Assembly (NCBI GenBank): GCA_026993525.1
Contig: JALWSS010000114.1
Coordinates: 1-57,145, forward strand
Direction of reading: 5' to 3'
From: Saprospiraceae bacterium
GTDB lineage: Bacteria; Bacteroidota; Bacteroidia; Chitinophagales; Saprospiraceae
Length of the DNA stretch: 57,145 nt
Shown here: positions 1-57,145 of the stretch, piece after piece
Layout: every line of letters starts with the position of its first letter
Position numbering within the stretch: position 1 is the first letter of the stretch
The notes under the pieces: generated by a model
Told to the model about the DNA's origin: nothing
Seen by the model: only the letters and a program-made list of their open reading frames with translations
Databases searched by the model: none
Translations under genes and position numbers: made by a program

Positions 1-566
1 AGTACAAGACTCATCAATGCAATACTGGGAAAAATACCCGGGATGAACAAGTGGCGCAAAGATTTTATTTGCCATGTTCTTCACCTTTTTCTCTCCATTC
101 GAGGGAGGCACAACTTTGAAAACATGGAGCGTTATGGCACTTACAATGAATGCAGTTACCGACAAAATTTTGAGAAGCACTTCGACTTTGCACGTTTCAA
201 TCAGGAACTCATCGATCAGGTCTGTGGACCAGTTCGCATAGCTGCTTTTGATCCATGTTATTTGTCCAAGAGTGGCAAACACACACCAGGGGTAGGCTTC
301 CGATAGCTATCGGAATGGTCCGGCAGTGCCGGCAAGGCCAAATGGGGACTGGAAATTGGTGGACTTGCTGTTGTGGATGTAGTCAACAATACTGCCATGC
401 CATTAAAGCCCAGTATTTCAATGAGTTACTGCTGGAAAGATTTTTTTGCGTGTTTGGATCAGCCGCAGACCCGCTAAAAGATCATCCAGCTATTTACCAT
501 ATCAAAAATTTCGGCGTCAAAGCTGTTACTTATACGCCTGAACTTTCACGGACCATTGATGTTTGA
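1..566 (+). pseudogene. Transposase remnant, DDE type, 5' end outside the window, broken
   Basis: The frame is open from the first base and reads as the N-terminal part of a DDE-type transposase common in Bacteroidota. Recognisable stretches are NKWRKDF, FLSIRGRHNF, FNQELIDQ and AFDPCYLSKSGKHTPGVG. A TAG stop at 304-306 interrupts it, and the same frame then resumes with WSGSAGKAKWGLEIGG, as in intact relatives. The interruption is 15 bases (301-315) belonging to a perfect 18-base palindrome (298-315). From about 400 on the similarity fades and two frames stay partly open, ending at 479 and 566, so the catalytic C-terminal half is missing or decayed. The exact IS family cannot be fixed from this fragment. 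Non-functional with high confidence. Confidence 0.75.
298..315. repeat. 18-base perfect palindrome inserted in the transposase
   Basis: TTCCGATAGCTATCGGAA is its own reverse complement. Relatives of the transposase read GVG-F/Y-F/W-WSG here, so about 15 bases appear added, in frame, and they carry the TAG stop. It resembles the other CCGA...TCGG palindromes at 28546-28577, 28660-28677, 42442-42460 and 56078-56093. Confidence 0.7.
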
Positions 567-586
567 ACATAAGAAAAACACCATTG

Positions 587-1087
587 TTACTCACAAAAAA
601 AATTCTCTTGTGGCGGTACAGGAGCCATTCCGCTTTTAATCAATTTTTGCCTGGTAACAAAAAAAGAATCGCGGAACTGGTGGATACTGAAATATAACAA
701 GTGATCATATGTCTTTGCTTTAAGGATTTTATGCTTTATTCGTCCTTTCTGGAAATTATTTCTATTGGTATTGGTGGAATACTTGAAAAAGTGTACATAA
801 AGGTTAGGAATATTCATCGGTAGATTATGCAATATACTATCGCAAAAATAATTATTAATGAAGTCATCCGCCTCCTGCTCCTTGCTCTTGTTATATCCAT
901 GTAGTAAATAAGCAATTCCAATCATTGTTGTGTCCTCAACCTTGCCTTCCTGACGAGTAAAAGCATGAGAATCCAGAAATTCAAACCGCTCAACTTTAAT
1001 CGTTTTGTCTTCCTGCTTGCATGAAACAAAATATAACAAACCGATAAATAAGCACAAAATAAAACCAATATTAAAAATTGATCGCAT
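587..1087 (-). CDS. Small hypothetical lipoprotein
   Basis: A 166-residue protein of unrecognised family. It starts with MRSIFNIGF and a hydrophobic stretch ending in a lipobox-like LYFVSC (Cys about residue 23), so it is probably a lipid-anchored envelope protein. The rest is polar and aromatic, with no catalytic motif seen. The ATG at 1087 is the only start giving a clean signal peptide. It sits alone between a transposase remnant and a 600-base non-coding stretch, and base composition is more AT-rich than in the genes downstream. The call as a real gene rests on the signal peptide and length only. Confidence 0.6.
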   Translation of the reverse strand: MRSIFNIGFILCLFIGLLYFVSCKQEDKTIKVERFEFLDSHAFTRQEGKVEDTTMIGIAYLLHGYNKSKEQEADDFINNYFCDSILHNLPMNIPNLYVHFFKYSTNTNRNNFQKGRIKHKILKAKTYDHLLYFSIHQFRDSFFVTRQKLIKSGMAPVPPQENFFCE

Positions 1088-1229
1088 GACTTTGATGATT
1101 CAAATTTCAATTGTTGATGTTTCCTTTCAAGGTGGTTTCGAACCCTTTCACACCCCACAAAAGCCAAAATAATAAAGAAAATTGGTGTGTGTGCTGACGG
1201 GGAGGCTGGATTGAGAGGGGTGTTTCAAA

Positions 1230-1258
1230 CCTTATGAGGTTTGGGAGACCTCATAAGG
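1230..1258. repeat. Perfect 11-bp inverted repeat
   Basis: CCTTATGAGGT (1230-1240) and ACCTCATAAGG (1248-1258) are exact complements separated by TTGGGAG. There is no U tract, so it is not a typical terminator; it looks like an interspersed palindromic repeat. Confidence 0.6.
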
Positions 1259-1358
1259 ATTTGGAAGAGGGGTATCAAAAATGTTGGAAAGAAACAGCAA
1301 TAGATTAAGCTTAGATCTGAGATAAGAATTAAAATCCAATAGGATCAAACCCCAAAAG

Positions 1359-1386
1359 CGACATCCATTCCTGGATGTCGTTTTTG
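1359..1386 (+). terminator. Terminator-like hairpin without an upstream plus-strand gene
   Basis: CGACATCCA (1359-1367), loop TTCC, TGGATGTCG (1372-1380), then TTTTTG. A perfect 9-bp stem followed by Ts on the plus strand. No plus-strand gene precedes it in this spacer except the distant transposase remnant, so its origin is unclear. Confidence 0.4.
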
Positions 1387-1703
1387 TTCTGAAAATCTGG
1401 TTGGTTCTGTAGGCGGCTGTGGTGTTTGTCTTCTCGTGGCTGCCGCCGGCGTTGTTCCCGGAAGCCGGATTTGCTCTTCGGAAGTTGTGTGAGTTGAGAC
1501 CGGTTCTTGTCTTTCGACGGGGACAAGGGTGGGGAATGCGGCTGGTCAGCCCGTTTCGGAACCAGGCATAATTGTGACGTTAAATAGCGTTAACCGGCGG
1601 TTAAAATGTTCAAAGGAGCCGGGTGCTGAGCGAGTGGAGCGCTATTTTGCTGCCGTTTTTGAAGCTCAGCAATTCTGAAGAAATCACCAAACCAAATTCA
1701 AGG

Positions 1704-2246
1704 ATGAAGACGATCAACAAATTTCTGTTCAGTGCTTTTGCACTGTTTTTCCTCGCCTCCTGCTCCAACCAGCTCTCCTACTTTACCAAAGACGTTTACG
1801 ACGACTTCCGCTGGGAAGAGGACGACCTCAAAAAGATCCAGTTCTACCTGAGCCGGGACATCCGGCTGCGCCGGAATTTCGAAGGCGGTTCTGCCGAAGT
1901 GGTGGACGGAAAGATCATCGTAGAGAACGGACGGCAAGTAGAGGAGGTCATCATTCCGAAGGGTACGCCGGGGGTTTTCATTTTCAGCCCGAAAAAAGAC
2001 CGCTTTGCGGTGTCATTTGAGGATTCCAACGACCGCTACCTGGTTTTTGGTCCCAACCCCAAATTCAGCAATCGCTATGTTTTGCTGGCTTCAGAATGGA
2101 ACCGCAACAACGGCGTTGTGACCTATGCCGGCAAAAAGTGGCGGGTCAGCACCGAGGAGGCCTATGCCGCCCTGCTGGTTGACCTCAGAAAACTCGACAA
2201 GATCACCGTGAACAAACACGTGGCCAAAGGCCGCCGCGTGGACTGA
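1704..2246 (+). CDS. Hypothetical lipoprotein
   Basis: A 180-residue predicted lipoprotein. The frame opens upstream, but the ATG at 1704 (MKTINKFLF) directly starts a signal peptide with lipobox LASC (Cys about residue 19), so this start is preferred. The mature part is charged, with the stretch DDFRWEEDDLKKIQFYLS followed by a beta-rich region. No enzyme motif is visible and the family is not one I can name. A hairpin terminator follows, so it is probably a single-gene unit ahead of fadD. Likely an envelope-associated structural protein, by inference only. Confidence 0.75.
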   Translation: MKTINKFLFSAFALFFLASCSNQLSYFTKDVYDDFRWEEDDLKKIQFYLSRDIRLRRNFEGGSAEVVDGKIIVENGRQVEEVIIPKGTPGVFIFSPKKDRFAVSFEDSNDRYLVFGPNPKFSNRYVLLASEWNRNNGVVTYAGKKWRVSTEEAYAALLVDLRKLDKITVNKHVAKGRRVD

Positions 2247-2275
2247 AACACACATACTCATTTACCCGCTTTGGA

Positions 2276-2306
2276 GGGTCTGGTGCTTTTCGCCAGGCCC
2301 TTTTTT
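2276..2306 (+). terminator. Rho-independent terminator
   Basis: GGGTCTGGT (2276-2284) pairs with GCCAGGCCC (2292-2300) through nine pairs including two G-U, followed by TTTTTT. It ends transcription of the lipoprotein gene at 1704-2246. Confidence 0.75.
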
Positions 2307-2425
2307 CATGGGCCATGTACCTGAACCGAATCTTGCTTATTCAAACGCCTTGCAGCTTTCTTTCAATGGTAAACTTCCAAACTTTTGTACTTTTAGCCGC
2401 ACTCAAAACTTAACTTACAACCACC

Positions 2426-4096
2426 ATGGCAGAAGAAAGACCCTGGCTCAAAAATTATCCGAAGGGAATACCCGCCAACATAGACCCCGATGCTTATCCT
2501 ACCGTTTGTGATTTGCTGGACAAAACCTTTCAAAAGTTTAAAAAGCTGAAAGCATTTTCCTGCATGGGCAAGGAAATGTCATTTGGTGAGGTGGACAAAC
2601 ACTCCAGGAACTTTGCGGCTTACCTGCACTCACGAGGTCTGGAACCGGGCGACAAGATCGCCCTCATGATGCCCAACCTGCTGCAATACCCCATTGCCCT
2701 GTTCGGTTGCCTGCGGGCAGGGCTGGTCATTGTGAACACCAACCCGCTTTACACCCCCCGTGAAATGCGGCACCAGTTTACCGATGCCGGCGTCAAAGCC
2801 ATTCTGATCTGTGAAAATTTTGCGAAGAACCTGCAGGAAATCCTGCCCGACACCCAGATCAAAACCATCCTGGTGACGAGTATTGGCGAGATGCTGGGTT
2901 TTCCGAAGAAAATGCTGGTCAACTTTGCCGTCAGAACCATCAAGCGCATGGTTCCGAAGTACGACCTGCCCAATGTGGTGACCTTCTCTGATGCTTTGAA
3001 GCAGGGCAAAAAGTTCTCGGTCAAGGAGTTCAAACAAGCTCCTGACGATACCATCATTATTCAGTACACCGGTGGCACCACGGGCGTGTCCAAGGGGGCC
3101 ATGCTGACCAACCGCAACCTGGTGGCCAACATGAGTCAGATCCAGGCCTGGGGCACAGTGTCATTCTGCGAAGGTGAGGAGGTCGCACTTTCTCCCCTGC
3201 CCTTGTACCACATTTTTGCCTTTACGGTAAACTGCCTGGCGCTGTTCAGTCTGGGTGCACTCAATGTACTGGTGGTGAACGCCCGCGACATTCCCTCCGT
3301 TCTGAAAGAATTCAAACGTTACAAAATCACCCTGATGACCGGGGTGAACACCCTGTTCAACGCCATGCTCCACCACAAGGACTTCGCCGCCTGCGATTTC
3401 AGCCAGCTCAAATTCGCCCTCGGCGGCGGCATGGCCGTGCAAAGGGTGGTGGCCGAAAAGTGGCGCAAGGTGACCGGCGCACCGCTGGTAGAGGGTTATG
3501 GCATGACGGAGTCTTCGCCGGTGGCCAGCGTGAACCCGCTCGATGGCTCGGGCAAGCTCGGCTCCATCGGCCTGCCGGTGCCCTCCACCGATATGCGGGT
3601 GGTGGATGACAAGGGTGCTCCGCAACCTGTGGATGGCGTTGGAGAAATCCAGATCAGCGGCCCTCAGGTGATGAAGGGCTACTACAACCGCCCCGACGAA
3701 ACCGCCAAAACCATCAAAGACGGATGGCTCAGCACCGGCGACATTGGCAAGATGGACGCCGACGGCTACTTCTACATTGTGGACCGCAAAAAGGACATGA
3801 TCCTGGTGTCCGGTTTCAACGTCTTCCCCAATGAAATAGAGGACGTGGTGGCCGCCCACCCCAAAGTGCTGGAGTGCGCAGCCGTGGGCAAACCCGACCC
3901 CAAATCCGGCGAGGTCGTCAAGCTCTTCATTGTGAAGAAAGACAAATCACTGACCGAAAAGGAGATCATTGACCATTGCCGGAAGAACCTAACGGGCTAC
4001 AAAGTGCCAAAGGAAGTGGAGTTCAGGGAGGAGTTGCCAAAATCCAACGTCGGAAAAATACTACGCCGCGAACTCCGCGACGACATTGTTGGTTAA
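2426..4096 (+). CDS. fadD: Long-chain fatty acid-CoA ligase (FadD family)
   Basis: A 556-residue adenylate-forming enzyme that activates fatty acids to acyl-CoA with ATP for degradation or lipid synthesis. Visible motifs: the phosphate-binding YTGGTTGVSKGAML at about residue 214; EGYGMTESSP around residue 360; the FACS signature around residues 437-470 with STGDIG, DRKKDMI and SGFNVFPNEIED; and the C-terminal catalytic lysine motif GKILRREL. Length matches FadD. The ATG at 2426 follows a typical spacer with a possible -7 element (TACTTTTA at 2388). Downstream genes are on the same strand but look unrelated in function. Substrate chain length cannot be read from the sequence. Confidence 0.93.
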   Translation: MAEERPWLKNYPKGIPANIDPDAYPTVCDLLDKTFQKFKKLKAFSCMGKEMSFGEVDKHSRNFAAYLHSRGLEPGDKIALMMPNLLQYPIALFGCLRAGLVIVNTNPLYTPREMRHQFTDAGVKAILICENFAKNLQEILPDTQIKTILVTSIGEMLGFPKKMLVNFAVRTIKRMVPKYDLPNVVTFSDALKQGKKFSVKEFKQAPDDTIIIQYTGGTTGVSKGAMLTNRNLVANMSQIQAWGTVSFCEGEEVALSPLPLYHIFAFTVNCLALFSLGALNVLVVNARDIPSVLKEFKRYKITLMTGVNTLFNAMLHHKDFAACDFSQLKFALGGGMAVQRVVAEKWRKVTGAPLVEGYGMTESSPVASVNPLDGSGKLGSIGLPVPSTDMRVVDDKGAPQPVDGVGEIQISGPQVMKGYYNRPDETAKTIKDGWLSTGDIGKMDADGYFYIVDRKKDMILVSGFNVFPNEIEDVVAAHPKVLECAAVGKPDPKSGEVVKLFIVKKDKSLTEKEIIDHCRKNLTGYKVPKEVEFREELPKSNVGKILRRELRDDIVG

Positions 4097-4151
4097 TAGG
4101 CTGCCCGGAACCAATTTCTTCAATCCGGTTCCGGTAAAACCACCTGGACTG

Positions 4152-4706
4152 ATGAAAAGACCATTCATTCTCATTGCAGCATTTTTGATTTCCTTCGGGC
4201 TGTTCGCCCAACAGGAAGAAACCATCTTCGGCAACGGTGGCTTGCAGCTCACCGGTGCATGGGGCTCCTTCCATCCAGGATTCTCCAGCTTCAACGGCGA
4301 AGATGTAACCATGGGAGGCGGCTTCGTTGCCCTGGAGTTCAACAAGGCCCTTCTACTGGGCCTGGGTGGCAGCCATTCCAATGAGCGATTTTCAGAGGGG
4401 TTGCGATACGATCTTTCAGGTGCTTATCTGGGCTACGTCATGAACGGACACCAGGCCATCCACCCGAAGTTCAGCTTAATGATAGGCGGTGGAGAGGTCA
4501 AACCCCGCAACGGCGAAGTGGACAAGGTCTTCACCATGATGCCCGGTGCCGGTGTGGAGGTTAACCTGTTCCGATGGTTCAAACTGAGCCTGCACGGCAG
4601 CTACCGCTTCGTGTCCAACGTCAGCTACCCCGGCCTGGATGAGAGCGACCTGTCAGGCTTCCTGCTCGATTTGCAACTGCGCTTCGGCTGGTCCTGGGGC
4701 AACTGA
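4152..4706 (+). CDS. Outer-membrane beta-barrel-like protein
   Basis: 184 residues starting MKRPFILIAAF. A cleavable signal peptide ends at LFAQ (about residue 18), the common Bacteroidota form with Q after the cleavage site. The mature protein is Gly- and aromatic-rich with alternating hydrophobic residues and ends in LQLRFGWSWGN, as expected for a small outer-membrane barrel or periplasmic beta protein. The frame is open upstream to 4086, but the ATG at 4152 gives the signal peptide. Only 55 bases separate it from fadD, so co-transcription is possible. Specific function unknown. Confidence 0.7.
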   Translation: MKRPFILIAAFLISFGLFAQQEETIFGNGGLQLTGAWGSFHPGFSSFNGEDVTMGGGFVALEFNKALLLGLGGSHSNERFSEGLRYDLSGAYLGYVMNGHQAIHPKFSLMIGGGEVKPRNGEVDKVFTMMPGAGVEVNLFRWFKLSLHGSYRFVSNVSYPGLDESDLSGFLLDLQLRFGWSWGN

Positions 4707-4793
4707 AACCGGCGCCCTTAACAAACCTTAACCGCCGTCCGGACAACAGCAACACACAAGGGGCGTTTCTTGCTCAAACAACCAACGATTCCA

Positions 4794-5471
4794 ATGATGC
4801 TCAGAATTTTCCTTTTTTCTTTTGCCTTCCTCTTCGCCCTTCGGGCAATGGCGCAACAGTACACCACGGATGCAGAATCCGATCCCAAAGCCAAAGCTGC
4901 CCTCGACAAACTCCGCAAGAAGTACGAGGCCTACAAAACCCTGGAAGCCGATTTTACCCTCGAAATTGAAGTTCCCGAGCAGCCGGTGGAAGTGCAAAAA
5001 GGCCACCTCATACAGCAGGGCGACAAGTACCGCCTGAAGCTGCAAGACCGCACCATGGTCAGCGATGGAGAAAGCGTCTGGCTCTACCTTGCCAAACACC
5101 AGGAGGTGCAGATCAACAATGTGGAAGAAGACCCCGAAGCAGGCGTTTTCAACTCACCCAAAGACCTGCTGGCCGCCTACCAGTGGAAAAACCACGTGTA
5201 CGTGCTCACCGCTGAATTCACCGAAAACGGCCGCCTCATCCAGCAAATCGAATTCAAACCCACCTCCCGCGACGCCGACTACTCCAAAGTCCGCCTCACC
5301 ATCGACAAAAAGACCAATGAAATACTCCGCATCAAAACCTTCAACAAAGACGGCTCCCGCTTCACCCTGAAAGTGGACAAGATCAGCGGCAACAAATCCT
5401 ACCCCGCCGGCACCTTTACCTTCTCCAAATCCGAATGCCCCGACTGCCACTGGGAGGATTTGAGGATTTGA
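4794..5471 (+). CDS. lolA: LolA-like outer membrane lipoprotein carrier protein
   Basis: About 225 residues with signal peptide MMLRIFLFSFAFLFALRAMAQ. The mature protein begins with an acidic helix (KAKAALDKLRKKYEAYKTLEADFTLE) typical of LolA. Then come the alternating strands QKGHLIQQGDKYRLKL, MVSDGESVWLYL and NEILRIKTFNKDGSRFTL that build the open barrel carrying lipoproteins across the periplasm. The frame also opens at a TTG at 4770; the paired ATGs at 4794 and 4797 fit the signal peptide better. Family members in Bacteroidota are often called 'outer membrane lipoprotein carrier protein LolA'. Whether it is the housekeeping LolA or a paralogue cannot be decided here. Confidence 0.8.
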   Translation: MMLRIFLFSFAFLFALRAMAQQYTTDAESDPKAKAALDKLRKKYEAYKTLEADFTLEIEVPEQPVEVQKGHLIQQGDKYRLKLQDRTMVSDGESVWLYLAKHQEVQINNVEEDPEAGVFNSPKDLLAAYQWKNHVYVLTAEFTENGRLIQQIEFKPTSRDADYSKVRLTIDKKTNEILRIKTFNKDGSRFTLKVDKISGNKSYPAGTFTFSKSECPDCHWEDLRI

Positions 5472-5686
5472 ATGCATGAGCGCACTTTTAAAAGCATTAA
5501 TCACACTCAGAATTATTTTTTCCTTTTCTTTATACCCGCGACTAAATGTCGAATTAGCTCATACTTTATTCAAAGCAGGCGCCGGACTCCTTCCGGTACT
5601 CCAATGCTCGATTCCGTCGGAGACTTTCCGCCAATCTGTATTGAACAGTTCATTCCTCTCAACTAACGAGCTTTAATTATTCATCC

Positions 5687-6280
5687 ATGACACCCAAACA
5701 AGAAGAACGGATCCGGAAGAAGATCAAGAGAATAAAGGCTGACCTTGCAGCTGATAAAAGGCACTGGGGAGGCCAGTACCATGACGGCGGGGGGTTGAGA
5801 TACCTGCCCCCCGCCCTATACATTAAATTGGGTGATTACACCGGTGGCTTGCGTTATTTGAATTGGTTTACCAAAAACTTTAGTGACGATGCCGGTTTTC
5901 CTGATTTTTTATTTGAATGTACCATCATCCTTTTCAAATCGAAGAGACTTGAAAAAGCCGAAAAAATGGCTTTCAGGACATTCTGCAGTAACACTTATCT
6001 CTTCGATAAATTCCTGGGGAAGCCGGTATTTCCTATTGACAAAGAAGAATATTCAAACCTGGATAAACCTCAGTATGTGAATGAATTCTTCGAGTACAGC
6101 CACGCGGACGAGGCCCTCTTTGATTTTGCACACTGGCTGAATGGGGTAATCAAAACTGAAAAATTCAAAGCCGCCGCCTCTGCATTCATCGAAGTTCAAA
6201 AAAAATTAAAACGGGAGCACAACCCGAAAAAAAGAAAGGAGCTTTACGACTTAGCCAGAAAAATTGAATTGGAATATTGA
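5687..6280 (+). CDS. Conserved hypothetical, helical repeat-like protein
   Basis: 197 residues, cytoplasmic, no signal peptide. The N-terminal helix (RIRKKIKRIKADLAADKRHWG) leads into a block with RYLPPALYIKLGDYTGGLRYLNWF and FLFECTIILFKSKRLEKAEK. The spacing suggests tetratricopeptide-like helical pairs. The C-terminus is lysine-rich and helical. I believe similar proteins occur in other Bacteroidota, but I know no function. The 215-base spacer before it holds only degenerate palindromic sequence (about 5580-5630). Confidence 0.65.
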   Translation: MTPKQEERIRKKIKRIKADLAADKRHWGGQYHDGGGLRYLPPALYIKLGDYTGGLRYLNWFTKNFSDDAGFPDFLFECTIILFKSKRLEKAEKMAFRTFCSNTYLFDKFLGKPVFPIDKEEYSNLDKPQYVNEFFEYSHADEALFDFAHWLNGVIKTEKFKAAASAFIEVQKKLKREHNPKKRKELYDLARKIELEY

Positions 6281-6368
6281 TGTAAATCGCTTACTCTTTC
6301 GATAGGCTTTTAAACCTGCAATGTACTGTAAATTGTATCGCAAAAAAACAAAGGCTTTTAGAAAAAAA

Positions 6369-7829
6369 ATGAAAAATAAGCCACTCCTCCTGTTCACTTT
6401 CGGGGTTATAGCATTCCTCTGCCTCTATAATCTCGGTCAACACCCCCTGTCGCAATGGGATGAAGCCCGCCGGGCCATCAATGCGATGGAGATGATCCGC
6501 ACTGGAGATTTGGTAAATGTGTATTACCGCGGCCTCCCTGAGGTGTCCAATTTCAAGCCCCCATTCGTAGTTTGGTGCGAAGCCCTGACATTCAAAATAT
6601 TTGGGGTAAGTGAATTCACCTTGCGCTTGCCTTCTGCGGTGGCCATGATTGCTGCATTCTTTGTGATTTTCAAAATCATCACGTTGTATCGCTCACCCCG
6701 TTTTGCAGCCTGGACCTGTTTAATGCTGGCCAGTGTCAAAGGATTGATTGGCTGGCATGTCGGGCGCACAGGAGATACAGATTCCGTGCTGGTTTTATTC
6801 CTGTTGTTAAGCGTATTTTTTTCACTCCAGGTAATTGATTTCGGGAGAAGGAAGTCGGCATATTGGGTAGGTTTGTTCATTGGCCTGGCATTCTTGACAA
6901 AAGGGCCTGCGGCATGGGTGCTCCTGCCCGGGTTGACATTGTATGCGTTATTGAGTGGGAAAATTCGACTTCTTATTAAATTAAAAGAAACATGGGCAGC
7001 GACTGGGCTCGTTGTTGCCTTTCCTGTGTTGTGGTTGATTGTGAATTCAAAATTTGGGGTGGCGGTTGATATTGGGCATTCCAAAACGTTTTCGTTTTAC
7101 CGCCTTTTCACAAAAGACATTTGGGAACGTTTTTCCCAAACCACGGGACAAGAAAAAATGCTGTTGGACCCACAGTTTTTCTTTTACAGCCTGGACAAAA
7201 TGTTCAATGTTTGGAATTATGTCTTTTTCATGGCGCTGGCTGCCGGGCTTTGGTTCCTGCTTTCATCACGGTCCAGGTTCGTCTCGTATCTGATAGAAGA
7301 TGAGCGACATAGCTTACTGTTGCTTTCCCTGTGTTTGTATTTACCATTGGCAACTTTTCTTTCTCTGGCTGCTGATTCACACAGTTGGTACATGGCTCCG
7401 GTAATTCCATTTGCCGGAATTGTCACCTTTTGGTTCATCAGACATTCCTGGCGCAGGTACCGCTTCGTAAAATATACATTTTGGGGATTGCTGGCTTTTG
7501 CCCTGAGCCGGCAGGTGGTTTTGTTTTCTGATGTGAGTTCAAGACCACAGTTCATCGCTGAGAACACGACGATAATTCAGAAAGCCAACACAATAGCTGT
7601 GGCAGGAGAAGTGGAATTGGATGTGCTTGCATATTTGTATTCTTTTGAAAAGGAAATGCTGTTTGATGAAATTCCTTGCCCCCTTGAGCCGGGAACAATA
7701 CTCGTGCAAGGTGAATCACCCGTTCCGGAAAAAAGATGTTCTGAGAGTACTTTAATTTACGAAGGTGAAAAATACAGGCTGTGGGTACCAACCCAGCTTA
7801 CCCCTCCTCCAAATCCATATTCACAATAA
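6369..7829 (+). CDS. GT39-type membrane glycosyltransferase (ArnT/PMT-like)
   Basis: 486 residues from MKNKPLLL, an integral membrane glycosyltransferase that would use a lipid-linked sugar donor. The first periplasmic loop has the family motif SQWDEARRA with the catalytic acidic pair. Next come NFKPPFVVW and about ten hydrophobic segments, then a soluble C-terminus. An upstream ATG at 6321 adds 16 polar residues and is less likely. Its 3' end overlaps the convergent polymerase-like gene by 32 bases. The polysaccharide neighbourhood suggests modification of lipid A or a surface glycan; the acceptor is unknown. Confidence 0.8.
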   Translation: MKNKPLLLFTFGVIAFLCLYNLGQHPLSQWDEARRAINAMEMIRTGDLVNVYYRGLPEVSNFKPPFVVWCEALTFKIFGVSEFTLRLPSAVAMIAAFFVIFKIITLYRSPRFAAWTCLMLASVKGLIGWHVGRTGDTDSVLVLFLLLSVFFSLQVIDFGRRKSAYWVGLFIGLAFLTKGPAAWVLLPGLTLYALLSGKIRLLIKLKETWAATGLVVAFPVLWLIVNSKFGVAVDIGHSKTFSFYRLFTKDIWERFSQTTGQEKMLLDPQFFFYSLDKMFNVWNYVFFMALAAGLWFLLSSRSRFVSYLIEDERHSLLLLSLCLYLPLATFLSLAADSHSWYMAPVIPFAGIVTFWFIRHSWRRYRFVKYTFWGLLAFALSRQVVLFSDVSSRPQFIAENTTIIQKANTIAVAGEVELDVLAYLYSFEKEMLFDEIPCPLEPGTILVQGESPVPEKRCSESTLIYEGEKYRLWVPTQLTPPPNPYSQ

Positions 7830-9216
7830 CGGCCATCGAGAGGAAGAAGAAAGAGCCGACCTTGTCAGTTTCCACCAGGTCGTTCATGATGAGCAGGCTG
7901 TCGATGATGACGGTGGTGAGGGCCACCATGAGCACCGCCCGTTTGCGTTCGGGTGAGGAGCACTTGTGGTAAACCGATTCGGCTTTCAGGAGAACCACCA
8001 CCACCAGCAGGATGAACAGCAAAGCACCCGGAAAGCCCTGGTCCACAAGGGTTTGGAGGTAGTAGCAGTGGATGCCGGAGCCTTCTTTGTTTTCACTGAC
8101 ATAGGTGCGAAAACCGGCCACGGTGTACGACTTGTAAAACATGGTGAAAGTGCCGGGGCCAAACCCCGTCAGGGGCTTTTCGGCTACCATGTGGCCACCG
8201 GCCACCCAGCGGTACACCCGCTCCATGGTGGACACGTCCTGGCCTTTGGTGGTGGCGGAGAGCAGGTCGTCGAAGCGCTCGTGGGTGATGGCTTTTTCGT
8301 ATTCGGGTTTTTCGTCGAGCCAATGCCGGTCCTGCAATTGCGAAGCGATGAAAAGAACAACGCCAACAGCTGCGATGCCGATGGCCGGTTTCATGAGCCG
8401 CCATTTGATGACGTAATAGGCACCTGCCGCCAGCACCAGCGAAATGTACGCTGCACGGGTATAGCTGAACTGCACGCCGATCAGCATAAGCACCAGGGCA
8501 AATGCCAGAAAAAACCAGGCAAAGCTGTAGCGCCGGTACCACCGCATCCCGTACCAGACGAATGGGATGAACACCACCAGCATGCAGGCGTACATCACCT
8601 TGTTGCGGTAGAAGGGGCTCATCACCTTGTAAACATGGGCAAAGCTGAAGCCGTAGGCCGCATGCCGCACGGTGACGTACACCACCGTCAGCAACAAGGG
8701 TATCAACACCACCCACAGCACTTTTTTCAGGTCTTTTTCGCTTCGCAAAATGCTGCCGGCCAGGAAGTAGAAGGTGGTCACGTACCAGCACTTGGCCAAA
8801 AACCACTTCAGACTGACCACAAAGGCCTGGGAAGTGAGCACCGTGAAAAACATCCAGCCCATGTGCAGCAGCAGCAGCACGGTGATGGGGTGCCGCAGGA
8901 AGCCCGCCTTCATGGTGGCTCCATTGCGCAGCACATACAACAGGTAAATCCCCATCAGCGACACCATCATCGGCTCGGTGGGGATGTCGGTGACGGTGCC
9001 GTTGGGTAGCCACACCTCCACGGTGATGGGCAGAAAGGCCATGAGGAGGAAAAACAACTGTTTGAAATCCACCACGGCCAGGTAGGCGTAGAGCGCCAGC
9101 GCGGGAACGCCCAGCAGGAAATACCAGTTGCCGGCCATGCCGGCTACCACACTGATGAGCGTAATCACCGAAAAGGCGATGATCAGATTTCTGGTATTTC
9201 TGTCGGCAATGGTCAT
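7798..9216 (-). CDS. O-antigen ligase/polymerase family (Wzy_C) membrane protein
   Basis: 472 residues with about eleven hydrophobic segments. A large periplasmic loop contains the Wzy_C region, with GFGPGTFTMFYKSYT, SGIHCYYLQTLVDQGFPG and preceding ERVYRWVAGG. These features mark polymerases or ligases that join or transfer lipid-linked oligosaccharides. It is transcribed with the Wzz-like gene just upstream (18-base gap), the usual pairing for Wzy-dependent polysaccharide assembly. Wzy and WaaL cannot be separated by sequence alone, so no gene symbol is given. Confidence 0.82.
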   Translation of the reverse strand: MTIADRNTRNLIIAFSVITLISVVAGMAGNWYFLLGVPALALYAYLAVVDFKQLFFLLMAFLPITVEVWLPNGTVTDIPTEPMMVSLMGIYLLYVLRNGATMKAGFLRHPITVLLLLHMGWMFFTVLTSQAFVVSLKWFLAKCWYVTTFYFLAGSILRSEKDLKKVLWVVLIPLLLTVVYVTVRHAAYGFSFAHVYKVMSPFYRNKVMYACMLVVFIPFVWYGMRWYRRYSFAWFFLAFALVLMLIGVQFSYTRAAYISLVLAAGAYYVIKWRLMKPAIGIAAVGVVLFIASQLQDRHWLDEKPEYEKAITHERFDDLLSATTKGQDVSTMERVYRWVAGGHMVAEKPLTGFGPGTFTMFYKSYTVAGFRTYVSENKEGSGIHCYYLQTLVDQGFPGALLFILLVVVVLLKAESVYHKCSSPERKRAVLMVALTTVIIDSLLIMNDLVETDKVGSFFFLSMAVIVNMDLEEG

Positions 9217-9234
9217 GTACGGATGGCAGTTGGG

Positions 9235-10335
9235 TCAGGACTTGTCCATGATCTGTTGCCAGTCAATGTTTTTGTAGGTCTCAAATACCACCACGCCCAG
9301 CACCGAAAACACCAGCGCTGCAATGGTGGATACAGCCACGATGATCATGCGCTTTGGCCGCTCCTTGATGACGGGAACGGTGGCCGGCTCCATGAGCAGC
9401 ACGGCCGGGAAATCGGAATAGTAGGCGGCCCTGAGCTGTTTGTAGTGTTCTTTGTCTTCGGCCAGTTTTTCACTGGCTTCCGTTTGGGCGGACTTGAGGG
9501 TCTCCACGGTGGTCATGCCCTGGTTGAAGGTTTTGAGGCGTTTGTTCAGTTGTTCCAGCTCTTTCTGGTAACCCTCGATGCTGGCCTGCAACACAGTCAC
9601 GGAATCCCGGAAGCGAGAGTTGCCCTTGAGGGATTCGAGTTTAGCCTGTTTGTTGTAAAGCCTGGCTTCGGCTTTGGAGATCATCTCCGTCAGCACCTCA
9701 CTCTGGGCCAGGTGGTTGTACACGCCATAGGTTTCACGGGCTTTCTGAAGGCTGTCGTTGATGGTCCGCAGGCCCTGTTCCTTGTTGCGGATGTTGTCTT
9801 CAAAAGTGCTGAGTATCTGGGCCTGCCCCTCTTTGATCAGTTGTTGCCCCAGCTTGTTGATGAACTCCCGGGCTGCATTGGCCATCCGGGCGGCCAGCTC
9901 TTTGTCCCGGTCCTCGATTGACAGCTCGATGGCGTCGTATTTGGTCTTCAGCGCCTCGAAGTGTTTGGCGAACTTCAGCCTGATGGCATAGGGCCCTTTC
10001 GGGCTCTCCGGATCGATGTCGTAATGCTGGTACAGGTTGAAGGAATCAATCATGAAAGTGGCCAGCTCGTTGGAGTTGGCGATGCTCATCAGGCGGTTCA
10101 TGTCGTTTTCCGTTCCGTAATATTTCGGTGCCTGGGAGGAGTTGCCGAAGATGGCCTCCGGCACGGCCAGGTCGGGGCTGGCGGCATAAAACACCGTGGT
10201 GGCTTTGTAATACACCGGCAGCAGCAAGGACACAATGGCCGAAATCACCGCCGTGGCCACACAGGTCACCAGGATGAGTTTCTTCCACTTGAACAGGGTC
10301 GCCAGTACATCGAGCAAGTTATCTCTGTTTTCCAT
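9235..10335 (-). CDS. Chain-length determinant (Wzz/PCP) protein
   Basis: 366 residues with the polysaccharide co-polymerase layout. A transmembrane helix near the N-terminus (about residues 20-40, VTCVATAVISAIVSLLLPVYY) is followed by a large coiled-coil periplasmic part. A second transmembrane helix lies at about 330-350, preceded by the family proline motif EPATVPVIKERPKR. There is no C-terminal tyrosine-kinase domain, so it is the Wzz rather than the Wzc type. It sits just upstream of the Wzy-like gene on the same strand, consistent with setting glycan length. Confidence 0.87.
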   Translation of the reverse strand: MENRDNLLDVLATLFKWKKLILVTCVATAVISAIVSLLLPVYYKATTVFYAASPDLAVPEAIFGNSSQAPKYYGTENDMNRLMSIANSNELATFMIDSFNLYQHYDIDPESPKGPYAIRLKFAKHFEALKTKYDAIELSIEDRDKELAARMANAAREFINKLGQQLIKEGQAQILSTFEDNIRNKEQGLRTINDSLQKARETYGVYNHLAQSEVLTEMISKAEARLYNKQAKLESLKGNSRFRDSVTVLQASIEGYQKELEQLNKRLKTFNQGMTTVETLKSAQTEASEKLAEDKEHYKQLRAAYYSDFPAVLLMEPATVPVIKERPKRMIIVAVSTIAALVFSVLGVVVFETYKNIDWQQIMDKS

Positions 10336-10611
10336 TTTGCATTGTTGATTTTAGTGCACAACGCCAGCTGCGGCGCTTTGCGCCTGCAAAAGTAAGCTTT
10401 CGTTAATGAGGGAGAGCGGTAAAGGAAGGAACGAGTTTTTGAGACAATCACTCAAAAAGCTGGGAAAGAGCCTGAATCAGTATAAAGGTGTCCAAACATT
10501 CTTAATCCAAAAACCTCTTAGCAAAGGTCTGTATAATAATTCGGGTTTGTGTCGAGAAAAATCCTTTCAGCGGAAGAGTGATGGAGGGCTATTGAGCCAT
10601 CACCTAAGTAG

Positions 10612-12363
10612 TCATTTTATCTTTATTATCTTGCCCGATTGCAGTATATTCCCTTCACTCGTAACATTCCAATAGTAGCTTCCGATCGGCAGTTCACCAA
10701 TCCCAAGCTTGTGCGAATTGTCCCGGCCATTGATTTCTAATTTCTTCATTTCTTCTCCGAGTACATTAAAAAGTCGGAACTCGCCAATAAGGAACAAATC
10801 ATCTTCCTGTCCAATTTTCAACCACTCAGAGGCAGGGTTCGGATAGACCTTGACTAAACCTTCTCTTCCTGTAATTTCATTAATCGCTGAAACTCCGATG
10901 TACAATGTTTTACAGAAGGTGTTTTCCCCATTGGCGTTGCTCACCGTAAGGCACACTTCGTAAACCCCATCTGCTGAAAACGTATGGACAGGACTGGTAT
11001 CCTGGCTGGTCGAATTATCGCCGAAATCCCAACTCCAGTTGGCTGGCTCATAGTAGCTCAGGTCTGTGAAAGTTACCGAATGGTAATCCATGGTATCCTG
11101 CTGGCAGCGGAACTTTGCCTTCGGTACATTGTCTATTTCTAGCGTGTCGCAGGGGCTGCCGTCCAGCGGCCCGAGGCGGTAGTTAGGGTTGTTGGGAAGT
11201 CCTGTGCCATTGTAGCTCCCAAGGTGGACTGCATGTTGCCGGAAATCGCAGGCAGACCCTTTTTCGTTGGGCTTTTCGATGACATGGAGGGATGCTACAC
11301 CATTGGGAGAGCTAATGTAGATTTTACCATCTGGCGCAAGCTGGCATAAATAAAAATTTGTCCAAAATGGGTCAATGAACCCATCATAAATCCCTATTAC
11401 TACTTTGGATGCTTCAATGTCTCCCGCCCAAAGGTCATATTGGAAAAGGGTATCAGTAGCGGAGAAATACATAAACCGGGAATTGGGGGATATGGCAAGA
11501 CCAGGAGAGAACAAGTACCCATCGTGGAAAATAATAACTTCGTTTGATAACTCCCCAGAGCAACGGTCGAAATCGAATATCTGAATATAGGTACTATCTG
11601 TTTTATAGCCATTTACGACCGCATATTTGCTCCCATCCGGCGAAAAGACAGCTTGAGCCAAGCCCTCTGGCACTGCCGTACCCACAACCATCGTATCTAC
11701 AACTTCGACACCTTCCGGGGATACCAATATTTTATAGTAAGTATTCGTCAACCACTTCCTTTCCAATATCCACCAGTCCCTTCCGTTACCATGCTTGACA
11801 GCAGTAAGTTTAAGCGTCCATAGCGAGTCTGATATTACATCTTGATTCTTTGCCAAAACCTTTCCCAACCCATTGTTCTCGGCCATGTCAATCATTGTAT
11901 ACATAAAAGCGTAGGTAAAAGCATCAAGAGGGTCATACACCACTTTGAAAGGGGCATGAAATAAGTAGTATTTATCTATATGACCCGGCCAAGGCAATGC
12001 CATAGCGCCTTGGGGTGGCGTAACAAAATCATCTCCGACTTCTGATGCGTAATCCCCCGGGCTTAACCCAGTTCCATTTTGCATTGCCTGATGGTTGTGC
12101 GAGGCTATCCACTTGCCATTGGTATAGAACAACAGATTGCCATCCACGTCCGACATAACCGAACAAGTGCCATAGAAATCCATCGGCTTCGGGTCATCTG
12201 TTATCAATGGCGGGTCGCTGCCAAAGTCAATCCGGTAATCTGACAAAGGCGGCACTCCGTCGTTCGAAATGCCACCCAACCAGATATAATCATGGTTCTG
12301 GGCGAAAATGGACTGGCCGGCCAAATAGAAAAATATGGACAGTAAAACAGGTTGAATTCTCAT
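10612..12363 (-). CDS. Secreted PKD-domain protein with T9SS sorting domain
   Basis: 583 residues from the ATG at 12363 (MRIQPVLLSIFF), which begins a signal peptide ending near IFAQ. The first ~380 residues look like a beta-propeller-type surface domain (SPDGSKYAVVNG, ISPNSRFMYFSATD). A PKD domain follows (WSWDFGDNSTSQDTSP, HTFSADGVYEVCLTVSN), then a T9SS type A sorting domain (VYPNPASEWLKIG ... SGKIIKIK). It is therefore exported and attached to the surface or released through the type IX system. Ligand unknown. An upstream in-frame start is non-canonical and was rejected. Confidence 0.82.
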   Translation of the reverse strand: MRIQPVLLSIFFYLAGQSIFAQNHDYIWLGGISNDGVPPLSDYRIDFGSDPPLITDDPKPMDFYGTCSVMSDVDGNLLFYTNGKWIASHNHQAMQNGTGLSPGDYASEVGDDFVTPPQGAMALPWPGHIDKYYLFHAPFKVVYDPLDAFTYAFMYTMIDMAENNGLGKVLAKNQDVISDSLWTLKLTAVKHGNGRDWWILERKWLTNTYYKILVSPEGVEVVDTMVVGTAVPEGLAQAVFSPDGSKYAVVNGYKTDSTYIQIFDFDRCSGELSNEVIIFHDGYLFSPGLAISPNSRFMYFSATDTLFQYDLWAGDIEASKVVIGIYDGFIDPFWTNFYLCQLAPDGKIYISSPNGVASLHVIEKPNEKGSACDFRQHAVHLGSYNGTGLPNNPNYRLGPLDGSPCDTLEIDNVPKAKFRCQQDTMDYHSVTFTDLSYYEPANWSWDFGDNSTSQDTSPVHTFSADGVYEVCLTVSNANGENTFCKTLYIGVSAINEITGREGLVKVYPNPASEWLKIGQEDDLFLIGEFRLFNVLGEEMKKLEINGRDNSHKLGIGELPIGSYYWNVTSEGNILQSGKIIKIK

Positions 12364-12385
12364 GATGATAGGTGGTTTCAAATAA

Positions 12386-12420
12386 GGGGTGGGCAGCACC
12401 CCCACGCTGCTGCCCGCCCC
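12386..12420 (-). terminator. Hairpin terminator of the beta-helix gene
   Basis: GGGGTGGGCAGCA (12386-12398) pairs with TGCTGCCCGCCCC (12408-12420), 13 bp with one G-U. On the minus strand it is followed by TTATTTG, so it fits the end of the gene whose stop lies at 12446. Confidence 0.55.
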
Positions 12421-12445
12421 AAAAATCAGGCCCTTTCAAGGGACG

Positions 12446-15038
12446 TTATTTCAGCACGACCAGTTTTTGCGCTAAGGTGCGGTCGCCGCACATGACGGTC
12501 ACATGATAGATGCCAGACGGGATGCCCTCCAAAGAGAGCAATTCACTGGTCTGACCTTCCCCAACCACAACGGAACGCATCAGAGTGCCATGTTGGTTGA
12601 ACACTTGGAGCACCCTGTCCCTTTCCGTTGCTTGGAACTTTATCTCTGCCTGCCCCTTTGCCGGGTTAGGGAAAATTGCCAGTTCTTCAAAGGCGGGCTG
12701 GTTGCTAACCTCCCCAGACCGGACCAGTTGCTGTGGCGGCGTGCAAAGAAGGTCGTCGTCGTACTCAGAGTTGTTACCCGCCAATTTGAGCAGTTCCCTT
12801 GCGCTCAGCACCGCATCCCCACCTTCATGGAAACAGGTGTTGGCGATGGGTTCAAGCACCGATATTTGTGCACCAGTCAACTCAAGTACACCTTTACCGA
12901 TCGTGTTCAGGTAAACATCGTTCACCGATTTCAGGTACTGCTGCGGGAGCGATGAAGTGGAAATGAACGAATTGAGCGAAACTAACTGGTCGGCCATCGT
13001 ATCCCTGACAGCCTCAACGATAGAGTCCAGTTTAATCACTTCTTCGTGAAGGTCAAAAATCTCCGTAGAAACTGTGCGCCTTTGAGCCACCAGCCCGTCG
13101 TAAACCGAGCCGTTGGCTGTTAGAAGTTGGGCATCGATGTTGGCAAGCTCGCCCATTTTGGCAGAAACTTGCGACTCCAGGCTGGCGTATTGCTGGGCAG
13201 TTTGTGCGTCGGGAACGCCCAGACCGCTGATGCCCTCCGCTACCGTTTGGAAGGCGCCAATTGCCCCGTTCGTGGCACTGTTGTAAAATGCGTCCACATC
13301 ATTGTCCTGTCCGAGCAGTGCCGGGTTTTCCTTCAGCCTGCGGTAGAGCGTGGTCTGCGCCCGCCAGTGCTGCGCCGTGACGTAGTCTATGAACGGCAAC
13401 GTTCCGAGGGCGGTGGCCTGTTCGAACTGGCCCAGCTCGTCTTCTGGCTCAAATTCAACCGGGCAGTTCAGGGACAACCCGCCCCCATTTGAGAAAAACC
13501 ATCCCGAAGCATTGATGCTCGGGGGCATCTGCGGCTGGGAGGCGTTCCTGACATGGAAACGTGAAAGTCCAATGAAAAATGGGTCTGCATTTGTATTCTC
13601 CGCCCCCCATTCCGAATAAGAGCTGTTCCATTGGTTGTCCCTTGCCTTGTTGTTGGGGGCTTGTACGCCCATAAAAGACCCCGTACCGGACCCTCCTTCC
13701 CCACCGACAAACAAACCAACTTCGCAGTCTGATATCGTATTGTTGGAAAAGTTGGTACACTGGTTCTGCCCGTTGAACTTGAAGCCCACGCTTGGCCCAC
13801 CACCTACCGAGTTCCCGCAAACAAGGACATTTTCGGAGTTGTTCAGCTCGATGGTGTGGATTTCCTGAGAACCAGTGGTTGATACTACTACCGAAGAATT
13901 GCCAACAATTCTGCTGATGCCGCAGGCATTGATTCGGATGCCGTGCTCCATGCTTGGCGACAGCCCCGTGGCATGGGTGATTTCGACCGTGTTCCCTTCG
14001 ATGTCCGTGTTCCTGTTCATCAATACGTTGATGCCATTGGCAGCGCCATACATATCAATGTCATTGTTCCTGATTTTCAGGTTGCCCTGTGTCACAGATG
14101 AGCCTGAATATAATTCCACGGCACTGATTGGCGATAAGCCAGGAGGGGCAAAGTCCATTTCGATTTCATTGTCTTCCACCAAAAAAACGGTTGAAAACCC
14201 CGTTGTTGTGCGCCCTTACACCGAAGAACCGGGTGTTGGTCATCACATTGTCCGTTATCGTGACGTTTCTGCCCGAGCTGTTGAGAATGTCAAAACAGGT
14301 CCATACCGCCGAAAAATTGTTTTCCTCGGCAGTCAGGTTGCAGGCAGAGGAGATCACCCCGTTGAAACAATTGTTGAAGGTGGAAAGGCTCACGTTCAAA
14401 GAGCCTCCTGTTGCATTGATTCCAATCATAGATTCGTTGTCGATGGAGGCGAGCGACTGGAAAAGGGCGTTCTTCACGACCACCCTTGAGTTCTCGGACA
14501 TGACACCGTTGGCGATGTTGAGGAACTGGTTCTGTGGGTAGCCCATCTCGCCGATGTGGACAGGTGCCACATTCAGCGCCTTGATGCCCGCATGGCCCCC
14601 ATCTGGTTGGTGTATGGAGGCTTGAGGTTGCCAACGGTCTGAAAAATGTTATTGCTCAAAGGCATGGTAAAGGTAATCCCTGTGGGCGGTGAGGTGGAGA
14701 ACTTGTTACGCAGGTAAATGCCAATATAGTTGTTGGTGAAGTTGCAGCTTTGCACATCCATCTCCGAGCCTCCACGGGCATCGAAGCCGTCAATGCCATC
14801 CATCACGTCACAGTTGTCGGCGACCAGCTTGCCGCCCGAGTTGACCAGTATCCTCGACCACATGGCATTGAATCCCTGAATTGTGCAGTCGTTCAGCGTA
14901 AGTGTCGCCCCTGCCTGTACCCTGATTGGGCGTCAGGCCCAAGGTAAATGAACGAAGAAGTGATGGTCACATTTATGTCCACGTCGTAAATGCCGTTGAT
15001 GGCAAGGCAGGGATGATAACCGCAAGATAAATTCTCAT
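12446..15038 (-). pseudogene. Secreted beta-helix T9SS protein, split by four homopolymer frameshifts
   Basis: One gene spread over several frames. Translation begins at the ATG at 15038 (MRIYLAVIIP). It continues through the beta-helix segments LTLNDCTIQGFNAMWSRI, NCDVMDGIDGFDARGG and SLNVSLSTFNNCFNG, and ends in a 578-codon frame with NNSENVLVCGNS, a helical linker and a T9SS sorting domain (FPNPAKGQAEIKF ... AQKLVVLK). The frame is lost at four short homopolymers: 15010-15012 (GGG), 14938-14940 (GGG), 14596-14600 (CCCCC) and 14181-14187 (AAAAAAA). Adding one base to each of the first three and removing one from the last restores a single reading frame. This may be sequencing error or real decay. 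Confidence 0.75.
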
Positions 15039-15482
15039 TTTTATATGTCCCTTATCCTATTATTTGTTCTAAACTCAAAGCGGAGTAATTTGGGACTTTG
15101 CTTGCCGAGGCGTCGCTCAAACATCTTAACCAGATAATTTTGGAAACCTGCATTTTCAATCAACTTCGTTCTATGTGTATTTTATTCACTCCTCATAGAA
15201 ACAACCAACTGCGCAATCTTCATGCATGTTTTTTACATTTAATTGTGTATTTCTCTCAGAGATGTTCACCTGAGTTTAGGGGGCCCCTGAATAAATCATC
15301 TTGTTGAAAATTAATCTGTAAATTATTTTGGTTGATAGCGGGACCTTATCCAGTATGTGGAGCCCAGTCTATGGCCTTGTTTTAAAGGGGACTATATCAA
15401 CCACCTCTAAGCAAATGAGAGTTTATTGTTCAGACCACTCAATTCATGATGCAGAGATTCAATCATTGCTTAGTAAAATAAA
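15039..15482. other. AT-rich spacer, no gene seen
   Basis: About 440 bases between the beta-helix gene and the flippase. It is clearly more AT-rich than its surroundings. Short frames on both strands (65-100 codons) have no signal peptide, domain or conserved-looking composition. It probably holds the promoter of the minus-strand beta-helix gene, but no consensus element was clear. Confidence 0.4.
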
Positions 15483-17000
15483 TTACCTATTACTATTAAA
15501 CAATCCTTCACCCCCTTCCACCATCTCCCACATCCTTTTCAGTTTCAGCATCCCAAAGGGAAATGCGAGCAGCAGGCCCGTTGCGCCAGCGAGGACAAAA
15601 CGCCAAAGCCAGTGCAGGCCGTTCCATTGCTGGAAAGCATAACACACGGCTCCAACCGCCAGGCCGAACAACAGGGCATGGGGCACCTGCCAGCCACCCT
15701 CCGGTCGTGGCAAGTGGAGAATTTTTCGGGTCAGCCAGATATGTGCCCCAAAAACCAGGCTCTGGGTGAAGAGCGTAGCCACACCGGCCCCCACGGCTTT
15801 GTATTGCGGAATGAGCAGCACGTTCAGCAGAATATTGAGGGCGATGCCGATGGTGAACAGCCAGTTCATGCGTTTCAGGCTGTCGTTGGCGGTCAGCAGG
15901 GTGCTGACGATGAAGGTGCCGCTGAACGGAATGAGGCTGAGAATGACCGAGGCCAGTACGGTTCCGTAATAGGGTGTGGCCGTGCGGGGGTAGAGCCAAA
16001 GCATCAGTTCCTCCCGGAAGAAGAAGCAGGCCAGGGCCAGCGGAATGGTGCCCACCCAGATCAGTTGCAGGGCCAGTTTGACGAGGGAGGAGAGTTCGCT
16101 GGCGGCTTTGGCCGGAGATTGTTTCATTTCTTCTTTCTCTCGCTGGCGCAACAGCCGGGCATACATCGGCAGCAGCAGCCCGGCAAACAGTAGCCCGACG
16201 ACGTTGAAGGCATCGAGCAGGCGGTAGGCAGCCGCATAGATACCCGTTTCGTGGCGGCCGTCCGGCAGCATCCATTCCAGAATGACCATGTCCAGCCGGG
16301 TGTAGGCCGTCATCAGGAAGATGGCCAGGGCGTAAGGTGCAGCGCTCTTCATCACCGACCAGCCGAAAAGCAGACGGGGCTTCAGCCGGATGGGGTTTTT
16401 CAGGATGCTTCTGATGATGAGCAGGGCCACCAGCGCCGTGATGAACCAACTGGCGTTTTGCGCATGCACAAACCACTCGATGCGGAACTCCGGCCGGCCT
16501 GGCAGCCCCCAAAGCAACACGCCGCAGATGATACTCAGCAACAGCTTGTCCAGGGCCGAGAGGGCCGAGTCGGTGCGGTAGCGGCCCACGCCGGAGATGT
16601 TGCTCCTCAAAAAAGCCACCAGCGAAATGAGCAGGTGATTCAGGGCGATGAAAAACAGCAGGTAATAAACCCCACTGTCGAAACCCCGCAGCCAGGCGGC
16701 GCCAAAGACCACCCCCAGGTACACGAATCCCAGCATCAGCTTGACGGCCAGCATCCGGGGAAAATATTTGTTCAACAGCGTCGGGTGCCGGGCTATCGTC
16801 CGGTTGTTGAATTGCTGAAGGCCGAAATCATTGATGATGAAAAAGAGGTAGGAAAAGCTGAACAGGGTGGCGTACAGGCCGTAGGTTTCTGCGCCCACCC
16901 GGTCCTGGATGCTGCGCTCGATGCCGAAAACGTAAAAGGGCTTGATCAGCAGATTGACCAGCACCAGAAAAATCACGTTGACGAGGAACTCCCTGTTCAT
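15483..17000 (-). CDS. Polysaccharide flippase (Wzx/MATE-like)
   Basis: 505 residues with about fourteen hydrophobic segments in the MVF/MATE-like arrangement of lipid-linked oligosaccharide flippases. Visible features are the N-terminal FSFSYLFFIINDFGLQQF block, GIYAAAYRLLDAFNVVGLLF in the middle, and GIALNILLNVLLIPQYKAVGAGVATLFTQS, the typical Wzx element in the C-terminal half. It would move undecaprenyl-linked units outward for the Wzy and Wzz proteins encoded 6 kb away. It ends 13 bases after the start side of the giant secreted gene's stop, on the same strand. Confidence 0.85.
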   Translation of the reverse strand: MNREFLVNVIFLVLVNLLIKPFYVFGIERSIQDRVGAETYGLYATLFSFSYLFFIINDFGLQQFNNRTIARHPTLLNKYFPRMLAVKLMLGFVYLGVVFGAAWLRGFDSGVYYLLFFIALNHLLISLVAFLRSNISGVGRYRTDSALSALDKLLLSIICGVLLWGLPGRPEFRIEWFVHAQNASWFITALVALLIIRSILKNPIRLKPRLLFGWSVMKSAAPYALAIFLMTAYTRLDMVILEWMLPDGRHETGIYAAAYRLLDAFNVVGLLFAGLLLPMYARLLRQREKEEMKQSPAKAASELSSLVKLALQLIWVGTIPLALACFFFREELMLWLYPRTATPYYGTVLASVILSLIPFSGTFIVSTLLTANDSLKRMNWLFTIGIALNILLNVLLIPQYKAVGAGVATLFTQSLVFGAHIWLTRKILHLPRPEGGWQVPHALLFGLAVGAVCYAFQQWNGLHWLWRFVLAGATGLLLAFPFGMLKLKRMWEMVEGGEGLFNSNR

Positions 17001-17013
17001 AAGGGCGGCAAAG

Positions 17014-20000
17014 TTATCGCAACAGTGTCACATCGCCGAAGAGAACTTCGGTGCGGCCGTCGAGGTATTCCACTTCCGCCTTCCAGGCGAACACCGCTGC
17101 ATTCATGGGCTGCCCGTTGAAAAGACCGTTCCAACCAAAAGCAGGGTCATTGGCCGGAAAGCCTTCGGCATGGAAAACGAGATCGCCCCAGCGGTCGAAA
17201 ATGCGCCAGTACCGCACCCTGGCCACCTCAGGCCCGGCAAAAAAGATGAGCCGGTCGTTGGTGCCGTCGCCGTTGGGCGAGAAAGCGTTGGGCACATACA
17301 CCGGCTGGCGGCTGTTCACCCACACGGTCACTTTGTCTTCTGCCATGCAGCCGTTTGCGTCCACCACATAGATGCGGTACACGGTGGTCTCCAGTGGAGC
17401 CACCGTCTGGCTGAGGCAGGTGGGGCATTCCACGCTGTCGGGCAGGTTGAGCCACCAGAGGGTGTCCACTTCGCTGATCGCAATGCTGAGTTGCGCTTCC
17501 AGGTCCACCTCATCACCCAGGTCAATGAAATGGTCGGGGCCCAGTTCCACCACTACCTCTTGCGGGTAGGGCAGGTAGATGGTCGTATCCAGGCTGCAAC
17601 CATTCAGGTCTTCGATGGTGAGCAGGTGGTTGCCGGGGTCCAGGTACAGGAATTCGGGAATGTTCGTCGCAATGCCGCCGTCAATGGAATAGAAGAAAGG
17701 ATCTGCACCACCAACCACCTCCGTGACGTTCAGGCTGCCTTCGAGAATGATGCAGTCGGGTGGCGTCATTTCAATGTTGGCACCCACGATGGGGTCGGCC
17801 AGGCTGATGACTTCCACGGAGTCGGTCGCGGTGCACCCGTTGTCCAGAAACTGCACCGTCAGGCTGTACCAGCCGGGGGCATTCACCAGGGTGTTGATGG
17901 CGTTGGGTGTGCCGATGCCGCCGCCGGAGGTGGTGGCCCACTGGTAGGACACGTTGCCGGTGCTGGAACCGGTGCCACTCAGCAGTACCTCCTCATTGTC
18001 GCAATCGAGTGCTCCGGTTGCACTGGCCACGGCATCGGGCTCGGCAAAATTTTCCGTTATGAGAATGCTTCCCGTCGCTTCGCAACCATTGGCCATGTTG
18101 GTCACCGTCACGAAGTAGAGCCCCGGCTCCGATACCGTTGGGGTATTGCTGTTGGGGTTCTGGATGGGTTGGGGGCCGTTCCAGGCATAGCCGTAAATGG
18201 GCTCAGCCGTGGGCGGCAGCACTTCCGGTTGCACTTCGGGGTTGAAGCAGTTGAGTATGGGTGCCGTGGCAAATTCCACCAGCGGCACTTCGGTGTCTTC
18301 GGCAACGTTCACCATCAGCTGGTCGGTGCAGCCATTGCGGATATTGGTCACGGTGAGCAGATAAGTGCCTCCTTCGGTAACGCTGGCGCTGCTCTCATCC
18401 ACTGCACCGGCAATGTTGCCCGACAGGGCGACCCACAAAAAGCTGAGCGAATCAGCTGGGAGGGAACTTCCCGCATCCAGCGTCACAGCCGGCTGGGCGC
18501 AGGTCACGGTGTCCGGCACCTGGCTCAATTGCGCCGAAGGCGCTACGGTATCCAGCCCAACCTGTACGGTATCGGTGAGCACGCACAGGCTAATGGTGTC
18601 ATTGAGGGTGAGGATGTAGGTGCCCGGTTCATTGATGACGGGGGCATTGGTGTTGGCACCCGCCACGATGTTGCCCGGCAGGGCGACCCAACTGTACAAC
18701 ACACCGGGGCCAGATGACGAAGCGCTGCCATCCAGGGCCATGCTGGTGCGGGTGCAGGTGAGGGTGGTGTCAGGTCCGGCGTTCACCTCCGGAATGTCAC
18801 CGGCCAGACTGACCACGGCGCTGTCGCTAGCCGTGCACTGGTTGGTCTGATTGGTCACGGTGAGCAGGTAGGTGCCCACCGAATCGGCCTCTATCACGGG
18901 CTGGTCGAGCGGGCTGAGAATGTGCCCGTCGGTGGTACTCCATTCAAACGACAGTGCGCCAGCCGGCTGGGAGTTGCCACCGTCAAGTTGCACCACCAGT
19001 TGCTGGCAGGTGATGAACTGGTCGTCGCCGGCATCGGCCAGGGGCGGCAGGGTGTCGGCGATGACCTCCATGACCGAACTGGCCGTGCAGCCGTTCACCA
19101 CATCGGTCACCACCAGGGTGTAGGTGCCCGGACAGGCCACGGTGATCTGCAGGATGTCGTCGGGGCCGCTGATACAACCGCCGTTGGTGGCCGTCCACTG
19201 ATAATCGAGCAGGGCACCGCCGGAGGCTGTGGCGGCCAGCGTGAAAACGGTATCGGCACAGGTGTAGCTGAGGTCGGGGCCGGCGCTGACCACCGGAAAA
19301 TCGTCGTCGGCAGTCACCACCACGGAGGCGGTATCGGCGCAGCCGTTGCCGATGAGGGTGGTGGTGAGCAGGTAGGTGCCGGCAGTGCAAACCACCGGGT
19401 TCGGACTGTTGGGCCCGCCGCAGATATCGCCGTCCTGGGTGGTCCATTGGTAGATGACGGTGGCCGGCACGGCGCTGCCAAAGAGGGTGGCGTTGCTGTT
19501 GCTGCAAGTGAGTTCGGCACCGGGGCCGGCGTCTGCAACCGGGTGCAGCGTGTCCAAACCGATGGTCACCACATCGCTTGCCGTGCAGCCGTTGGTGGTG
19601 TCGGTCACGGTCAGGGTATAGGTGCCGGTGGCATTTATCGTCGCAATGGGAGCGGCGGCACCGCTGAGAATGTTGCCGGGGTTGGCCGTCCACAGGTAGG
19701 TGAAATCAGGCCCGGCCGAGGAGTTGCTGCCATCGAGTGCCAGCACCGTGTCCTGGCAGGTCAGGTTGCGATCCGGGCCGGCATTTGCCGAAGGGGCGGC
19801 TATGTCCTGCAGCACCTGCACCTGACAGCTGGTGGTGAAGGGTACGCCGTTGAAAGTGTTGGTGACTGACAGGGTGTAGATGCCGGGGGCATTGGCGCAG
19901 GTGTTTATGCTGTCTGTCGCTGCGCAAAAACTGCCCGTGTTGCTGCTCCAGTTGTACGAGGTGATGGCGCTGAGGGTGGAGCCGGCCCCGCTGAGCGTGA

Positions 20001-23000
20001 CGGTGGTGTCGGTGCAGGTAAGCGGCCCCGACACGGCAGCCTGGCACAGCGGGAAGCAGCCAGTGGGCGCAAAGACAATGACCGAGGCCGTGTCTGCACA
20101 CTGGTTGATGCTGTTGTAAACTTCGAGGTAAAAGGTGTCTTGCGGATTGTTGGGAACCACCACCGGGCTGGTGCTGTTGGCACCGCTGACCACCGTGCCG
20201 CCCGGACTGAACCACTGGTACTGGAAGTTGCCACCGGCAGAAGAGCCACTGCCGTCCAGGGTGATGGTGGTATCGCCGCAGGACATCTGCAGGTCGGTGC
20301 CGGCGTCGGCAAAGGGGGCAAAATCCAGCAACTGCACAAAGACGGCATCTTCGTCAAAACAGCCGTTCAGGGTGTCGGTGACCCGGATGTTGTAAATGCC
20401 CACGCCCATCACCTCCACGTTCAGTTGGTCGGTGGGGGTACAGAAATTCCCATCGATGCTTTCCCATTGATAGGTGTATTGAGGCCCCTGGCTGGTGCCG
20501 CCGGCATCCAGCGGATAGCACCCGGCCAGCTCCGGGCAGGTGAGCGACAGGAAAGTGGCCGGATAGGCCGAGGCCACCGGGTGTACCGTGTCGGCCGCCA
20601 CAATAACGGTATCCGTCGCAAACAGGCCCGTGGCCGTGTTGGAGACGGTAAAAACAAAAGTGCCGCTACTGACCAGGGGGGCAAAGGGGTCGCTCTGGTC
20701 TGCCACCGTGCCGCTGATGGCCGCCCAGTCGTAGTTCACGAAAGGCCCGGTTGTACCGTTGGCAGCCAGTGTATCGAAAACGTTGTAACAGTTCACCAGC
20801 CCGTCGGCGCCGGCATCGGCAAAAGGCATGCAGGCGGCGGTGTCCAGGCTGACCAGGGCGGTGTCCCTGGCCGTGCAGTTGTTGTCAATGTCCGTAATGG
20901 CCAGGATGTAGGTTCCCGGTTCCACAACGGTGGGGGTGTAGCTGTTGGTGCCGCCTTGTATTTGCCCGTCGGGGGTGCTCCACTGGATGAACAGGTTGCC
21001 CGTGCCGGTTGAGCCCGTGCCGTCCAGAATGGCCTGACCGGTGTCACAGTCCAGTTCCATGTCCGGCCCCGCATCGGCCACAGGCGGGATGGCGGTGGCC
21101 GTCACAACGACGGTGTCGCTGTCTTCGCAAAAAGCAAAGCTGACGGAAAGCACAAAAGTGTCCGGATAGTTGACCGGCACCTGTGGTGTGGTGCCCACCA
21201 GGTCGCCGTTGCTGTTGTGCCACTGCACGATGGTGAAAGGCACGATGGTGGAGTTGCTGCCGTCGAGGGTCACCGTGGGGTTGTCGCAATCTATGACGAG
21301 GTCCGGTCCGGCATTGGCCACGGGCGGGTTGGCGTTGTCGGCAATGACGGTGCTGTCAATGGCCGTGCAGCCGTTGGCGTCGTTGGTCACCGTCAGGTAA
21401 TAGGTGGCGGCGGCCTCCACCGTGGCAAAGGCTTCGTCCACCGGCCCCACAAAAGCTCCGCCGGGGCTGCTGCTCCACAGGTAGCTGAAGCCGGGTCCCG
21501 TGGAAGTGGCATTGCCACCGACGGTTACCGACAGCACCGTACAGCTCACCGAGCCGGGTGGGCCGGCATCGGCCACGGGCGGCAGGGTGTCTATTGCGAT
21601 GCTGAAGCTGGTATCGGCTGTGCAACCGTTGAACTGGTCGGTCAGTTCCAACGAATAGTTTCCAGGTTCCGCAATGAGGGCGATGGGGCTGCCCTGCCCA
21701 CCAGCTATCGGGCCTCCCCATTGAAACTGAAGCTGGTTGCCTGTGGAGGCACCGGCATCAGCGTGCAAGGTGTCCAGGGTGCAGGTCAGGGTATTTCCTT
21801 CGGGAAATGCGAGGGCAGGCACAGGAGGCACCGTGTCAATGGCCACCACGACCAGGTCGGTGTCCTGGCAGCTGTTGACCAGGTCGGTGACGATGAGCTG
21901 GTAAGAGCCCGGCTCATCCACGGTGGGGTTGGGGATGTTGAGCGGTGGCAGCAAGTTGCCGCTGATGGCGCTCCAGGCGTACTGCACCCCCCCCGTTGCA
22001 GCGGAGCTGCTACCATCCAACTGAAGGCTGGCAAGGGCACAGGTCAGGGTATCGCCCGGGCCGGCATTGGCCGAAGGCTGAAGGATATTTTGAAACACCT
22101 CGATGGAAGCCGTGTCGGCACAACCGTTGAGGCTGTCCACCACGACGAGCTGGTACACATCGGGCTGCCCCACCGTTGGCAAGGGGCTGTTTGGATTGCT
22201 GATGGGGCTGCCGTTTTGCGAAGACCATTCAAAACCCAGCCCACCCTGCCCGCTGCTGCCGCTTCCGTTCAGTTGGACGCTGTCCACCATGCAGGTGAGG
22301 GTATCGGGGCCGGCTATCAGGGGCAGCGCTGTTGGCGGCAGGATGTTTTGGCCAACGGTGATGTCGGAGCTCAGGCTGCAACCGGTCACCTGCACGGATA
22401 CGGTGTACATGCCGGGCGCATTGGCGGTGGTGGTGGGCGTGTTCAGCGGCCCGGTAATGTTGCCGCCGGTCGTGCTCCACAGGTAGGTGGGCGTACCGGT
22501 GGTGGCCACCACCGTGGCATCCAGGGAGACCTCCTGAATGGCACAGGTGAGTTCATCGCTGGGCTCTACATCGAGGATGATTTCAATGACGGTGAGGTCC
22601 AGCACCACCACGCTGTCGCAATCGAATGAGGAGGTCAGGGTAACAGAGTGAATGCCCGTCTGGTAAAACGGCATGGTGCCGATGTAAAGCGTATCGCCCC
22701 CGCAGATGGTGTCTGTCAGAAAGGTGGAGTCCGGCGGCACCACCAGCAGGTCGAGCAGCACCAGGCTGTCGCAGCCGAAGCTGTTTTGCAAGAGGACTTC
22801 GTGGGTGCCGGTAGTGCCAATGGTATCCGTTCCGACGATGACCGACTGCCCGCTGCAGATGGTGTCGGCCAGCATGAGGGTATCGGCCGGCAGCACCGTC
22901 AGACTGAGGTTGATGATGCTGTCACAGCCACCTGCGGATGCCAGCGTGTCAATGTAATTGCCGGAGGCGATGTAAGCCGATGTTCCGACGAAAACCGTGT

Positions 23001-24012
23001 CGCCGCCGCAGATGGTGTCCGTGAGGAATTGGGGCGGTATGGGAGCAGAGATGCTCACGAGAATGCAGTTGGTGTCAATGTCGCCGCAGAAGTCCGGGTT
23101 GGGACCGTGCAGGTTGTTGTAGATGCTGTCGGGGGTGAGGGGAGTGCCGGCCGCCGGCAGGTTGGTGCTGTCGGCCCAGAGGAAAGAGAGGCCGCAGACC
23201 TGGTACTGCCCCGGCAGGTAGCCGGTGAGGTCGGTGAGGCTGTCGTAAATCAGCAGGCTGTCGTTTGCGAAGATGGTATAGGTGTAGCCGTAGCTGCTGT
23301 CGGGCACGGCGGCGCCGTAGATGGGGTTTGGGCTGAGGTCCAGGGTGCTGTCGCCCTGGCAGGCCAGCACGTCGGGCTCAAAGGCGAGGTTGCCGGCGTC
23401 GGCTTCGCAACAGAAGATGCCGGACTGGTCGCAAAGCACGATTTGAAAATCGAAGATCTCTCCACCGTTGAACATGGCGTCGTTGCTCACTTCCAGGCAC
23501 CACTGGCCGTTCACCGGGCCGCTGTTGAAGTCTTCCAGGCAGCCGCTGAAGGGGTGGTAAGAGCCGGTGTAGGTGGCGTTTTGCCAGGCGCAGTTGGGCG
23601 GGCAGCCTTCAAAGGTGCAGGGATAGGGGCAGTTGCCAATGGTGTCGGGCACGCAGGTGTCGCCGCAGGGTACGAACTGGATGTCCCACAGCGCTACGGG
23701 TGTCCAGGTGTTGCAGTTGCTGCTGGCATCCACCAGGGTTACCTGGGTGCCGTCGGGGCTGGTCAGGGTCAGGTTGAGGTTGCCAACACGGCCGTGCCGG
23801 AACTTTACATACACCCCGCAGACACCCTGGGCGGGGTCTGCCAGGTCGTTGTTGAAAGCGTCGGTGATGTCGTAACAAACGGTGGTGGTGGAATTGGGCG
23901 GGAAAGTTTGCGGGCAATTGCCCTGGTCTTCACATCCACAGTTCTGCCCCTGCGTTTGCGCAGCGAAGAAAACGCTCAAACCAATGCTCAGGAGTAATGG
24001 GATTATACGCAT
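17014..24012 (-). CDS. Giant secreted PKD-like repeat protein, gliding-motility C-terminal domain
   Basis: 2332 residues from the ATG at 24012 (MRIIPLLLSIG, signal peptide to about QGQ); a TTG nine bases upstream is less likely. The N-terminal ~200 residues form a proprotein-convertase P-like domain (VGNLNLTLTSPDGTQVTLVD, NGQWCLEVSND). Then come linker repeats containing DTICGGDTV and DTICSGQSV. About nineteen PKD-like modules of ~85 residues follow, each with an AGPD.xLTC opening, LDGS.S, YxWS and GTYxLTVTDxxNGC. The end has YVPNAFSPNGDGTND and WRIFDRWGDLVF, the CHU_C/gliding-motility T9SS C-terminal domain. It is a surface adhesin or matrix protein by inference. Repeat DNA is similar but not identical, so recombination between modules is possible. 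Confidence 0.9.
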   Translation of the reverse strand: MRIIPLLLSIGLSVFFAAQTQGQNCGCEDQGNCPQTFPPNSTTTVCYDITDAFNNDLADPAQGVCGVYVKFRHGRVGNLNLTLTSPDGTQVTLVDASSNCNTWTPVALWDIQFVPCGDTCVPDTIGNCPYPCTFEGCPPNCAWQNATYTGSYHPFSGCLEDFNSGPVNGQWCLEVSNDAMFNGGEIFDFQIVLCDQSGIFCCEADAGNLAFEPDVLACQGDSTLDLSPNPIYGAAVPDSSYGYTYTIFANDSLLIYDSLTDLTGYLPGQYQVCGLSFLWADSTNLPAAGTPLTPDSIYNNLHGPNPDFCGDIDTNCILVSISAPIPPQFLTDTICGGDTVFVGTSAYIASGNYIDTLASAGGCDSIINLSLTVLPADTLMLADTICSGQSVIVGTDTIGTTGTHEVLLQNSFGCDSLVLLDLLVVPPDSTFLTDTICGGDTLYIGTMPFYQTGIHSVTLTSSFDCDSVVVLDLTVIEIILDVEPSDELTCAIQEVSLDATVVATTGTPTYLWSTTGGNITGPLNTPTTTANAPGMYTVSVQVTGCSLSSDITVGQNILPPTALPLIAGPDTLTCMVDSVQLNGSGSSGQGGLGFEWSSQNGSPISNPNSPLPTVGQPDVYQLVVVDSLNGCADTASIEVFQNILQPSANAGPGDTLTCALASLQLDGSSSAATGGVQYAWSAISGNLLPPLNIPNPTVDEPGSYQLIVTDLVNSCQDTDLVVVAIDTVPPVPALAFPEGNTLTCTLDTLHADAGASTGNQLQFQWGGPIAGGQGSPIALIAEPGNYSLELTDQFNGCTADTSFSIAIDTLPPVADAGPPGSVSCTVLSVTVGGNATSTGPGFSYLWSSSPGGAFVGPVDEAFATVEAAATYYLTVTNDANGCTAIDSTVIADNANPPVANAGPDLVIDCDNPTVTLDGSNSTIVPFTIVQWHNSNGDLVGTTPQVPVNYPDTFVLSVSFAFCEDSDTVVVTATAIPPVADAGPDMELDCDTGQAILDGTGSTGTGNLFIQWSTPDGQIQGGTNSYTPTVVEPGTYILAITDIDNNCTARDTALVSLDTAACMPFADAGADGLVNCYNVFDTLAANGTTGPFVNYDWAAISGTVADQSDPFAPLVSSGTFVFTVSNTATGLFATDTVIVAADTVHPVASAYPATFLSLTCPELAGCYPLDAGGTSQGPQYTYQWESIDGNFCTPTDQLNVEVMGVGIYNIRVTDTLNGCFDEDAVFVQLLDFAPFADAGTDLQMSCGDTTITLDGSGSSAGGNFQYQWFSPGGTVVSGANSTSPVVVPNNPQDTFYLEVYNSINQCADTASVIVFAPTGCFPLCQAAVSGPLTCTDTTVTLSGAGSTLSAITSYNWSSNTGSFCAATDSINTCANAPGIYTLSVTNTFNGVPFTTSCQVQVLQDIAAPSANAGPDRNLTCQDTVLALDGSNSSAGPDFTYLWTANPGNILSGAAAPIATINATGTYTLTVTDTTNGCTASDVVTIGLDTLHPVADAGPGAELTCSNSNATLFGSAVPATVIYQWTTQDGDICGGPNSPNPVVCTAGTYLLTTTLIGNGCADTASVVVTADDDFPVVSAGPDLSYTCADTVFTLAATASGGALLDYQWTATNGGCISGPDDILQITVACPGTYTLVVTDVVNGCTASSVMEVIADTLPPLADAGDDQFITCQQLVVQLDGGNSQPAGALSFEWSTTDGHILSPLDQPVIEADSVGTYLLTVTNQTNQCTASDSAVVSLAGDIPEVNAGPDTTLTCTRTSMALDGSASSSGPGVLYSWVALPGNIVAGANTNAPVINEPGTYILTLNDTISLCVLTDTVQVGLDTVAPSAQLSQVPDTVTCAQPAVTLDAGSSLPADSLSFLWVALSGNIAGAVDESSASVTEGGTYLLTVTNIRNGCTDQLMVNVAEDTEVPLVEFATAPILNCFNPEVQPEVLPPTAEPIYGYAWNGPQPIQNPNSNTPTVSEPGLYFVTVTNMANGCEATGSILITENFAEPDAVASATGALDCDNEEVLLSGTGSSTGNVSYQWATTSGGGIGTPNAINTLVNAPGWYSLTVQFLDNGCTATDSVEVISLADPIVGANIEMTPPDCIILEGSLNVTEVVGGADPFFYSIDGGIATNIPEFLYLDPGNHLLTIEDLNGCSLDTTIYLPYPQEVVVELGPDHFIDLGDEVDLEAQLSIAISEVDTLWWLNLPDSVECPTCLSQTVAPLETTVYRIYVVDANGCMAEDKVTVWVNSRQPVYVPNAFSPNGDGTNDRLIFFAGPEVARVRYWRIFDRWGDLVFHAEGFPANDPAFGWNGLFNGQPMNAAVFAWKAEVEYLDGRTEVLFGDVTLLR

Positions 24013-24256
24013 AGGCAGCAATCAGTCCGTGGGATGTTGAGAGTGTTGAGACGGTTGATTTGTTGAAGTGCTGAGACGGTTGAAGGGGTTAGGGGTGTGA
24101 ATTTAAGGCACGTTACTGAACGGTTATTCCCTCCTAAACATTTCAACAAATCAACATTTCAACATTCCGTGCGGCCGCAGGTCTTCTGCAATCTGTTCTC
24201 AAAAGTAAGAGATAATTGCATGTGTTGCCAGCCAGCTCACACAGGGGCAATCACTC

Positions 24257-25549
24257 TCAGGGCATCCACCAGCTCTTTTTACGGGGAGCGGCGCTAATGG
24301 TTGCCGACCATTTTTCCAGTAATTGGCAGTATTCCCGGAGGCATTTGGCGCTGTAACTGTCCAGTTCCTCCGCGCTGGGGTTCTGTTTGAGCAGGCTGTG
24401 GGTTTCGTGCAGCAGTTTGGTCTGAAAGGCTTGTCTTTCTTCGTCAATGATGGATTTTCGGTTTTGGTAGTCAGTGCAGATTTCCCGGTGCAGCAATTCG
24501 GCCTGCCACCAAAGGCTGTCGTCGGGTGTGGCACCGGGCAGTTGCCAGTCGTCCAGCAGGGAGCTACCACCAAAGAAAAAAGGCAGGTACACCGAAAGGC
24601 AGGGCATGGAAGTGCCGGTGAGCCAAACCGTTATTGGTCCGTTCGGAGGTATTTCAGCGATCATGGAACCGGTGGTATTGCTGGGGTTCAGCAGTCCGGT
24701 GGCGTGCATGCAAACGGAGGCGGTATTGGCTCTGGAGGGTTTGAACCGGGGGTCGGGCAGGTTGTGGCTGCTCAGTATCCGGACCGCATCCTTGACGGAT
24801 ACACCAGCCGCACAGCTTTCAGCCTCGCCCCGTGTGGTGTTCATTCTGATGCGGGCCCTGCCAAAGGTGGTGTAGAGCCAGTCGGAAAATGCTGTTCTGA
24901 AGCTGAACCCCTCCTCCGGGCCCCGGTGCCAGCCTCTTTTTCTTGCGTAGGCAATGGCGTCAGAACTGATGAGGTCGTAGCGGTTTTCAATGCTCAGGCT
25001 GTTGGAAATGCTCCTCACCCCGTGCGTCACCTGTTGTGCCACCCAATGCCTGCCGGCAGTTTCCAGCACCCAGGCCTCTTTCGCATCGGCAATGAGGAAG
25101 CTGTTGTGGTAGTAAAATCCCCTGTTGCGATAGCCGCCGAAGGCATCCTGCCCGTACTCCCCGAGGTGCCCGATGATGCACTCCAGGGCCAGGCGGGCGG
25201 TGCGGCTGCGTTCCAGTGCCAGCCGCAACAGGTCCATGCCGGTCAGGCCGGTGTTTTTCTTCGCAATTCGCAGCCGGGTAAAAACCGCCTCGTTGCCGAT
25301 GACCACCCCGTGCTCGTTGACACCCATCTCCGCACCCCACATCTGAAACGGTTTGGACAGCAGCACCTCACAGGTCCGTTCCACCTGAGGCACTTCGATG
25401 TAGGTGCAGCGCAAGCTGCGCCCGCCGTGCCGCATGGCCGGAATGCGCACAATGGCCTGCGCCTCATCCGGCTCCCGGTCGGAATTTTTGGCAAAAAGCA
25501 CTGCCTGGTTCTTCGCCCTGTCGGGCAATGTGACGAAGGTGTCGCACAT
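24257..25549 (-). CDS. Secernin-like peptidase family C69 protein
   Basis: 430 residues starting MCDTFVTLPDRAKNQAVLFAKNSDREPDEAQ. The Cys at residue 2 would become the N-terminal nucleophile, and the KNSDRE motif matches C69 dipeptidases and secernins. The middle has GNEAVFTR, GMDLLRLALERS and NSFLIADAKEAWVLETAG, all typical of the secernin fold. It has no signal peptide, so it is cytosolic and probably a dipeptidase or amidohydrolase. The natural substrate is unknown. It stands alone between the giant secreted gene and the nitrilase-fold gene on the same strand. Confidence 0.85.
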   Translation of the reverse strand: MCDTFVTLPDRAKNQAVLFAKNSDREPDEAQAIVRIPAMRHGGRSLRCTYIEVPQVERTCEVLLSKPFQMWGAEMGVNEHGVVIGNEAVFTRLRIAKKNTGLTGMDLLRLALERSRTARLALECIIGHLGEYGQDAFGGYRNRGFYYHNSFLIADAKEAWVLETAGRHWVAQQVTHGVRSISNSLSIENRYDLISSDAIAYARKRGWHRGPEEGFSFRTAFSDWLYTTFGRARIRMNTTRGEAESCAAGVSVKDAVRILSSHNLPDPRFKPSRANTASVCMHATGLLNPSNTTGSMIAEIPPNGPITVWLTGTSMPCLSVYLPFFFGGSSLLDDWQLPGATPDDSLWWQAELLHREICTDYQNRKSIIDEERQAFQTKLLHETHSLLKQNPSAEELDSYSAKCLREYCQLLEKWSATISAAPRKKSWWMP

Positions 25550-25641
25550 GGGTGGTTGTTTGGGTTAAAGGTAGGAATCCGGAAAGTCTATTGTTGAGTT
25601 CTACCTGATAAAAACAATTGAATGGTAACAAGCAGCATTTC

Positions 25642-26853
25642 TCACCGCTCACTCCCCCACCTCCCCGTCTGAAAGCAGGCACTTAAAATGCTGCCTCTTG
25701 CCAGGCTGTCTCCTCTCAGCAACTCTCCATTGCGGATAAAATAGGAATGGCCATCGCTGCCGAGGTCCCACAGTTGTCCCCGAAGGAAAACATTGCAGCC
25801 GTTGGAAGCACCGGAATGGTGCAGCCTGCCGGGCAGGGCGTAGCGCTCCCAGGCTTCGGCTTCGGTGAGGTGACCGGTGTCGGCTACTGCCACATCATCG
25901 GGGGCGGGGGCACCGTCGTAGCCATGCCAGCTTTGTTGCAGGTGCCCATTGCCGGCGATGAATGATGGGACAGCGATGAAATAAGCCGAATCGGCTTTGG
26001 CTTGCAGGTAGGCATTCGGTTGCCACGAATCAGCGCAGATGAAGACCTGGGTAAGCCCCACCGGGGTGACCACCGAACGCCGCCAGGGTGTTTGGCAAGC
26101 ATTGAGGAAGTCGAGTTCATCGGCAGTGGGATAGGCTTTGAAGATTTTGGCCACCTCCAAACCCTGGGCGTTGAATACGTAAGACACATTGTAAAGGCCG
26201 GGTGCGTTCAGGCTGTCTGTGGGTTCGGTGTATTCCACGATGCTGCCGGCTATGACGTAAGACTTGGTGCTTTTGGCCACTTCTGAAAACACTTCCCGGT
26301 AAATGCGCTGCATTTCGGATGACTTGTACCGGAAGATGGCCACCGGCACTTTGGATTTTCCTTCGGGAATGTTGCTAAGCGAAAAACCGGGCATAAACAA
26401 ATCGCTCAGAAGCATGGTGGTCATGGCTTTCTGAATGGTGGGTGCGTGGATTACCGAACGCTTTTCACCGGCCGCCACCAGCCAGGTGCCGATGTGTTCG
26501 GGGAAAACGATCAGTGAGCCTTCTGGAATGAGGCCCTGCTTTTGTCCCTCCTTGATGTATCCGAAAATCTTCTTCCTGAAATTTCGCTCACTGCTGTAGT
26601 CAATGGTCGTCATCCACGGCTGAATGAGTACCACGTGGGTGCCACAACTGTCGGCCGGGAAGTGTTTGACCTCGTCGAGGTTCAGTGGTGTTCCGGTCAG
26701 GGGGTAGTTGCGTCCGGCATTGCTCCAGTGTTTCATTCCGAAAAACAGAACAAGGCCGATTAGCGTAAGCAGGACTGCACCGATGAAGTTTGTCAGAACT
26801 TCTTTTGCCGAGTAATACTCCTCAGAAGAATCCGGCCGGGGCTTTTGATCCAT
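25642..26853 (-). CDS. Membrane-anchored carbon-nitrogen hydrolase (nitrilase superfamily)
   Basis: 403 residues. One N-terminal transmembrane helix (about residues 24-42, FIGAVLLTLIGLVLFFGM) precedes a nitrilase-fold domain. The Glu-Lys-Cys triad is visible as SLIVFPEH (Glu), AKIFKAYPT (Lys) and VFICADSW (Cys). Layout and anchoring recall the catalytic half of apolipoprotein N-acyltransferase, but the multi-helix membrane domain of Lnt is absent. The reaction could be amide hydrolysis or acyl transfer at the outer face of the membrane. It is divergent from the GT4 gene, with 75 bases between the starts. Confidence 0.72.
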   Translation of the reverse strand: MDQKPRPDSSEEYYSAKEVLTNFIGAVLLTLIGLVLFFGMKHWSNAGRNYPLTGTPLNLDEVKHFPADSCGTHVVLIQPWMTTIDYSSERNFRKKIFGYIKEGQKQGLIPEGSLIVFPEHIGTWLVAAGEKRSVIHAPTIQKAMTTMLLSDLFMPGFSLSNIPEGKSKVPVAIFRYKSSEMQRIYREVFSEVAKSTKSYVIAGSIVEYTEPTDSLNAPGLYNVSYVFNAQGLEVAKIFKAYPTADELDFLNACQTPWRRSVVTPVGLTQVFICADSWQPNAYLQAKADSAYFIAVPSFIAGNGHLQQSWHGYDGAPAPDDVAVADTGHLTEAEAWERYALPGRLHHSGASNGCNVFLRGQLWDLGSDGHSYFIRNGELLRGDSLARGSILSACFQTGRWGSER

Positions 26854-26928
26854 GGCGTAATAAGGTTAATTATCGAAAAACTTTTTTCTCCTTTGTGCCG
26901 GGCTTATCCAAAAGTCATACACAAGGTA

Positions 26929-28050
26929 ATGAAAATCGGATTTGATGCAAAAAGGCTCTACTGCAACTTCACCGGCCTGGGCAACCACAACCGCACCACG
27001 CTGGCTGGCCTGTTGCGGCAATTTCCGGAACACGAATACCACCTCTACACGCCCCGCATTGTTGAAAATGAAGAGACCCGTTTTTTTCTGGAACACGAAA
27101 AAGCGCATACCCACCGGCCGGGCCTGTTGCCCGGAGGGCTGTGGAGAAGCTTTGCAATACCCGGCCGGCTGAAAGCCGATGGCATTGAACTGTACCACGG
27201 CATGAGCAACGAACTGCCGGTGAACATCCGTTCTGCAGGGGTGAAATCGGTGGTGACGATCATGGACCTGATCTTCAAAGTTTATCCGCAGACCTACCAT
27301 TGGATAGACCGACGGATCTACGACCTGAAATTCTCCCGGGCGGCCCGGCAGGCCGAGGCGGTGGTAGCCATCAGCGAGGCCACCAAAAGGGACCTGGTTA
27401 GATTCTACGGCATTGCCGAAGAAAAAACAGAAGTGATCTACCCGGTTTGCAACGAGGTGTTTTTGACCGAAGGAAAAGAAGAAAAACCCCTGCCTTTCGA
27501 CCTGCCCGAATCTTATTTTTTGTACGTCGGAAGTGTGATAGAGCGAAAGAACCTCGCATTGCTGGTGCAGGCTTACCGACTGCTGCCACAGAGTTGCCGC
27601 CTGCCGGTGCTGGTGGTTGGCAATGGCCGCAAATACAAAGCCCATGTCATGGAACTGCTTGGGCGCCACGGCCTCAACGAGTACTTCCGGTGGTTCCACA
27701 ACTTGCACGACAACCGCCAGCTCAAACAACTGTATCAAAATGCCACGGCACTGATCTATCCCTCTGTTTACGAGGGTTTTGGACTGCCGGTGGCTGAGGC
27801 CCATTTTTGCCGCACACCCGTGATCACCTCCAACGTTTCCAGCCTGCCGGAAGCCGCCGGCCCCCATGCCATGACCATTGACCCCGACGAGGCCGGCGCC
27901 CTGGCGGAGGCCATCAGGTTTTTGCTGGACAACGAGGCGGCCCGGAAGGAAATGGCAGAAAAATCCCATGCCTTCGCCTGGCGGCAATTCCATCCCCGAA
28001 AGCTCACCGACCAGTTGATGGCGCTCTATTCGAAAACATTGCGGGATTAG
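26929..28050 (+). CDS. Glycosyltransferase family 4
   Basis: 373 residues from MKIGFDAKRLYCNFTGLGNH. It has a GT-B fold with an N-terminal acceptor domain (ELYHGMSNELP, VTIMDLIFKVYP) and a C-terminal nucleotide-sugar domain. The latter contains YFLYVGSVIERKNLALLVQA, LPVLVVGNG, and ALIYPSVYEGFGLPVAEA with the conserved glutamates of GT4 enzymes. The frame is open upstream to 26845, but the ATG at 26929 gives the conserved N-terminus. Probably cytosolic or membrane-associated and acting in glycan synthesis. Donor and acceptor unknown. Confidence 0.88.
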   Translation: MKIGFDAKRLYCNFTGLGNHNRTTLAGLLRQFPEHEYHLYTPRIVENEETRFFLEHEKAHTHRPGLLPGGLWRSFAIPGRLKADGIELYHGMSNELPVNIRSAGVKSVVTIMDLIFKVYPQTYHWIDRRIYDLKFSRAARQAEAVVAISEATKRDLVRFYGIAEEKTEVIYPVCNEVFLTEGKEEKPLPFDLPESYFLYVGSVIERKNLALLVQAYRLLPQSCRLPVLVVGNGRKYKAHVMELLGRHGLNEYFRWFHNLHDNRQLKQLYQNATALIYPSVYEGFGLPVAEAHFCRTPVITSNVSSLPEAAGPHAMTIDPDEAGALAEAIRFLLDNEAARKEMAEKSHAFAWRQFHPRKLTDQLMALYSKTLRD

Positions 28051-28126
28051 CCTTCCGCGAAGTGTGCATCTATTTTCGCACTTTTGCTCAGCCGGCTTTT
28101 ATCCTCTGACAAACATTTTATCCAAA

Positions 28127-28603
28127 ATGACATCCAAAATTGTTTACGAAGGAAATCTCAGAACCCGGGCCACACACCTGCGCTCCGGCCAGGAGATCAT
28201 CACCGATGCACCGGTTGACAACCAGGGCAAGGGCGAAGCGTTTTCACCCACCGACCTGGTGGCCACTGCCCTCGGCTCATGTATGATCACCATCATGGGC
28301 ATCAGGGCCCGCGACAATGGCATTGACATCAACGGCACCGCCTGCGAGGTGAATAAGATCATGGGCAGCAGCCCGCGCCGCATCAGCCGGGTGGAACTGA
28401 AAATCCAGCTTCCGGAAAAAAACTATTCGCCGGAGCAAAAAGCCCTCCTGGAAGACGCAGCCAGGGGCTGCCCCGTGTGCCAAAGCCTGAGTTCAGAGCT
28501 GGAGGTGGACCTTCAGTTTGAATGGCCTGTAAGTGAAGAATCGAGCCCCGATAGCCCGAAAGCCTTCGGGATCGGGGGAGGAACTGAGGAACTGAGGAAT
28601 TGA
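28127..28603 (+). CDS. OsmC family protein
   Basis: 158 residues. The OsmC/Ohr fold shows as IVYEGNLRTRATH, FSPTDLVATALGSCM (first active Cys, about residue 53) and GCPVCQSLSS (second Cys, about residue 121). These proteins reduce organic peroxides or otherwise handle thiol stress. The normal family end is near ELEVDLQFEW. The last ~25 residues (SEESSPDSPKAFGIGGG...) come from an inserted palindrome and the start of a tandem repeat, so the original stop seems to have been replaced. The ATG at 28127 is the natural start. Confidence 0.85.
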   Translation: MTSKIVYEGNLRTRATHLRSGQEIITDAPVDNQGKGEAFSPTDLVATALGSCMITIMGIRARDNGIDINGTACEVNKIMGSSPRRISRVELKIQLPEKNYSPEQKALLEDAARGCPVCQSLSSELEVDLQFEWPVSEESSPDSPKAFGIGGGTEELRN

Positions 28604-28690
28604 GGAATTGAGGAACTGAGGAACTGAGGAACTGAGGAACTGAGGAATCGAGGAATTGATCCCGACTTTCGTCGGGAGAGGAATTGAAGA
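28546..28690. repeat. Nested palindromes and 9-base tandem repeats
   Basis: An outer palindrome CCCCGAT (28546-28552) / ATCGGGG (28571-28577) encloses an inner one, CCCGAA-AGCC-TTCGGG (28555-28570). Tandem copies of a GGAACTGAG-like 9-mer follow (28578-28659). They are interrupted by TCCCGAC-TTTC-GTCGGGA (28660-28677) and then resume. The repeats overlap the 3' end of the OsmC gene. Confidence 0.8.
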
Positions 28691-28724
28691 ATCGAGGGCG
28701 ACTGGTTCCATGCATCCCTAAACC

Positions 28725-28772
28725 TCCATAATCCCTATAATCCTCATAATCCCTATAATCCTCATAATCCTC
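28725..28772. repeat. Short tandem repeat of ATAATCCCTATAATCCTC type
   Basis: An 18-base unit alternates CCCTATAAT and CCTCATAAT, repeated about two and a half times, just before the transporter gene. It is not obviously regulatory. Confidence 0.6.
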
Positions 28773-28793
28773 CACACACCAACGACCTTTTGA

Positions 28794-29924
28794 ATGAAAA
28801 TATCCAACCGGACATTGGCGCTGATTGCCAGCTTTTTGCTGATAGGTGCACTGGTGTACTATTTCAGCGACATTGTGGCGTACACGCTCATAGCCTGGGT
28901 GCTGTCCATGGTCGGCAAGCCCTTGATGAACTTTTACCAGCAATACATCCGCATCTGGAAGTTCCGCATCGGCACCAACCTGGCGGCGGTGCTCACCCTG
29001 CTGACCTTCTTTCTGGTGGTGGGGCTGCTGATCCGGATTTTTCTGCCGCCCATCATCGAGCAGGTGAACAACCTGGCCGGTGTGGATTACCACGCGATAG
29101 CTCAAGTGCTGCAGGAACCGCTCCGCAACCTGGAAGATGAACTGCACGCGATTGGCATTATCAACCCCACCGACAGCCTGGCCAAAATGCTGGAAAGCAC
29201 TTTTTCAAACTGGCTTGAGCCGGCCACCATCGGGGTGTTGTTCGGGAACCTCATAGCTGCTGCCGGCAGCATACTGGTAGGCACCGCTGCTGTGCTGTTC
29301 ATCACTTTCTTTTTCCTTCGTGAACAGGGGCTCTTCGTCAACTTTGTGGTAGCGCTGATGCCCGAACAATACAGCGCCCAGGTCCGCAAAGCCATTGACG
29401 ACAGCGCCACCATGCTGAGTCGCTATTTCAGGGGGCTGCTGCTGCAAATGCTGAGCATCACGGTTTTTGTGAGTTTTTTCCTCTCCATTCTGGGGGTGAA
29501 GAATGCGCTGCTCATCGGCTTTATCGCTGCCTTTCTGAACATCATCCCCTACATCGGTCCCATCATCGGGGCTGTATTTGGCGTCATTTTCACCATTTCC
29601 TCCGGTCTTCAACTCGATTTTTACACCGAACTGTTGCCTTTGATCATCAAGGTTGTTGCAGTGTTTGCCGGTGCACAAGCTTTCGACAATTATGTTTTGC
29701 AGCCGGTGATATTCTCAAAAAGCGTATTGGCGCACCCACTCGAGATATTCATCGTGGTGCTGATGGGTGCCAAGCTTAACGGCATCCTGGGAATGGTGCT
29801 GGCCATTCCGGCTTACACCGTACTGAGGGCCGTGGCCCGGGCCTTCCTGAGTGAGTTCAACATTGTGAAACACCTCACCGAGAGAATGGCCAAAGTGGGC
29901 GGCCGAAACGACGAACAAACCTGA
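28794..29924 (+). CDS. AI-2E family transporter (PerM/TqsA type)
   Basis: 376 residues with about eight transmembrane segments. The layout is typical: paired N-terminal helices, a polar central part (residues ~80-150), then VGTAAVLFITFFFLREQG, LLIGFIAAFLNIIPYIGPIIGAVFG and LEIFIVVLMGAKLNGILGMVLAIPAYT. The conserved NIIPYIGP and GILGMVLAIP motifs define the family. Known members export autoinducer-2 or act as Na+/H+ antiporters, so the substrate cannot be assigned. The ATG at 28794 follows repeats at 28725-28772. Confidence 0.88.
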   Translation: MKISNRTLALIASFLLIGALVYYFSDIVAYTLIAWVLSMVGKPLMNFYQQYIRIWKFRIGTNLAAVLTLLTFFLVVGLLIRIFLPPIIEQVNNLAGVDYHAIAQVLQEPLRNLEDELHAIGIINPTDSLAKMLESTFSNWLEPATIGVLFGNLIAAAGSILVGTAAVLFITFFFLREQGLFVNFVVALMPEQYSAQVRKAIDDSATMLSRYFRGLLLQMLSITVFVSFFLSILGVKNALLIGFIAAFLNIIPYIGPIIGAVFGVIFTISSGLQLDFYTELLPLIIKVVAVFAGAQAFDNYVLQPVIFSKSVLAHPLEIFIVVLMGAKLNGILGMVLAIPAYTVLRAVARAFLSEFNIVKHLTERMAKVGGRNDEQT

Positions 29925-29969
29925 TTTACCCGAAGGGAAAATTATTTTGACTAAGCAAAAACAAGAATC

Positions 29970-30488
29970 ATGGTCAGTATAATCATGGGAAGCGATTCGG
30001 ACCTGCCGGTGATGAGGCAGGCCGCCGATGTGTTGAAAATTTTTGACGTGCCGTATGAGGTCACCATTGTATCAGCGCACCGCACACCGGAGCGGATGTT
30101 CGGGTTTGCGAAGCGAGCACATGAAAGAGGCGTAAAGGTGATCATTGCCGGTGCCGGCGGGGCCGCCCACCTGCCGGGCATGGTGGCCTCGCTGTCGCCC
30201 CTGCCGGTGATCGGGGTGCCTATCAAGTCGTCCAACTCTATAGACGGCTGGGATTCTGTCCTGTCCATTCTGCAAATGCCAAATGGGGTGCCGGTGGCCA
30301 CCGTGGCGCTCAATGCCGCCAAAAATGCAGGCATCCTCGCTGCGCAAATCCTGGGCAGCGCCGACCCGGCATTGCTGAAAAGGGTGCTTGACTACAAAAA
30401 GGAACTTGCCGACGGCGTGGCCGGCAAATACGAGGCCCTGGAAGCCGAAGGCTACGAAGCCTACCTCAAAAGAACCGGTAAAGGGTAA
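29970..30488 (+). CDS. purE: N5-carboxyaminoimidazole ribonucleotide mutase
   Basis: 172 residues, class I PurE of purine synthesis, converting N5-CAIR to CAIR in the cytosol. The N-terminal loop [12 protein letters not shown], the [13 protein letters not shown] catalytic His region, [16 protein letters not shown] and GVPIKSS all match. Length is normal. It follows the transporter by 45 bases and precedes a DUF4199 gene by 15 bases, so a loose operon is likely. The partner purK is not in this window. Confidence 0.96.
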
Positions 30489-30503
30489 ACAATTGTCTTT
30501 ATT

Positions 30504-30959
30504 ATGAAAGCTGAAACCAAATGGGCCATCATCATTTCCATCCTGGCCTTTGTGCTGTTCAACATTGAAAACATGCTGGGGCTGCACACCCCTGAGAATT
30601 ACAAGACCTGGACTCGCGTTGATATGACAATCGGCGTAGCCATCTTTGTGGTCGGGTACATCCTGATGCTTCGTGAAAAGCGGGAGCGCGACTTCGGCAG
30701 CCTGATGACCTGGAAACAGGGATTCTGGGCGGGTGCCATCACCACCTTGCTGCTCATTCCGTTGAGCACCTTGCTCGTTTACATTTTCATCGTTTACATC
30801 AGTCCAACCTTTCCCGTGGTATTTGCAGAAAAAAACGGTATGTACGATTACAATGTGGATGCCACGGGTATATTTCTGACCGTATATGTGATCACCACCA
30901 TCCTGTTCGGGCTCGTTGGTTCACTGATCTATCCCATCTTCCTAAAAAAGTCAAAATGA
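30504..30959 (+). CDS. DUF4199-like membrane protein
   Basis: 151 residues with four hydrophobic segments and the arrangement of DUF4199 proteins of Bacteroidota (WAIIISILAFVLFNIENM, IGVAIFVVGYILMLREKR, FWAGAITTLLLIPLSTLL, TVYVITTILFGLVGSLI). No enzymatic motif and unknown function. The stop codon overlaps the ATG of the next gene by four bases (ATGA), so the two are probably translationally coupled. Confidence 0.75.
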   Translation: MKAETKWAIIISILAFVLFNIENMLGLHTPENYKTWTRVDMTIGVAIFVVGYILMLREKRERDFGSLMTWKQGFWAGAITTLLLIPLSTLLVYIFIVYISPTFPVVFAEKNGMYDYNVDATGIFLTVYVITTILFGLVGSLIYPIFLKKSK

Positions 30960-31969
30960 ATGTAAAGCACTTCAAAAATCTTTTTTTGCTTCTGGCAATA
31001 CTGACCCTGCAAGCCCCCCTGGGCTGCAAATCCGATCATCCGCCCAGAACCGTTGAAGAAGAGCTGGAGCCGGTGGTCGTACCCCGCTTTGAGCGGGATT
31101 CTGCTTTTCAGTTCGTGGCAGCGCAGGTGGCTTTCGGGCCCAGGGTACCCAACACCATTGCCCATGCCCGGTGCCAAGACTGGCTGGTGGACAAATTCAA
31201 ATCTTACGGGTTGGAAGTGATCGGGCAGCCATTCACCGCCAAAGCCTTTTTTGGCGAAGAGCTCAAAGGCTACAACATCATGGCCCGGTACCGGCCCGAA
31301 CTGTCGAAGCGCATCCTGCTGGCTGCCCACTGGGACAGCCGCTTTCATGCCGACTCGCCCTTGAGCAAAGAACGAAGAAACGAACCCATCCCGGGAGCGG
31401 ACGACGGGGGCAGCGGAGTGGCCGTCCTGTTGGAAATAGCCCGCGAGCTGCAAGCGCATCCGGCAGACATCGGCGTGGACCTCCTGCTATTCGATGCCGA
31501 AGACCAGGGCAGCGACGACGACAGCAACCCGCAACCCGAAAGCTGGTGCCTGGGCTCGCAATACTGGTCCCGAAACATCGTGCCTCCGGGCTATCGCCCG
31601 AAATACGGCATCCTGCTGGACATGGTAGGGGCGGCCAACGCCAGGTTCCCAAAAGAGGGCATCTCCATGCAATACGCCCCGCAGGTGGTCAACAAAGTGT
31701 GGAAGCTGGCCAAAGACATCGGCTATGGCAACTATTTCGTGAAAACCAAATCCGGCCCCATCACCGACGACCATTACTTCGTCAATACCATCGCCAAAAT
31801 ACCCATGATAGACATCATCAACAAAAGCGCTGCCACCAGCACCGGCTTCGGCGCCCACTGGCACACCCACGACGACGACCTGGAAGTGATCAACCCCCGC
31901 ACCCTGAAGGCTGTGGGCCAAACCTTGCTGGAAGTCATTTACAGGGAGGCAGCAAATCGCTTTTACTGA
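30956..31969 (+). CDS. M28-family glutaminyl-peptide cyclotransferase-like lipoprotein
   Basis: 337 residues with a signal peptide ending in a lipobox-like PLGC (Cys about residue 23). The zinc aminopeptidase/glutaminyl cyclase fold is evident: LAAHWDSR (His), GADDGGSGVAVLLE (Asp and neighbouring residues), LLLFDAEDQG (Glu), LLDMVGA and the C-terminal HWHTHDDDLE (His). Bacterial relatives cyclize N-terminal Gln of exported proteins to pyroglutamate. Many Bacteroidota exported proteins have Gln at +1 after signal cleavage, as several here do (for example 4152-4706), which fits this role. Aminopeptidase activity is the alternative. Confidence 0.87.
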   Translation: MNVKHFKNLFLLLAILTLQAPLGCKSDHPPRTVEEELEPVVVPRFERDSAFQFVAAQVAFGPRVPNTIAHARCQDWLVDKFKSYGLEVIGQPFTAKAFFGEELKGYNIMARYRPELSKRILLAAHWDSRFHADSPLSKERRNEPIPGADDGGSGVAVLLEIARELQAHPADIGVDLLLFDAEDQGSDDDSNPQPESWCLGSQYWSRNIVPPGYRPKYGILLDMVGAANARFPKEGISMQYAPQVVNKVWKLAKDIGYGNYFVKTKSGPITDDHYFVNTIAKIPMIDIINKSAATSTGFGAHWHTHDDDLEVINPRTLKAVGQTLLEVIYREAANRFY

Positions 31970-31973
31970 ACGC

Positions 31974-33062
31974 TCATGCCGGCACTTGTCCGGCACTCAT
32001 CATCCGATGGATACCGGGCATGAGTTTGCGGCCTTGCTCAAAAGGGATAAAGCGGCTGAGAAAGTAAAATACGTACATGGTGCTCAGCCAGCCGGCAAAG
32101 GCTGATTTGGAGTGGAGGTGCTTTTTCAGGTGGATCATGATCCATGAGAAGTGTTCCCAGGTGTCAAAGCAGGAACTGCAGTCCCGGTCTATGCCCGTAC
32201 AACAGCGGCGGGTGGTTTTGTAATCGGCATTGTAAGCCCTGAAGTGCTTGTTGTAGGGCTGGCCGTTGTCAAAGCGCTGAAAATTTCCCGGATGGTTTGT
32301 CGAAAGGTTGGTACAGACGCCGTAGCCCCATTTCATTCCGAATAAGTTGCCCGTGGTGACAACCTTGTTGAAATAGGAAGTTGTAAGAATGTGCTCCGGG
32401 TATTTTTCAATCATCCGGTTGATGGTATCATGAACTTCGTCAAAGCCCGCCCGGTAGTCCAGTTCCGGATCATCCATGCCGAGATCAGAATAGTAGTTGA
32501 AAAGAATGGGGTTGCCATTGGCGATGCACTGCTGAACAACTTCCTCTATTTCGTGTGCCAGGCCAGGTGCCACCGTGTAGTACCAAAATGCCCGGGGATC
32601 GTTTTTGTAGTTTTTGAGTGCTTTTTGAAACACATCCACTTTGCCGCTTCCCCTGAGGTATTTGTCGGTTGCTGAACTGCCCCAAACGGCGATGCCTATG
32701 GGCAGGTTCTCAAAGCCTTCAAAGGGTATTTTGCGAAGGCCATTGGTGGCCACACTGAGCTTGAAATTGTCGTAAACTTTTTTAAGCCGCTTCAAGGCCA
32801 GGCTGGGTTCTCCGCCCACGATTGTTACGAAATTGGTGCCGCGGGCTTTTTCATTCCCGATCCATTCATCCAATGCTTTTTCTGCCTCTTCGGTATAAAA
32901 GGCATCCATTCCTTCCTCAAAATAGTAACAGCCTTTGCAGCGCAGGTTGCAAACGTGGGTCAGGTCGAGCGAAACGGAGCGGACAGGGCCTGCACGCCGC
33001 ACGGCATCCCAGAGTTTTTTCAGAAAAGGGTCTTGAAGATATTCTTTCAGTGATGCAGCCAT
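31974..33062 (-). CDS. Radical SAM protein with extra C-terminal cysteines
   Basis: 362 residues. The SAM-radical cluster motif CNLRCKGC lies near residue 38 (C-x3-C-x2-C), followed by NFVTIVGGEPSL with the SAM-binding GGE. The C-terminal half has RCCTGIDRDCSSC, which could hold an auxiliary iron-sulfur cluster, and a hydrophobic stretch AFAGWLSTMYVFYFLSRF. I do not recognise a specific family; the core is vaguely HpnH-like. It is the last gene on the minus strand of the sHdr region, separated from the membrane protein gene by 271 bases holding competing hairpins, so membership in the operon is uncertain. Confidence 0.7.
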   Translation of the reverse strand: MAASLKEYLQDPFLKKLWDAVRRAGPVRSVSLDLTHVCNLRCKGCYYFEEGMDAFYTEEAEKALDEWIGNEKARGTNFVTIVGGEPSLALKRLKKVYDNFKLSVATNGLRKIPFEGFENLPIGIAVWGSSATDKYLRGSGKVDVFQKALKNYKNDPRAFWYYTVAPGLAHEIEEVVQQCIANGNPILFNYYSDLGMDDPELDYRAGFDEVHDTINRMIEKYPEHILTTSYFNKVVTTGNLFGMKWGYGVCTNLSTNHPGNFQRFDNGQPYNKHFRAYNADYKTTRRCCTGIDRDCSSCFDTWEHFSWIMIHLKKHLHSKSAFAGWLSTMYVFYFLSRFIPFEQGRKLMPGIHRMMSAGQVPA

Positions 33063-33169
33063 GTTGGATTTTAAAAGTTAGGAGGTGACACCCGGCCACC
33101 TCCTAAATCTGACCCCGGCAGTCAGCAACTCCGGTCAGTTTCTGAATATGCACCCTTTTATACCCAAGT

Positions 33170-33250
33170 CGAAGTAGTTTGGGAAGATTTCAGCTTTGAA
33201 CTTCATGAGGGGTTGGAAGTTTGGGTGGCGGAGCCGCCCAAACCACTTCG
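33170..33250 (-). promoter_or_regulatory. Competing hairpins between the Etf membrane protein and radical SAM genes
   Basis: CGAAGTAGTTTGGG (33170-33183) can pair with CCCAAACCACTTCG (33237-33250). The second arm is shared with a stronger local stem, GTTTGGGTGGC (33219-33229) / GCCGCCCAAAC (33233-33243). The two folds exclude each other, as in attenuators. No U tract follows, so transcription termination is not shown. Confidence 0.35.
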
Positions 33251-33261
33251 TTTTGAGTATA

Positions 33262-35334
33262 TCATAGGGCTTCTTCCACCAGTTCAATGATGTCTTTCAC
33301 TGCCAGCTTGTCTTCGTTGCCGGAGGTTTTCACAGCGTCGGAAAACATGGTGTAATCCTTGGGGCAAGCGACGACAAAGAGGTTGACGCCATCAATTTCC
33401 AGAGCTTCTTCTATGCGCTGCACACTGGGGCGTTTTTCCAGTTTTGAATCGTCCATCCAGATGCGGCCACCGCCGGCACCACAACAGAAGGAATTTTCCT
33501 TGCAGCGCCTCATTTCGTGGAAATCCACACCCAGGGCCTCCAACAAGCGACGCGGAGCTTCGGTCTGGCGGTTGTACCGCCCGAGGTAACAGGGGTCGTG
33601 GTAGGTAACTTTGTACTGGTTGAGTTTTTTGCTGATCTTCAGTTTCCCCTCGTCCATCAGGCGGCAAAGCAATTCTGTGTAGTGCAACACCTTGTAGTTG
33701 GCCCCAAACTCCGGATACTCGTATTTCAAAGTATTGAGGGTGTGCGGATCAGTGGTAATGATCTCTTTGAATTGGGCATCCTTGAGCGCCTCCGAATTGT
33801 CTTCCACCAGCATTTCAAAGAGGCCTTCTTCGCCAATGCGGCGCACATCGTTTCCTGCATTTTTCTCCGCCTCGTACAAGATGCCGAAATTCAGTCCGAT
33901 ACTGTGGAACAAGTTGGCCACTTTGCGGGTCATTTGCTGTACGTTGGTATCGAAAGAGGCATAGTCACCAACGAACCACAGGTATTGGACGGGTTCTTTT
34001 CTGGCATCCTTGATTTTAAAATCGAGGTCTTTGGTCCATTTGGCCCTCATGCGTTCAGATTGGCCAAAGGAGTTGCCATAGTCTCCAATGTTCATGAGGG
34101 CATCCTGAAGGCTGTCTTCCATTTCTCCTTCGTCAACGAGGGTACGGCGCAGGTTGACAATGGATGTCAGGTGTTCGATGCCCACCGGGCAGGCTTCCAC
34201 ACAGGCCATGCAGGTGGTGCATGACCACAGGGTTTCCTTTTTGATCACCCCACCTGCCAGGGCCTTATCCTTTTTGCCGTTGCCATTGAGGAAAACCTGC
34301 GAGAACCACTCTTTGGGGCCCAGCTTTTCATTGGCAAAGGTGCGAAGGTCCAGGATGAGATCCCGGGGTGACAGCGGCGCGCCGGAGGCGTTGGCGGGGC
34401 AAGCGGCATGGCATCGGCCACATTTGGTGCAGGCGTCAAAATCGAGGAGTTCCTTCCAGGTGAAATCCTCCAGTTTGAGGTAGCCCATGCCTTCCTTCAT
34501 TTTTTCTTCCGTAACACGGGGCAGACGACGGGCAGCGAGATCATCCACAAACATGAGGTTGGCATAATCAACCAACATGTGCATGGCCTTGGAGAACGGG
34601 ATGTAAGCGATGAATACCAAAACGATTACGGCATGAAACCACCAGGTGTACATGTGCAAAGTACTCACGGGCAGGTTTTCCACCCAGCCGGCAATGAGCC
34701 ACCCCACCGGTGACCATTTTTCAAATGCAGGCATGCCCTCAGCTGCTATGCGCAAACCCTCGATCAGGAAACCTGTAAGACCGATGATGAGCAAGAGCCA
34801 CAAAAAGGTTTTGTCGTCCTTTTTGTACGAAGCACGGCTGTATTTTTCCGGAGGAAGGTCCGGTCGCCGGTAATCGAGCTGGGGGGGGTGCATCACACCC
34901 CTCCTGAAAATCATCATCAGCAATCCAACAATGAAAAAGACACCGAAAACGTCGAGGAAAAGAGAAAACCACAGGTAAAAACTTCCTTTGAGGAGGCGGT
35001 ATTCAAAGACCAGCTCCAAAAAGTCGTGGTCAACCGCAACGGTGACTGTTCCGAGAAACAAAACCACGAAGCCCCAGAAAATAAGCCAGTGGGCTACCCC
35101 TGCGTAGGTATCCCGTTTAAAAATGGTGGCATTGGTTGCCATCATACCCAGCGCTTTGAAAAAGCGTCCCACCAGGTTGTTGAACCGCCCGGCCTCCCGG
35201 CCACGCCTGTATTTTTTGATGCGCAACCAAAATCCGTAAATGAAAAAGGCTGATGTGGACAAGCCGATGACATAAAACACCACCTGCATCCACACCGGGA
35301 AGTTCATGAATATCTCTCTGGTAGCCTGTTCCAT
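33262..35334 (-). CDS. ETF:quinone oxidoreductase-like membrane iron-sulfur protein (HdrD/EMO type)
   Basis: 690 residues from MEQATREIFMNFPVW; a non-ATG start upstream was rejected. Residues ~1-270 carry about six membrane helices of the NarI/cytochrome-b type with several His (VAHWLIFWGF, VSTLHMYTWWFH). Two [4Fe-4S] motifs follow, CTKCGRCHAACP and CTTCMACVEACP. Then comes an HdrD-like CCG region (HDPCYLGRYN, NSFCCGAGGGR, VACPKDYTMF). Proteins of this build beside etfAB are thought to pass electrons from ETF to (mena)quinone. Here it follows etfB-etfA in the sHdr operon. Inferred direction: from EtfAB to the quinone pool. Confidence 0.85.
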   Translation of the reverse strand: MEQATREIFMNFPVWMQVVFYVIGLSTSAFFIYGFWLRIKKYRRGREAGRFNNLVGRFFKALGMMATNATIFKRDTYAGVAHWLIFWGFVVLFLGTVTVAVDHDFLELVFEYRLLKGSFYLWFSLFLDVFGVFFIVGLLMMIFRRGVMHPPQLDYRRPDLPPEKYSRASYKKDDKTFLWLLLIIGLTGFLIEGLRIAAEGMPAFEKWSPVGWLIAGWVENLPVSTLHMYTWWFHAVIVLVFIAYIPFSKAMHMLVDYANLMFVDDLAARRLPRVTEEKMKEGMGYLKLEDFTWKELLDFDACTKCGRCHAACPANASGAPLSPRDLILDLRTFANEKLGPKEWFSQVFLNGNGKKDKALAGGVIKKETLWSCTTCMACVEACPVGIEHLTSIVNLRRTLVDEGEMEDSLQDALMNIGDYGNSFGQSERMRAKWTKDLDFKIKDARKEPVQYLWFVGDYASFDTNVQQMTRKVANLFHSIGLNFGILYEAEKNAGNDVRRIGEEGLFEMLVEDNSEALKDAQFKEIITTDPHTLNTLKYEYPEFGANYKVLHYTELLCRLMDEGKLKISKKLNQYKVTYHDPCYLGRYNRQTEAPRRLLEALGVDFHEMRRCKENSFCCGAGGGRIWMDDSKLEKRPSVQRIEEALEIDGVNLFVVACPKDYTMFSDAVKTSGNEDKLAVKDIIELVEEAL

Positions 35335-35468
35335 AATAAAGTGTCGTTTAGTGTGAAAATCAATTTGCCCCGGCACTGCTCCTGCGCCTCTGTTTACCGA
35401 AGGAAATAATCTTTTTCAAAAAACAGCCAAAAGCTTACGCATGTGTGCTCTGGCGGCGAGGCGGCCCA

Positions 35469-36416
35469 TCAGAGTTTCTCTGTCAGTGCCGGCACCACGT
35501 CGAAGAGGTCTTCCGTTACTCCGTAATTGGCGTAATCGAAAATGGGAGCATTGGGGTCCGTGTTAATGGCGATAATGAGCTCGGAATCTTTCATCCCTTC
35601 GATATGCTCGGGTGCGCCGCTTATGCCCAGGGCTATGTAAACCTTTGGTTTTACTTTGAGACCGGATTTACCAACCTGCCTGGTTTTAGGCAGCCATTTG
35701 TTGTCAACAATGGGGCGTGAAGCAGAAACGGCTCCACCGAGTTTTGCGGCCAATTCTTCGGCAATGGACAAGTTTTCATCGCTCTGAATACCACGGCCAA
35801 CGCTGACGAGCACTTCAGCCTGTGTGATATCCACATCGCCGCCTTCAGGCTCGATCAGGCGTTTGAATTTCACCTGGAGGTCGTCCAGCCCGTCAACACT
35901 TACCTGCTCCACTTCAGGGCTGCCGTCGGCCTTCCCTTCATCAGCGGAGAACACCCCGGCCAATACTGCCGCTATGCAACTGTCGCCGTCCACTTCTGAT
36001 TCCACGTTGATCTTGCCACCGTACAACTGGCTGACCACGGTAATTTTTCCTCCCCCGGCATTGACATCCTGTGCATAGGCCAGTACGGGTACGTCAAGGC
36101 TTACCGAAAGCCCGGAAGCCAGGTCCATGCCCATTGAAGAATAAGGCACCAGTACGAGTCCGGGCATGCGATCTTTGAGCATTTGGGAATATGCCTTGCA
36201 ATAACTTTGCGGGTTGAAATTTTCCAGGTTGGGATGATCGGCGTACAAAACTTTTGAGGCAGCGCCCAATTGCGAAGCGAGGCCCTCCGCCCCGTGGCCG
36301 GCCAGCAAAGCGGTAACACTGTCACCACCGGCCAATTGTTTTGCCTTGCCCAGCAGTTCAAAGGTGTGATCTGAAATACTGCCATTGAGGTGTTCAGTTA
36401 TGACGTAAACATTCAT
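35469..36416 (-). CDS. etfA: Electron transfer flavoprotein alpha subunit
   Basis: 315 residues. The C-terminal FAD domain is clear: EVLVSVGRGIQ, SRPIVDNKWLPKTRQVGKSG, YIALGISGAPEHIEGM and IIAINTDPNAPIFDYANYGV. The N-terminal domain pairs with EtfB. It carries FAD and hands electrons to the membrane protein encoded just downstream. Gene order etfB-etfA-membrane protein (gaps 60 and 134 bases) inside the sHdr operon suggests it accepts electrons from sHdrA or a partner rather than from acyl-CoA dehydrogenases, though the fadD gene elsewhere in the window leaves fatty acid oxidation open. Confidence 0.95.
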   Translation of the reverse strand: MNVYVITEHLNGSISDHTFELLGKAKQLAGGDSVTALLAGHGAEGLASQLGAASKVLYADHPNLENFNPQSYCKAYSQMLKDRMPGLVLVPYSSMGMDLASGLSVSLDVPVLAYAQDVNAGGGKITVVSQLYGGKINVESEVDGDSCIAAVLAGVFSADEGKADGSPEVEQVSVDGLDDLQVKFKRLIEPEGGDVDITQAEVLVSVGRGIQSDENLSIAEELAAKLGGAVSASRPIVDNKWLPKTRQVGKSGLKVKPKVYIALGISGAPEHIEGMKDSELIIAINTDPNAPIFDYANYGVTEDLFDVVPALTEKL

Positions 36417-36476
36417 TTTGAATTCTTTTTTGTGGTTTTGACGAAAAGAAAGAAAAGCATGAAAAGGACCAGGTTG

Positions 36477-37235
36477 TCAAACCTTGCTCCGGATGATCTC
36501 GGCAAGTTTGGCAGCAACCTCCTCGGCTGAGCCCTCGAGCATTTCAGCCCTGCCTCCTGCTTCGGGCTTGTACATGCGGGTAACCTGAGAGCCAACATTT
36601 ACCGATACATCGCCTGCGTCCATTTCTTCGAGATCGGTAGATCGCATAGCCCTGCGAACTTTTGCTACCGGAACGTAACGGGGAGTTTGACGTGCTGCCT
36701 GAATGCCGAGCACAACCGGTGGTGCCACTTCAAATTCGGCTATGATACCTCCACCGTACTCTTTGTGGATTTCCAGGGTGCCGCCGTTATTGGACACCCC
36801 CGTTACCACACTGACATGAGGTACACCGAGGAAGTGAGCCAGCAGCACGCCAACCTGACCGTCTCTTTCATCAACTGCCTGAACGCCGGCAAAAACCATA
36901 TTCCATTCAAGCTGGGCAATGACATTGGCCATTGCCTTGGCGGCAGTTCTGCTGGCTACCTGACCTTCAAAGTTTCCGGTGATCTTGATGACCCGGTCAG
37001 CTCCTTTGGCTGCTGCGGCATACAAGGCTTTGTCGGCGTCGTTGGCATCGAGTGCGATGGCAATGACCTGCCCGCCGTGGTCTTCTTTAAAGCAAAGCGC
37101 TTCTTCCAGGGCGTGGTCGTCAAATTCATTCACCTTGAATTTCAGCCATTCCCGGTCGAGGTCCTTACCTCCGGATTCGATTTCGAGTTCTTCCACCAAA
37201 TCGGGGACTTGTCTCAGAGGAACAATGATGTTCAT
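36477..37235 (-). CDS. etfB: Electron transfer flavoprotein beta subunit
   Basis: 252 residues with the EtfB/FixA pattern: MNIIVPLRQVPD at the N-terminus, KFKVNEFDDHALEEAL, AKGADRVIKI, FAGVQAVDERDGQVG and PPVVLGIQAARQTPRYV. The segment VDERDGQVG lies in the nucleotide-binding loop. It forms a heterodimer with EtfA encoded 60 bases downstream. I cannot tell from sequence whether it is a bifurcating type (FAD instead of AMP in this subunit). The 45 bases to the LipS-type gene upstream are compatible with one transcript. Confidence 0.95.
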   Translation of the reverse strand: MNIIVPLRQVPDLVEELEIESGGKDLDREWLKFKVNEFDDHALEEALCFKEDHGGQVIAIALDANDADKALYAAAAKGADRVIKITGNFEGQVASRTAAKAMANVIAQLEWNMVFAGVQAVDERDGQVGVLLAHFLGVPHVSVVTGVSNNGGTLEIHKEYGGGIIAEFEVAPPVVLGIQAARQTPRYVPVAKVRRAMRSTDLEEMDAGDVSVNVGSQVTRMYKPEAGGRAEMLEGSAEEVAAKLAEIIRSKV

Positions 37236-37280
37236 ATTGCTTGTATTTTTGAATTATTGGTTCAGAGTTCATTGATCGTG

Positions 37281-38369
37281 TCAGCCGACCAGCTCTTCCA
37301 ACATGAGCTCACGGCGGATGAGCTGGAGGTCGTCCATTTCAGGTTCAAAGGGAAAGTCTCTGTAGGATTCACTGGGGCGATAGCTGCCATAAGGTCTTGT
37401 ACAACCGGGCTCGCCGTTTTCACCCGGGCATCCGTCGGTCATGAATGGCATGCCTTTGTCAAGGGTTCGCAACACGCGGTTGATGACGGAGGAAGGCGTG
37501 TTCAGCCTGGACAGGGCACCTTCTTCATCAAATTCCAGGGCGGAAGGCGGAAGATCGTAGTTTTCGACAAGGTGCTTGACCAGTTGTATTCTGCGCCAGC
37601 GCTTGATGGAAGATTTGGGGTGGTTACCCATCCGGGAGTCGGGCTCCGGGTTGAAGCAAAACAGATAAGCGAGTATCTGTCTTTCTTTCAATTGGTAAAA
37701 CATATCACACAGGTCCCTGTCGGTTTCGCCCAGTCCCACCACACAATGTATGTTGACTTTCCAGGGGCCGTATATTTCCCTGGAGTAATTGATGATGTCC
37801 CAATAGTTCTGCCATTTCAAGCCGCCTTTGGGCACATTGGTACGCCGATCGAAAAAGACTTCCTCGGTGACGGCGTCCAGTCCTACTCCAATCATATCAG
37901 CGCCGAGGTCCTTCAGGTGTTGCAGGCGTTCACGGTTGAGGGTGGGAGGGGCAACGAGCAAGGACAAAGGGGTTTTGACCCGCTGGCAAATCTTTTCGGT
38001 AATCTCACAGGTATCTCTGTAGGCAGAGCCGTGCGTGACCATTGAGATACAGAGCCTCGTCATTTTGTCCTCGTAACGCACCAGTCGCTCAATGACTTCG
38101 TCGGTTTCGAACAAGGGCCAATCCACGCGGATAAATGACTTTTCTTCGTAATCGCCGGGGCGGGTACGGGCCAGGCCGCAATAGGCACAATCGGAGAGGC
38201 AGCCATCGTCATAGTTGAGCAGCAGGTTGATGCCGCCGAAGTCAAATTCCCGTGAAAACCGCCCTGATTGCATACGCAGCACCATCGCGCTGGCGGCACT
38301 AAGCCTTACATAGTCAGGGCTGATCTTTTTTTCCTCATTTGCTGACAAAGTCGGCAGTGGGTACTCCAT
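37281..38369 (-). CDS. Radical SAM lipoyl synthase component, LipS1/LipS2 type
   Basis: 362 residues. The SAM-cluster motif is CLSDCAYC (Cys 57, 61, 64), followed by ISMVTHGSAYRDTC, LGADMIGVGLDAVTEEVF and YLFCFNPEPDSRMG, the biotin-synthase-like radical SAM core. A C-terminal DGCPGENGEPGC may hold an auxiliary cluster that donates sulfur. Such two-protein lipoyl synthases (LipS1 plus LipS2) accompany sHdr loci and insert the two sulfurs of lipoate on LbpA. The other member is encoded at 39638-40609, with a lipoate ligase between them. I cannot say which of the two is LipS1. Confidence 0.82.
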   Translation of the reverse strand: MEYPLPTLSANEEKKISPDYVRLSAASAMVLRMQSGRFSREFDFGGINLLLNYDDGCLSDCAYCGLARTRPGDYEEKSFIRVDWPLFETDEVIERLVRYEDKMTRLCISMVTHGSAYRDTCEITEKICQRVKTPLSLLVAPPTLNRERLQHLKDLGADMIGVGLDAVTEEVFFDRRTNVPKGGLKWQNYWDIINYSREIYGPWKVNIHCVVGLGETDRDLCDMFYQLKERQILAYLFCFNPEPDSRMGNHPKSSIKRWRRIQLVKHLVENYDLPPSALEFDEEGALSRLNTPSSVINRVLRTLDKGMPFMTDGCPGENGEPGCTRPYGSYRPSESYRDFPFEPEMDDLQLIRRELMLEELVG

Positions 38370-38499
38370 ATCGCAAATAGTTTTGTCGTTTTTCCGGTTA
38401 AGCGCTTATTGGGATTTTGGTTTTCAGGGCATTGGGTCAGTTACAATTGCAACACCGGGGCCTCGTCGTTTTGACAATGGTTGTTTCTTCAAAAAGTGC

Positions 38500-39624
38500 T
38501 CACACGCCCTGGCGCAATTCAGCAGGCTGGTAACAAGCGCCGCGATAATTGTAATGCACTTCTTTCATGGCCGCCAGCGATGCCCGCCAAACAAGCGCAG
38601 TGATGTCTTTCGGATCAATTCCGGCCGGGAGTTCCTTTCCTGAATGAAAAACCTTTTCCACGGTAGCGGCTATGGCTTCTTTCTCGGCCGGGCTCCATTT
38701 CAGTTGTGATTCGATTTCACTGAAGATGCCATTGTCAGCCAGGTAATCTCCTGTAATCAGCAGGCTCTTGATGGTTTGACCCTTGAGCGCCACATAGGCC
38801 CTGAGCAAACCGGCGGCTGTTTTTTTTACGCCCATTCCATTCATGTCGGGTTGGGGCGATTGACTGTAAAGCCAGTCCGGATGCCCATAAATGCTGTGGG
38901 CCAGGTGATCAATAGCCTTGTTTTCCGAAGGAGAAAAAGTCTGTGTAAAAAATGAGACCCCCAGTGTTGATTCAAAGGCCTTTTTCAACAAGTGCCTGAA
39001 TTCCCGGGCATCCATCGGGGCTCCGGTTTCTTCTTTCACTGTGGTGATTCGCTGGCGAATACCCTTCATCATTTTATCCGACAGCTTTTGGAGGGGTATC
39101 TTCAAGACCTTTAACATGAGTTCCAGATCGAGGTCCAACAGCAAGCTCGTATGAAACTGAATAATTCCATGGGGGTTGCTGTAGATGCCCAGTCCTGCAA
39201 TTTTCCTCCCCCTTACTTCCAGGTCATTTTTGCCCCTGAGGCTTGCCGTAATGCCGAGGGCTTTCAGGGCTTCAACAAGCGGTAAGGAAAGCTTGCGATA
39301 CAATTGCCGTGTGGTAAGTTTATCAGGAGCGGGCATGGTAACACAAACGCCCAGCTGATGCCGGCCCATGATGATGGCCCCCCCACCGGTCAGTCTTCTG
39401 CTGACGCTGATATCTTGCTTCCGGCAATAAGAAAGATCCAACTCCGCATGAATGTTCTGGAACCTGCCTACCAGTGCGCAATGATCGCGATAGGTGTAAA
39501 GCCGCAAAACGCCCGGTGCAGGTTCCACACCGTCCTTCAGGTGATAATCCATCAACAACTCATCGGCGGCCAATCCCGTGGCTGCATTTGCTCCGTCGTC
39601 CTGGATATATCTCCACTGGTTCAT
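38500..39624 (-). CDS. Lipoate-protein ligase family, two-domain (sLpl-like)
   Basis: 374 residues. The N-terminal LplA catalytic domain shows RRLTGGGAIIMG (residues 76-87) and GKNDLEVRGRKIAGLG with the catalytic Lys at 141. The C-terminal ~120 residues contain a GMGVKKTAAGLLRAYVALKG region resembling LplB-type accessory domains, so this is the fused A+B layout. It would attach octanoate or lipoate to the LbpA proteins. It lies between the two LipS-type genes, which fits the sHdr-linked lipoate assembly route. A general housekeeping LplA is the less likely alternative. Confidence 0.87.
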   Translation of the reverse strand: MNQWRYIQDDGANAATGLAADELLMDYHLKDGVEPAPGVLRLYTYRDHCALVGRFQNIHAELDLSYCRKQDISVSRRLTGGGAIIMGRHQLGVCVTMPAPDKLTTRQLYRKLSLPLVEALKALGITASLRGKNDLEVRGRKIAGLGIYSNPHGIIQFHTSLLLDLDLELMLKVLKIPLQKLSDKMMKGIRQRITTVKEETGAPMDAREFRHLLKKAFESTLGVSFFTQTFSPSENKAIDHLAHSIYGHPDWLYSQSPQPDMNGMGVKKTAAGLLRAYVALKGQTIKSLLITGDYLADNGIFSEIESQLKWSPAEKEAIAATVEKVFHSGKELPAGIDPKDITALVWRASLAAMKEVHYNYRGACYQPAELRQGV

Positions 39625-39637
39625 TCAAGCATGCGGG

Positions 39638-40609
39638 TTAAGCTCCACAGGAGCAGGCATTTTCAACATAATTGATTTTCAGGCCTTTGAGGCCGGCATG
39701 TGCGGCAATGTTTTCCGCAGGAAAGGCAATGCCGTTGAAGCCGGCATCCACTGCGTACCGGTCCACTTTTCTTTTATAGTCGCCAAGCGGCCTTGCACAT
39801 CCCAGCATGAGCCAGGTGTCGGGCATGGATTGGCGGGCTTGCAAAAAGAACCCTTCCACCTCTTCAACTTTTGGGGGTTCCACGCCCCACATATTGGTGC
39901 CGTGCATGGGAACGAGGATGACAACCACGAGGGAATGCACCGGATATTTGGCTATCATTTCTAGGGCATTGTATTCGCCGAGAAATTTTCCGAAGTGCAA
40001 TCCAAGAATTACATGGGGCCTGAGGCTAAGACCATGATCGGTCAGAACCTTCAGGCTGAGGTCGTAATCGTCAGTGGTGGCGCTGAGGTGGTACACGTCG
40101 CGAATGGTGTCGTCACTACCGATAATATCAATGGCCACTCCGCTCACACCTGCATCTTTCAAGGCCCTGGCCATAGCCGGTTTTGTGATCAGCCCAGTGT
40201 GCATAATGATGCGCAAGCCCAGTTCCTCTCTGACCCTTTTTATGTCATCAATGTGCTTCATAAAAGGCACTTCTCCACTTTTGGTAGAGCCCCCGCTGAT
40301 GAGCACCGTTTCGGTGCCTTTGGCTGCAAGGCGGCTGCACATGCTGAACAGGCCCTCCTTTTTATCGAGGGGTATCATGGGCTCCAGTATCTTTTTGTTG
40401 CAATGGTCACAATCCAATGCACAGGCAGCGCCCGTCAGGCTGACAGACATGAAAGCGTAAGGGTGGGAAGGCTGAAACTCCCTGGTTGAATAACTCTTCA
40501 GGCCGGTTGGCACAAAAAAAGTGATCTCATCGGGGAAGTTGGATTTCCTGATGTTGAAAGCCTCCTGGTAACGGTCTTGCAATTGAGTGGTCAAGGTTCT
40601 GCCAACCAT
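39638..40609 (-). CDS. Radical SAM lipoyl synthase component, second LipS type
   Basis: 323 residues with a SAM-cluster motif CALDCDHC (Cys 63, 67, 70), VLISGGSTKSGEVPF for SAM binding, GVAIDIIGSDDTIRDVYHL, and RPHVILGLHFGKFLGEYNAL. The last residues, NACSCGA, give two closely spaced Cys that could ligate an auxiliary cluster. It overlaps the 3' end of lbpA by 19 bases and ends 13 bases before the lipoate ligase, so it is firmly in the operon. With the protein encoded at 37281-38369 it would form the LipS1/LipS2 pair. Which is which is not resolved. Confidence 0.82.
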   Translation of the reverse strand: MVGRTLTTQLQDRYQEAFNIRKSNFPDEITFFVPTGLKSYSTREFQPSHPYAFMSVSLTGAACALDCDHCNKKILEPMIPLDKKEGLFSMCSRLAAKGTETVLISGGSTKSGEVPFMKHIDDIKRVREELGLRIIMHTGLITKPAMARALKDAGVSGVAIDIIGSDDTIRDVYHLSATTDDYDLSLKVLTDHGLSLRPHVILGLHFGKFLGEYNALEMIAKYPVHSLVVVILVPMHGTNMWGVEPPKVEEVEGFFLQARQSMPDTWLMLGCARPLGDYKRKVDRYAVDAGFNGIAFPAENIAAHAGLKGLKINYVENACSCGA

Positions 40610-41040
40610 CCTTTATCCTGGTATTTTTTGAGTTCGGCTTCAAACCAGTCAACAATGGAATCTCTGCCGTGAATCAGGTTCTTCTTTTCATCTTCAAAAC
40701 CGGTCGGATGCAGCGCTATCAACCATCCGTCTCCGTAGGGGTCAAGGTTTGCCAGGCGAGGATTTTCCAGCACCCTTTTGTTGACAGCTGCAATTTCCCC
40801 GGAGACCGGCATCTTCAACTGCCCCACGTGTTTTTCAGCTTCCACACTTCCAAAAGCATCTCCTCTGTTCAGCAGGGTGCCTTCCGGCTCCATCATCAGG
40901 CTTACGAAGGCGCCGGTGCCTTCCTGCACCAGGGGGTTGTAACCAATGCGGATCACATCGCCTTCTTCTTTAATCCAAAAGCCCGATTCCGGATCGTAGT
41001 AGCGGTCGGTTTGTACCTGGTAATCTTTGATTTTTTCCAT
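40591..41040 (-). CDS. lbpA: Lipoate-binding protein LbpA (GcvH-like), first copy
   Basis: 149 residues, GcvH-like fold. The lipoyl-lysine is K70 in SVEAEKHVGQLKMPVSG, with the PVSGEI turn after it and LDPYGDGWLIAL near the end. It is longer than the usual H protein and has no glycine-cleavage genes around it. In sHdr systems LbpA carries the sulfur substrate on its lipoyl arm to the Hdr-like complex. It lies 20 bases after the fused shdrC2B2 gene and overlaps a LipS gene. It is quite different in sequence from the second copy at 46464-46937. Confidence 0.88.
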   Translation of the reverse strand: MEKIKDYQVQTDRYYDPESGFWIKEEGDVIRIGYNPLVQEGTGAFVSLMMEPEGTLLNRGDAFGSVEAEKHVGQLKMPVSGEIAAVNKRVLENPRLANLDPYGDGWLIALHPTGFEDEKKNLIHGRDSIVDWFEAELKKYQDKGWLAEP

Positions 41041-41060
41041 GCAAAAAGTTGTTTGATCAA

Positions 41061-42329
41061 TTACCCCATTGCTTCACGGATCAACTCGGCAATATCCTTG
41101 ACGAGGAGCTTGCCCTCGTTTCCGGTAGATTTCACGGCATCTTCAAAACGGGACACTTCGTACGGACAGCAAACAGCCAGTACATCTGCACCGGTTTCAA
41201 TGGCCTCTTTGACCCGGTTTTCCGAAAGCCGCTCCTGGACGTGATCCGCCATGAAGCCATCCAGCCACATGCCGCCACCACCGCCACCACAACAATAGCT
41301 GTTTGCCTTGCACCGCCACATTTCAATCAGTTCTACACCCGGAAGGGCTTCTATGCACTGGCGGGGTGCTTCAAACTCACCGTTGTGACGCCCCAGATAA
41401 CAGGGATCGTGGAAAGTGACTTTGTAATCGAGTTTGTTTTTGAATTCAAGCTTTTTCATCAGGGGCGCCAGGAAGGTGGTGTAGTGTACCACCTCGTATT
41501 CGCCGCCGTATTTTGGATACTCTTTGCGAAGCGCGTTGAGTGCATGAGGGTCGGTGACGAGGATTTTGTTGAACTTGTATTTTCCGAAGGTTTTTATGTT
41601 TTCTTCGGCAAATTCTTCAAAAAGTCCAGTTTCTCCGGCAAGCCGTTGAGAGTCACATGAACACTTTTCTTCGGTTCCCAAAATGCCGTAATCCACTCCC
41701 AGCGTGTTCATTATATGGGCCAGGGCAGCACTGGCTTCTTTGCCGCGGGCGTGGTAGGCGGGGTAGCATTCCACAAACCACAGCACATCCACCGGCTTTT
41801 TGATTTCTTTCAGGATGGGCACTTCCGCACCCGTTTCCTTCACCCAATCGGCCCGTTTGCGCTGAGACTCACCCAGGGGGTTGCCGTACTCAAAAGTATT
41901 TTCGAAAGCCTCCTGCAACTCTTCGGGCACACCTTCACCTTCCATCACTGCCTCTTCTCGTACAGCGGGCATGATTTCAATCATATTGACCGCTTTGGGG
42001 CATACGCGAAGGCAATTGGCACACGTGGTGCACTTCCAAAGGTCCGGGTCAGTGAGCAGGTCAATGCCTTGTTGCACTTTGCGGTACACTTTGCGGGGGC
42101 CGTATTCGCCTCCCACCGTGTCCACCGGGCAAACAGGTACACATTGGCCACATTGGTAACACCAACCCAGCGACTCTGCACCGGCAATGGAGGTGATGCG
42201 GTCCAAAACCGAATCATCGTAGTCTGCCACGACGCGCTGCTCAAACATTCGGTTCCATTCGGCCGTCAGTTCGATGCCGTCCACTACGACTTTTTCCTTT
42301 TCAACGATCTGGTTCTTGTCAACTGGCAT
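41061..42329 (-). CDS. Fused HdrC2-HdrB2-like iron-sulfur protein of the sHdr complex
   Basis: 422 residues from the ATG at 42329 (a TTG 15 bases upstream is possible). Two regular [4Fe-4S] motifs lie at Cys 57/60/63/67 (CYQCGQCVPVCP) and 100/103/106/110 (CTTCANCLRVCP), as in HdrC. The same chain then continues into an HdrB part with ECYPAYHARG, HDPCYLGRHN, NSYCCGGGGGG and AVCCPYEVSRF. In described sHdr loci the C2 and B2 subunits are usually separate genes after 'hyp'. Here position and content match both, giving an HdrD-like fusion. It probably binds the lipoylated LbpA. Confidence 0.87.
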   Translation of the reverse strand: MPVDKNQIVEKEKVVVDGIELTAEWNRMFEQRVVADYDDSVLDRITSIAGAESLGWCYQCGQCVPVCPVDTVGGEYGPRKVYRKVQQGIDLLTDPDLWKCTTCANCLRVCPKAVNMIEIMPAVREEAVMEGEGVPEELQEAFENTFEYGNPLGESQRKRADWVKETGAEVPILKEIKKPVDVLWFVECYPAYHARGKEASAALAHIMNTLGVDYGILGTEEKCSCDSQRLAGETGLFEEFAEENIKTFGKYKFNKILVTDPHALNALRKEYPKYGGEYEVVHYTTFLAPLMKKLEFKNKLDYKVTFHDPCYLGRHNGEFEAPRQCIEALPGVELIEMWRCKANSYCCGGGGGGMWLDGFMADHVQERLSENRVKEAIETGADVLAVCCPYEVSRFEDAVKSTGNEGKLLVKDIAELIREAMG

Positions 42330-42411
42330 ATCGTAAAATTTCAATTGTGAGTCTCCTGCAAAAAGTCATTTTTCCGGGAATGCCCCTGCCTGGCAGGTAG
42401 CCGGCCCCCCA

Positions 42412-42475
42412 ACTCTCAACCCCTCTCAACCCCTCTCAACCTCCCGAGCTTGACTCGGGATCAACCCCTCTCAAC
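42412..42475. repeat. AACCCCTCTC tandem repeat interrupted by a palindrome
   Basis: The 10-base unit CTCTCAACCC repeats, is broken by TCCCGAG-CTTGA-CTCGGGA (42442-42460), and then continues. It lies between the 'hyp' gene and the shdrC2B2 gene inside the operon. Confidence 0.8.
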
Positions 42476-42508
42476 TGTCAAGGCTACTTTTTACAGCGTA
42501 CTCAATTG

Positions 42509-43252
42509 TTAATCAATTTGATATTCTTCCATCCGGTGAATTCCGAGAATACGACGGGAGAACTCTTCAAGCCCCGGCACCACTTTGTTGAACTCCTGTG
42601 TCATTCGCATTCGCAGAACAGTGTAGGTATAAATGACGTACACTGCGCTCATAAAGACGACGGTTCCGAACAGGCTTTTTTCGCTGTCCTGGTAGCCGGC
42701 GGCCTCACCCATTTTGTAAACAAACAGGGTGGCTTTACCGACTTTCAAATAGCTCTCGGCTATGCTGTCTGCTTCCAGCTCAAAGTCGTCGGTGATGAGA
42801 AGCCGCAAGGCCCCCGTCTTGTTTTTTCTGTCCCACAGCCACCTGCTCCAAAGCCAATGCTGTGTCGGGAAGGTAAAATGAAGCAACTCCCCCGCCATGT
42901 CAATGCGCAACTGTTCGGGAATACCGTCCAATGCGTCGTAAAAGTGTTGAAAGCGATCGTGGACATGACCCTCTCCGTAGAGCAAGGCAGCCACTTCATC
43001 CCTTAGCTTTTCAATTGGCACCACTCCGAGCACTTTGTCGGAATGCCGGCGGGTGGAGAATATCCACTTCAGAAGTTTTTTGAACTGTTCTTCCCCGAGG
43101 GCGTCAACCCTGTCTGAAGCCAGCAGGCGGCCAAAAGCATCGCTTTTCCGTTGGAGATCAGCGGTCATTGCCTCCACGGTTTCAATGGAAATCTTGCTGA
43201 ATATCTCCTTGGTGAATTCCTTGATGCTACCAGAATCTACCGGCTGGCTCAT
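42509..43252 (-). CDS. Conserved sHdr-associated hypothetical protein ('hyp')
   Basis: 247 residues. Position directly between shdrA and shdrC2B2, together with length and character, matches the conserved hypothetical gene found at this place in known shdr clusters. It has a helical N-terminus (IKEFTKEIFSKISIETVEAMTADLQ), a central RWLWDRKNKTGALRLL, and one hydrophobic stretch near residue 195 (SLFGTVVFMSAVYVIYTY) that could touch the membrane. No cysteine motif or known enzyme signature is seen. Its role in the complex is unknown; the constant synteny suggests a structural or membrane-docking part. Confidence 0.85.
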   Translation of the reverse strand: MSQPVDSGSIKEFTKEIFSKISIETVEAMTADLQRKSDAFGRLLASDRVDALGEEQFKKLLKWIFSTRRHSDKVLGVVPIEKLRDEVAALLYGEGHVHDRFQHFYDALDGIPEQLRIDMAGELLHFTFPTQHWLWSRWLWDRKNKTGALRLLITDDFELEADSIAESYLKVGKATLFVYKMGEAAGYQDSEKSLFGTVVFMSAVYVIYTYTVLRMRMTQEFNKVVPGLEEFSRRILGIHRMEEYQID

Positions 43253-43277
43253 ATCGTCAGAAGTTTGCGGTTCAAAA

Positions 43278-44339
43278 TCAGGCTGAGACCGGAGCCAATT
43301 TGCGCATAGCTGAAATAGCCTTCATGGCAGCAAGGCCGGCCATTGACACGGTGTCTTCCAGGTCAGCCGGTCCTGTGCAGGCACCCACGGCAAATACACC
43401 TGGCACATTGGTCGAGACGGTGTCCAGTGGTCCCCCGGTTGTTTCGATGAAACCGTACTTATTCTGATTAAGGCCAAAAATCTTAGCCATCTCTTTGGTG
43501 CCACCACTTGGCTCCATACCCACTGACAGGATAACCATGTCCATGGGTACTTCCATTGGGCGCCGCAAGGTGGTATCTTCACCTTTGACCAACAGGCGAT
43601 CACCTTTCTTCAGAATTTCAGTGGCAATGCCTTTAATGTAATTGACCTTGTATTTTTCCTGGGCCGGCCAGTAAATTTCATTTTCCCAATAGCCGTACAT
43701 CCTCATGTCAATGTAGAAGATATAGACTTTGCAGTCGGGTACGTGCTGGCGGATTTCGATGGCCTGTTTGGAAGCAATACCACAACACACCTTAGAGCAA
43801 TACTCGTTGCCGATCTGGCGGTCGCGGGAGCCTACGCACTGAATGAAGCAGACGCGCTTTGGTTTTTCACCGTTGGAAGGCCTGACGAAGTTGCCGGCCT
43901 TGAGCATTTTTTCACAATCCACCAGCGTGATGACGTCGTCGTGCTCGTAATACCCGTATTTCTGTGTTTCTCGTCCCGGGTCAAAGTGGGTGAATCCCGT
44001 GCAGACGATCACTGCCGCAGCTTCAATTTCCACCTCTTTGCCAAGTTGCAGGGCTTTCACCCGGAAGTTGCCCAACTCACCTTCCGCATCATGCACCAGG
44101 GTGTTGTACATGATTTCCACGTTGGGGTGGTTCACAACGGGTTCAATCATTTCGTTGAGGGCTTCTTCGGCAGGACGCAGGTCAGGGGTGAGTGCGGCAT
44201 AGGAAGCTTCGTCGGGGGTTCCTCCCAGCCGGTCTCTTTTTTCAACGAGGACGGCCTCGTAACCGAGTTCGGCAATGCCCCTGGCCACTTCCAGACCGCC
44301 GGGCCCGCCACCAATGATGAGAATCTTTTGATTTGCCAT
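43278..44339 (-). CDS. shdrA: HdrA-like flavoprotein of the sHdr complex
   Basis: 353 residues from the ATG at 44339; a TTG two codons upstream is less likely. The FAD-binding loop IIGGGPGGLEVARGIAELG is followed by RLGGTPDEASY. The HdrA cysteine region is FIQCVGSRDRQIGNEYC then SKVCC. The C-terminal flavin domain is seen as TTGGPLDTVSTNVPGVFAVGAC. It is much shorter than methanogen HdrA, as in sHdr systems. It would take the electrons released when LbpA-bound sulfur is oxidized and pass them on, possibly to EtfAB. It sits between shdrB1 and 'hyp'. Confidence 0.93.
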   Translation of the reverse strand: MANQKILIIGGGPGGLEVARGIAELGYEAVLVEKRDRLGGTPDEASYAALTPDLRPAEEALNEMIEPVVNHPNVEIMYNTLVHDAEGELGNFRVKALQLGKEVEIEAAAVIVCTGFTHFDPGRETQKYGYYEHDDVITLVDCEKMLKAGNFVRPSNGEKPKRVCFIQCVGSRDRQIGNEYCSKVCCGIASKQAIEIRQHVPDCKVYIFYIDMRMYGYWENEIYWPAQEKYKVNYIKGIATEILKKGDRLLVKGEDTTLRRPMEVPMDMVILSVGMEPSGGTKEMAKIFGLNQNKYGFIETTGGPLDTVSTNVPGVFAVGACTGPADLEDTVSMAGLAAMKAISAMRKLAPVSA

Positions 44340-44416
44340 TTTCAAGTTGTTGGTTTTATAAAATCACTCATCTGTTTACAAACAGCATGTTCAAGTTCAA
44401 TTCAAGCCCACCTGGT

Positions 44417-45613
44417 TCATACCGGCACACTCTCTACATCATCCCAGGTGAGGTAGAGTTGCTCACCGTTTTTGAGTTTGTCCACTTGTTCTTCAAACTC
44501 TCTCCACTTTTCCTCTGGGTCAATTCCGATTTTTTCGAGGAAGGGCTTGTTGTCGGTGTTGTGCCAGTGCATTTGCAACACCAGATATGGATGCGCACCC
44601 AGGGCCAGTGCCGCCACCTGAGAATCTGACAATACGGGTAGCCCCACTTTCTTGTCGTGGGCCTTGCCGGCAAACTGGCTTTGATCGAGCGTGGTAACAC
44701 AACCGGTGTCATGGGTAACTACCAAATCGGGATTGGCTTCTTCTTTCATCACCTCAATTTTCCGCTGAACGGCAAACGAACGGGAAAAATCGCGTGACAC
44801 CAGAATATGCCTGAACCCAAATCCGCAGCAGTCAAACCAGGTGGAGTAATCCGCCACATTCACACCGATCTTTTGCAATACACCCGTAATGATAGCGGTG
44901 CGTTGCGCGCCATATATTTCAGGTGTGTAAATGGCATCTTCCTCGATGAGTTTGTGGTAGTGGCAAGCCGGATGAACCGTGGCCGTGATGGGGCTCATAT
45001 CCATTACCTGATGCTCTGCTATGCGGTCTCTCATGGCATAGACCCACTCGCTGTAGTGAACTATTTCTTCCGGTATCACCAGCTTTTTTCCCAGTTTTTC
45101 CATGATTTTCCGGACCTGCGCCCGCAGTTCCGGATAGTGCATGAGGCTTTGTCTGACTTCTTTGTAGTGTCCGAAGCTGGTGCCACAGTGAATGATGGGG
45201 AAATAGCCCGTTTCGTATGCAGCGGCGAAGTTGCGTATGGCCACAGCAGCCTGGGCAGCAGGATTGGAGGTTGCCGAAGCATAATAGTTCCAGGCTGTAC
45301 AGGAGGTCTGATCCTTGGGGTCAATGTAGTCCAGGCCCAGCTTTCTGTTCAGCCAGAATATGGAGGTGGAGTAGCCGGGAATGTGCCCGCACTGACCGCA
45401 GCTTTTGTGATGCCAGGTACGTTCCACGGGTATTTTCTTGGTCCGACCGTATTTGGTCTTGACTTCAATGTAAGGTTCCGGAACCCGCTGCACGATGATC
45501 TCCCCGTCTTTCTCCAGTTGATCGAGAATGTCGTGGTAATCCTCAGTTGGAGGTGTTTCGGGCAGCTCAAAATTGCGGTCCCTGGCTTGATTTACTACCG
45601 GCAAGTGTATCAT
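44417..45613 (-). CDS. shdrB1: HdrB1-like subunit of the sHdr complex
   Basis: 398 residues. Cysteine-rich CCG-type regions: HHKSCGQCGHIPG (Cys 72 and 75), DQTSCTAWNYYAS (105), HPACHYHKL, WFDCCGFGFRH and THDTGCVTTLD. In HdrB such cysteines carry noncubane iron-sulfur clusters at the disulfide-cleaving site. The long N-terminal extension before residue 70 fits sHdrB1. Two genes upstream is lbpA, and shdrA follows directly. It probably forms the catalytic module with sHdrC1. Confidence 0.9.
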   Translation of the reverse strand: MIHLPVVNQARDRNFELPETPPTEDYHDILDQLEKDGEIIVQRVPEPYIEVKTKYGRTKKIPVERTWHHKSCGQCGHIPGYSTSIFWLNRKLGLDYIDPKDQTSCTAWNYYASATSNPAAQAAVAIRNFAAAYETGYFPIIHCGTSFGHYKEVRQSLMHYPELRAQVRKIMEKLGKKLVIPEEIVHYSEWVYAMRDRIAEHQVMDMSPITATVHPACHYHKLIEEDAIYTPEIYGAQRTAIITGVLQKIGVNVADYSTWFDCCGFGFRHILVSRDFSRSFAVQRKIEVMKEEANPDLVVTHDTGCVTTLDQSQFAGKAHDKKVGLPVLSDSQVAALALGAHPYLVLQMHWHNTDNKPFLEKIGIDPEEKWREFEEQVDKLKNGEQLYLTWDDVESVPV

Positions 45614-45664
45614 GACTGAAATTTTAATTCGTGAATGAATTGGATGTTGGGTCTGTCAGGTGCT

Positions 45665-46366
45665 TCAGAAAGAGACATCATACCCTTCTTCTTCCAGTTT
45701 CTCTTCCATGACGTCAACCAGGATCATGTGGAGGCCGTCGTCTATTTCCTCTATCATGTCCATGACACCGGTCATGTGCCAGATGAGATATAGCTCGATG
45801 ATGGTTTTGTCATCAACCGCCCATCCCGTTTCAGTGGTGTGGAGGGTTTCGGGTGGCAGGGCTTTGCGCCACCATTCCAGGTTGTCTGAAATGTCCTTCA
45901 CATGAGGCCCCCAGTCGGGAAAGGCATTGGGCTGCAGCATGTCAGGAGACACCTGCGTGCCCGTGGACATGATCTTGTAGATGATCCGGCCGTAACCTTC
46001 AAGGGCTTCTTTGGCAGTTTGAAGGCCGTTGTTCACCGCTACCTCCCGCATAATGGTGATCAGCATGCCGGGAGAATTATGACGAGGACAACGATCGCAG
46101 GAAAAGCACTGTGAACAATCCCATATACTGTCGTTCATCAGGGTGTAAATGAGGTCCACATCTTCGCGGGCAGTAGCCTGGGCAATGACCCTCGGGCTGA
46201 AATCGTAAAACCTTGCCGAGGGGCAGGCAGCCACGCAAATACCACACTCGTAACAGCCATACAGCGCGTGGTGAAAGCGCAAGTCGGCTTTCACTTCGTT
46301 GAAAAGCCGTTCCTTTTCTTCGTAAGGAACATCGGCGTATTTGTTCATCGAAAGATCAAGTCCCAT
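45665..46366 (-). CDS. shdrC1: HdrC1-like iron-sulfur subunit of the sHdr complex
   Basis: 233 residues. The first cluster motif is regular: CYECGICVAACP (Cys 38, 41, 44, 48). The second, CSQCFSCDRCPR (84, 87, 90, 93), has only two residues before the last Cys, where HdrC normally has three. This may mark a variant cluster. The C-terminal helical part is acidic (MEEKLEEEGYDVSF). It is the first hdr gene, following lbpA by 97 bases, and transfers electrons between sHdrB1 and sHdrA. Confidence 0.9.
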   Translation of the reverse strand: MGLDLSMNKYADVPYEEKERLFNEVKADLRFHHALYGCYECGICVAACPSARFYDFSPRVIAQATAREDVDLIYTLMNDSIWDCSQCFSCDRCPRHNSPGMLITIMREVAVNNGLQTAKEALEGYGRIIYKIMSTGTQVSPDMLQPNAFPDWGPHVKDISDNLEWWRKALPPETLHTTETGWAVDDKTIIELYLIWHMTGVMDMIEEIDDGLHMILVDVMEEKLEEEGYDVSF

Positions 46367-46463
46367 GATTCAATGATTTATTGGTGCGAAAACGTGCACC
46401 TGCCAATCCGGCCCGCAGGCGCGGTCAAGGTTGAAATGGCGGGGCAGTTTTTCGAACAATTGT

Positions 46464-46937
46464 TTAAGCTTCAGGCGTTTCAGTGCCTTCAATGTGGGTA
46501 CAGGTTATGCCCTCTTTGTCAATCTTTGCCCTGTAAGCTTCTACCGCAGCTTCACCGGTGACGAGGTCCGCCAGGTCGGCTTCCAGGTTGTCCGGTTTCA
46601 TTTTCACAATCCAGCCTTTGTAATAAGGGCTGCGGTTGAGCATCTGAGCATCAGACTCCAGCTCTTCGTTGACTTCAATTATTTCACCGCTTACAGGTGA
46701 TTTTACCGGCCCCACCCATTTGCCGCTTTCCACTGTGCCAATGGGGCGGCCTTTTTTCCGGGCAGTACCCGGCTTTTTTGAACGCGCATGAAGGATAGGC
46801 CCGGCCAGTGACTGCGCCACGTCGGTCATACCAACCGTTACCGTGCCGTCGTCATTGACACGAACCCAGGTGTTGTCCTCCACAGAATAGTAGAGGTCTG
46901 TTACCAGAAAACATTCGTTGATTTTTTCGTAGGCCAT
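46464..46937 (-). CDS. lbpA: Lipoate-binding protein LbpA (GcvH-like), second copy
   Basis: 157 residues. The lipoyl-lysine is K73 in VESGKWVGPVKSPVSGEI, the ESGKWVG form that is characteristic of LbpA rather than of glycine-cleavage H protein. An insert rich in K and R (ARSKKPGTARKKGRP) precedes it. It lies 11 bases after dsrE and 97 bases before shdrC1, so it is the copy closest to the sulfur-relay genes. I infer that it is the main sulfur carrier, and that the other copy may be a special or second carrier. Confidence 0.92.
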   Translation of the reverse strand: MAYEKINECFLVTDLYYSVEDNTWVRVNDDGTVTVGMTDVAQSLAGPILHARSKKPGTARKKGRPIGTVESGKWVGPVKSPVSGEIIEVNEELESDAQMLNRSPYYKGWIVKMKPDNLEADLADLVTGEAAVEAYRAKIDKEGITCTHIEGTETPEA

Positions 46938-46948
46938 TTGCTAACAGT

Positions 46949-47332
46949 TTAGAAATACATTACGTGATCGGACTCTAATGCCAGGCTGATGATACTGGTA
47001 GCACCCAGTATTTCAACGCCGTCTATGAGGTCTTCAGGTTGCATATCCCAAAGCGTCAGGCTTTGCTGGCACACGCGCAGTTTGACATCGTTGTCCAATG
47101 CCATTTGCAGCATGCTTTTTAGTGTTACGCCACTTTCGGGCACCAGCGAGACTTTCTCTGCTTCTCCTTTTTTGAGTTGGTTGGTTCCGTTCATGGTGAA
47201 CCACAGCATCACATCCATTTCCATTGCGGCAGCAGCCACCGCATAATAAATGGGTGAGTAGGTGCGCGTAGGTGTATCTACGCCGTGGGTTTGAATGACC
47301 AGGATCTTTTTGCCTTCGAGATCTTCACTCAT
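46949..47332 (-). CDS. dsrE: DsrE-family sulfur carrier
   Basis: 127 residues with the DsrE/F alpha-beta fold: KILVIQTHGVDTPTRTYSPIYYAVAAAAMEM-type N-terminus and the conserved cysteine C88 in DNDVKLRVCQQSLTLW, followed by GATSIISLAL. Such proteins carry a persulfide and exchange it with TusA. Located directly before lbpA in the operon, it probably delivers sulfur toward the lipoyl arm. Confidence 0.9.
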   Translation of the reverse strand: MSEDLEGKKILVIQTHGVDTPTRTYSPIYYAVAAAAMEMDVMLWFTMNGTNQLKKGEAEKVSLVPESGVTLKSMLQMALDNDVKLRVCQQSLTLWDMQPEDLIDGVEILGATSIISLALESDHVMYF

Positions 47333-47418
47333 AGCTTTGTATCAAAATTTAGCGGGTTAATGGTTTCAGTTTTCGTTCGGGTTTATCCGCAGCCACGGAC
47401 CCTTTTCGTGTGCCGGAG

Positions 47419-47676
47419 TCATACAAGGTCACATTCCTTGTCGGGGTCGGCATGAACGAAAATGTATTTTTTGTCCCAACTCCAGTTTTCATCCTCATCC
47501 ATCATGAACTCATGCAGTTCCTGTTTGTCTTTGGAATATTTCAGGAGTTTGAATTTTTCCGGCCTTCCGTTGTCCGATTCTTTCAATACCTCCAGCAACA
47601 GCCAATACCCTGGAAGTTGCTGATAAAGCCGGGCAATTTCCCGGTCGGTATAAACTGTGTTCAGTTGCGGAGGCAT
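47419..47676 (-). CDS. Small conserved-position hypothetical protein in the sHdr operon
   Basis: 85 residues, no cysteine in the core and one near the end (DKECDLV). It is acidic and aromatic: YQQLPGYWLLLEVL, MMDEDENWSWDKKYIFVHAD. No family recognised. The coding frame is supported by the clean start and its placement 86 bases before dsrE and 28 bases after the ligase gene, in the same direction. It may be a small partner of DsrE or of the ligase. Function unknown. Confidence 0.6.
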   Translation of the reverse strand: MPPQLNTVYTDREIARLYQQLPGYWLLLEVLKESDNGRPEKFKLLKYSKDKQELHEFMMDEDENWSWDKKYIFVHADPDKECDLV

Positions 47677-47704
47677 TGCAATTCACAAAATGTCTTGTCA
47701 GTTT

Positions 47705-48868
47705 TCAAATGGAAAAAGGGGCAGCCGCTGTCAACGATTTCAACTTCACCAATGCATTGGCAAATTCTTCAGGTATCAGGTTTTCACTCCTGACCGAATG
47801 CAACTCAAAAAACACCTTTGTGGTTTCCTCGATTGCTTCCCTTTCAAATGGCGTATGTTTCAGCATTTTCTCGAATGCTTCCAACTTGTACGGCGGGTCC
47901 ATTTCTACGCTTTCGCAAAAACGGATCGCATCAATTCGCTTACCTCGCAGGCGTACAACCGCCGTGAGTTCCCCACCGCTTTTCGATCGCCAGGTGCACT
48001 GTCCCACCCACACATCGGCATGCACTTTCACAAGCCGCCGGGCAGGCACTTCTGCAGTTTTTCCTTCGGGAAACACCCATTCATCAGCGGTGAATTTTTG
48101 TTCAATTCTTTGAATCCACTGTTCTTCCTCTTCGGTGAAATACCCTTTCCCGATGGGTCTCTGAAGTACGGCTTTGCAATGCTCCAGGTACGCATTTCTG
48201 ATCTCCGCCGCAGGTGGTGCAGCACCCAGTTCCCTGCCCAGATTTGAAAAATACTTTTCAAGACTGTCGGCAAACATCCGGCGGAAGCATTCACCCGGTA
48301 CGTTCAATACCCCGACCATCCGGTCAAAGTCGAAACCCAGGATGAAATTTCCGGTTACCACCTCCGCATTGCCAATGGCTGCTGCGCCGGTACCAACCAG
48401 CTTTCTGCCGTTGACGTGTACGTCATTGGGCGGGTGAAAAGCGGCTTTGATTCCGAATTGGCGATGCGTTTCTACAATGGGCTTAATGAAATACTGAAAC
48501 CGCGTGCCGGCTCTTCGGGGCAAATGCTCCGGTGCGAAAATCCATTGCACAAACAGTTGCATATTGTCAATGAACACGGTTCCTCCACCTGTTTCTCGTC
48601 TGATGACAGGCAGCTGAAAAGACCTGCAATGGTTCAGGTCTAATTCTTTGCGTGCATCCTGGTGATATCCTATGCAGACATAAGGCTCAGCAGGACGAAC
48701 AAAAACGATCGTATCGGGTGATTCTTCGTTTCTGGCGTAAGCCAGTGCGTGGTAAATAGCTTGAGACCGCAAAGCGGATACCTCACCTGCATCTATCCAC
48801 CTTACTTTCTTCTTTGATTTCAAAATCAAACTCCTTTGACCTGGCTCCACCCCTGTGGTATTGACCAC
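47705..48868 (-). CDS. Second lipoate-protein ligase-like protein
   Basis: 387 residues from a GTG at 48868. A TTG at 48823 with AGGAG just upstream could be the real start (K-rich KSKKKVRW). LplA/LipM-type features are RRETGGGTVF (residues 90-99) and VNGRKLVGTG with Lys 156. The C-terminal ~120 residues (VHADVWVGQCTWRSKSGGE, LRGKRIDAIRF) differ from the ligase at 38500-39624, so the two are not recent duplicates. One may act as an octanoyl transferase and the other as a lipoate ligase, or each may serve one LbpA. Confidence 0.82.
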   Translation of the reverse strand: MVNTTGVEPGQRSLILKSKKKVRWIDAGEVSALRSQAIYHALAYARNEESPDTIVFVRPAEPYVCIGYHQDARKELDLNHCRSFQLPVIRRETGGGTVFIDNMQLFVQWIFAPEHLPRRAGTRFQYFIKPIVETHRQFGIKAAFHPPNDVHVNGRKLVGTGAAAIGNAEVVTGNFILGFDFDRMVGVLNVPGECFRRMFADSLEKYFSNLGRELGAAPPAAEIRNAYLEHCKAVLQRPIGKGYFTEEEEQWIQRIEQKFTADEWVFPEGKTAEVPARRLVKVHADVWVGQCTWRSKSGGELTAVVRLRGKRIDAIRFCESVEMDPPYKLEAFEKMLKHTPFEREAIEETTKVFFELHSVRSENLIPEEFANALVKLKSLTAAAPFSI

Positions 48869-48929
48869 ACTTAGGGATCTTTACCACTTATTTGAGAATA
48901 TCAACGGGCTGGACACCAAAGCAGTAAAG

Positions 48930-49457
48930 TCAAATAAACAATTGCACATCGGCATCTCCTGCATAAGAAAGGAAAGCCGCTGCACCACCTATTTCGGTTT
49001 CATCAATGAAGTCCTCCTTTGTGAAGCCAAAAACGTCCATCGTCATCTGGCAGGCAATGAGTTTCACGTCCAGGTCCACGCACATTTCACGCAATTCACC
49101 GATGGAGGCCACGCCTTTCGACTTGAAGAGCTTCTTCATCAGTCCGGTGGCTACATTTTCAAAACCCGGCAAGTTGGCCATCAATATATTCGGGATGGGC
49201 CAATTGACCTTTTGGAAACCTTCGCCACCAAAAGGCATTTTCATCGGCATAGCAGGGTTACCCAGGGGCGACACCTTCGCATCCAAATCCTTTTTCAGCA
49301 AAGGCAACCCGTAAAATGTAAAGAAGATACCCACTTCCCAATCCATGGAAGCCGCTGCAGAAGCAAGAATGAATGGAGGGTAGGCCCAATCAAGCGTTCC
49401 TCTGCTTGCGATGAGCGCAAGGCGCTTGGTTCCGGTATTACCATTTTCACTTGACAT
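48930..49457 (-). CDS. dsrE2: DsrE2-like (DsrE/F/H-like, membrane-adjacent) protein
   Basis: 175 residues. The DsrE2 pattern is KRLALIASRGTLDWAYPPF with FILASAAASMDWEVGIFFTFYG, then IPNILMANLPGFENVATGLMKK, and MCVDLDVKLIACQMTMDVFG. Cysteines C126 and C136 are the likely sulfur sites. The hydrophobic N-terminal stretches suggest loose membrane contact. Such proteins accompany tusA and dsrE in sulfur oxidizers and are thought to feed sulfane sulfur into the relay. It lies four bases after tusA's stop codon. Confidence 0.9.
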   Translation of the reverse strand: MSSENGNTGTKRLALIASRGTLDWAYPPFILASAAASMDWEVGIFFTFYGLPLLKKDLDAKVSPLGNPAMPMKMPFGGEGFQKVNWPIPNILMANLPGFENVATGLMKKLFKSKGVASIGELREMCVDLDVKLIACQMTMDVFGFTKEDFIDETEIGGAAAFLSYAGDADVQLFI

Positions 49458-49460
49458 GAC

Positions 49461-49700
49461 TCAATGAGTTTTTTTGATGAAAAAAATGAACTTGTCCCCC
49501 TGATCCTTTGCTTCTACCAACTCATGCCCGGTTTGCTTTGCCCAGGCACTCATGTCTGGCATTGACCCCGGATCAGTGGAAACCATTTCCAATACTTGCC
49601 CAACTTCCAGGTCCTTCAATGCTTTTTTGGTCTTGACAACCGGCATTGGGCACAAAAGGCCTGTACAGTCCAGTACCTTGTCAGCTTTCATGTCTGCCAT
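49461..49700 (-). CDS. tusA: TusA-family sulfur transfer protein
   Basis: 79 residues from the ATG at 49700 (MADMKADKVLDC); an open frame upstream to 49772 lacks a better start. The active Cys17 lies in the TusA motif LCPMPVVKTKKAL, and C12 precedes it. The fold continues with VLEMVSTDPGSMPDM. In sulfur oxidizers it is the central carrier of protein-bound sulfane sulfur. It precedes dsrE2 directly and follows the ArsR regulator by 72 bases. Confidence 0.94.
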   Translation of the reverse strand: MADMKADKVLDCTGLLCPMPVVKTKKALKDLEVGQVLEMVSTDPGSMPDMSAWAKQTGHELVEAKDQGDKFIFFIKKTH

Positions 49701-49772
49701 AAAATGAGTTTTTAATAGGTGAAAGAAACTGTTGATCCGGTTAATTCGGGGTTGCGGATATGGATAGAGCAA

Positions 49773-50102
49773 TTACAGAATGTCATCCAAATCGCATTGC
49801 TCCATGCAGTCAAAAATCTTGGTTATTTGCGTGAATGACAGGCTGTAATAAATCTTCCGCCCCTCGCGGTACGATTGCAATATCCCCTTGTCTTTCATCT
49901 TGTTGATGTGATGCGACAACAGCGATAGCTCGATGTCCAGGTATTCCCTCAGCCTGCCCACTGAAACGGGCTCCCGCTCTTCAAGAAACTCGATGATCCT
50001 CAGCCTGACCGGATGTGAAATAACTTTTAAAATATCGGCAAGCCTCGCCATCTTGACAGCGTTCAAACCTTGCCTCTGAAATGTATGTGACTCAAGTTGC
50101 AT
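49773..50102 (-). CDS. ArsR-family transcriptional regulator, candidate sHdrR
   Basis: 109 residues from the ATG at 50102; an upstream non-conserved extension to 50162 is possible. The winged helix is clear: LADILKVISHPVRLRIIEFL, SVGRLREYLDIELSLLSHHI (recognition helix), GILQSYREGRKIYYSLS. Two C-terminal Cys (99 and 103, CMEQC) could sense sulfane sulfur or persulfide. In Hyphomicrobium denitrificans an ArsR-type repressor controls shdr genes, so position as first gene of this locus supports the same role. Arsenic sensing is unlikely, since no arsenic genes are nearby. Confidence 0.82.
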   Translation of the reverse strand: MQLESHTFQRQGLNAVKMARLADILKVISHPVRLRIIEFLEEREPVSVGRLREYLDIELSLLSHHINKMKDKGILQSYREGRKIYYSLSFTQITKIFDCMEQCDLDDIL

Positions 50103-50206
50103 ATATCTGAATGAGAATAATATTTCGGAATCCCCGCCCAACAGAACCAAATTATTGGACACCGGGCTTCAATCCTGAATTTTAGAACGCATTTGCTCCG
50201 GACGGC

Positions 50207-50236
50207 CAAATGTAATACAAGAATTTATATCCGCAA
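50207..50236 (-). promoter_or_regulatory. Putative Bacteroidota-type promoter of the sHdr operon
   Basis: On the minus strand TTG (50236-50234) is followed after 19 bases by TACATTTG (50214-50207). This fits the -33 TTG / -7 TAnnTTTG consensus of Bacteroidota. It lies about 105 bases before the regulator's ATG at 50102. No clear ArsR operator palindrome was found over it. Confidence 0.5.
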
Positions 50237-50359
50237 GGAACTGCGAGAATTATTTTTGAAAACTTGTTCATCTTTTCAACTGTTTGTCCAGCCCCCTCCA
50301 TTTCCACGGTGTTTGAAGCCGTAAAATTTCCCCCTGGTTTTTTTCCAATCAATCCATTG

Positions 50360-50815
50360 AGTAGGTGTAGAGTTTAGGGTGTAGGGTGTAGGGTGTAGAG
50401 TTTGGGAGCGCTACTCTGTTTGACTCTGTGTAGCAACTCTGTTCAACTCTGTGGTTTTAAAAGAGTAGGGAGTAGGGAGTAGAGAGTAGGGTGTAGAGTT
50501 TGGGAGCGCTACTCTGTTTGACTCTGTGTAGCAACTCTGTTCAACTCTGTGGTTTTGAAAGAATAGGGAGTAGGGAGTAGGGTTTGGGAGTACCTAGCCC
50601 TTTCATCCCTCATCCCTCATCCCCTCACCCCTGAGTAGGGTGTAGGGAGTAGGGAGTAGAGTTTGGGAGGGGCTAGCTCTTTCATCTCTCATCCCTCATC
50701 CCTCATCCCCTCACCCCTGAGTAGGGTGTAGGGTGTAGAGAGTAAAGTTTGGGAAGGGCTAGCCCTTTCATCCCTCATCCCTCATCCCTCATCCCTCATC
50801 CCTCATCCCTCATCC
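50360..50815. repeat. Complex tandem repeat block
   Basis: Interleaved units: GAGTAGGGTGTAGGG-type 7-mers; a ~115-base unit starting GCTACTCTGTTTGACTCTG, present twice (about 50409 and 50508); and runs of CATCCCT units around 50600, 50690 and 50770-50815. Together they fill the spacer between the sHdr promoter region and the beta-helix gene. No gene is seen in it. Confidence 0.85.
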
Positions 50816-50852
50816 ACCTCCCATTCTTCATTGGTCATTTCCGGATCAGTGC

Positions 50853-53261
50853 TTAATAACACACCAACCGCTCTGCGACGGCCTGCTCACCATTCGAAAC
50901 CAGCAACTGGTAAACACCCGGTCTCAGTGAAAGGGAGAGGCTTTGGCGGTGCCGGCCGGCTGTTTTATTCATTTCCTTCGTCAAAACGAGGGTGCCGGTG
51001 ATGTCGTAAATTCGGAGCTGCAATGTGCCTCGCCAGTCGTTTTCCAGGCTGAGGGTGAAACGGCCGCCTGGTGCGGGGTTGGGAGAAAGGCTGAGCGCGC
51101 CGTTGTTTTCCAGCAGGGTTTCACCGGCCTTCACCACGTTTTGGTTTTCGTAGGCCCCCATGTCCACTTCGTTGATGCGGGGGTTGCCCAGAAGGTCGAA
51201 TTCGGGGGCACCGTCGTCAATGCCGGCATCTATGCCGGGGCTGTCGTCGGCAAGTTGGTAGTTGAAATCAGCCGGATCGGCGAAGTCGGGTTCCGTGCCG
51301 TTCAGGTCGGAGCTGTGGGTGAGGATGTCCGTCATGCTGTCGTCGTCCGACATGTTGCCGCCGTTGGAAACGGCCTGTGGCGTACCGGCCTCAATGACGT
51401 AATTGAGTGCGCCGCCCTGCCTGAAAATGTTGTTCTGAAGGGTCATTGTCGAAGAAGCAACCACGTCGCTGGTCCAGTTGGCGATGCCGCCTGACAGGAG
51501 GCCGAAGTTGTCGGCCAGGGTGTTGTTCATGAGCAGCACCTCCACGTGGTTGGAGTCGCTGGCGTTGTTGGAGATGGCGCCACCGGTGCCGGTGCCATCG
51601 GCCACGTTGTTCATGAACAGGCAACTGGTGATGTTGGCATCTACGTCGATCAGGTTGAGTGCGCCACCCTGGGTCATGGCGAAGTTGAAACCAAAGATGG
51701 AGTTGCTCACTTCGAGTGTGGCTTCGGGTGCTCCGCCTTCACCGGTGTGGATGGCGGCTCCGAAGTTGGCCTCGTTGGCCCAGAACTCGCAAGCGTCAAC
51801 CACCACGAAGCTGGAACTGCTGCTGGCACCGGAAAAAATGGCACCCCCGCTGTTACCCGTTTTATTGGTGCTGAAGCTGGAGTTGGTGACCACCAGGGTG
51901 GTGGAATCGTTTTGCAGGGAAAGCGCCCCGCCGGAGCTGTTTTGAGACTCGTTGTCGTCAAAAGTGCAGTTGTCGAAGCTGACATGCGCCCCGAAACCGA
52001 TGTTGGCGGCTCCGCCCAGGTTGGTGGCGGAGTTGCCGGTATAGGTGCAGTCGGTGACGGTGTAGTTGCCCAGGCCGTAGCAGGTGTGGGCACCGCCCCA
52101 GCCGCCGGAACTGCCGTCTTTGAAGGTGCAGTTTCGGTACACCACATTGTCGCCGTTGGTGTCGTTGCGGATGTGGCCGCCGGAGCCGGTGGAGGAGTTG
52201 TTTTCGAAGTAACAATCTTCGAGCGTATAGCTGCCCTGGAAATTGCGGAAGGCACCGCCCACACCGCCGGTGTTGTTGTTGTCAATGAACTCGCAGTTGT
52301 TGACGACGAAATTTTCCGAACTGACGAATTGAAGCTGGTTGGCGTCGTAATACAAGGCCCCGGAGTTCACCGCCACGTTGTTGGTGAACGAGGAGTTGCT
52401 GAGGGTGAGCCCCACCGAGTTGTAATTGTAAAAAGCGCCGCCGGCACCGCTGTTGTTCACGTTTCCGGAGAAGGAGCAGGAGTCCACCAGCACGTCAAAA
52501 CAGAAGTAGGCGTAGCAGGCGCCACGGGTGGTCTGGTTGCCGGCAAAGGCACATCGCCTCACCACCGTTTCGGAGTTGTTGTCAATGAAAATGCCGGCGC
52601 TTTGCGAGCTGCCCGAATTCTGGGTGAAGGAGCAATCTGAAATTTCCGAGCCGGAGCATTTGTTGCTCAGGTAAATGCAGCCCCCCGTGCGGGCAAAGTT
52701 GCCCGTGAAGCTGCAATTGCGAACATGGACCTGGTGCTGGGCATGGATGGCACCGCCCTGCCAGAAATAGCCCGGCTGGCTGTTGTCAGTGCCCGTGTGT
52801 CCGCCTTTGAACTCAAACCCATCAATGGTCACGGTGCCGCTGAGCAGGCTGTCCACATACATGATGTGGATGGTGTTGTCGAAGCGGTTGGTGCTGAAGT
52901 CGTTGGGAATGTCGTCGCCGTTGATGTCGCCGTTCAGCGTGGTGGGGTTGGCGGCGGGGTCCCGCTCGTCGAGGCTGCTTTCCGTTCCGGAAAACCCACC
53001 GTAAATGGCAACGGCCTTTTTCACCCTGAACACAGAAGTGGGCATGGGATTGCTGCCGCCGGGGGTGTAGCTACCGCCGGCCACCCAGACCTGATCGCCG
53101 TCAACGGCGTTGTTCAGGGCATCGCTGAGGTCCGTGTAGGCATCGGCCCAGGAACTGCCGTTGTTGGCCCCTCCGGCATCCTGCTTTACGAAGATCTGCG
53201 CCCTGGCAGTTTGCTGAATGAAGAAAATTGAGCTGATGAGTAAAACGTAAAGGTGCTTCAT
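50853..53261 (-). CDS. Secreted right-handed beta-helix protein with T9SS sorting domain
   Basis: 802 residues from the ATG at 53261 (MKHLYVLLISSIFF), which starts a signal peptide ending near ARAQ; upstream codons derive from repeats. The body is a Ser/Asn/Gly-rich beta-helix of the polymorphic outer-membrane repeat kind (SGGALSLQND, NSGGAIFSGASS, GTGGAISNNASD). A conserved YEN.. region and the T9SS type A domain follow (LSPNPAPGGRFTLSLEN ... AERLVCY). Probably a surface adhesin or carbohydrate-binding protein, by analogy only. Confidence 0.85.
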   Translation of the reverse strand: MKHLYVLLISSIFFIQQTARAQIFVKQDAGGANNGSSWADAYTDLSDALNNAVDGDQVWVAGGSYTPGGSNPMPTSVFRVKKAVAIYGGFSGTESSLDERDPAANPTTLNGDINGDDIPNDFSTNRFDNTIHIMYVDSLLSGTVTIDGFEFKGGHTGTDNSQPGYFWQGGAIHAQHQVHVRNCSFTGNFARTGGCIYLSNKCSGSEISDCSFTQNSGSSQSAGIFIDNNSETVVRRCAFAGNQTTRGACYAYFCFDVLVDSCSFSGNVNNSGAGGAFYNYNSVGLTLSNSSFTNNVAVNSGALYYDANQLQFVSSENFVVNNCEFIDNNNTGGVGGAFRNFQGSYTLEDCYFENNSSTGSGGHIRNDTNGDNVVYRNCTFKDGSSGGWGGAHTCYGLGNYTVTDCTYTGNSATNLGGAANIGFGAHVSFDNCTFDDNESQNSSGGALSLQNDSTTLVVTNSSFSTNKTGNSGGAIFSGASSSSSFVVVDACEFWANEANFGAAIHTGEGGAPEATLEVSNSIFGFNFAMTQGGALNLIDVDANITSCLFMNNVADGTGTGGAISNNASDSNHVEVLLMNNTLADNFGLLSGGIANWTSDVVASSTMTLQNNIFRQGGALNYVIEAGTPQAVSNGGNMSDDDSMTDILTHSSDLNGTEPDFADPADFNYQLADDSPGIDAGIDDGAPEFDLLGNPRINEVDMGAYENQNVVKAGETLLENNGALSLSPNPAPGGRFTLSLENDWRGTLQLRIYDITGTLVLTKEMNKTAGRHRQSLSLSLRPGVYQLLVSNGEQAVAERLVCY

Positions 53262-53274
53262 AGACTGTATTTGT

Positions 53275-53335
53275 TGAGGAATTGAGGATTTGAGGAATCG
53301 AGGATTTGAGGAATTGAGGATTTGAGGAACCGAAA
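53275..53335. repeat. GAGGATTT/GAGGAATT tandem 9-mers
   Basis: About seven near-identical 9-base units (GAGGAATTGA, GAGGATTTGA) precede the beta-helix gene. They are related to the units at 28578-28659. Confidence 0.75.
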
Positions 53336-53352
53336 TCAGGTTGCAACTTCCG

Positions 53353-53400
53353 GTTGCGGCCTGAATTAAAAGCGAAGGAACCCTGAATTCAGGTCGCAAC
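53353..53400. repeat. 15-bp inverted repeat with one mismatch
   Basis: GTTGCGGCCTGAATT (53353-53367) and AATTCAGGTCGCAAC (53386-53400) are complementary except at one position. It lies between the tandem repeats and the Roc-COR gene and has no U tract. Confidence 0.55.
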
Positions 53401-53528
53401 GCTAAGTTGAAACCTGAAGCGAAAGGTAATTTCAAATTGCGAAAAGCTGCAATTTATGGGAAAAACTGTCAGGATTGTTTCGTTTTGGAGTTGAAGGTAT
53501 AAAGGTTATTGAAAGAGGTACCCACCAA

Positions 53529-55952
53529 CTACTGTCCCTTTTCCTCCTCGATGAACCACGCCTTGAATTCCTTCCAGCTTCTCGGAATTCGCTTCTCGGA
53601 CAGGTCAATTTCCGCATCGAATTTGCCGATCAGGAAGGGAAGTGAAAGCTTCAGTTTGTATTTGATGTCGCCTTTCTTCCAGATGCCTTCCACTTTTTTC
53701 TTCTCTGTATCGGAAAGTTTAGACATCATCTTCTCGTAATACTTCCGTTGCTCTGCATTACTTGTAAACAGCTTGTCCCCCATACCCTCAATGCTGTTCT
53801 GAATGCCTTTAAGTACATCCCGCATCTGGTCGCTCATATCCTCAAGTATTTTGTTTCTGAGTTTATTGGATTCTAAAATGTTAGAAGTATTACCTGCGGT
53901 TTCGCCTGTGTTCCTTGCAATTTTTTTTAGCTCTTTAACTATTGCATTACCATTTTCTCCCAGATCGGCTCTTTTATGCTCCTGTTGTTGTGGCCTGTAA
54001 CCATCGAGTACTTCCTTCACCGGGATTTCCTCTGCAAGTTCAGGATGGAAATACGGTTGGTTGTGCTGCTCATATTTCAAAAGGTGGTCGTAGTTGAGCC
54101 AGTAGTCTTTGTAGGGTATTTCCCGGGTTACCTTCAGTTTTTCATAAGGTTCATGAAGCTTGTCAAAACTGGTGACGATGGTATACAGAAAAGACCGCCT
54201 CAGATTTTCGGGGCCATCCACTTCTACTTCGATTTGGTTGAACCGGAAAGACTGACGTACCAAAGCTTTGCAGCCGTTGCCGTCTTTGATCACCACGCCA
54301 CTCCGCCACACTTTGTCGTCCTCGATCTGCTGGTAGTGATCAACAATGAATTGGGTCATGAAAAGATCGGGCGGATATTGCTTGTAGTCGAGTCGGAAGC
54401 GCATTGGGTTTGCCACCTCCCATACTTTTTCCGGCTCGGCATCAGGGAAAAGCGTGGGTATCAGGTAGGTGTCCTCGCCGCCTCTGGCCGGATAACAAAG
54501 CCGAAAGGTTTCCATCAAGCGTACCAAAAAGTTGAAACGGGAACGAGGATATCTTTTGAGGTCAAAAATGCGCTCGAGATCGCCAAATGAAAAACAGCCT
54601 TTGTTGGCCTCTTTGATTTCCGGATGATTCAAAATGCCATACGCCCCGTCCATCAACCACCTTGGATTGATCACGTGGGTATCCATCAACCGGGGATCAT
54701 CCACAAAACTGACCACTGTACCCAGCCAGGACATCTGTTTCAGGAAAGTATTGGCTTCATCCTCTTCCAGACCCCTGACCCCTTCCAGCTCTAAATACCT
54801 GTTGTAAGTAATGAAGTCATTTTCCAGTTTTTCCAAAGCCTCCTTGACATCAAACCATTCCGGACGCTGGAGTTGGAACACGCCAGGCATGAGTTCATTG
54901 TCGGAAACAGCCTTGTGAATCGCTGTTTGCAATTCATCAATCGTGTCCAAAGCAATGATCCCTTCTTTTTCATTGTCATAAACCGCCGTGCGCACAAAGC
55001 CCACGATGTTGGGATAGTCTCTTTGCAAGGCTGCGCGATCCAGGTCGTGGGTGTCCAGGTCCGTTTTGTTGATGGCGATGAGAACCGGCGCACCTCCACC
55101 GAGTTTTTGTACCAGTTCCAGCCAATAGTTGAGGTCTTGCCTTTCGGTACGGGCCACGGTGACCAACACATACATGGTGCGTTCGGTGAAGAAAAACTGG
55201 TGGGTGCTGCGCATGAAGTGCTGACCCCCAAGATCCCATACATTCAATCGGATATTGCCTTCGGGAGAGGGTGCCGGTTTGAGCCGGCCCAATTCGATGC
55301 CGTGGGTGGTGGTGATTTTCCGGGTGAGTTTCCGATGAATCAGCATCTCCACAAGGTGGGTCTTGCCCACTTCGCTGTCGCCGATGAACATCACCTTGGC
55401 TTCCAGAATGGGGCGCTTTCCCCGGGCCTGCAGCCAGCGTAGGATTTCTTCATTGCCGGCTTTGCGCACATCTGCCGGCACATCCTCCAGCCCATTCCCC
55501 GACACATCCAGCACCTCCAGGGCTTCCACATTGGGGGGCGGGGTGAGGCGGGTGAGGCGGTTTTCGAAGAGGTTGAGGGCCCGGAGGCGCACATTGTGAC
55601 GCTCCAAAACCTTCACGATATTCTCCCACTTCTCATCCGTAAGGCCGAGGGCAGCCAGGTTCAGGCCCGTAAGCTCGCCCTTCTCATCCAGGGCGTATTT
55701 GGGCTGCCCGTAGCGAACCCCCATCAGGTTGACCGGAAAGCCGACGGGCAGGGGTGGGGCGGGATGGAGGTGTACGCGCGCCTCAGGTAACAAGGTGGCG
55801 ATCCATTCCGGATGAATTTTGAGGAATTCTTCAGCCTTGTAACCATAAGCATGCTGATCGGCTTTGGAAAGTAGGTATTCTTCCAAACCGGCTTTCTCCG
55901 GCAGTAGTGGTTCGAGCTCTTGTATGAGTTTTTCGGTATCCATGTGTTCCAT
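53529..55952 (-). CDS. Leucine-rich-repeat Roc-COR family GTPase
   Basis: 807 residues from the ATG at 55952 (MEHMDTEKL); a TTG upstream is less likely. A short LRR block at residues ~95-175 (LTGLNLAALGL, LRALNLFENRLTRL, LEVLDVSGNGLEDVP) precedes the Roc GTPase. G1 is GDSEVGKTHL (191-200), then WDLGGQHF (G3) and AINKTDLD (G4). A COR-like region follows (WLGTVVSFVDDPRL, RWLMDGAYGIL). The C-terminal ~150 residues are helical and end in a lysine-rich part of unknown fold. Bacterial Roc proteins act as signalling or self-defence switches. It is next to a C-type-lectin-fold protein (56298-57002). Confidence 0.85.
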   Translation of the reverse strand: MEHMDTEKLIQELEPLLPEKAGLEEYLLSKADQHAYGYKAEEFLKIHPEWIATLLPEARVHLHPAPPLPVGFPVNLMGVRYGQPKYALDEKGELTGLNLAALGLTDEKWENIVKVLERHNVRLRALNLFENRLTRLTPPPNVEALEVLDVSGNGLEDVPADVRKAGNEEILRWLQARGKRPILEAKVMFIGDSEVGKTHLVEMLIHRKLTRKITTTHGIELGRLKPAPSPEGNIRLNVWDLGGQHFMRSTHQFFFTERTMYVLVTVARTERQDLNYWLELVQKLGGGAPVLIAINKTDLDTHDLDRAALQRDYPNIVGFVRTAVYDNEKEGIIALDTIDELQTAIHKAVSDNELMPGVFQLQRPEWFDVKEALEKLENDFITYNRYLELEGVRGLEEDEANTFLKQMSWLGTVVSFVDDPRLMDTHVINPRWLMDGAYGILNHPEIKEANKGCFSFGDLERIFDLKRYPRSRFNFLVRLMETFRLCYPARGGEDTYLIPTLFPDAEPEKVWEVANPMRFRLDYKQYPPDLFMTQFIVDHYQQIEDDKVWRSGVVIKDGNGCKALVRQSFRFNQIEVEVDGPENLRRSFLYTIVTSFDKLHEPYEKLKVTREIPYKDYWLNYDHLLKYEQHNQPYFHPELAEEIPVKEVLDGYRPQQQEHKRADLGENGNAIVKELKKIARNTGETAGNTSNILESNKLRNKILEDMSDQMRDVLKGIQNSIEGMGDKLFTSNAEQRKYYEKMMSKLSDTEKKKVEGIWKKGDIKYKLKLSLPFLIGKFDAEIDLSEKRIPRSWKEFKAWFIEEEKGQ

Positions 55953-56077
55953 TTTAAAAAAATAGGGGAGGCGCAACCTTCACCCTGTTGCGGGTTACCG
56001 GCGTCGCTGCCCGGGCAGGCGGGGCCTGCGTATTCCTCCCGTAGAGCCGGGAGCGGGCATTCGCCGGTGCGCTTGCG

Positions 56078-56093
56078 TCCCGACTGCTCGGGA
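56078..56093. repeat. TCCCGA-CTGC-TCGGGA palindrome
   Basis: A 6-bp stem with a 4-base loop, of the same sequence class as the palindromes at 28660-28677 and 42442-42460. Confidence 0.7.
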
Positions 56094-56112
56094 TTCAGTG
56101 GCGCCATCCGGC

Positions 56113-56147
56113 GGCCCGTGAGCTGGGGGCGAAGGCCACCCGGTATT
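56113..56147 (-). pseudogene. Stub of a formylglycine-enzyme/lectin-fold gene 3' end
   Basis: The 21 bases at 56123-56143 are identical to 56302-56322 inside the gene's end (coding for RVAFAP). Sequence diverges sharply upstream on the coding strand. It is either a decayed paralogue or a leftover template-repeat end. Confidence 0.5.
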
Positions 56148-56151
56148 AATT

Positions 56152-56178
56152 GAGGGTATGACTTGAAGTCATGCCCTC
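56152..56178. repeat. 12-bp hairpin
   Basis: GAGGGTATGACT (56152-56163) pairs with AGTCATGCCCTC (56167-56178) with one G-U and a TGA loop. It lies ~120 bases downstream of the lectin-fold gene's stop; no U tract. Confidence 0.55.
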
Positions 56179-56297
56179 ATTTGGGGCAATTGGGGCTGCG
56201 CCCCAAACCCCCTTCTGCCGCTGACCGCTGCCTGCTCGTCCCTCACAGGCGGCTTGTCAGCAGGCTTTATCCAACTCACGGGCCGCCTCCGGCGCCA

Positions 56298-57002
56298 CTA
56301 CCTGGGGGCGAAGGCCACCCGGAAGCCGTAGTAGTAGTACCGGTTGACGGGGTGGTTGTAGTTGCGGCAGCTGGCACGGCAGTACTGAGGGTAGTCGAAG
56401 TAGCCGCCACCGCGCAGCAAGCGGCTGCCGCCCTTTGCAGGCCCCCTGGGATCATGCACGGGCTCTCTGCTTTTACACAAGGCATAGTAGTCACCACCAT
56501 ACCGATCCATGCACCACTCCCATACATTGCCGCTCATGTCGTACAGGCCCAGCTCGTTGGCAAGCAGCAGGCCCACCTCGTGGGTTTCATCGCCACTGTT
56601 TTTGTTGTACCAGCCCACCTGCGGCAGGTGGTCGCTGCCGGCGTAGCGGTAGCCCTGGCTGTGGCGCCCGCCCCTGGCGGCGTACTCCCACTCGGCCTCG
56701 GTGGGCAGGCGGAAGCTGCCTTCGAGGCCTTGCTTCTTTAAAAAGGAGCGCACTGTTTTCAGGGCGTTCAGTTTCTCGAAGAAGGCCTGTGCATCGAACC
56801 AGCTCACTTTCTCCACCGGCCGCCTGGGACCTTTGTACCTTGCCGGATTATCACCCGCCACCGCTTCGTACAGGCGCTGGGTCACGGGCCAGCGCCCCAT
56901 CCGGAAACCGGACAGGATGACCCGGTGGGCGGGCTTTTCGCTACCGTAAGGTGATAACTCATCTCCCATCAAAAACTCGCCGCCCTCTACGAAGACGAGC
57001 TC
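56298..57002 (-). CDS. Formylglycine-generating-enzyme/C-type-lectin-fold protein, 5' end cut, DGR-like 3' end
   Basis: About 235 residues, entered from the right edge. The FGE-sulfatase fold is clear: LVFVEGGEFLMGDE, HRVILSGFRMGRWPVTQ, FRLPTEAEWEYAARGG, GLYDMSGNVWEWCMDRYGG and the end GFRVAFAPR. Catalytic cysteines of true formylglycine enzymes are not recognisable, so it may bind rather than modify. In the last ~35 codons nearly every polar position uses NAC codons (TAC, GAC, AAC, CAC), with TTC and AGC, as expected where a template AAC is mutated at adenines. The frame stays open past 57002, but that part is probably antisense of foreign DNA. Confidence 0.8.
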   Translation of the reverse strand, partial: ELVFVEGGEFLMGDELSPYGSEKPAHRVILSGFRMGRWPVTQRLYEAVAGDNPARYKGPRRPVEKVSWFDAQAFFEKLNALKTVRSFLKKQGLEGSFRLPTEAEWEYAARGGRHSQGYRYAGSDHLPQVGWYNKNSGDETHEVGLLLANELGLYDMSGNVWEWCMDRYGGDYYALCKSREPVHDPRGPAKGGSRLLRGGGYFDYPQYCRASCRNYNHPVNRYYYYGFRVAFAPR

Positions 57003-57145
57003 CAGGTCGGGCAGGCCGGCGAGCTGCGCGCCATGGCCGAGCGGCAGTATGTCCGCCGGATTCGTATCCCAGCCAAGCGCGGCGCCATCTACGACCGCGG
57101 GATGAACGAGCTGGCGGTCAGCGTGCGGACCCCTTCGGTGTACGT
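56997..57145 (+). CDS. Fragment of FtsI-like penicillin-binding protein, foreign-looking, partial
   Basis: The plus-strand frame through 57000-57145 reads LQVGQAGELRAMAERQYV and then RIPAKRGAIYDRGMNELAVSV, ending SVY. This is the N-terminal dimerisation region of FtsI/PBP2 peptidoglycan transpeptidases (RGxIYDRxxxxLAxS motif). Base composition is very GC-rich with G/C third positions, unlike the rest of the window. It has no start codon of its own here and meets the lectin-fold gene head-on at a GAGCTC (56997-57002). The best reading is a chimeric assembly join or a recombination scar. Confidence 0.7.

Follow-up and report, generated by a model that had tools for sequence, protein, structure and literature searches.

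The 57,145-nucleotide stretch of Saprospiraceae DNA analysed here (the window) probably contains a functional type II sHdr island that would oxidize sulfane sulfur to sulfite and feed menaquinone, with a third radical SAM protein as a putative maturation factor; the probability of this reading is estimated at roughly 0.7, the reactions, direction of flow and radical SAM target being predictions from sequence. A complete gene set for cytoplasmic sulfane-sulfur oxidation is thereby placed in the class Bacteroidia. All of the genes named in a preliminary description of the locus were recovered as intact minus-strand open reading frames (ORFs) within 33262-50162, and the conserved unit reaches further left, to 31974, taking in the third radical SAM gene. 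The features are as follows.

31970..50855, no strand, genomic island, missing from a same-genus genome (G951) where both flanking genes occur without it
31974..33062, minus, third radical SAM protein, 362 aa, absent from the preliminary description
33262..35376, minus, Emo-like membrane FeS/CCG protein, 704 aa (family matches, hydropathy scan)
35469..36416, minus, EtfA (ORF, family match and relatives)
36477..37235, minus, EtfB (ORF, family match and relatives)
37281..38369, minus, LipS2-like lipoyl synthase (189.9 bits against a cut-off of 270; cysteines conserved)
38500..39624, minus, lipoate-protein ligase 2, catalytic and C-terminal domains, Lys141 (family matches)
39638..40609, minus, LipS1-like lipoyl synthase (222.0 bits against a cut-off of 230)
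40591..41040, minus, LbpA2, lipoate-binding protein, Lys70 (GcvH match)
41061..42344, minus, sHdrB3 (fused C2B2), 427 aa (single ORF, 4Fe-4S and CCG domains)
42509..43252, minus, sHdrH, earlier called hypothetical (model mostly helical)
43278..44345, minus, sHdrA (top PDB match 6tjr, presumably the Hyphomicrobium denitrificans HdrA-like subunit)
44417..45613, minus, sHdrB1, proposed catalytic subunit (family match and conserved cysteines)
45665..46366, minus, sHdrC1, eight conserved cysteines for two 4Fe-4S sites
46464..46937, minus, LbpA1, lipoate-binding protein, Lys73 (GcvH match)
46949..47332, minus, DsrE3-like sulfurtransferase, Cys88 (family match)
47419..47676, minus, conserved 85-aa protein, function unassigned (present in relatives)
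47705..48868, minus, lipoate-protein ligase 1, Lys156 (family matches)
48930..49457, minus, DsrE2 sulfur carrier (NCBIfam match above cut-off)
49461..49772, minus, TusA, CPxP motif (family match)
49773..50162, minus, ArsR/SmtB regulator, mechanical ORF (cysteines only C119 and C123)

The gene set of the preliminary description stands, except that C2 and B2 are fused into a single gene (B3). Because of this fusion the locus is, by gene content, a type II sHdr system and not the Hyphomicrobium (type I) arrangement. Type II is defined, in the available excerpts of PMC11582611, by syntenic clustering of shdrC1B1AHB3 with etfAB; C1, B1, A, H, B3 and etfBA are syntenic here, and a single 427-aa ORF stands where type I has separate shdrC2 and shdrB2. 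The type II or group III hdr-lbpA-etfBA clusters of Actinobacteria and Firmicutes, as far as excerpts of PMC6067878 and PMC11582611 describe them, share C1-B1-A-H-B3, EtfBA and LbpA with the locus, and an Emo-like gene is likewise common by direct cluster comparison. Compared with those excerpted descriptions, the present cluster differs in holding LipS1-Lpl-LipS2 and LbpA2 internally, in its extra genes (second ligase, 85-aa protein and third radical SAM protein), and in its host class, Bacteroidia. The type I system of Hyphomicrobium denitrificans (PMC10332631 and PMC12423496, in the parts available) has sHdrA, B1, C1, H, LbpA, LipS1/S2(-like) proteins, a ligase and sulfur carriers in common with the locus, whereas its C2 and B2 are separate, etfAB is not part of its definition, and its regulator, sHdrR, has a cysteine pair. 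Sensing by sHdrR requires the two conserved cysteines Cys50 and Cys116 (PMC12423496, same excerpt), whereas both ArsR cysteines here lie near the C terminus, so that at most one can be equivalent to either. The LipS1/LipS2 and sLpl(AB) lipoate assembly pathway, in the available portion of PMC10332631, places LipS1, LipS2 and a ligase beside lbpA, an arrangement resembled by the LipS1- and LipS2-like genes of the locus, whereas here two ligases and an extra radical SAM protein adjoin the same genes and LipT was not noticed among the cluster genes. The earlier suggestion that the organism follows the same route as Hyphomicrobium is therefore not upheld: the system is instead of type II and includes Etf together with a gene resembling those for membrane Etf:quinone oxidoreductases, the regulator is without the sulfane-sulfur-sensing cysteine pair, and no alpha- or gammaproteobacterial record occurs among the best 80 relatives.

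Conservation of functional residues was counted on the best match per locus in 80 relative loci, with matches covering <60% of the query dropped. The CPxP motif of TusA is kept in 62/62 relatives, the eight cysteines of sHdrB1 in 80/80, and the radical SAM cysteines of the LipS1- and LipS2-like proteins in 28/28 and 19/19. The lipoyl lysines (K73 of LbpA1, 66/66; K70 of LbpA2, 67/67) and the ligase lysines (47/47 and 44/44) are also invariant, although neither pair of counts is independent, since the LbpA1 and LbpA2 queries land on one identical protein in 34/68 loci and the two ligase queries in 27/51. Both LbpA proteins are GcvH-like, carry the lipoyl lysine and are sHdr-linked, as the LbpA definition has it. 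DsrE2 corresponds to NF047629 (217.9 bits against a cut-off of 210, NCBIfam), while lipoyl synthase is the best family match of both LipS-like proteins, at scores under the curated NCBIfam cut-off. The 85-aa protein has no family match in profile searches, and the structure-model search gave no PDB fold match for sHdrH at E 0.001. The ArsR ORF extends mechanically to 50162, and the true start may lie further inside it, since the alignments of most relatives begin at residue 31-34 (at 13 and 23 in two). Against the nearest cluster, 10/15 genes tested give dN/dS of 0.03-0.17, ratios that are rough because dS is high (1.6-2.8) in these ten and saturated in the other five; the cluster is under purifying selection where this is measurable.

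sHdrB1 was detected in 13/298 Saprospiraceae-family genomes, window included, and in 8/112 sampled genera of the family, with nearly identical gene order among the carriers. In a tree without a type I row (the one type I record retrieved, L198, has B1 alone), the window proteins fall within a supported Bacteroidota group, sister to a Saprospiraceae MAG. Outside Bacteroidota, the closest of the best 80 relatives belong to Calditrichota, KSB1 and Planctomycetota; a pair of records named 'Deltaproteobacteria' (71%) carry the label Myxococcota in the tree. Contamination or recent transfer from Proteobacteria is judged unlikely from the family distribution, the tree and the list of best 80 relatives. 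Four plasmid records have B1 homologues; in the single record inspected, the annotation around B1 shows no further sHdr subunit.

In G951 both flanking genes are collinear and the segment is missing between them, so the sHdr segment is an island of ~18.9 kb; this is the one genome from which a collinear empty site is known, and in five further same-genus genomes (G953, G154, G261, G217 and G061) the peptidase is present and the right-flank gene is unmatched in the stretch read. The island indicates that the sHdr set was gained or lost as a unit. The preliminary description had named a break at about 32 or 50 kb as a sign of misassembly or contamination. A sharp boundary does exist relative to G951, at about 31.97 and 50.85 kb, and the right edge has tandem repeats close by (50367-50830), which make misjoins easier, but since the two flanks form a single native locus, the boundary reads as island gain or loss. 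That a segment of foreign origin was misjoined into the contig is thus highly improbable, also given the occurrence of sHdrB1 elsewhere in the family, the sister position to a Saprospiraceae MAG and a contamination figure of 0.17% (completeness 100%). The same family distribution, together with near-equal gene order and the Bacteroidota grouping, makes contamination unlikely, and genome quality and distribution bear out a complete sHdr/LbpA set in a Saprospiraceae-family genome. Composition was considered as a test of the island and does not decide: the GC3 values of the cluster (0.59) and of the radical SAM gene (0.60) lie below those of five left-flank genes (0.66-0.73), but the right-flank gene 53529-55976 is equally low (0.60).

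In the proposed pathway, sulfane sulfur would enter the cytoplasm and be relayed by TusA, DsrE2 and DsrE3 to an sHdr complex (C1, B1, A, H, B3) which, with lipoylated LbpA1 and LbpA2, would oxidize it to sulfite. Lipoate would be built on the LbpA proteins by LipS1/LipS2 and the two ligases, and electrons would pass from sHdr through EtfBA and the membrane Emo-like protein to menaquinone. Emo proteins are characterized by a membrane domain, 4Fe-4S sites, a CCG domain and linkage to etf. For the protein encoded here, a simple hydropathy scan gives five hydrophobic segments; it also has two 4Fe-4S sites and one CCG domain, and its gene is likewise linked to etf; by analogy with PMC5101538, it is proposed to be an EtfAB:menaquinone oxidoreductase. 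Sulfite would possibly be removed by a SoeABC-like enzyme, genes for which lie beside the sHdr cluster in some relatives. The SoeBC-like protein encoded in this Saprospiraceae genome (G000; 43% to the G302 protein) was rejected as a partner of sHdr within the family, the gene being present in 4/4 sHdr-negative same-genus genomes as well; sHdr-positive G142 gave no match for it.

Alternatively, a real complex might not gain energy by oxidizing inorganic sulfur but rid the cell of organic sulfur or persulfide, or work on another thiol substrate. Members of the Saprospiraceae are known heterotrophs, sulfite formation alone is no proof of energy gain, and SoxB above cut-off was found in 0/19 genomes searched (weak matches occur in 18/19, and in 10/14 control genomes), so that the thiosulfate named in the preliminary description finds no support as the substrate. 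A type-I-like SQR was not found in G000 at E 1e-15; 5/27 genomes matched, G081 being the sole match among the 13 sHdr family genomes, and other SQR types may be missed because the probe was type-I-like. This other purpose is nevertheless considered unlikely, since EtfBA and a membrane Emo-like gene linked to the cluster argue for electron delivery to quinone, and SoeABC-like genes adjoin it in some relatives. A YeeE-type importer is present in 22/27 genomes, and the G000 copy is 78% identical to a gene inside the G292 cluster; it was rejected as an sHdr partner, with a like copy in sHdr-negative G028 and no match in sHdr-positive G069, G162, G173, G302 and G382.

Within the pathway of sulfane-sulfur oxidation, the third radical SAM protein would act as a maturation factor, most likely modifying a protein residue (in LbpA or another subunit). 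Its CX3CX2C motif (C38, C42 and C45) is invariant in 9 sequences and its fold is that of the radical SAM superfamily, although PF04055 scores 28.6 bits, just below gathering (29.5), and no SPASM/twitch family exceeds its cut-off in profile searches. The structure model matches SkfB at E 2.1e-7 (TM 0.42-0.44), the nearest folds being the peptide-modifying SkfB and anSME and also BlsE. A conserved C-terminal cysteine group (C250/C287/C288/C295/C298) falls where the model has low confidence; a membrane anchor at the C-terminal segment of the protein was rejected, the highest 19-residue mean hydropathy being only 1.17. Among 217 near-complete family genomes, 11 have both this gene and sHdrB1 and 206 have neither (Fisher 1e-18, uncorrected for kinship), and the pattern recurs within genera (two of six sampled g1 genomes with both and four with neither; in g29, G132 with both and G028 with neither). 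The gene lies <=5 kb from an sHdr, Etf or lipoate gene in 24/32 carriers, co-directional with the nearest in 24/24 and with a gap of <=53 bp between match ends in 13 of these, while for 7/32 copies the stretch examined contains no sHdr gene linked to them.

The radical SAM gene travels with the sHdr set and may be a missing part of the pathway. Not every type II system can depend on it, since it was not found in 30/31 type II genomes at greater distance (chiefly Chloroflexota and Actinomycetota), in two Calditrichota, or in G382 and G171 (82% complete). It is tentatively proposed, at slightly below even odds, that type II sHdr of Bacteroidota, Planctomycetota and KSB1, and of single Acidobacteria, Neomarinimicrobiota and G302 genomes, depends on an unrecognized third radical SAM enzyme, whose post-translational or cofactor modification, additional to lipoate, sulfur oxidation would require. 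A passenger gene, or an enzyme acting on SoeABC, quinone or lipid rather than on sHdr proteins, is a more doubtful explanation: it agrees with the absence from the distant genomes and with SoeBC-like genes <=300 bp away in G905, G906 and G302, <=1.5 kb away in G945 and G903, and ~3 kb away in G173, but SoeBC-like genes occur without the radical SAM gene in G061, G154, G217, G261 and G382, the gene follows LipS2 or Emo at a very short gap, or lies beside ligase 1, in several phyla, and the nearest folds include peptide modifiers. A literature search of open-access main texts (sampled for broad queries) returned no report of a third radical SAM partner of sHdr. The proposed sHdr modification points to a specific uncharacterized enzyme, missing from the known pathway, and is testable by mass spectrometry.

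The same search of main texts returned no report of sHdr in Saprospiraceae. A marine-sediment survey of 2025, with the order C1-B1-A-hyp-C2-B2 as a requirement, reported its assignable sHdr sets (334/406) in Proteobacteria MAGs, according to the available part of PMC12345210. The group hosting the present cluster is not usually regarded as sulfur oxidizers. The widened distribution foreseen in the preliminary description holds for the class Bacteroidia within the literature searched; in the phylum sense, the closed genome G302 (3,293,456 bp), of another family, has a related system as well. Its cluster shares C1, B1, A, H, B3, EtfBA, Emo, two LbpA, two ligases and LipS1/S2, as well as a DsrE3-like gene (30%) and the radical SAM gene; gene order differs, B1 stands at 66% and LbpA2 at 34%, a SoeBC-like gene adjoins, and TusA, DsrE2, the 85-aa gene and ArsR have no match in the 29 kb examined. 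G302 is presumably Chloroherpeton thalassium. This species oxidizes sulfur slowly without Dsr, by a route called unclear in the available part of PMC8232776. It may already be listed as an sHdr carrier in PMC6067878, where one mention of it was counted and not located in the main text. If G302 is indeed this organism, its cluster may be relevant to that slow, Dsr-independent sulfur oxidation.

The sHdr cluster of the window, contig 114 of a Saprospiraceae source assembly of 5.16 Mb (100% complete, 0.17% contaminated), lies on the minus strand. From 50162 downwards, it encodes ArsR, TusA, DsrE2, lipoate ligase 1, an 85-aa ORF, a DsrE3-like protein and LbpA1, followed by sHdrC1, B1, A, H, the fused B3 and LbpA2, and then by a LipS1-like protein, ligase 2, a LipS2-like protein, EtfB, EtfA and a membrane FeS/CCG protein (Emo); all of the sHdr, LbpA, lipoate and Etf genes listed in the preliminary description were found on this strand. 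The features discussed individually are:

31974-33062, minus strand, third radical SAM gene
42509-43252, minus strand, sHdrH
49773-50162, minus strand, ArsR regulator gene
50367-50830, intergenic repeats

Residues expected to bear sulfur, lipoate or clusters are kept across relatives (the match sets of LbpA and ligase overlap), and in 10 of the 15 genes, those with unsaturated dS, comparison with the nearest cluster gives a dN/dS of 0.03-0.17; the gene set seems to be functional and under selection. Two arrangements are described in PMC11582611, type I with C1-B1-A-H-C2-B2 and type II with C1-B1-A-H-B3 and etfAB in one cluster. The likening to Hyphomicrobium in the preliminary description points to type I, with C2-B2, whereas the window carries a fused B3 (427 aa) and etfBA, and its cluster is therefore, judged by gene content, type II. 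An Etf-linked arrangement (group III) is reported from Actinobacteria and Firmicutes in PMC6067878; the window is likewise Etf-linked, with lipoate genes inside the cluster. The complex itself is already known, and what is new here is the host class, the lipoate genes inside the arrangement and, most of all, the third radical SAM gene. The radical SAM proteins named for the pathway in PMC10332631 are two, LipS1 and LipS2. No report of sHdr in Saprospiraceae or of a third radical SAM partner was found in the open-access literature searched, and such genomes may already appear in published genome-wide tables.

Of the 298 family genomes sampled, 13 gave a match to the third radical SAM gene (cut-off E 1e-30), and 12 of these carry sHdrB1 (cut-off E 1e-20), itself present in 13 genomes (window included) from 8 of 112 genera. 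Both mismatching genomes are incomplete: G171 (82%) has sHdrB1 without the radical SAM gene, and G054 (72%) has the radical SAM gene without B1, with LipS2-EtfB-EtfA-Emo adjoining on its contig. Amongst the 217 near-complete family genomes (≥90% complete, ≤5% contaminated), 11 contain both genes and 206 neither, an association whose significance is inflated by kinship. The two genes switch together within genera g1 (six sampled; 2 with both, 4 with neither) and g29 (1 with both, 1 with neither). Outside the 13 family carriers, 50 further sHdr genomes were searched, of 69 chosen. Where B1 identity is at least 75%, the radical SAM gene is present in 17 of 19 genomes (two of the loci, L061 and L062, almost duplicate one another) and was not found in two Calditrichota; among the 31 more distant genomes it occurs in one only, a Neomarinimicrobiota.

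In 24 of the 32 carriers, genes for sHdr, Etf, Emo, LbpA, ligase, LipS or TusA lie at most 5 kb from the radical SAM gene and run in the same direction, a count that leaves out ArsR matches; seven carriers have no such neighbour within the stretch fetched, three of them at a contig end. The gene follows Emo in many Bacteroidota, precedes ArsR-TusA in three loci (L039, L043, L044), follows LipS2 in Planctomycetota, and adjoins ligase 1 in KSB1, the Acidobacteria genome, the Neomarinimicrobiota genome and the closed genome G302. This recurrent proximity in differing gene orders argues for a function in common rather than a single inherited arrangement. A large ATPase-like gene (AAA+ by sequence appearance) adjoins the radical SAM gene in L147, L179 and L181 (genomes G069, G041 and G162).

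The third radical SAM protein contains a CX3CX2C motif and, in nine sequences, invariant C179, C250, C287, C288, C295 and C298. Its predicted structure is fair (pLDDT 74.5), but most of these cysteines fall in its poorly modelled parts, 37-54 and 245-298; among PDB entries the model best matches SkfB, BlsE and anSME (TM-scores 0.37-0.44). We infer a putative protein-modifying maturase with an auxiliary cluster, for which LbpA is a first guess as candidate target, since the gene often adjoins lipoate genes. Alternatively, the protein may serve SoeABC or a quinone; in one of the 32 carriers its gene is near a SoeBC-like gene alone.

TusA and DsrE proteins are regarded as carriers of sulfane sulfur. 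In Hyphomicrobium, sHdr with LbpA is described as yielding sulfite (PMC10332631). Electrons in type II would pass by way of the linked Etf and Emo-like protein to menaquinone, a route suggested by this linkage and by the resemblance of the membrane protein to a proposed EtfAB:menaquinone oxidoreductase of Syntrophomonas (PMC5101538). SoxB exceeded the cut-off in 0 of 19 genomes searched, the search for a type-I-like SQR gave no match in the window's own genome and a match in 1 of the 13 sHdr family genomes, and a SoeBC-like gene is not specific to sHdr carriers. In G292, a genome of the window's genus, the lipoate portion of the sHdr cluster contains a YeeE/YedE-like gene (named by sequence appearance; L046:16177-16770), its product a candidate sulfur importer, and the window's genome has a 78% identical copy elsewhere (C103). 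A class-V-aminotransferase/cysteine-desulfurase-like protein (~500 aa, also named by appearance) recurs by type II clusters, encoded upstream of and divergent from ArsR (L046:2889-4412, L036:3-1421); a related gene, at 26-29% identity to this protein, lies between B3 and EtfB in eight loci (L053:11940-13577, L050, L057, L058, L059, L062, L064, L065).

All four sHdrB1-positive genomes of the order sample (4 of 298) belong to the window's family. Those of the phylum sample (3 of 395) are the window, G302, of another family, and G382, of the same family as G302; the third radical SAM gene has a match in just two of the 395, the window and G302, and none in the B1-bearing G382. In G302 (3,293,456 bp), the type II cluster adjoins a SoeBC-like gene (L142, L143). 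G302 may be Chloroherpeton thalassium, a species described as lacking dsr (PMC8232776). One stop was reported inside the B1 match of the sHdr-positive G382 (L144), and H and LipS were unmatched within the 20 kb read. The sHdr family genomes share one gene order as far as their contigs extend, with small differences: the 85-aa gene has no match in the G069 and G162 clusters, nor ArsR in that of G228, and the G041 and G060 clusters have a second TusA.

A named-genome scan with two sequence patterns gave 290 relatives, and amongst the best 80 the nearest by B1 identity are Saprospiraceae (to 89%) and other Bacteroidota, then Calditrichota and KSB1 (79-81%), Planctomycetota (75-77%), and Chloroflexota, Actinomycetota and others (mostly 68-72%). 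A four-gene tree (83 rows, quick method, LG+G4, no outgroup) places the window beside L030, from G132 of another genus (support 100). Both fall in a set of 22 rows (support 100), of which the 21 besides the window all bear Bacteroidota labels; this set in turn belongs to one of 27 rows that includes Calditrichota (support 99). Bacteroidota-labelled rows are not all together, L040 and L045 falling beside or among Calditrichota and L061 being nearly identical to a KSB1 row; these stray labels may reflect mislabelling. The core window proteins are 86-91% identical to those of G132, versus 78-82% to those of G292 in its own genus, a pattern suggestive of inter-genus exchange or of unequal loss.

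The nine best outside matches of the left-flank M28 peptidase are all from the window's genus, including one at 91% in G951, where the peptidase is followed by 1.08 kb of repeats and then by a counterpart (85%) of the window's 50.85-53.45 kb gene; the sHdr cluster and the third radical SAM gene have no match within the 36 kb of G951 read, C10:30000-66000. Because G951 joins both flanking genes without it, the segment at ~31970-50855 is, on this comparison, one unit, gained in the window's genome or lost in G951, and sHdr elsewhere in G951 is possible. The comparison rests on this one genome; the peptidase does not have the right-flank gene as its neighbour in the five further genomes of the genus that were read. 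A break at about 32 or 50 kb, regarded in the preliminary description as a sign of misassembly or contamination, does exist as a presence/absence boundary against G951, and with collinear flanks it is read as island gain or loss. The third radical SAM gene is inside the island and outside the locus as first delimited. No tRNA was found in the window, and inspection by eye recognized no mobile gene at the island edges. The intergenic repeats at the island site differ in sequence between the window and G951 (L226:6557-7637), and are possibly an insertion hot spot or an assembly hazard.

The window ArsR lacks the cysteine pair of sHdrR, as do many shdr-linked ArsR-type proteins (PMC12423496); since C-terminal cysteines are conserved among relatives (C119 in 18 of 18, C123 in 16 of 17), another sensing mode is possible. 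The confident, mostly helical model of sHdrH (pLDDT 89.4) has no PDB fold match at E 0.001 and is possibly a new fold; W135, W138, Y168 and Y208 are invariant in 37 sequences. An Acidithiobacillus ferrooxidans plasmid (L198, NZ_CP040512.1) carries a lone sHdrB1 homologue (52%) neighboured by hemerythrin, globin and GcvH-like genes, with hcp ~6 kb away and no other sHdr subunit annotated within the 19 kb shown, possibly a second role of B1. Near sHdr, 22 loci (e.g., L085:20421-20777) of the clade lacking the third radical SAM gene, mostly Chloroflexota and Actinomycetota, encode a small CPYC- and CPVC-containing protein, and a similar-looking gene lies near the third radical SAM gene in L186, L188 and L191.
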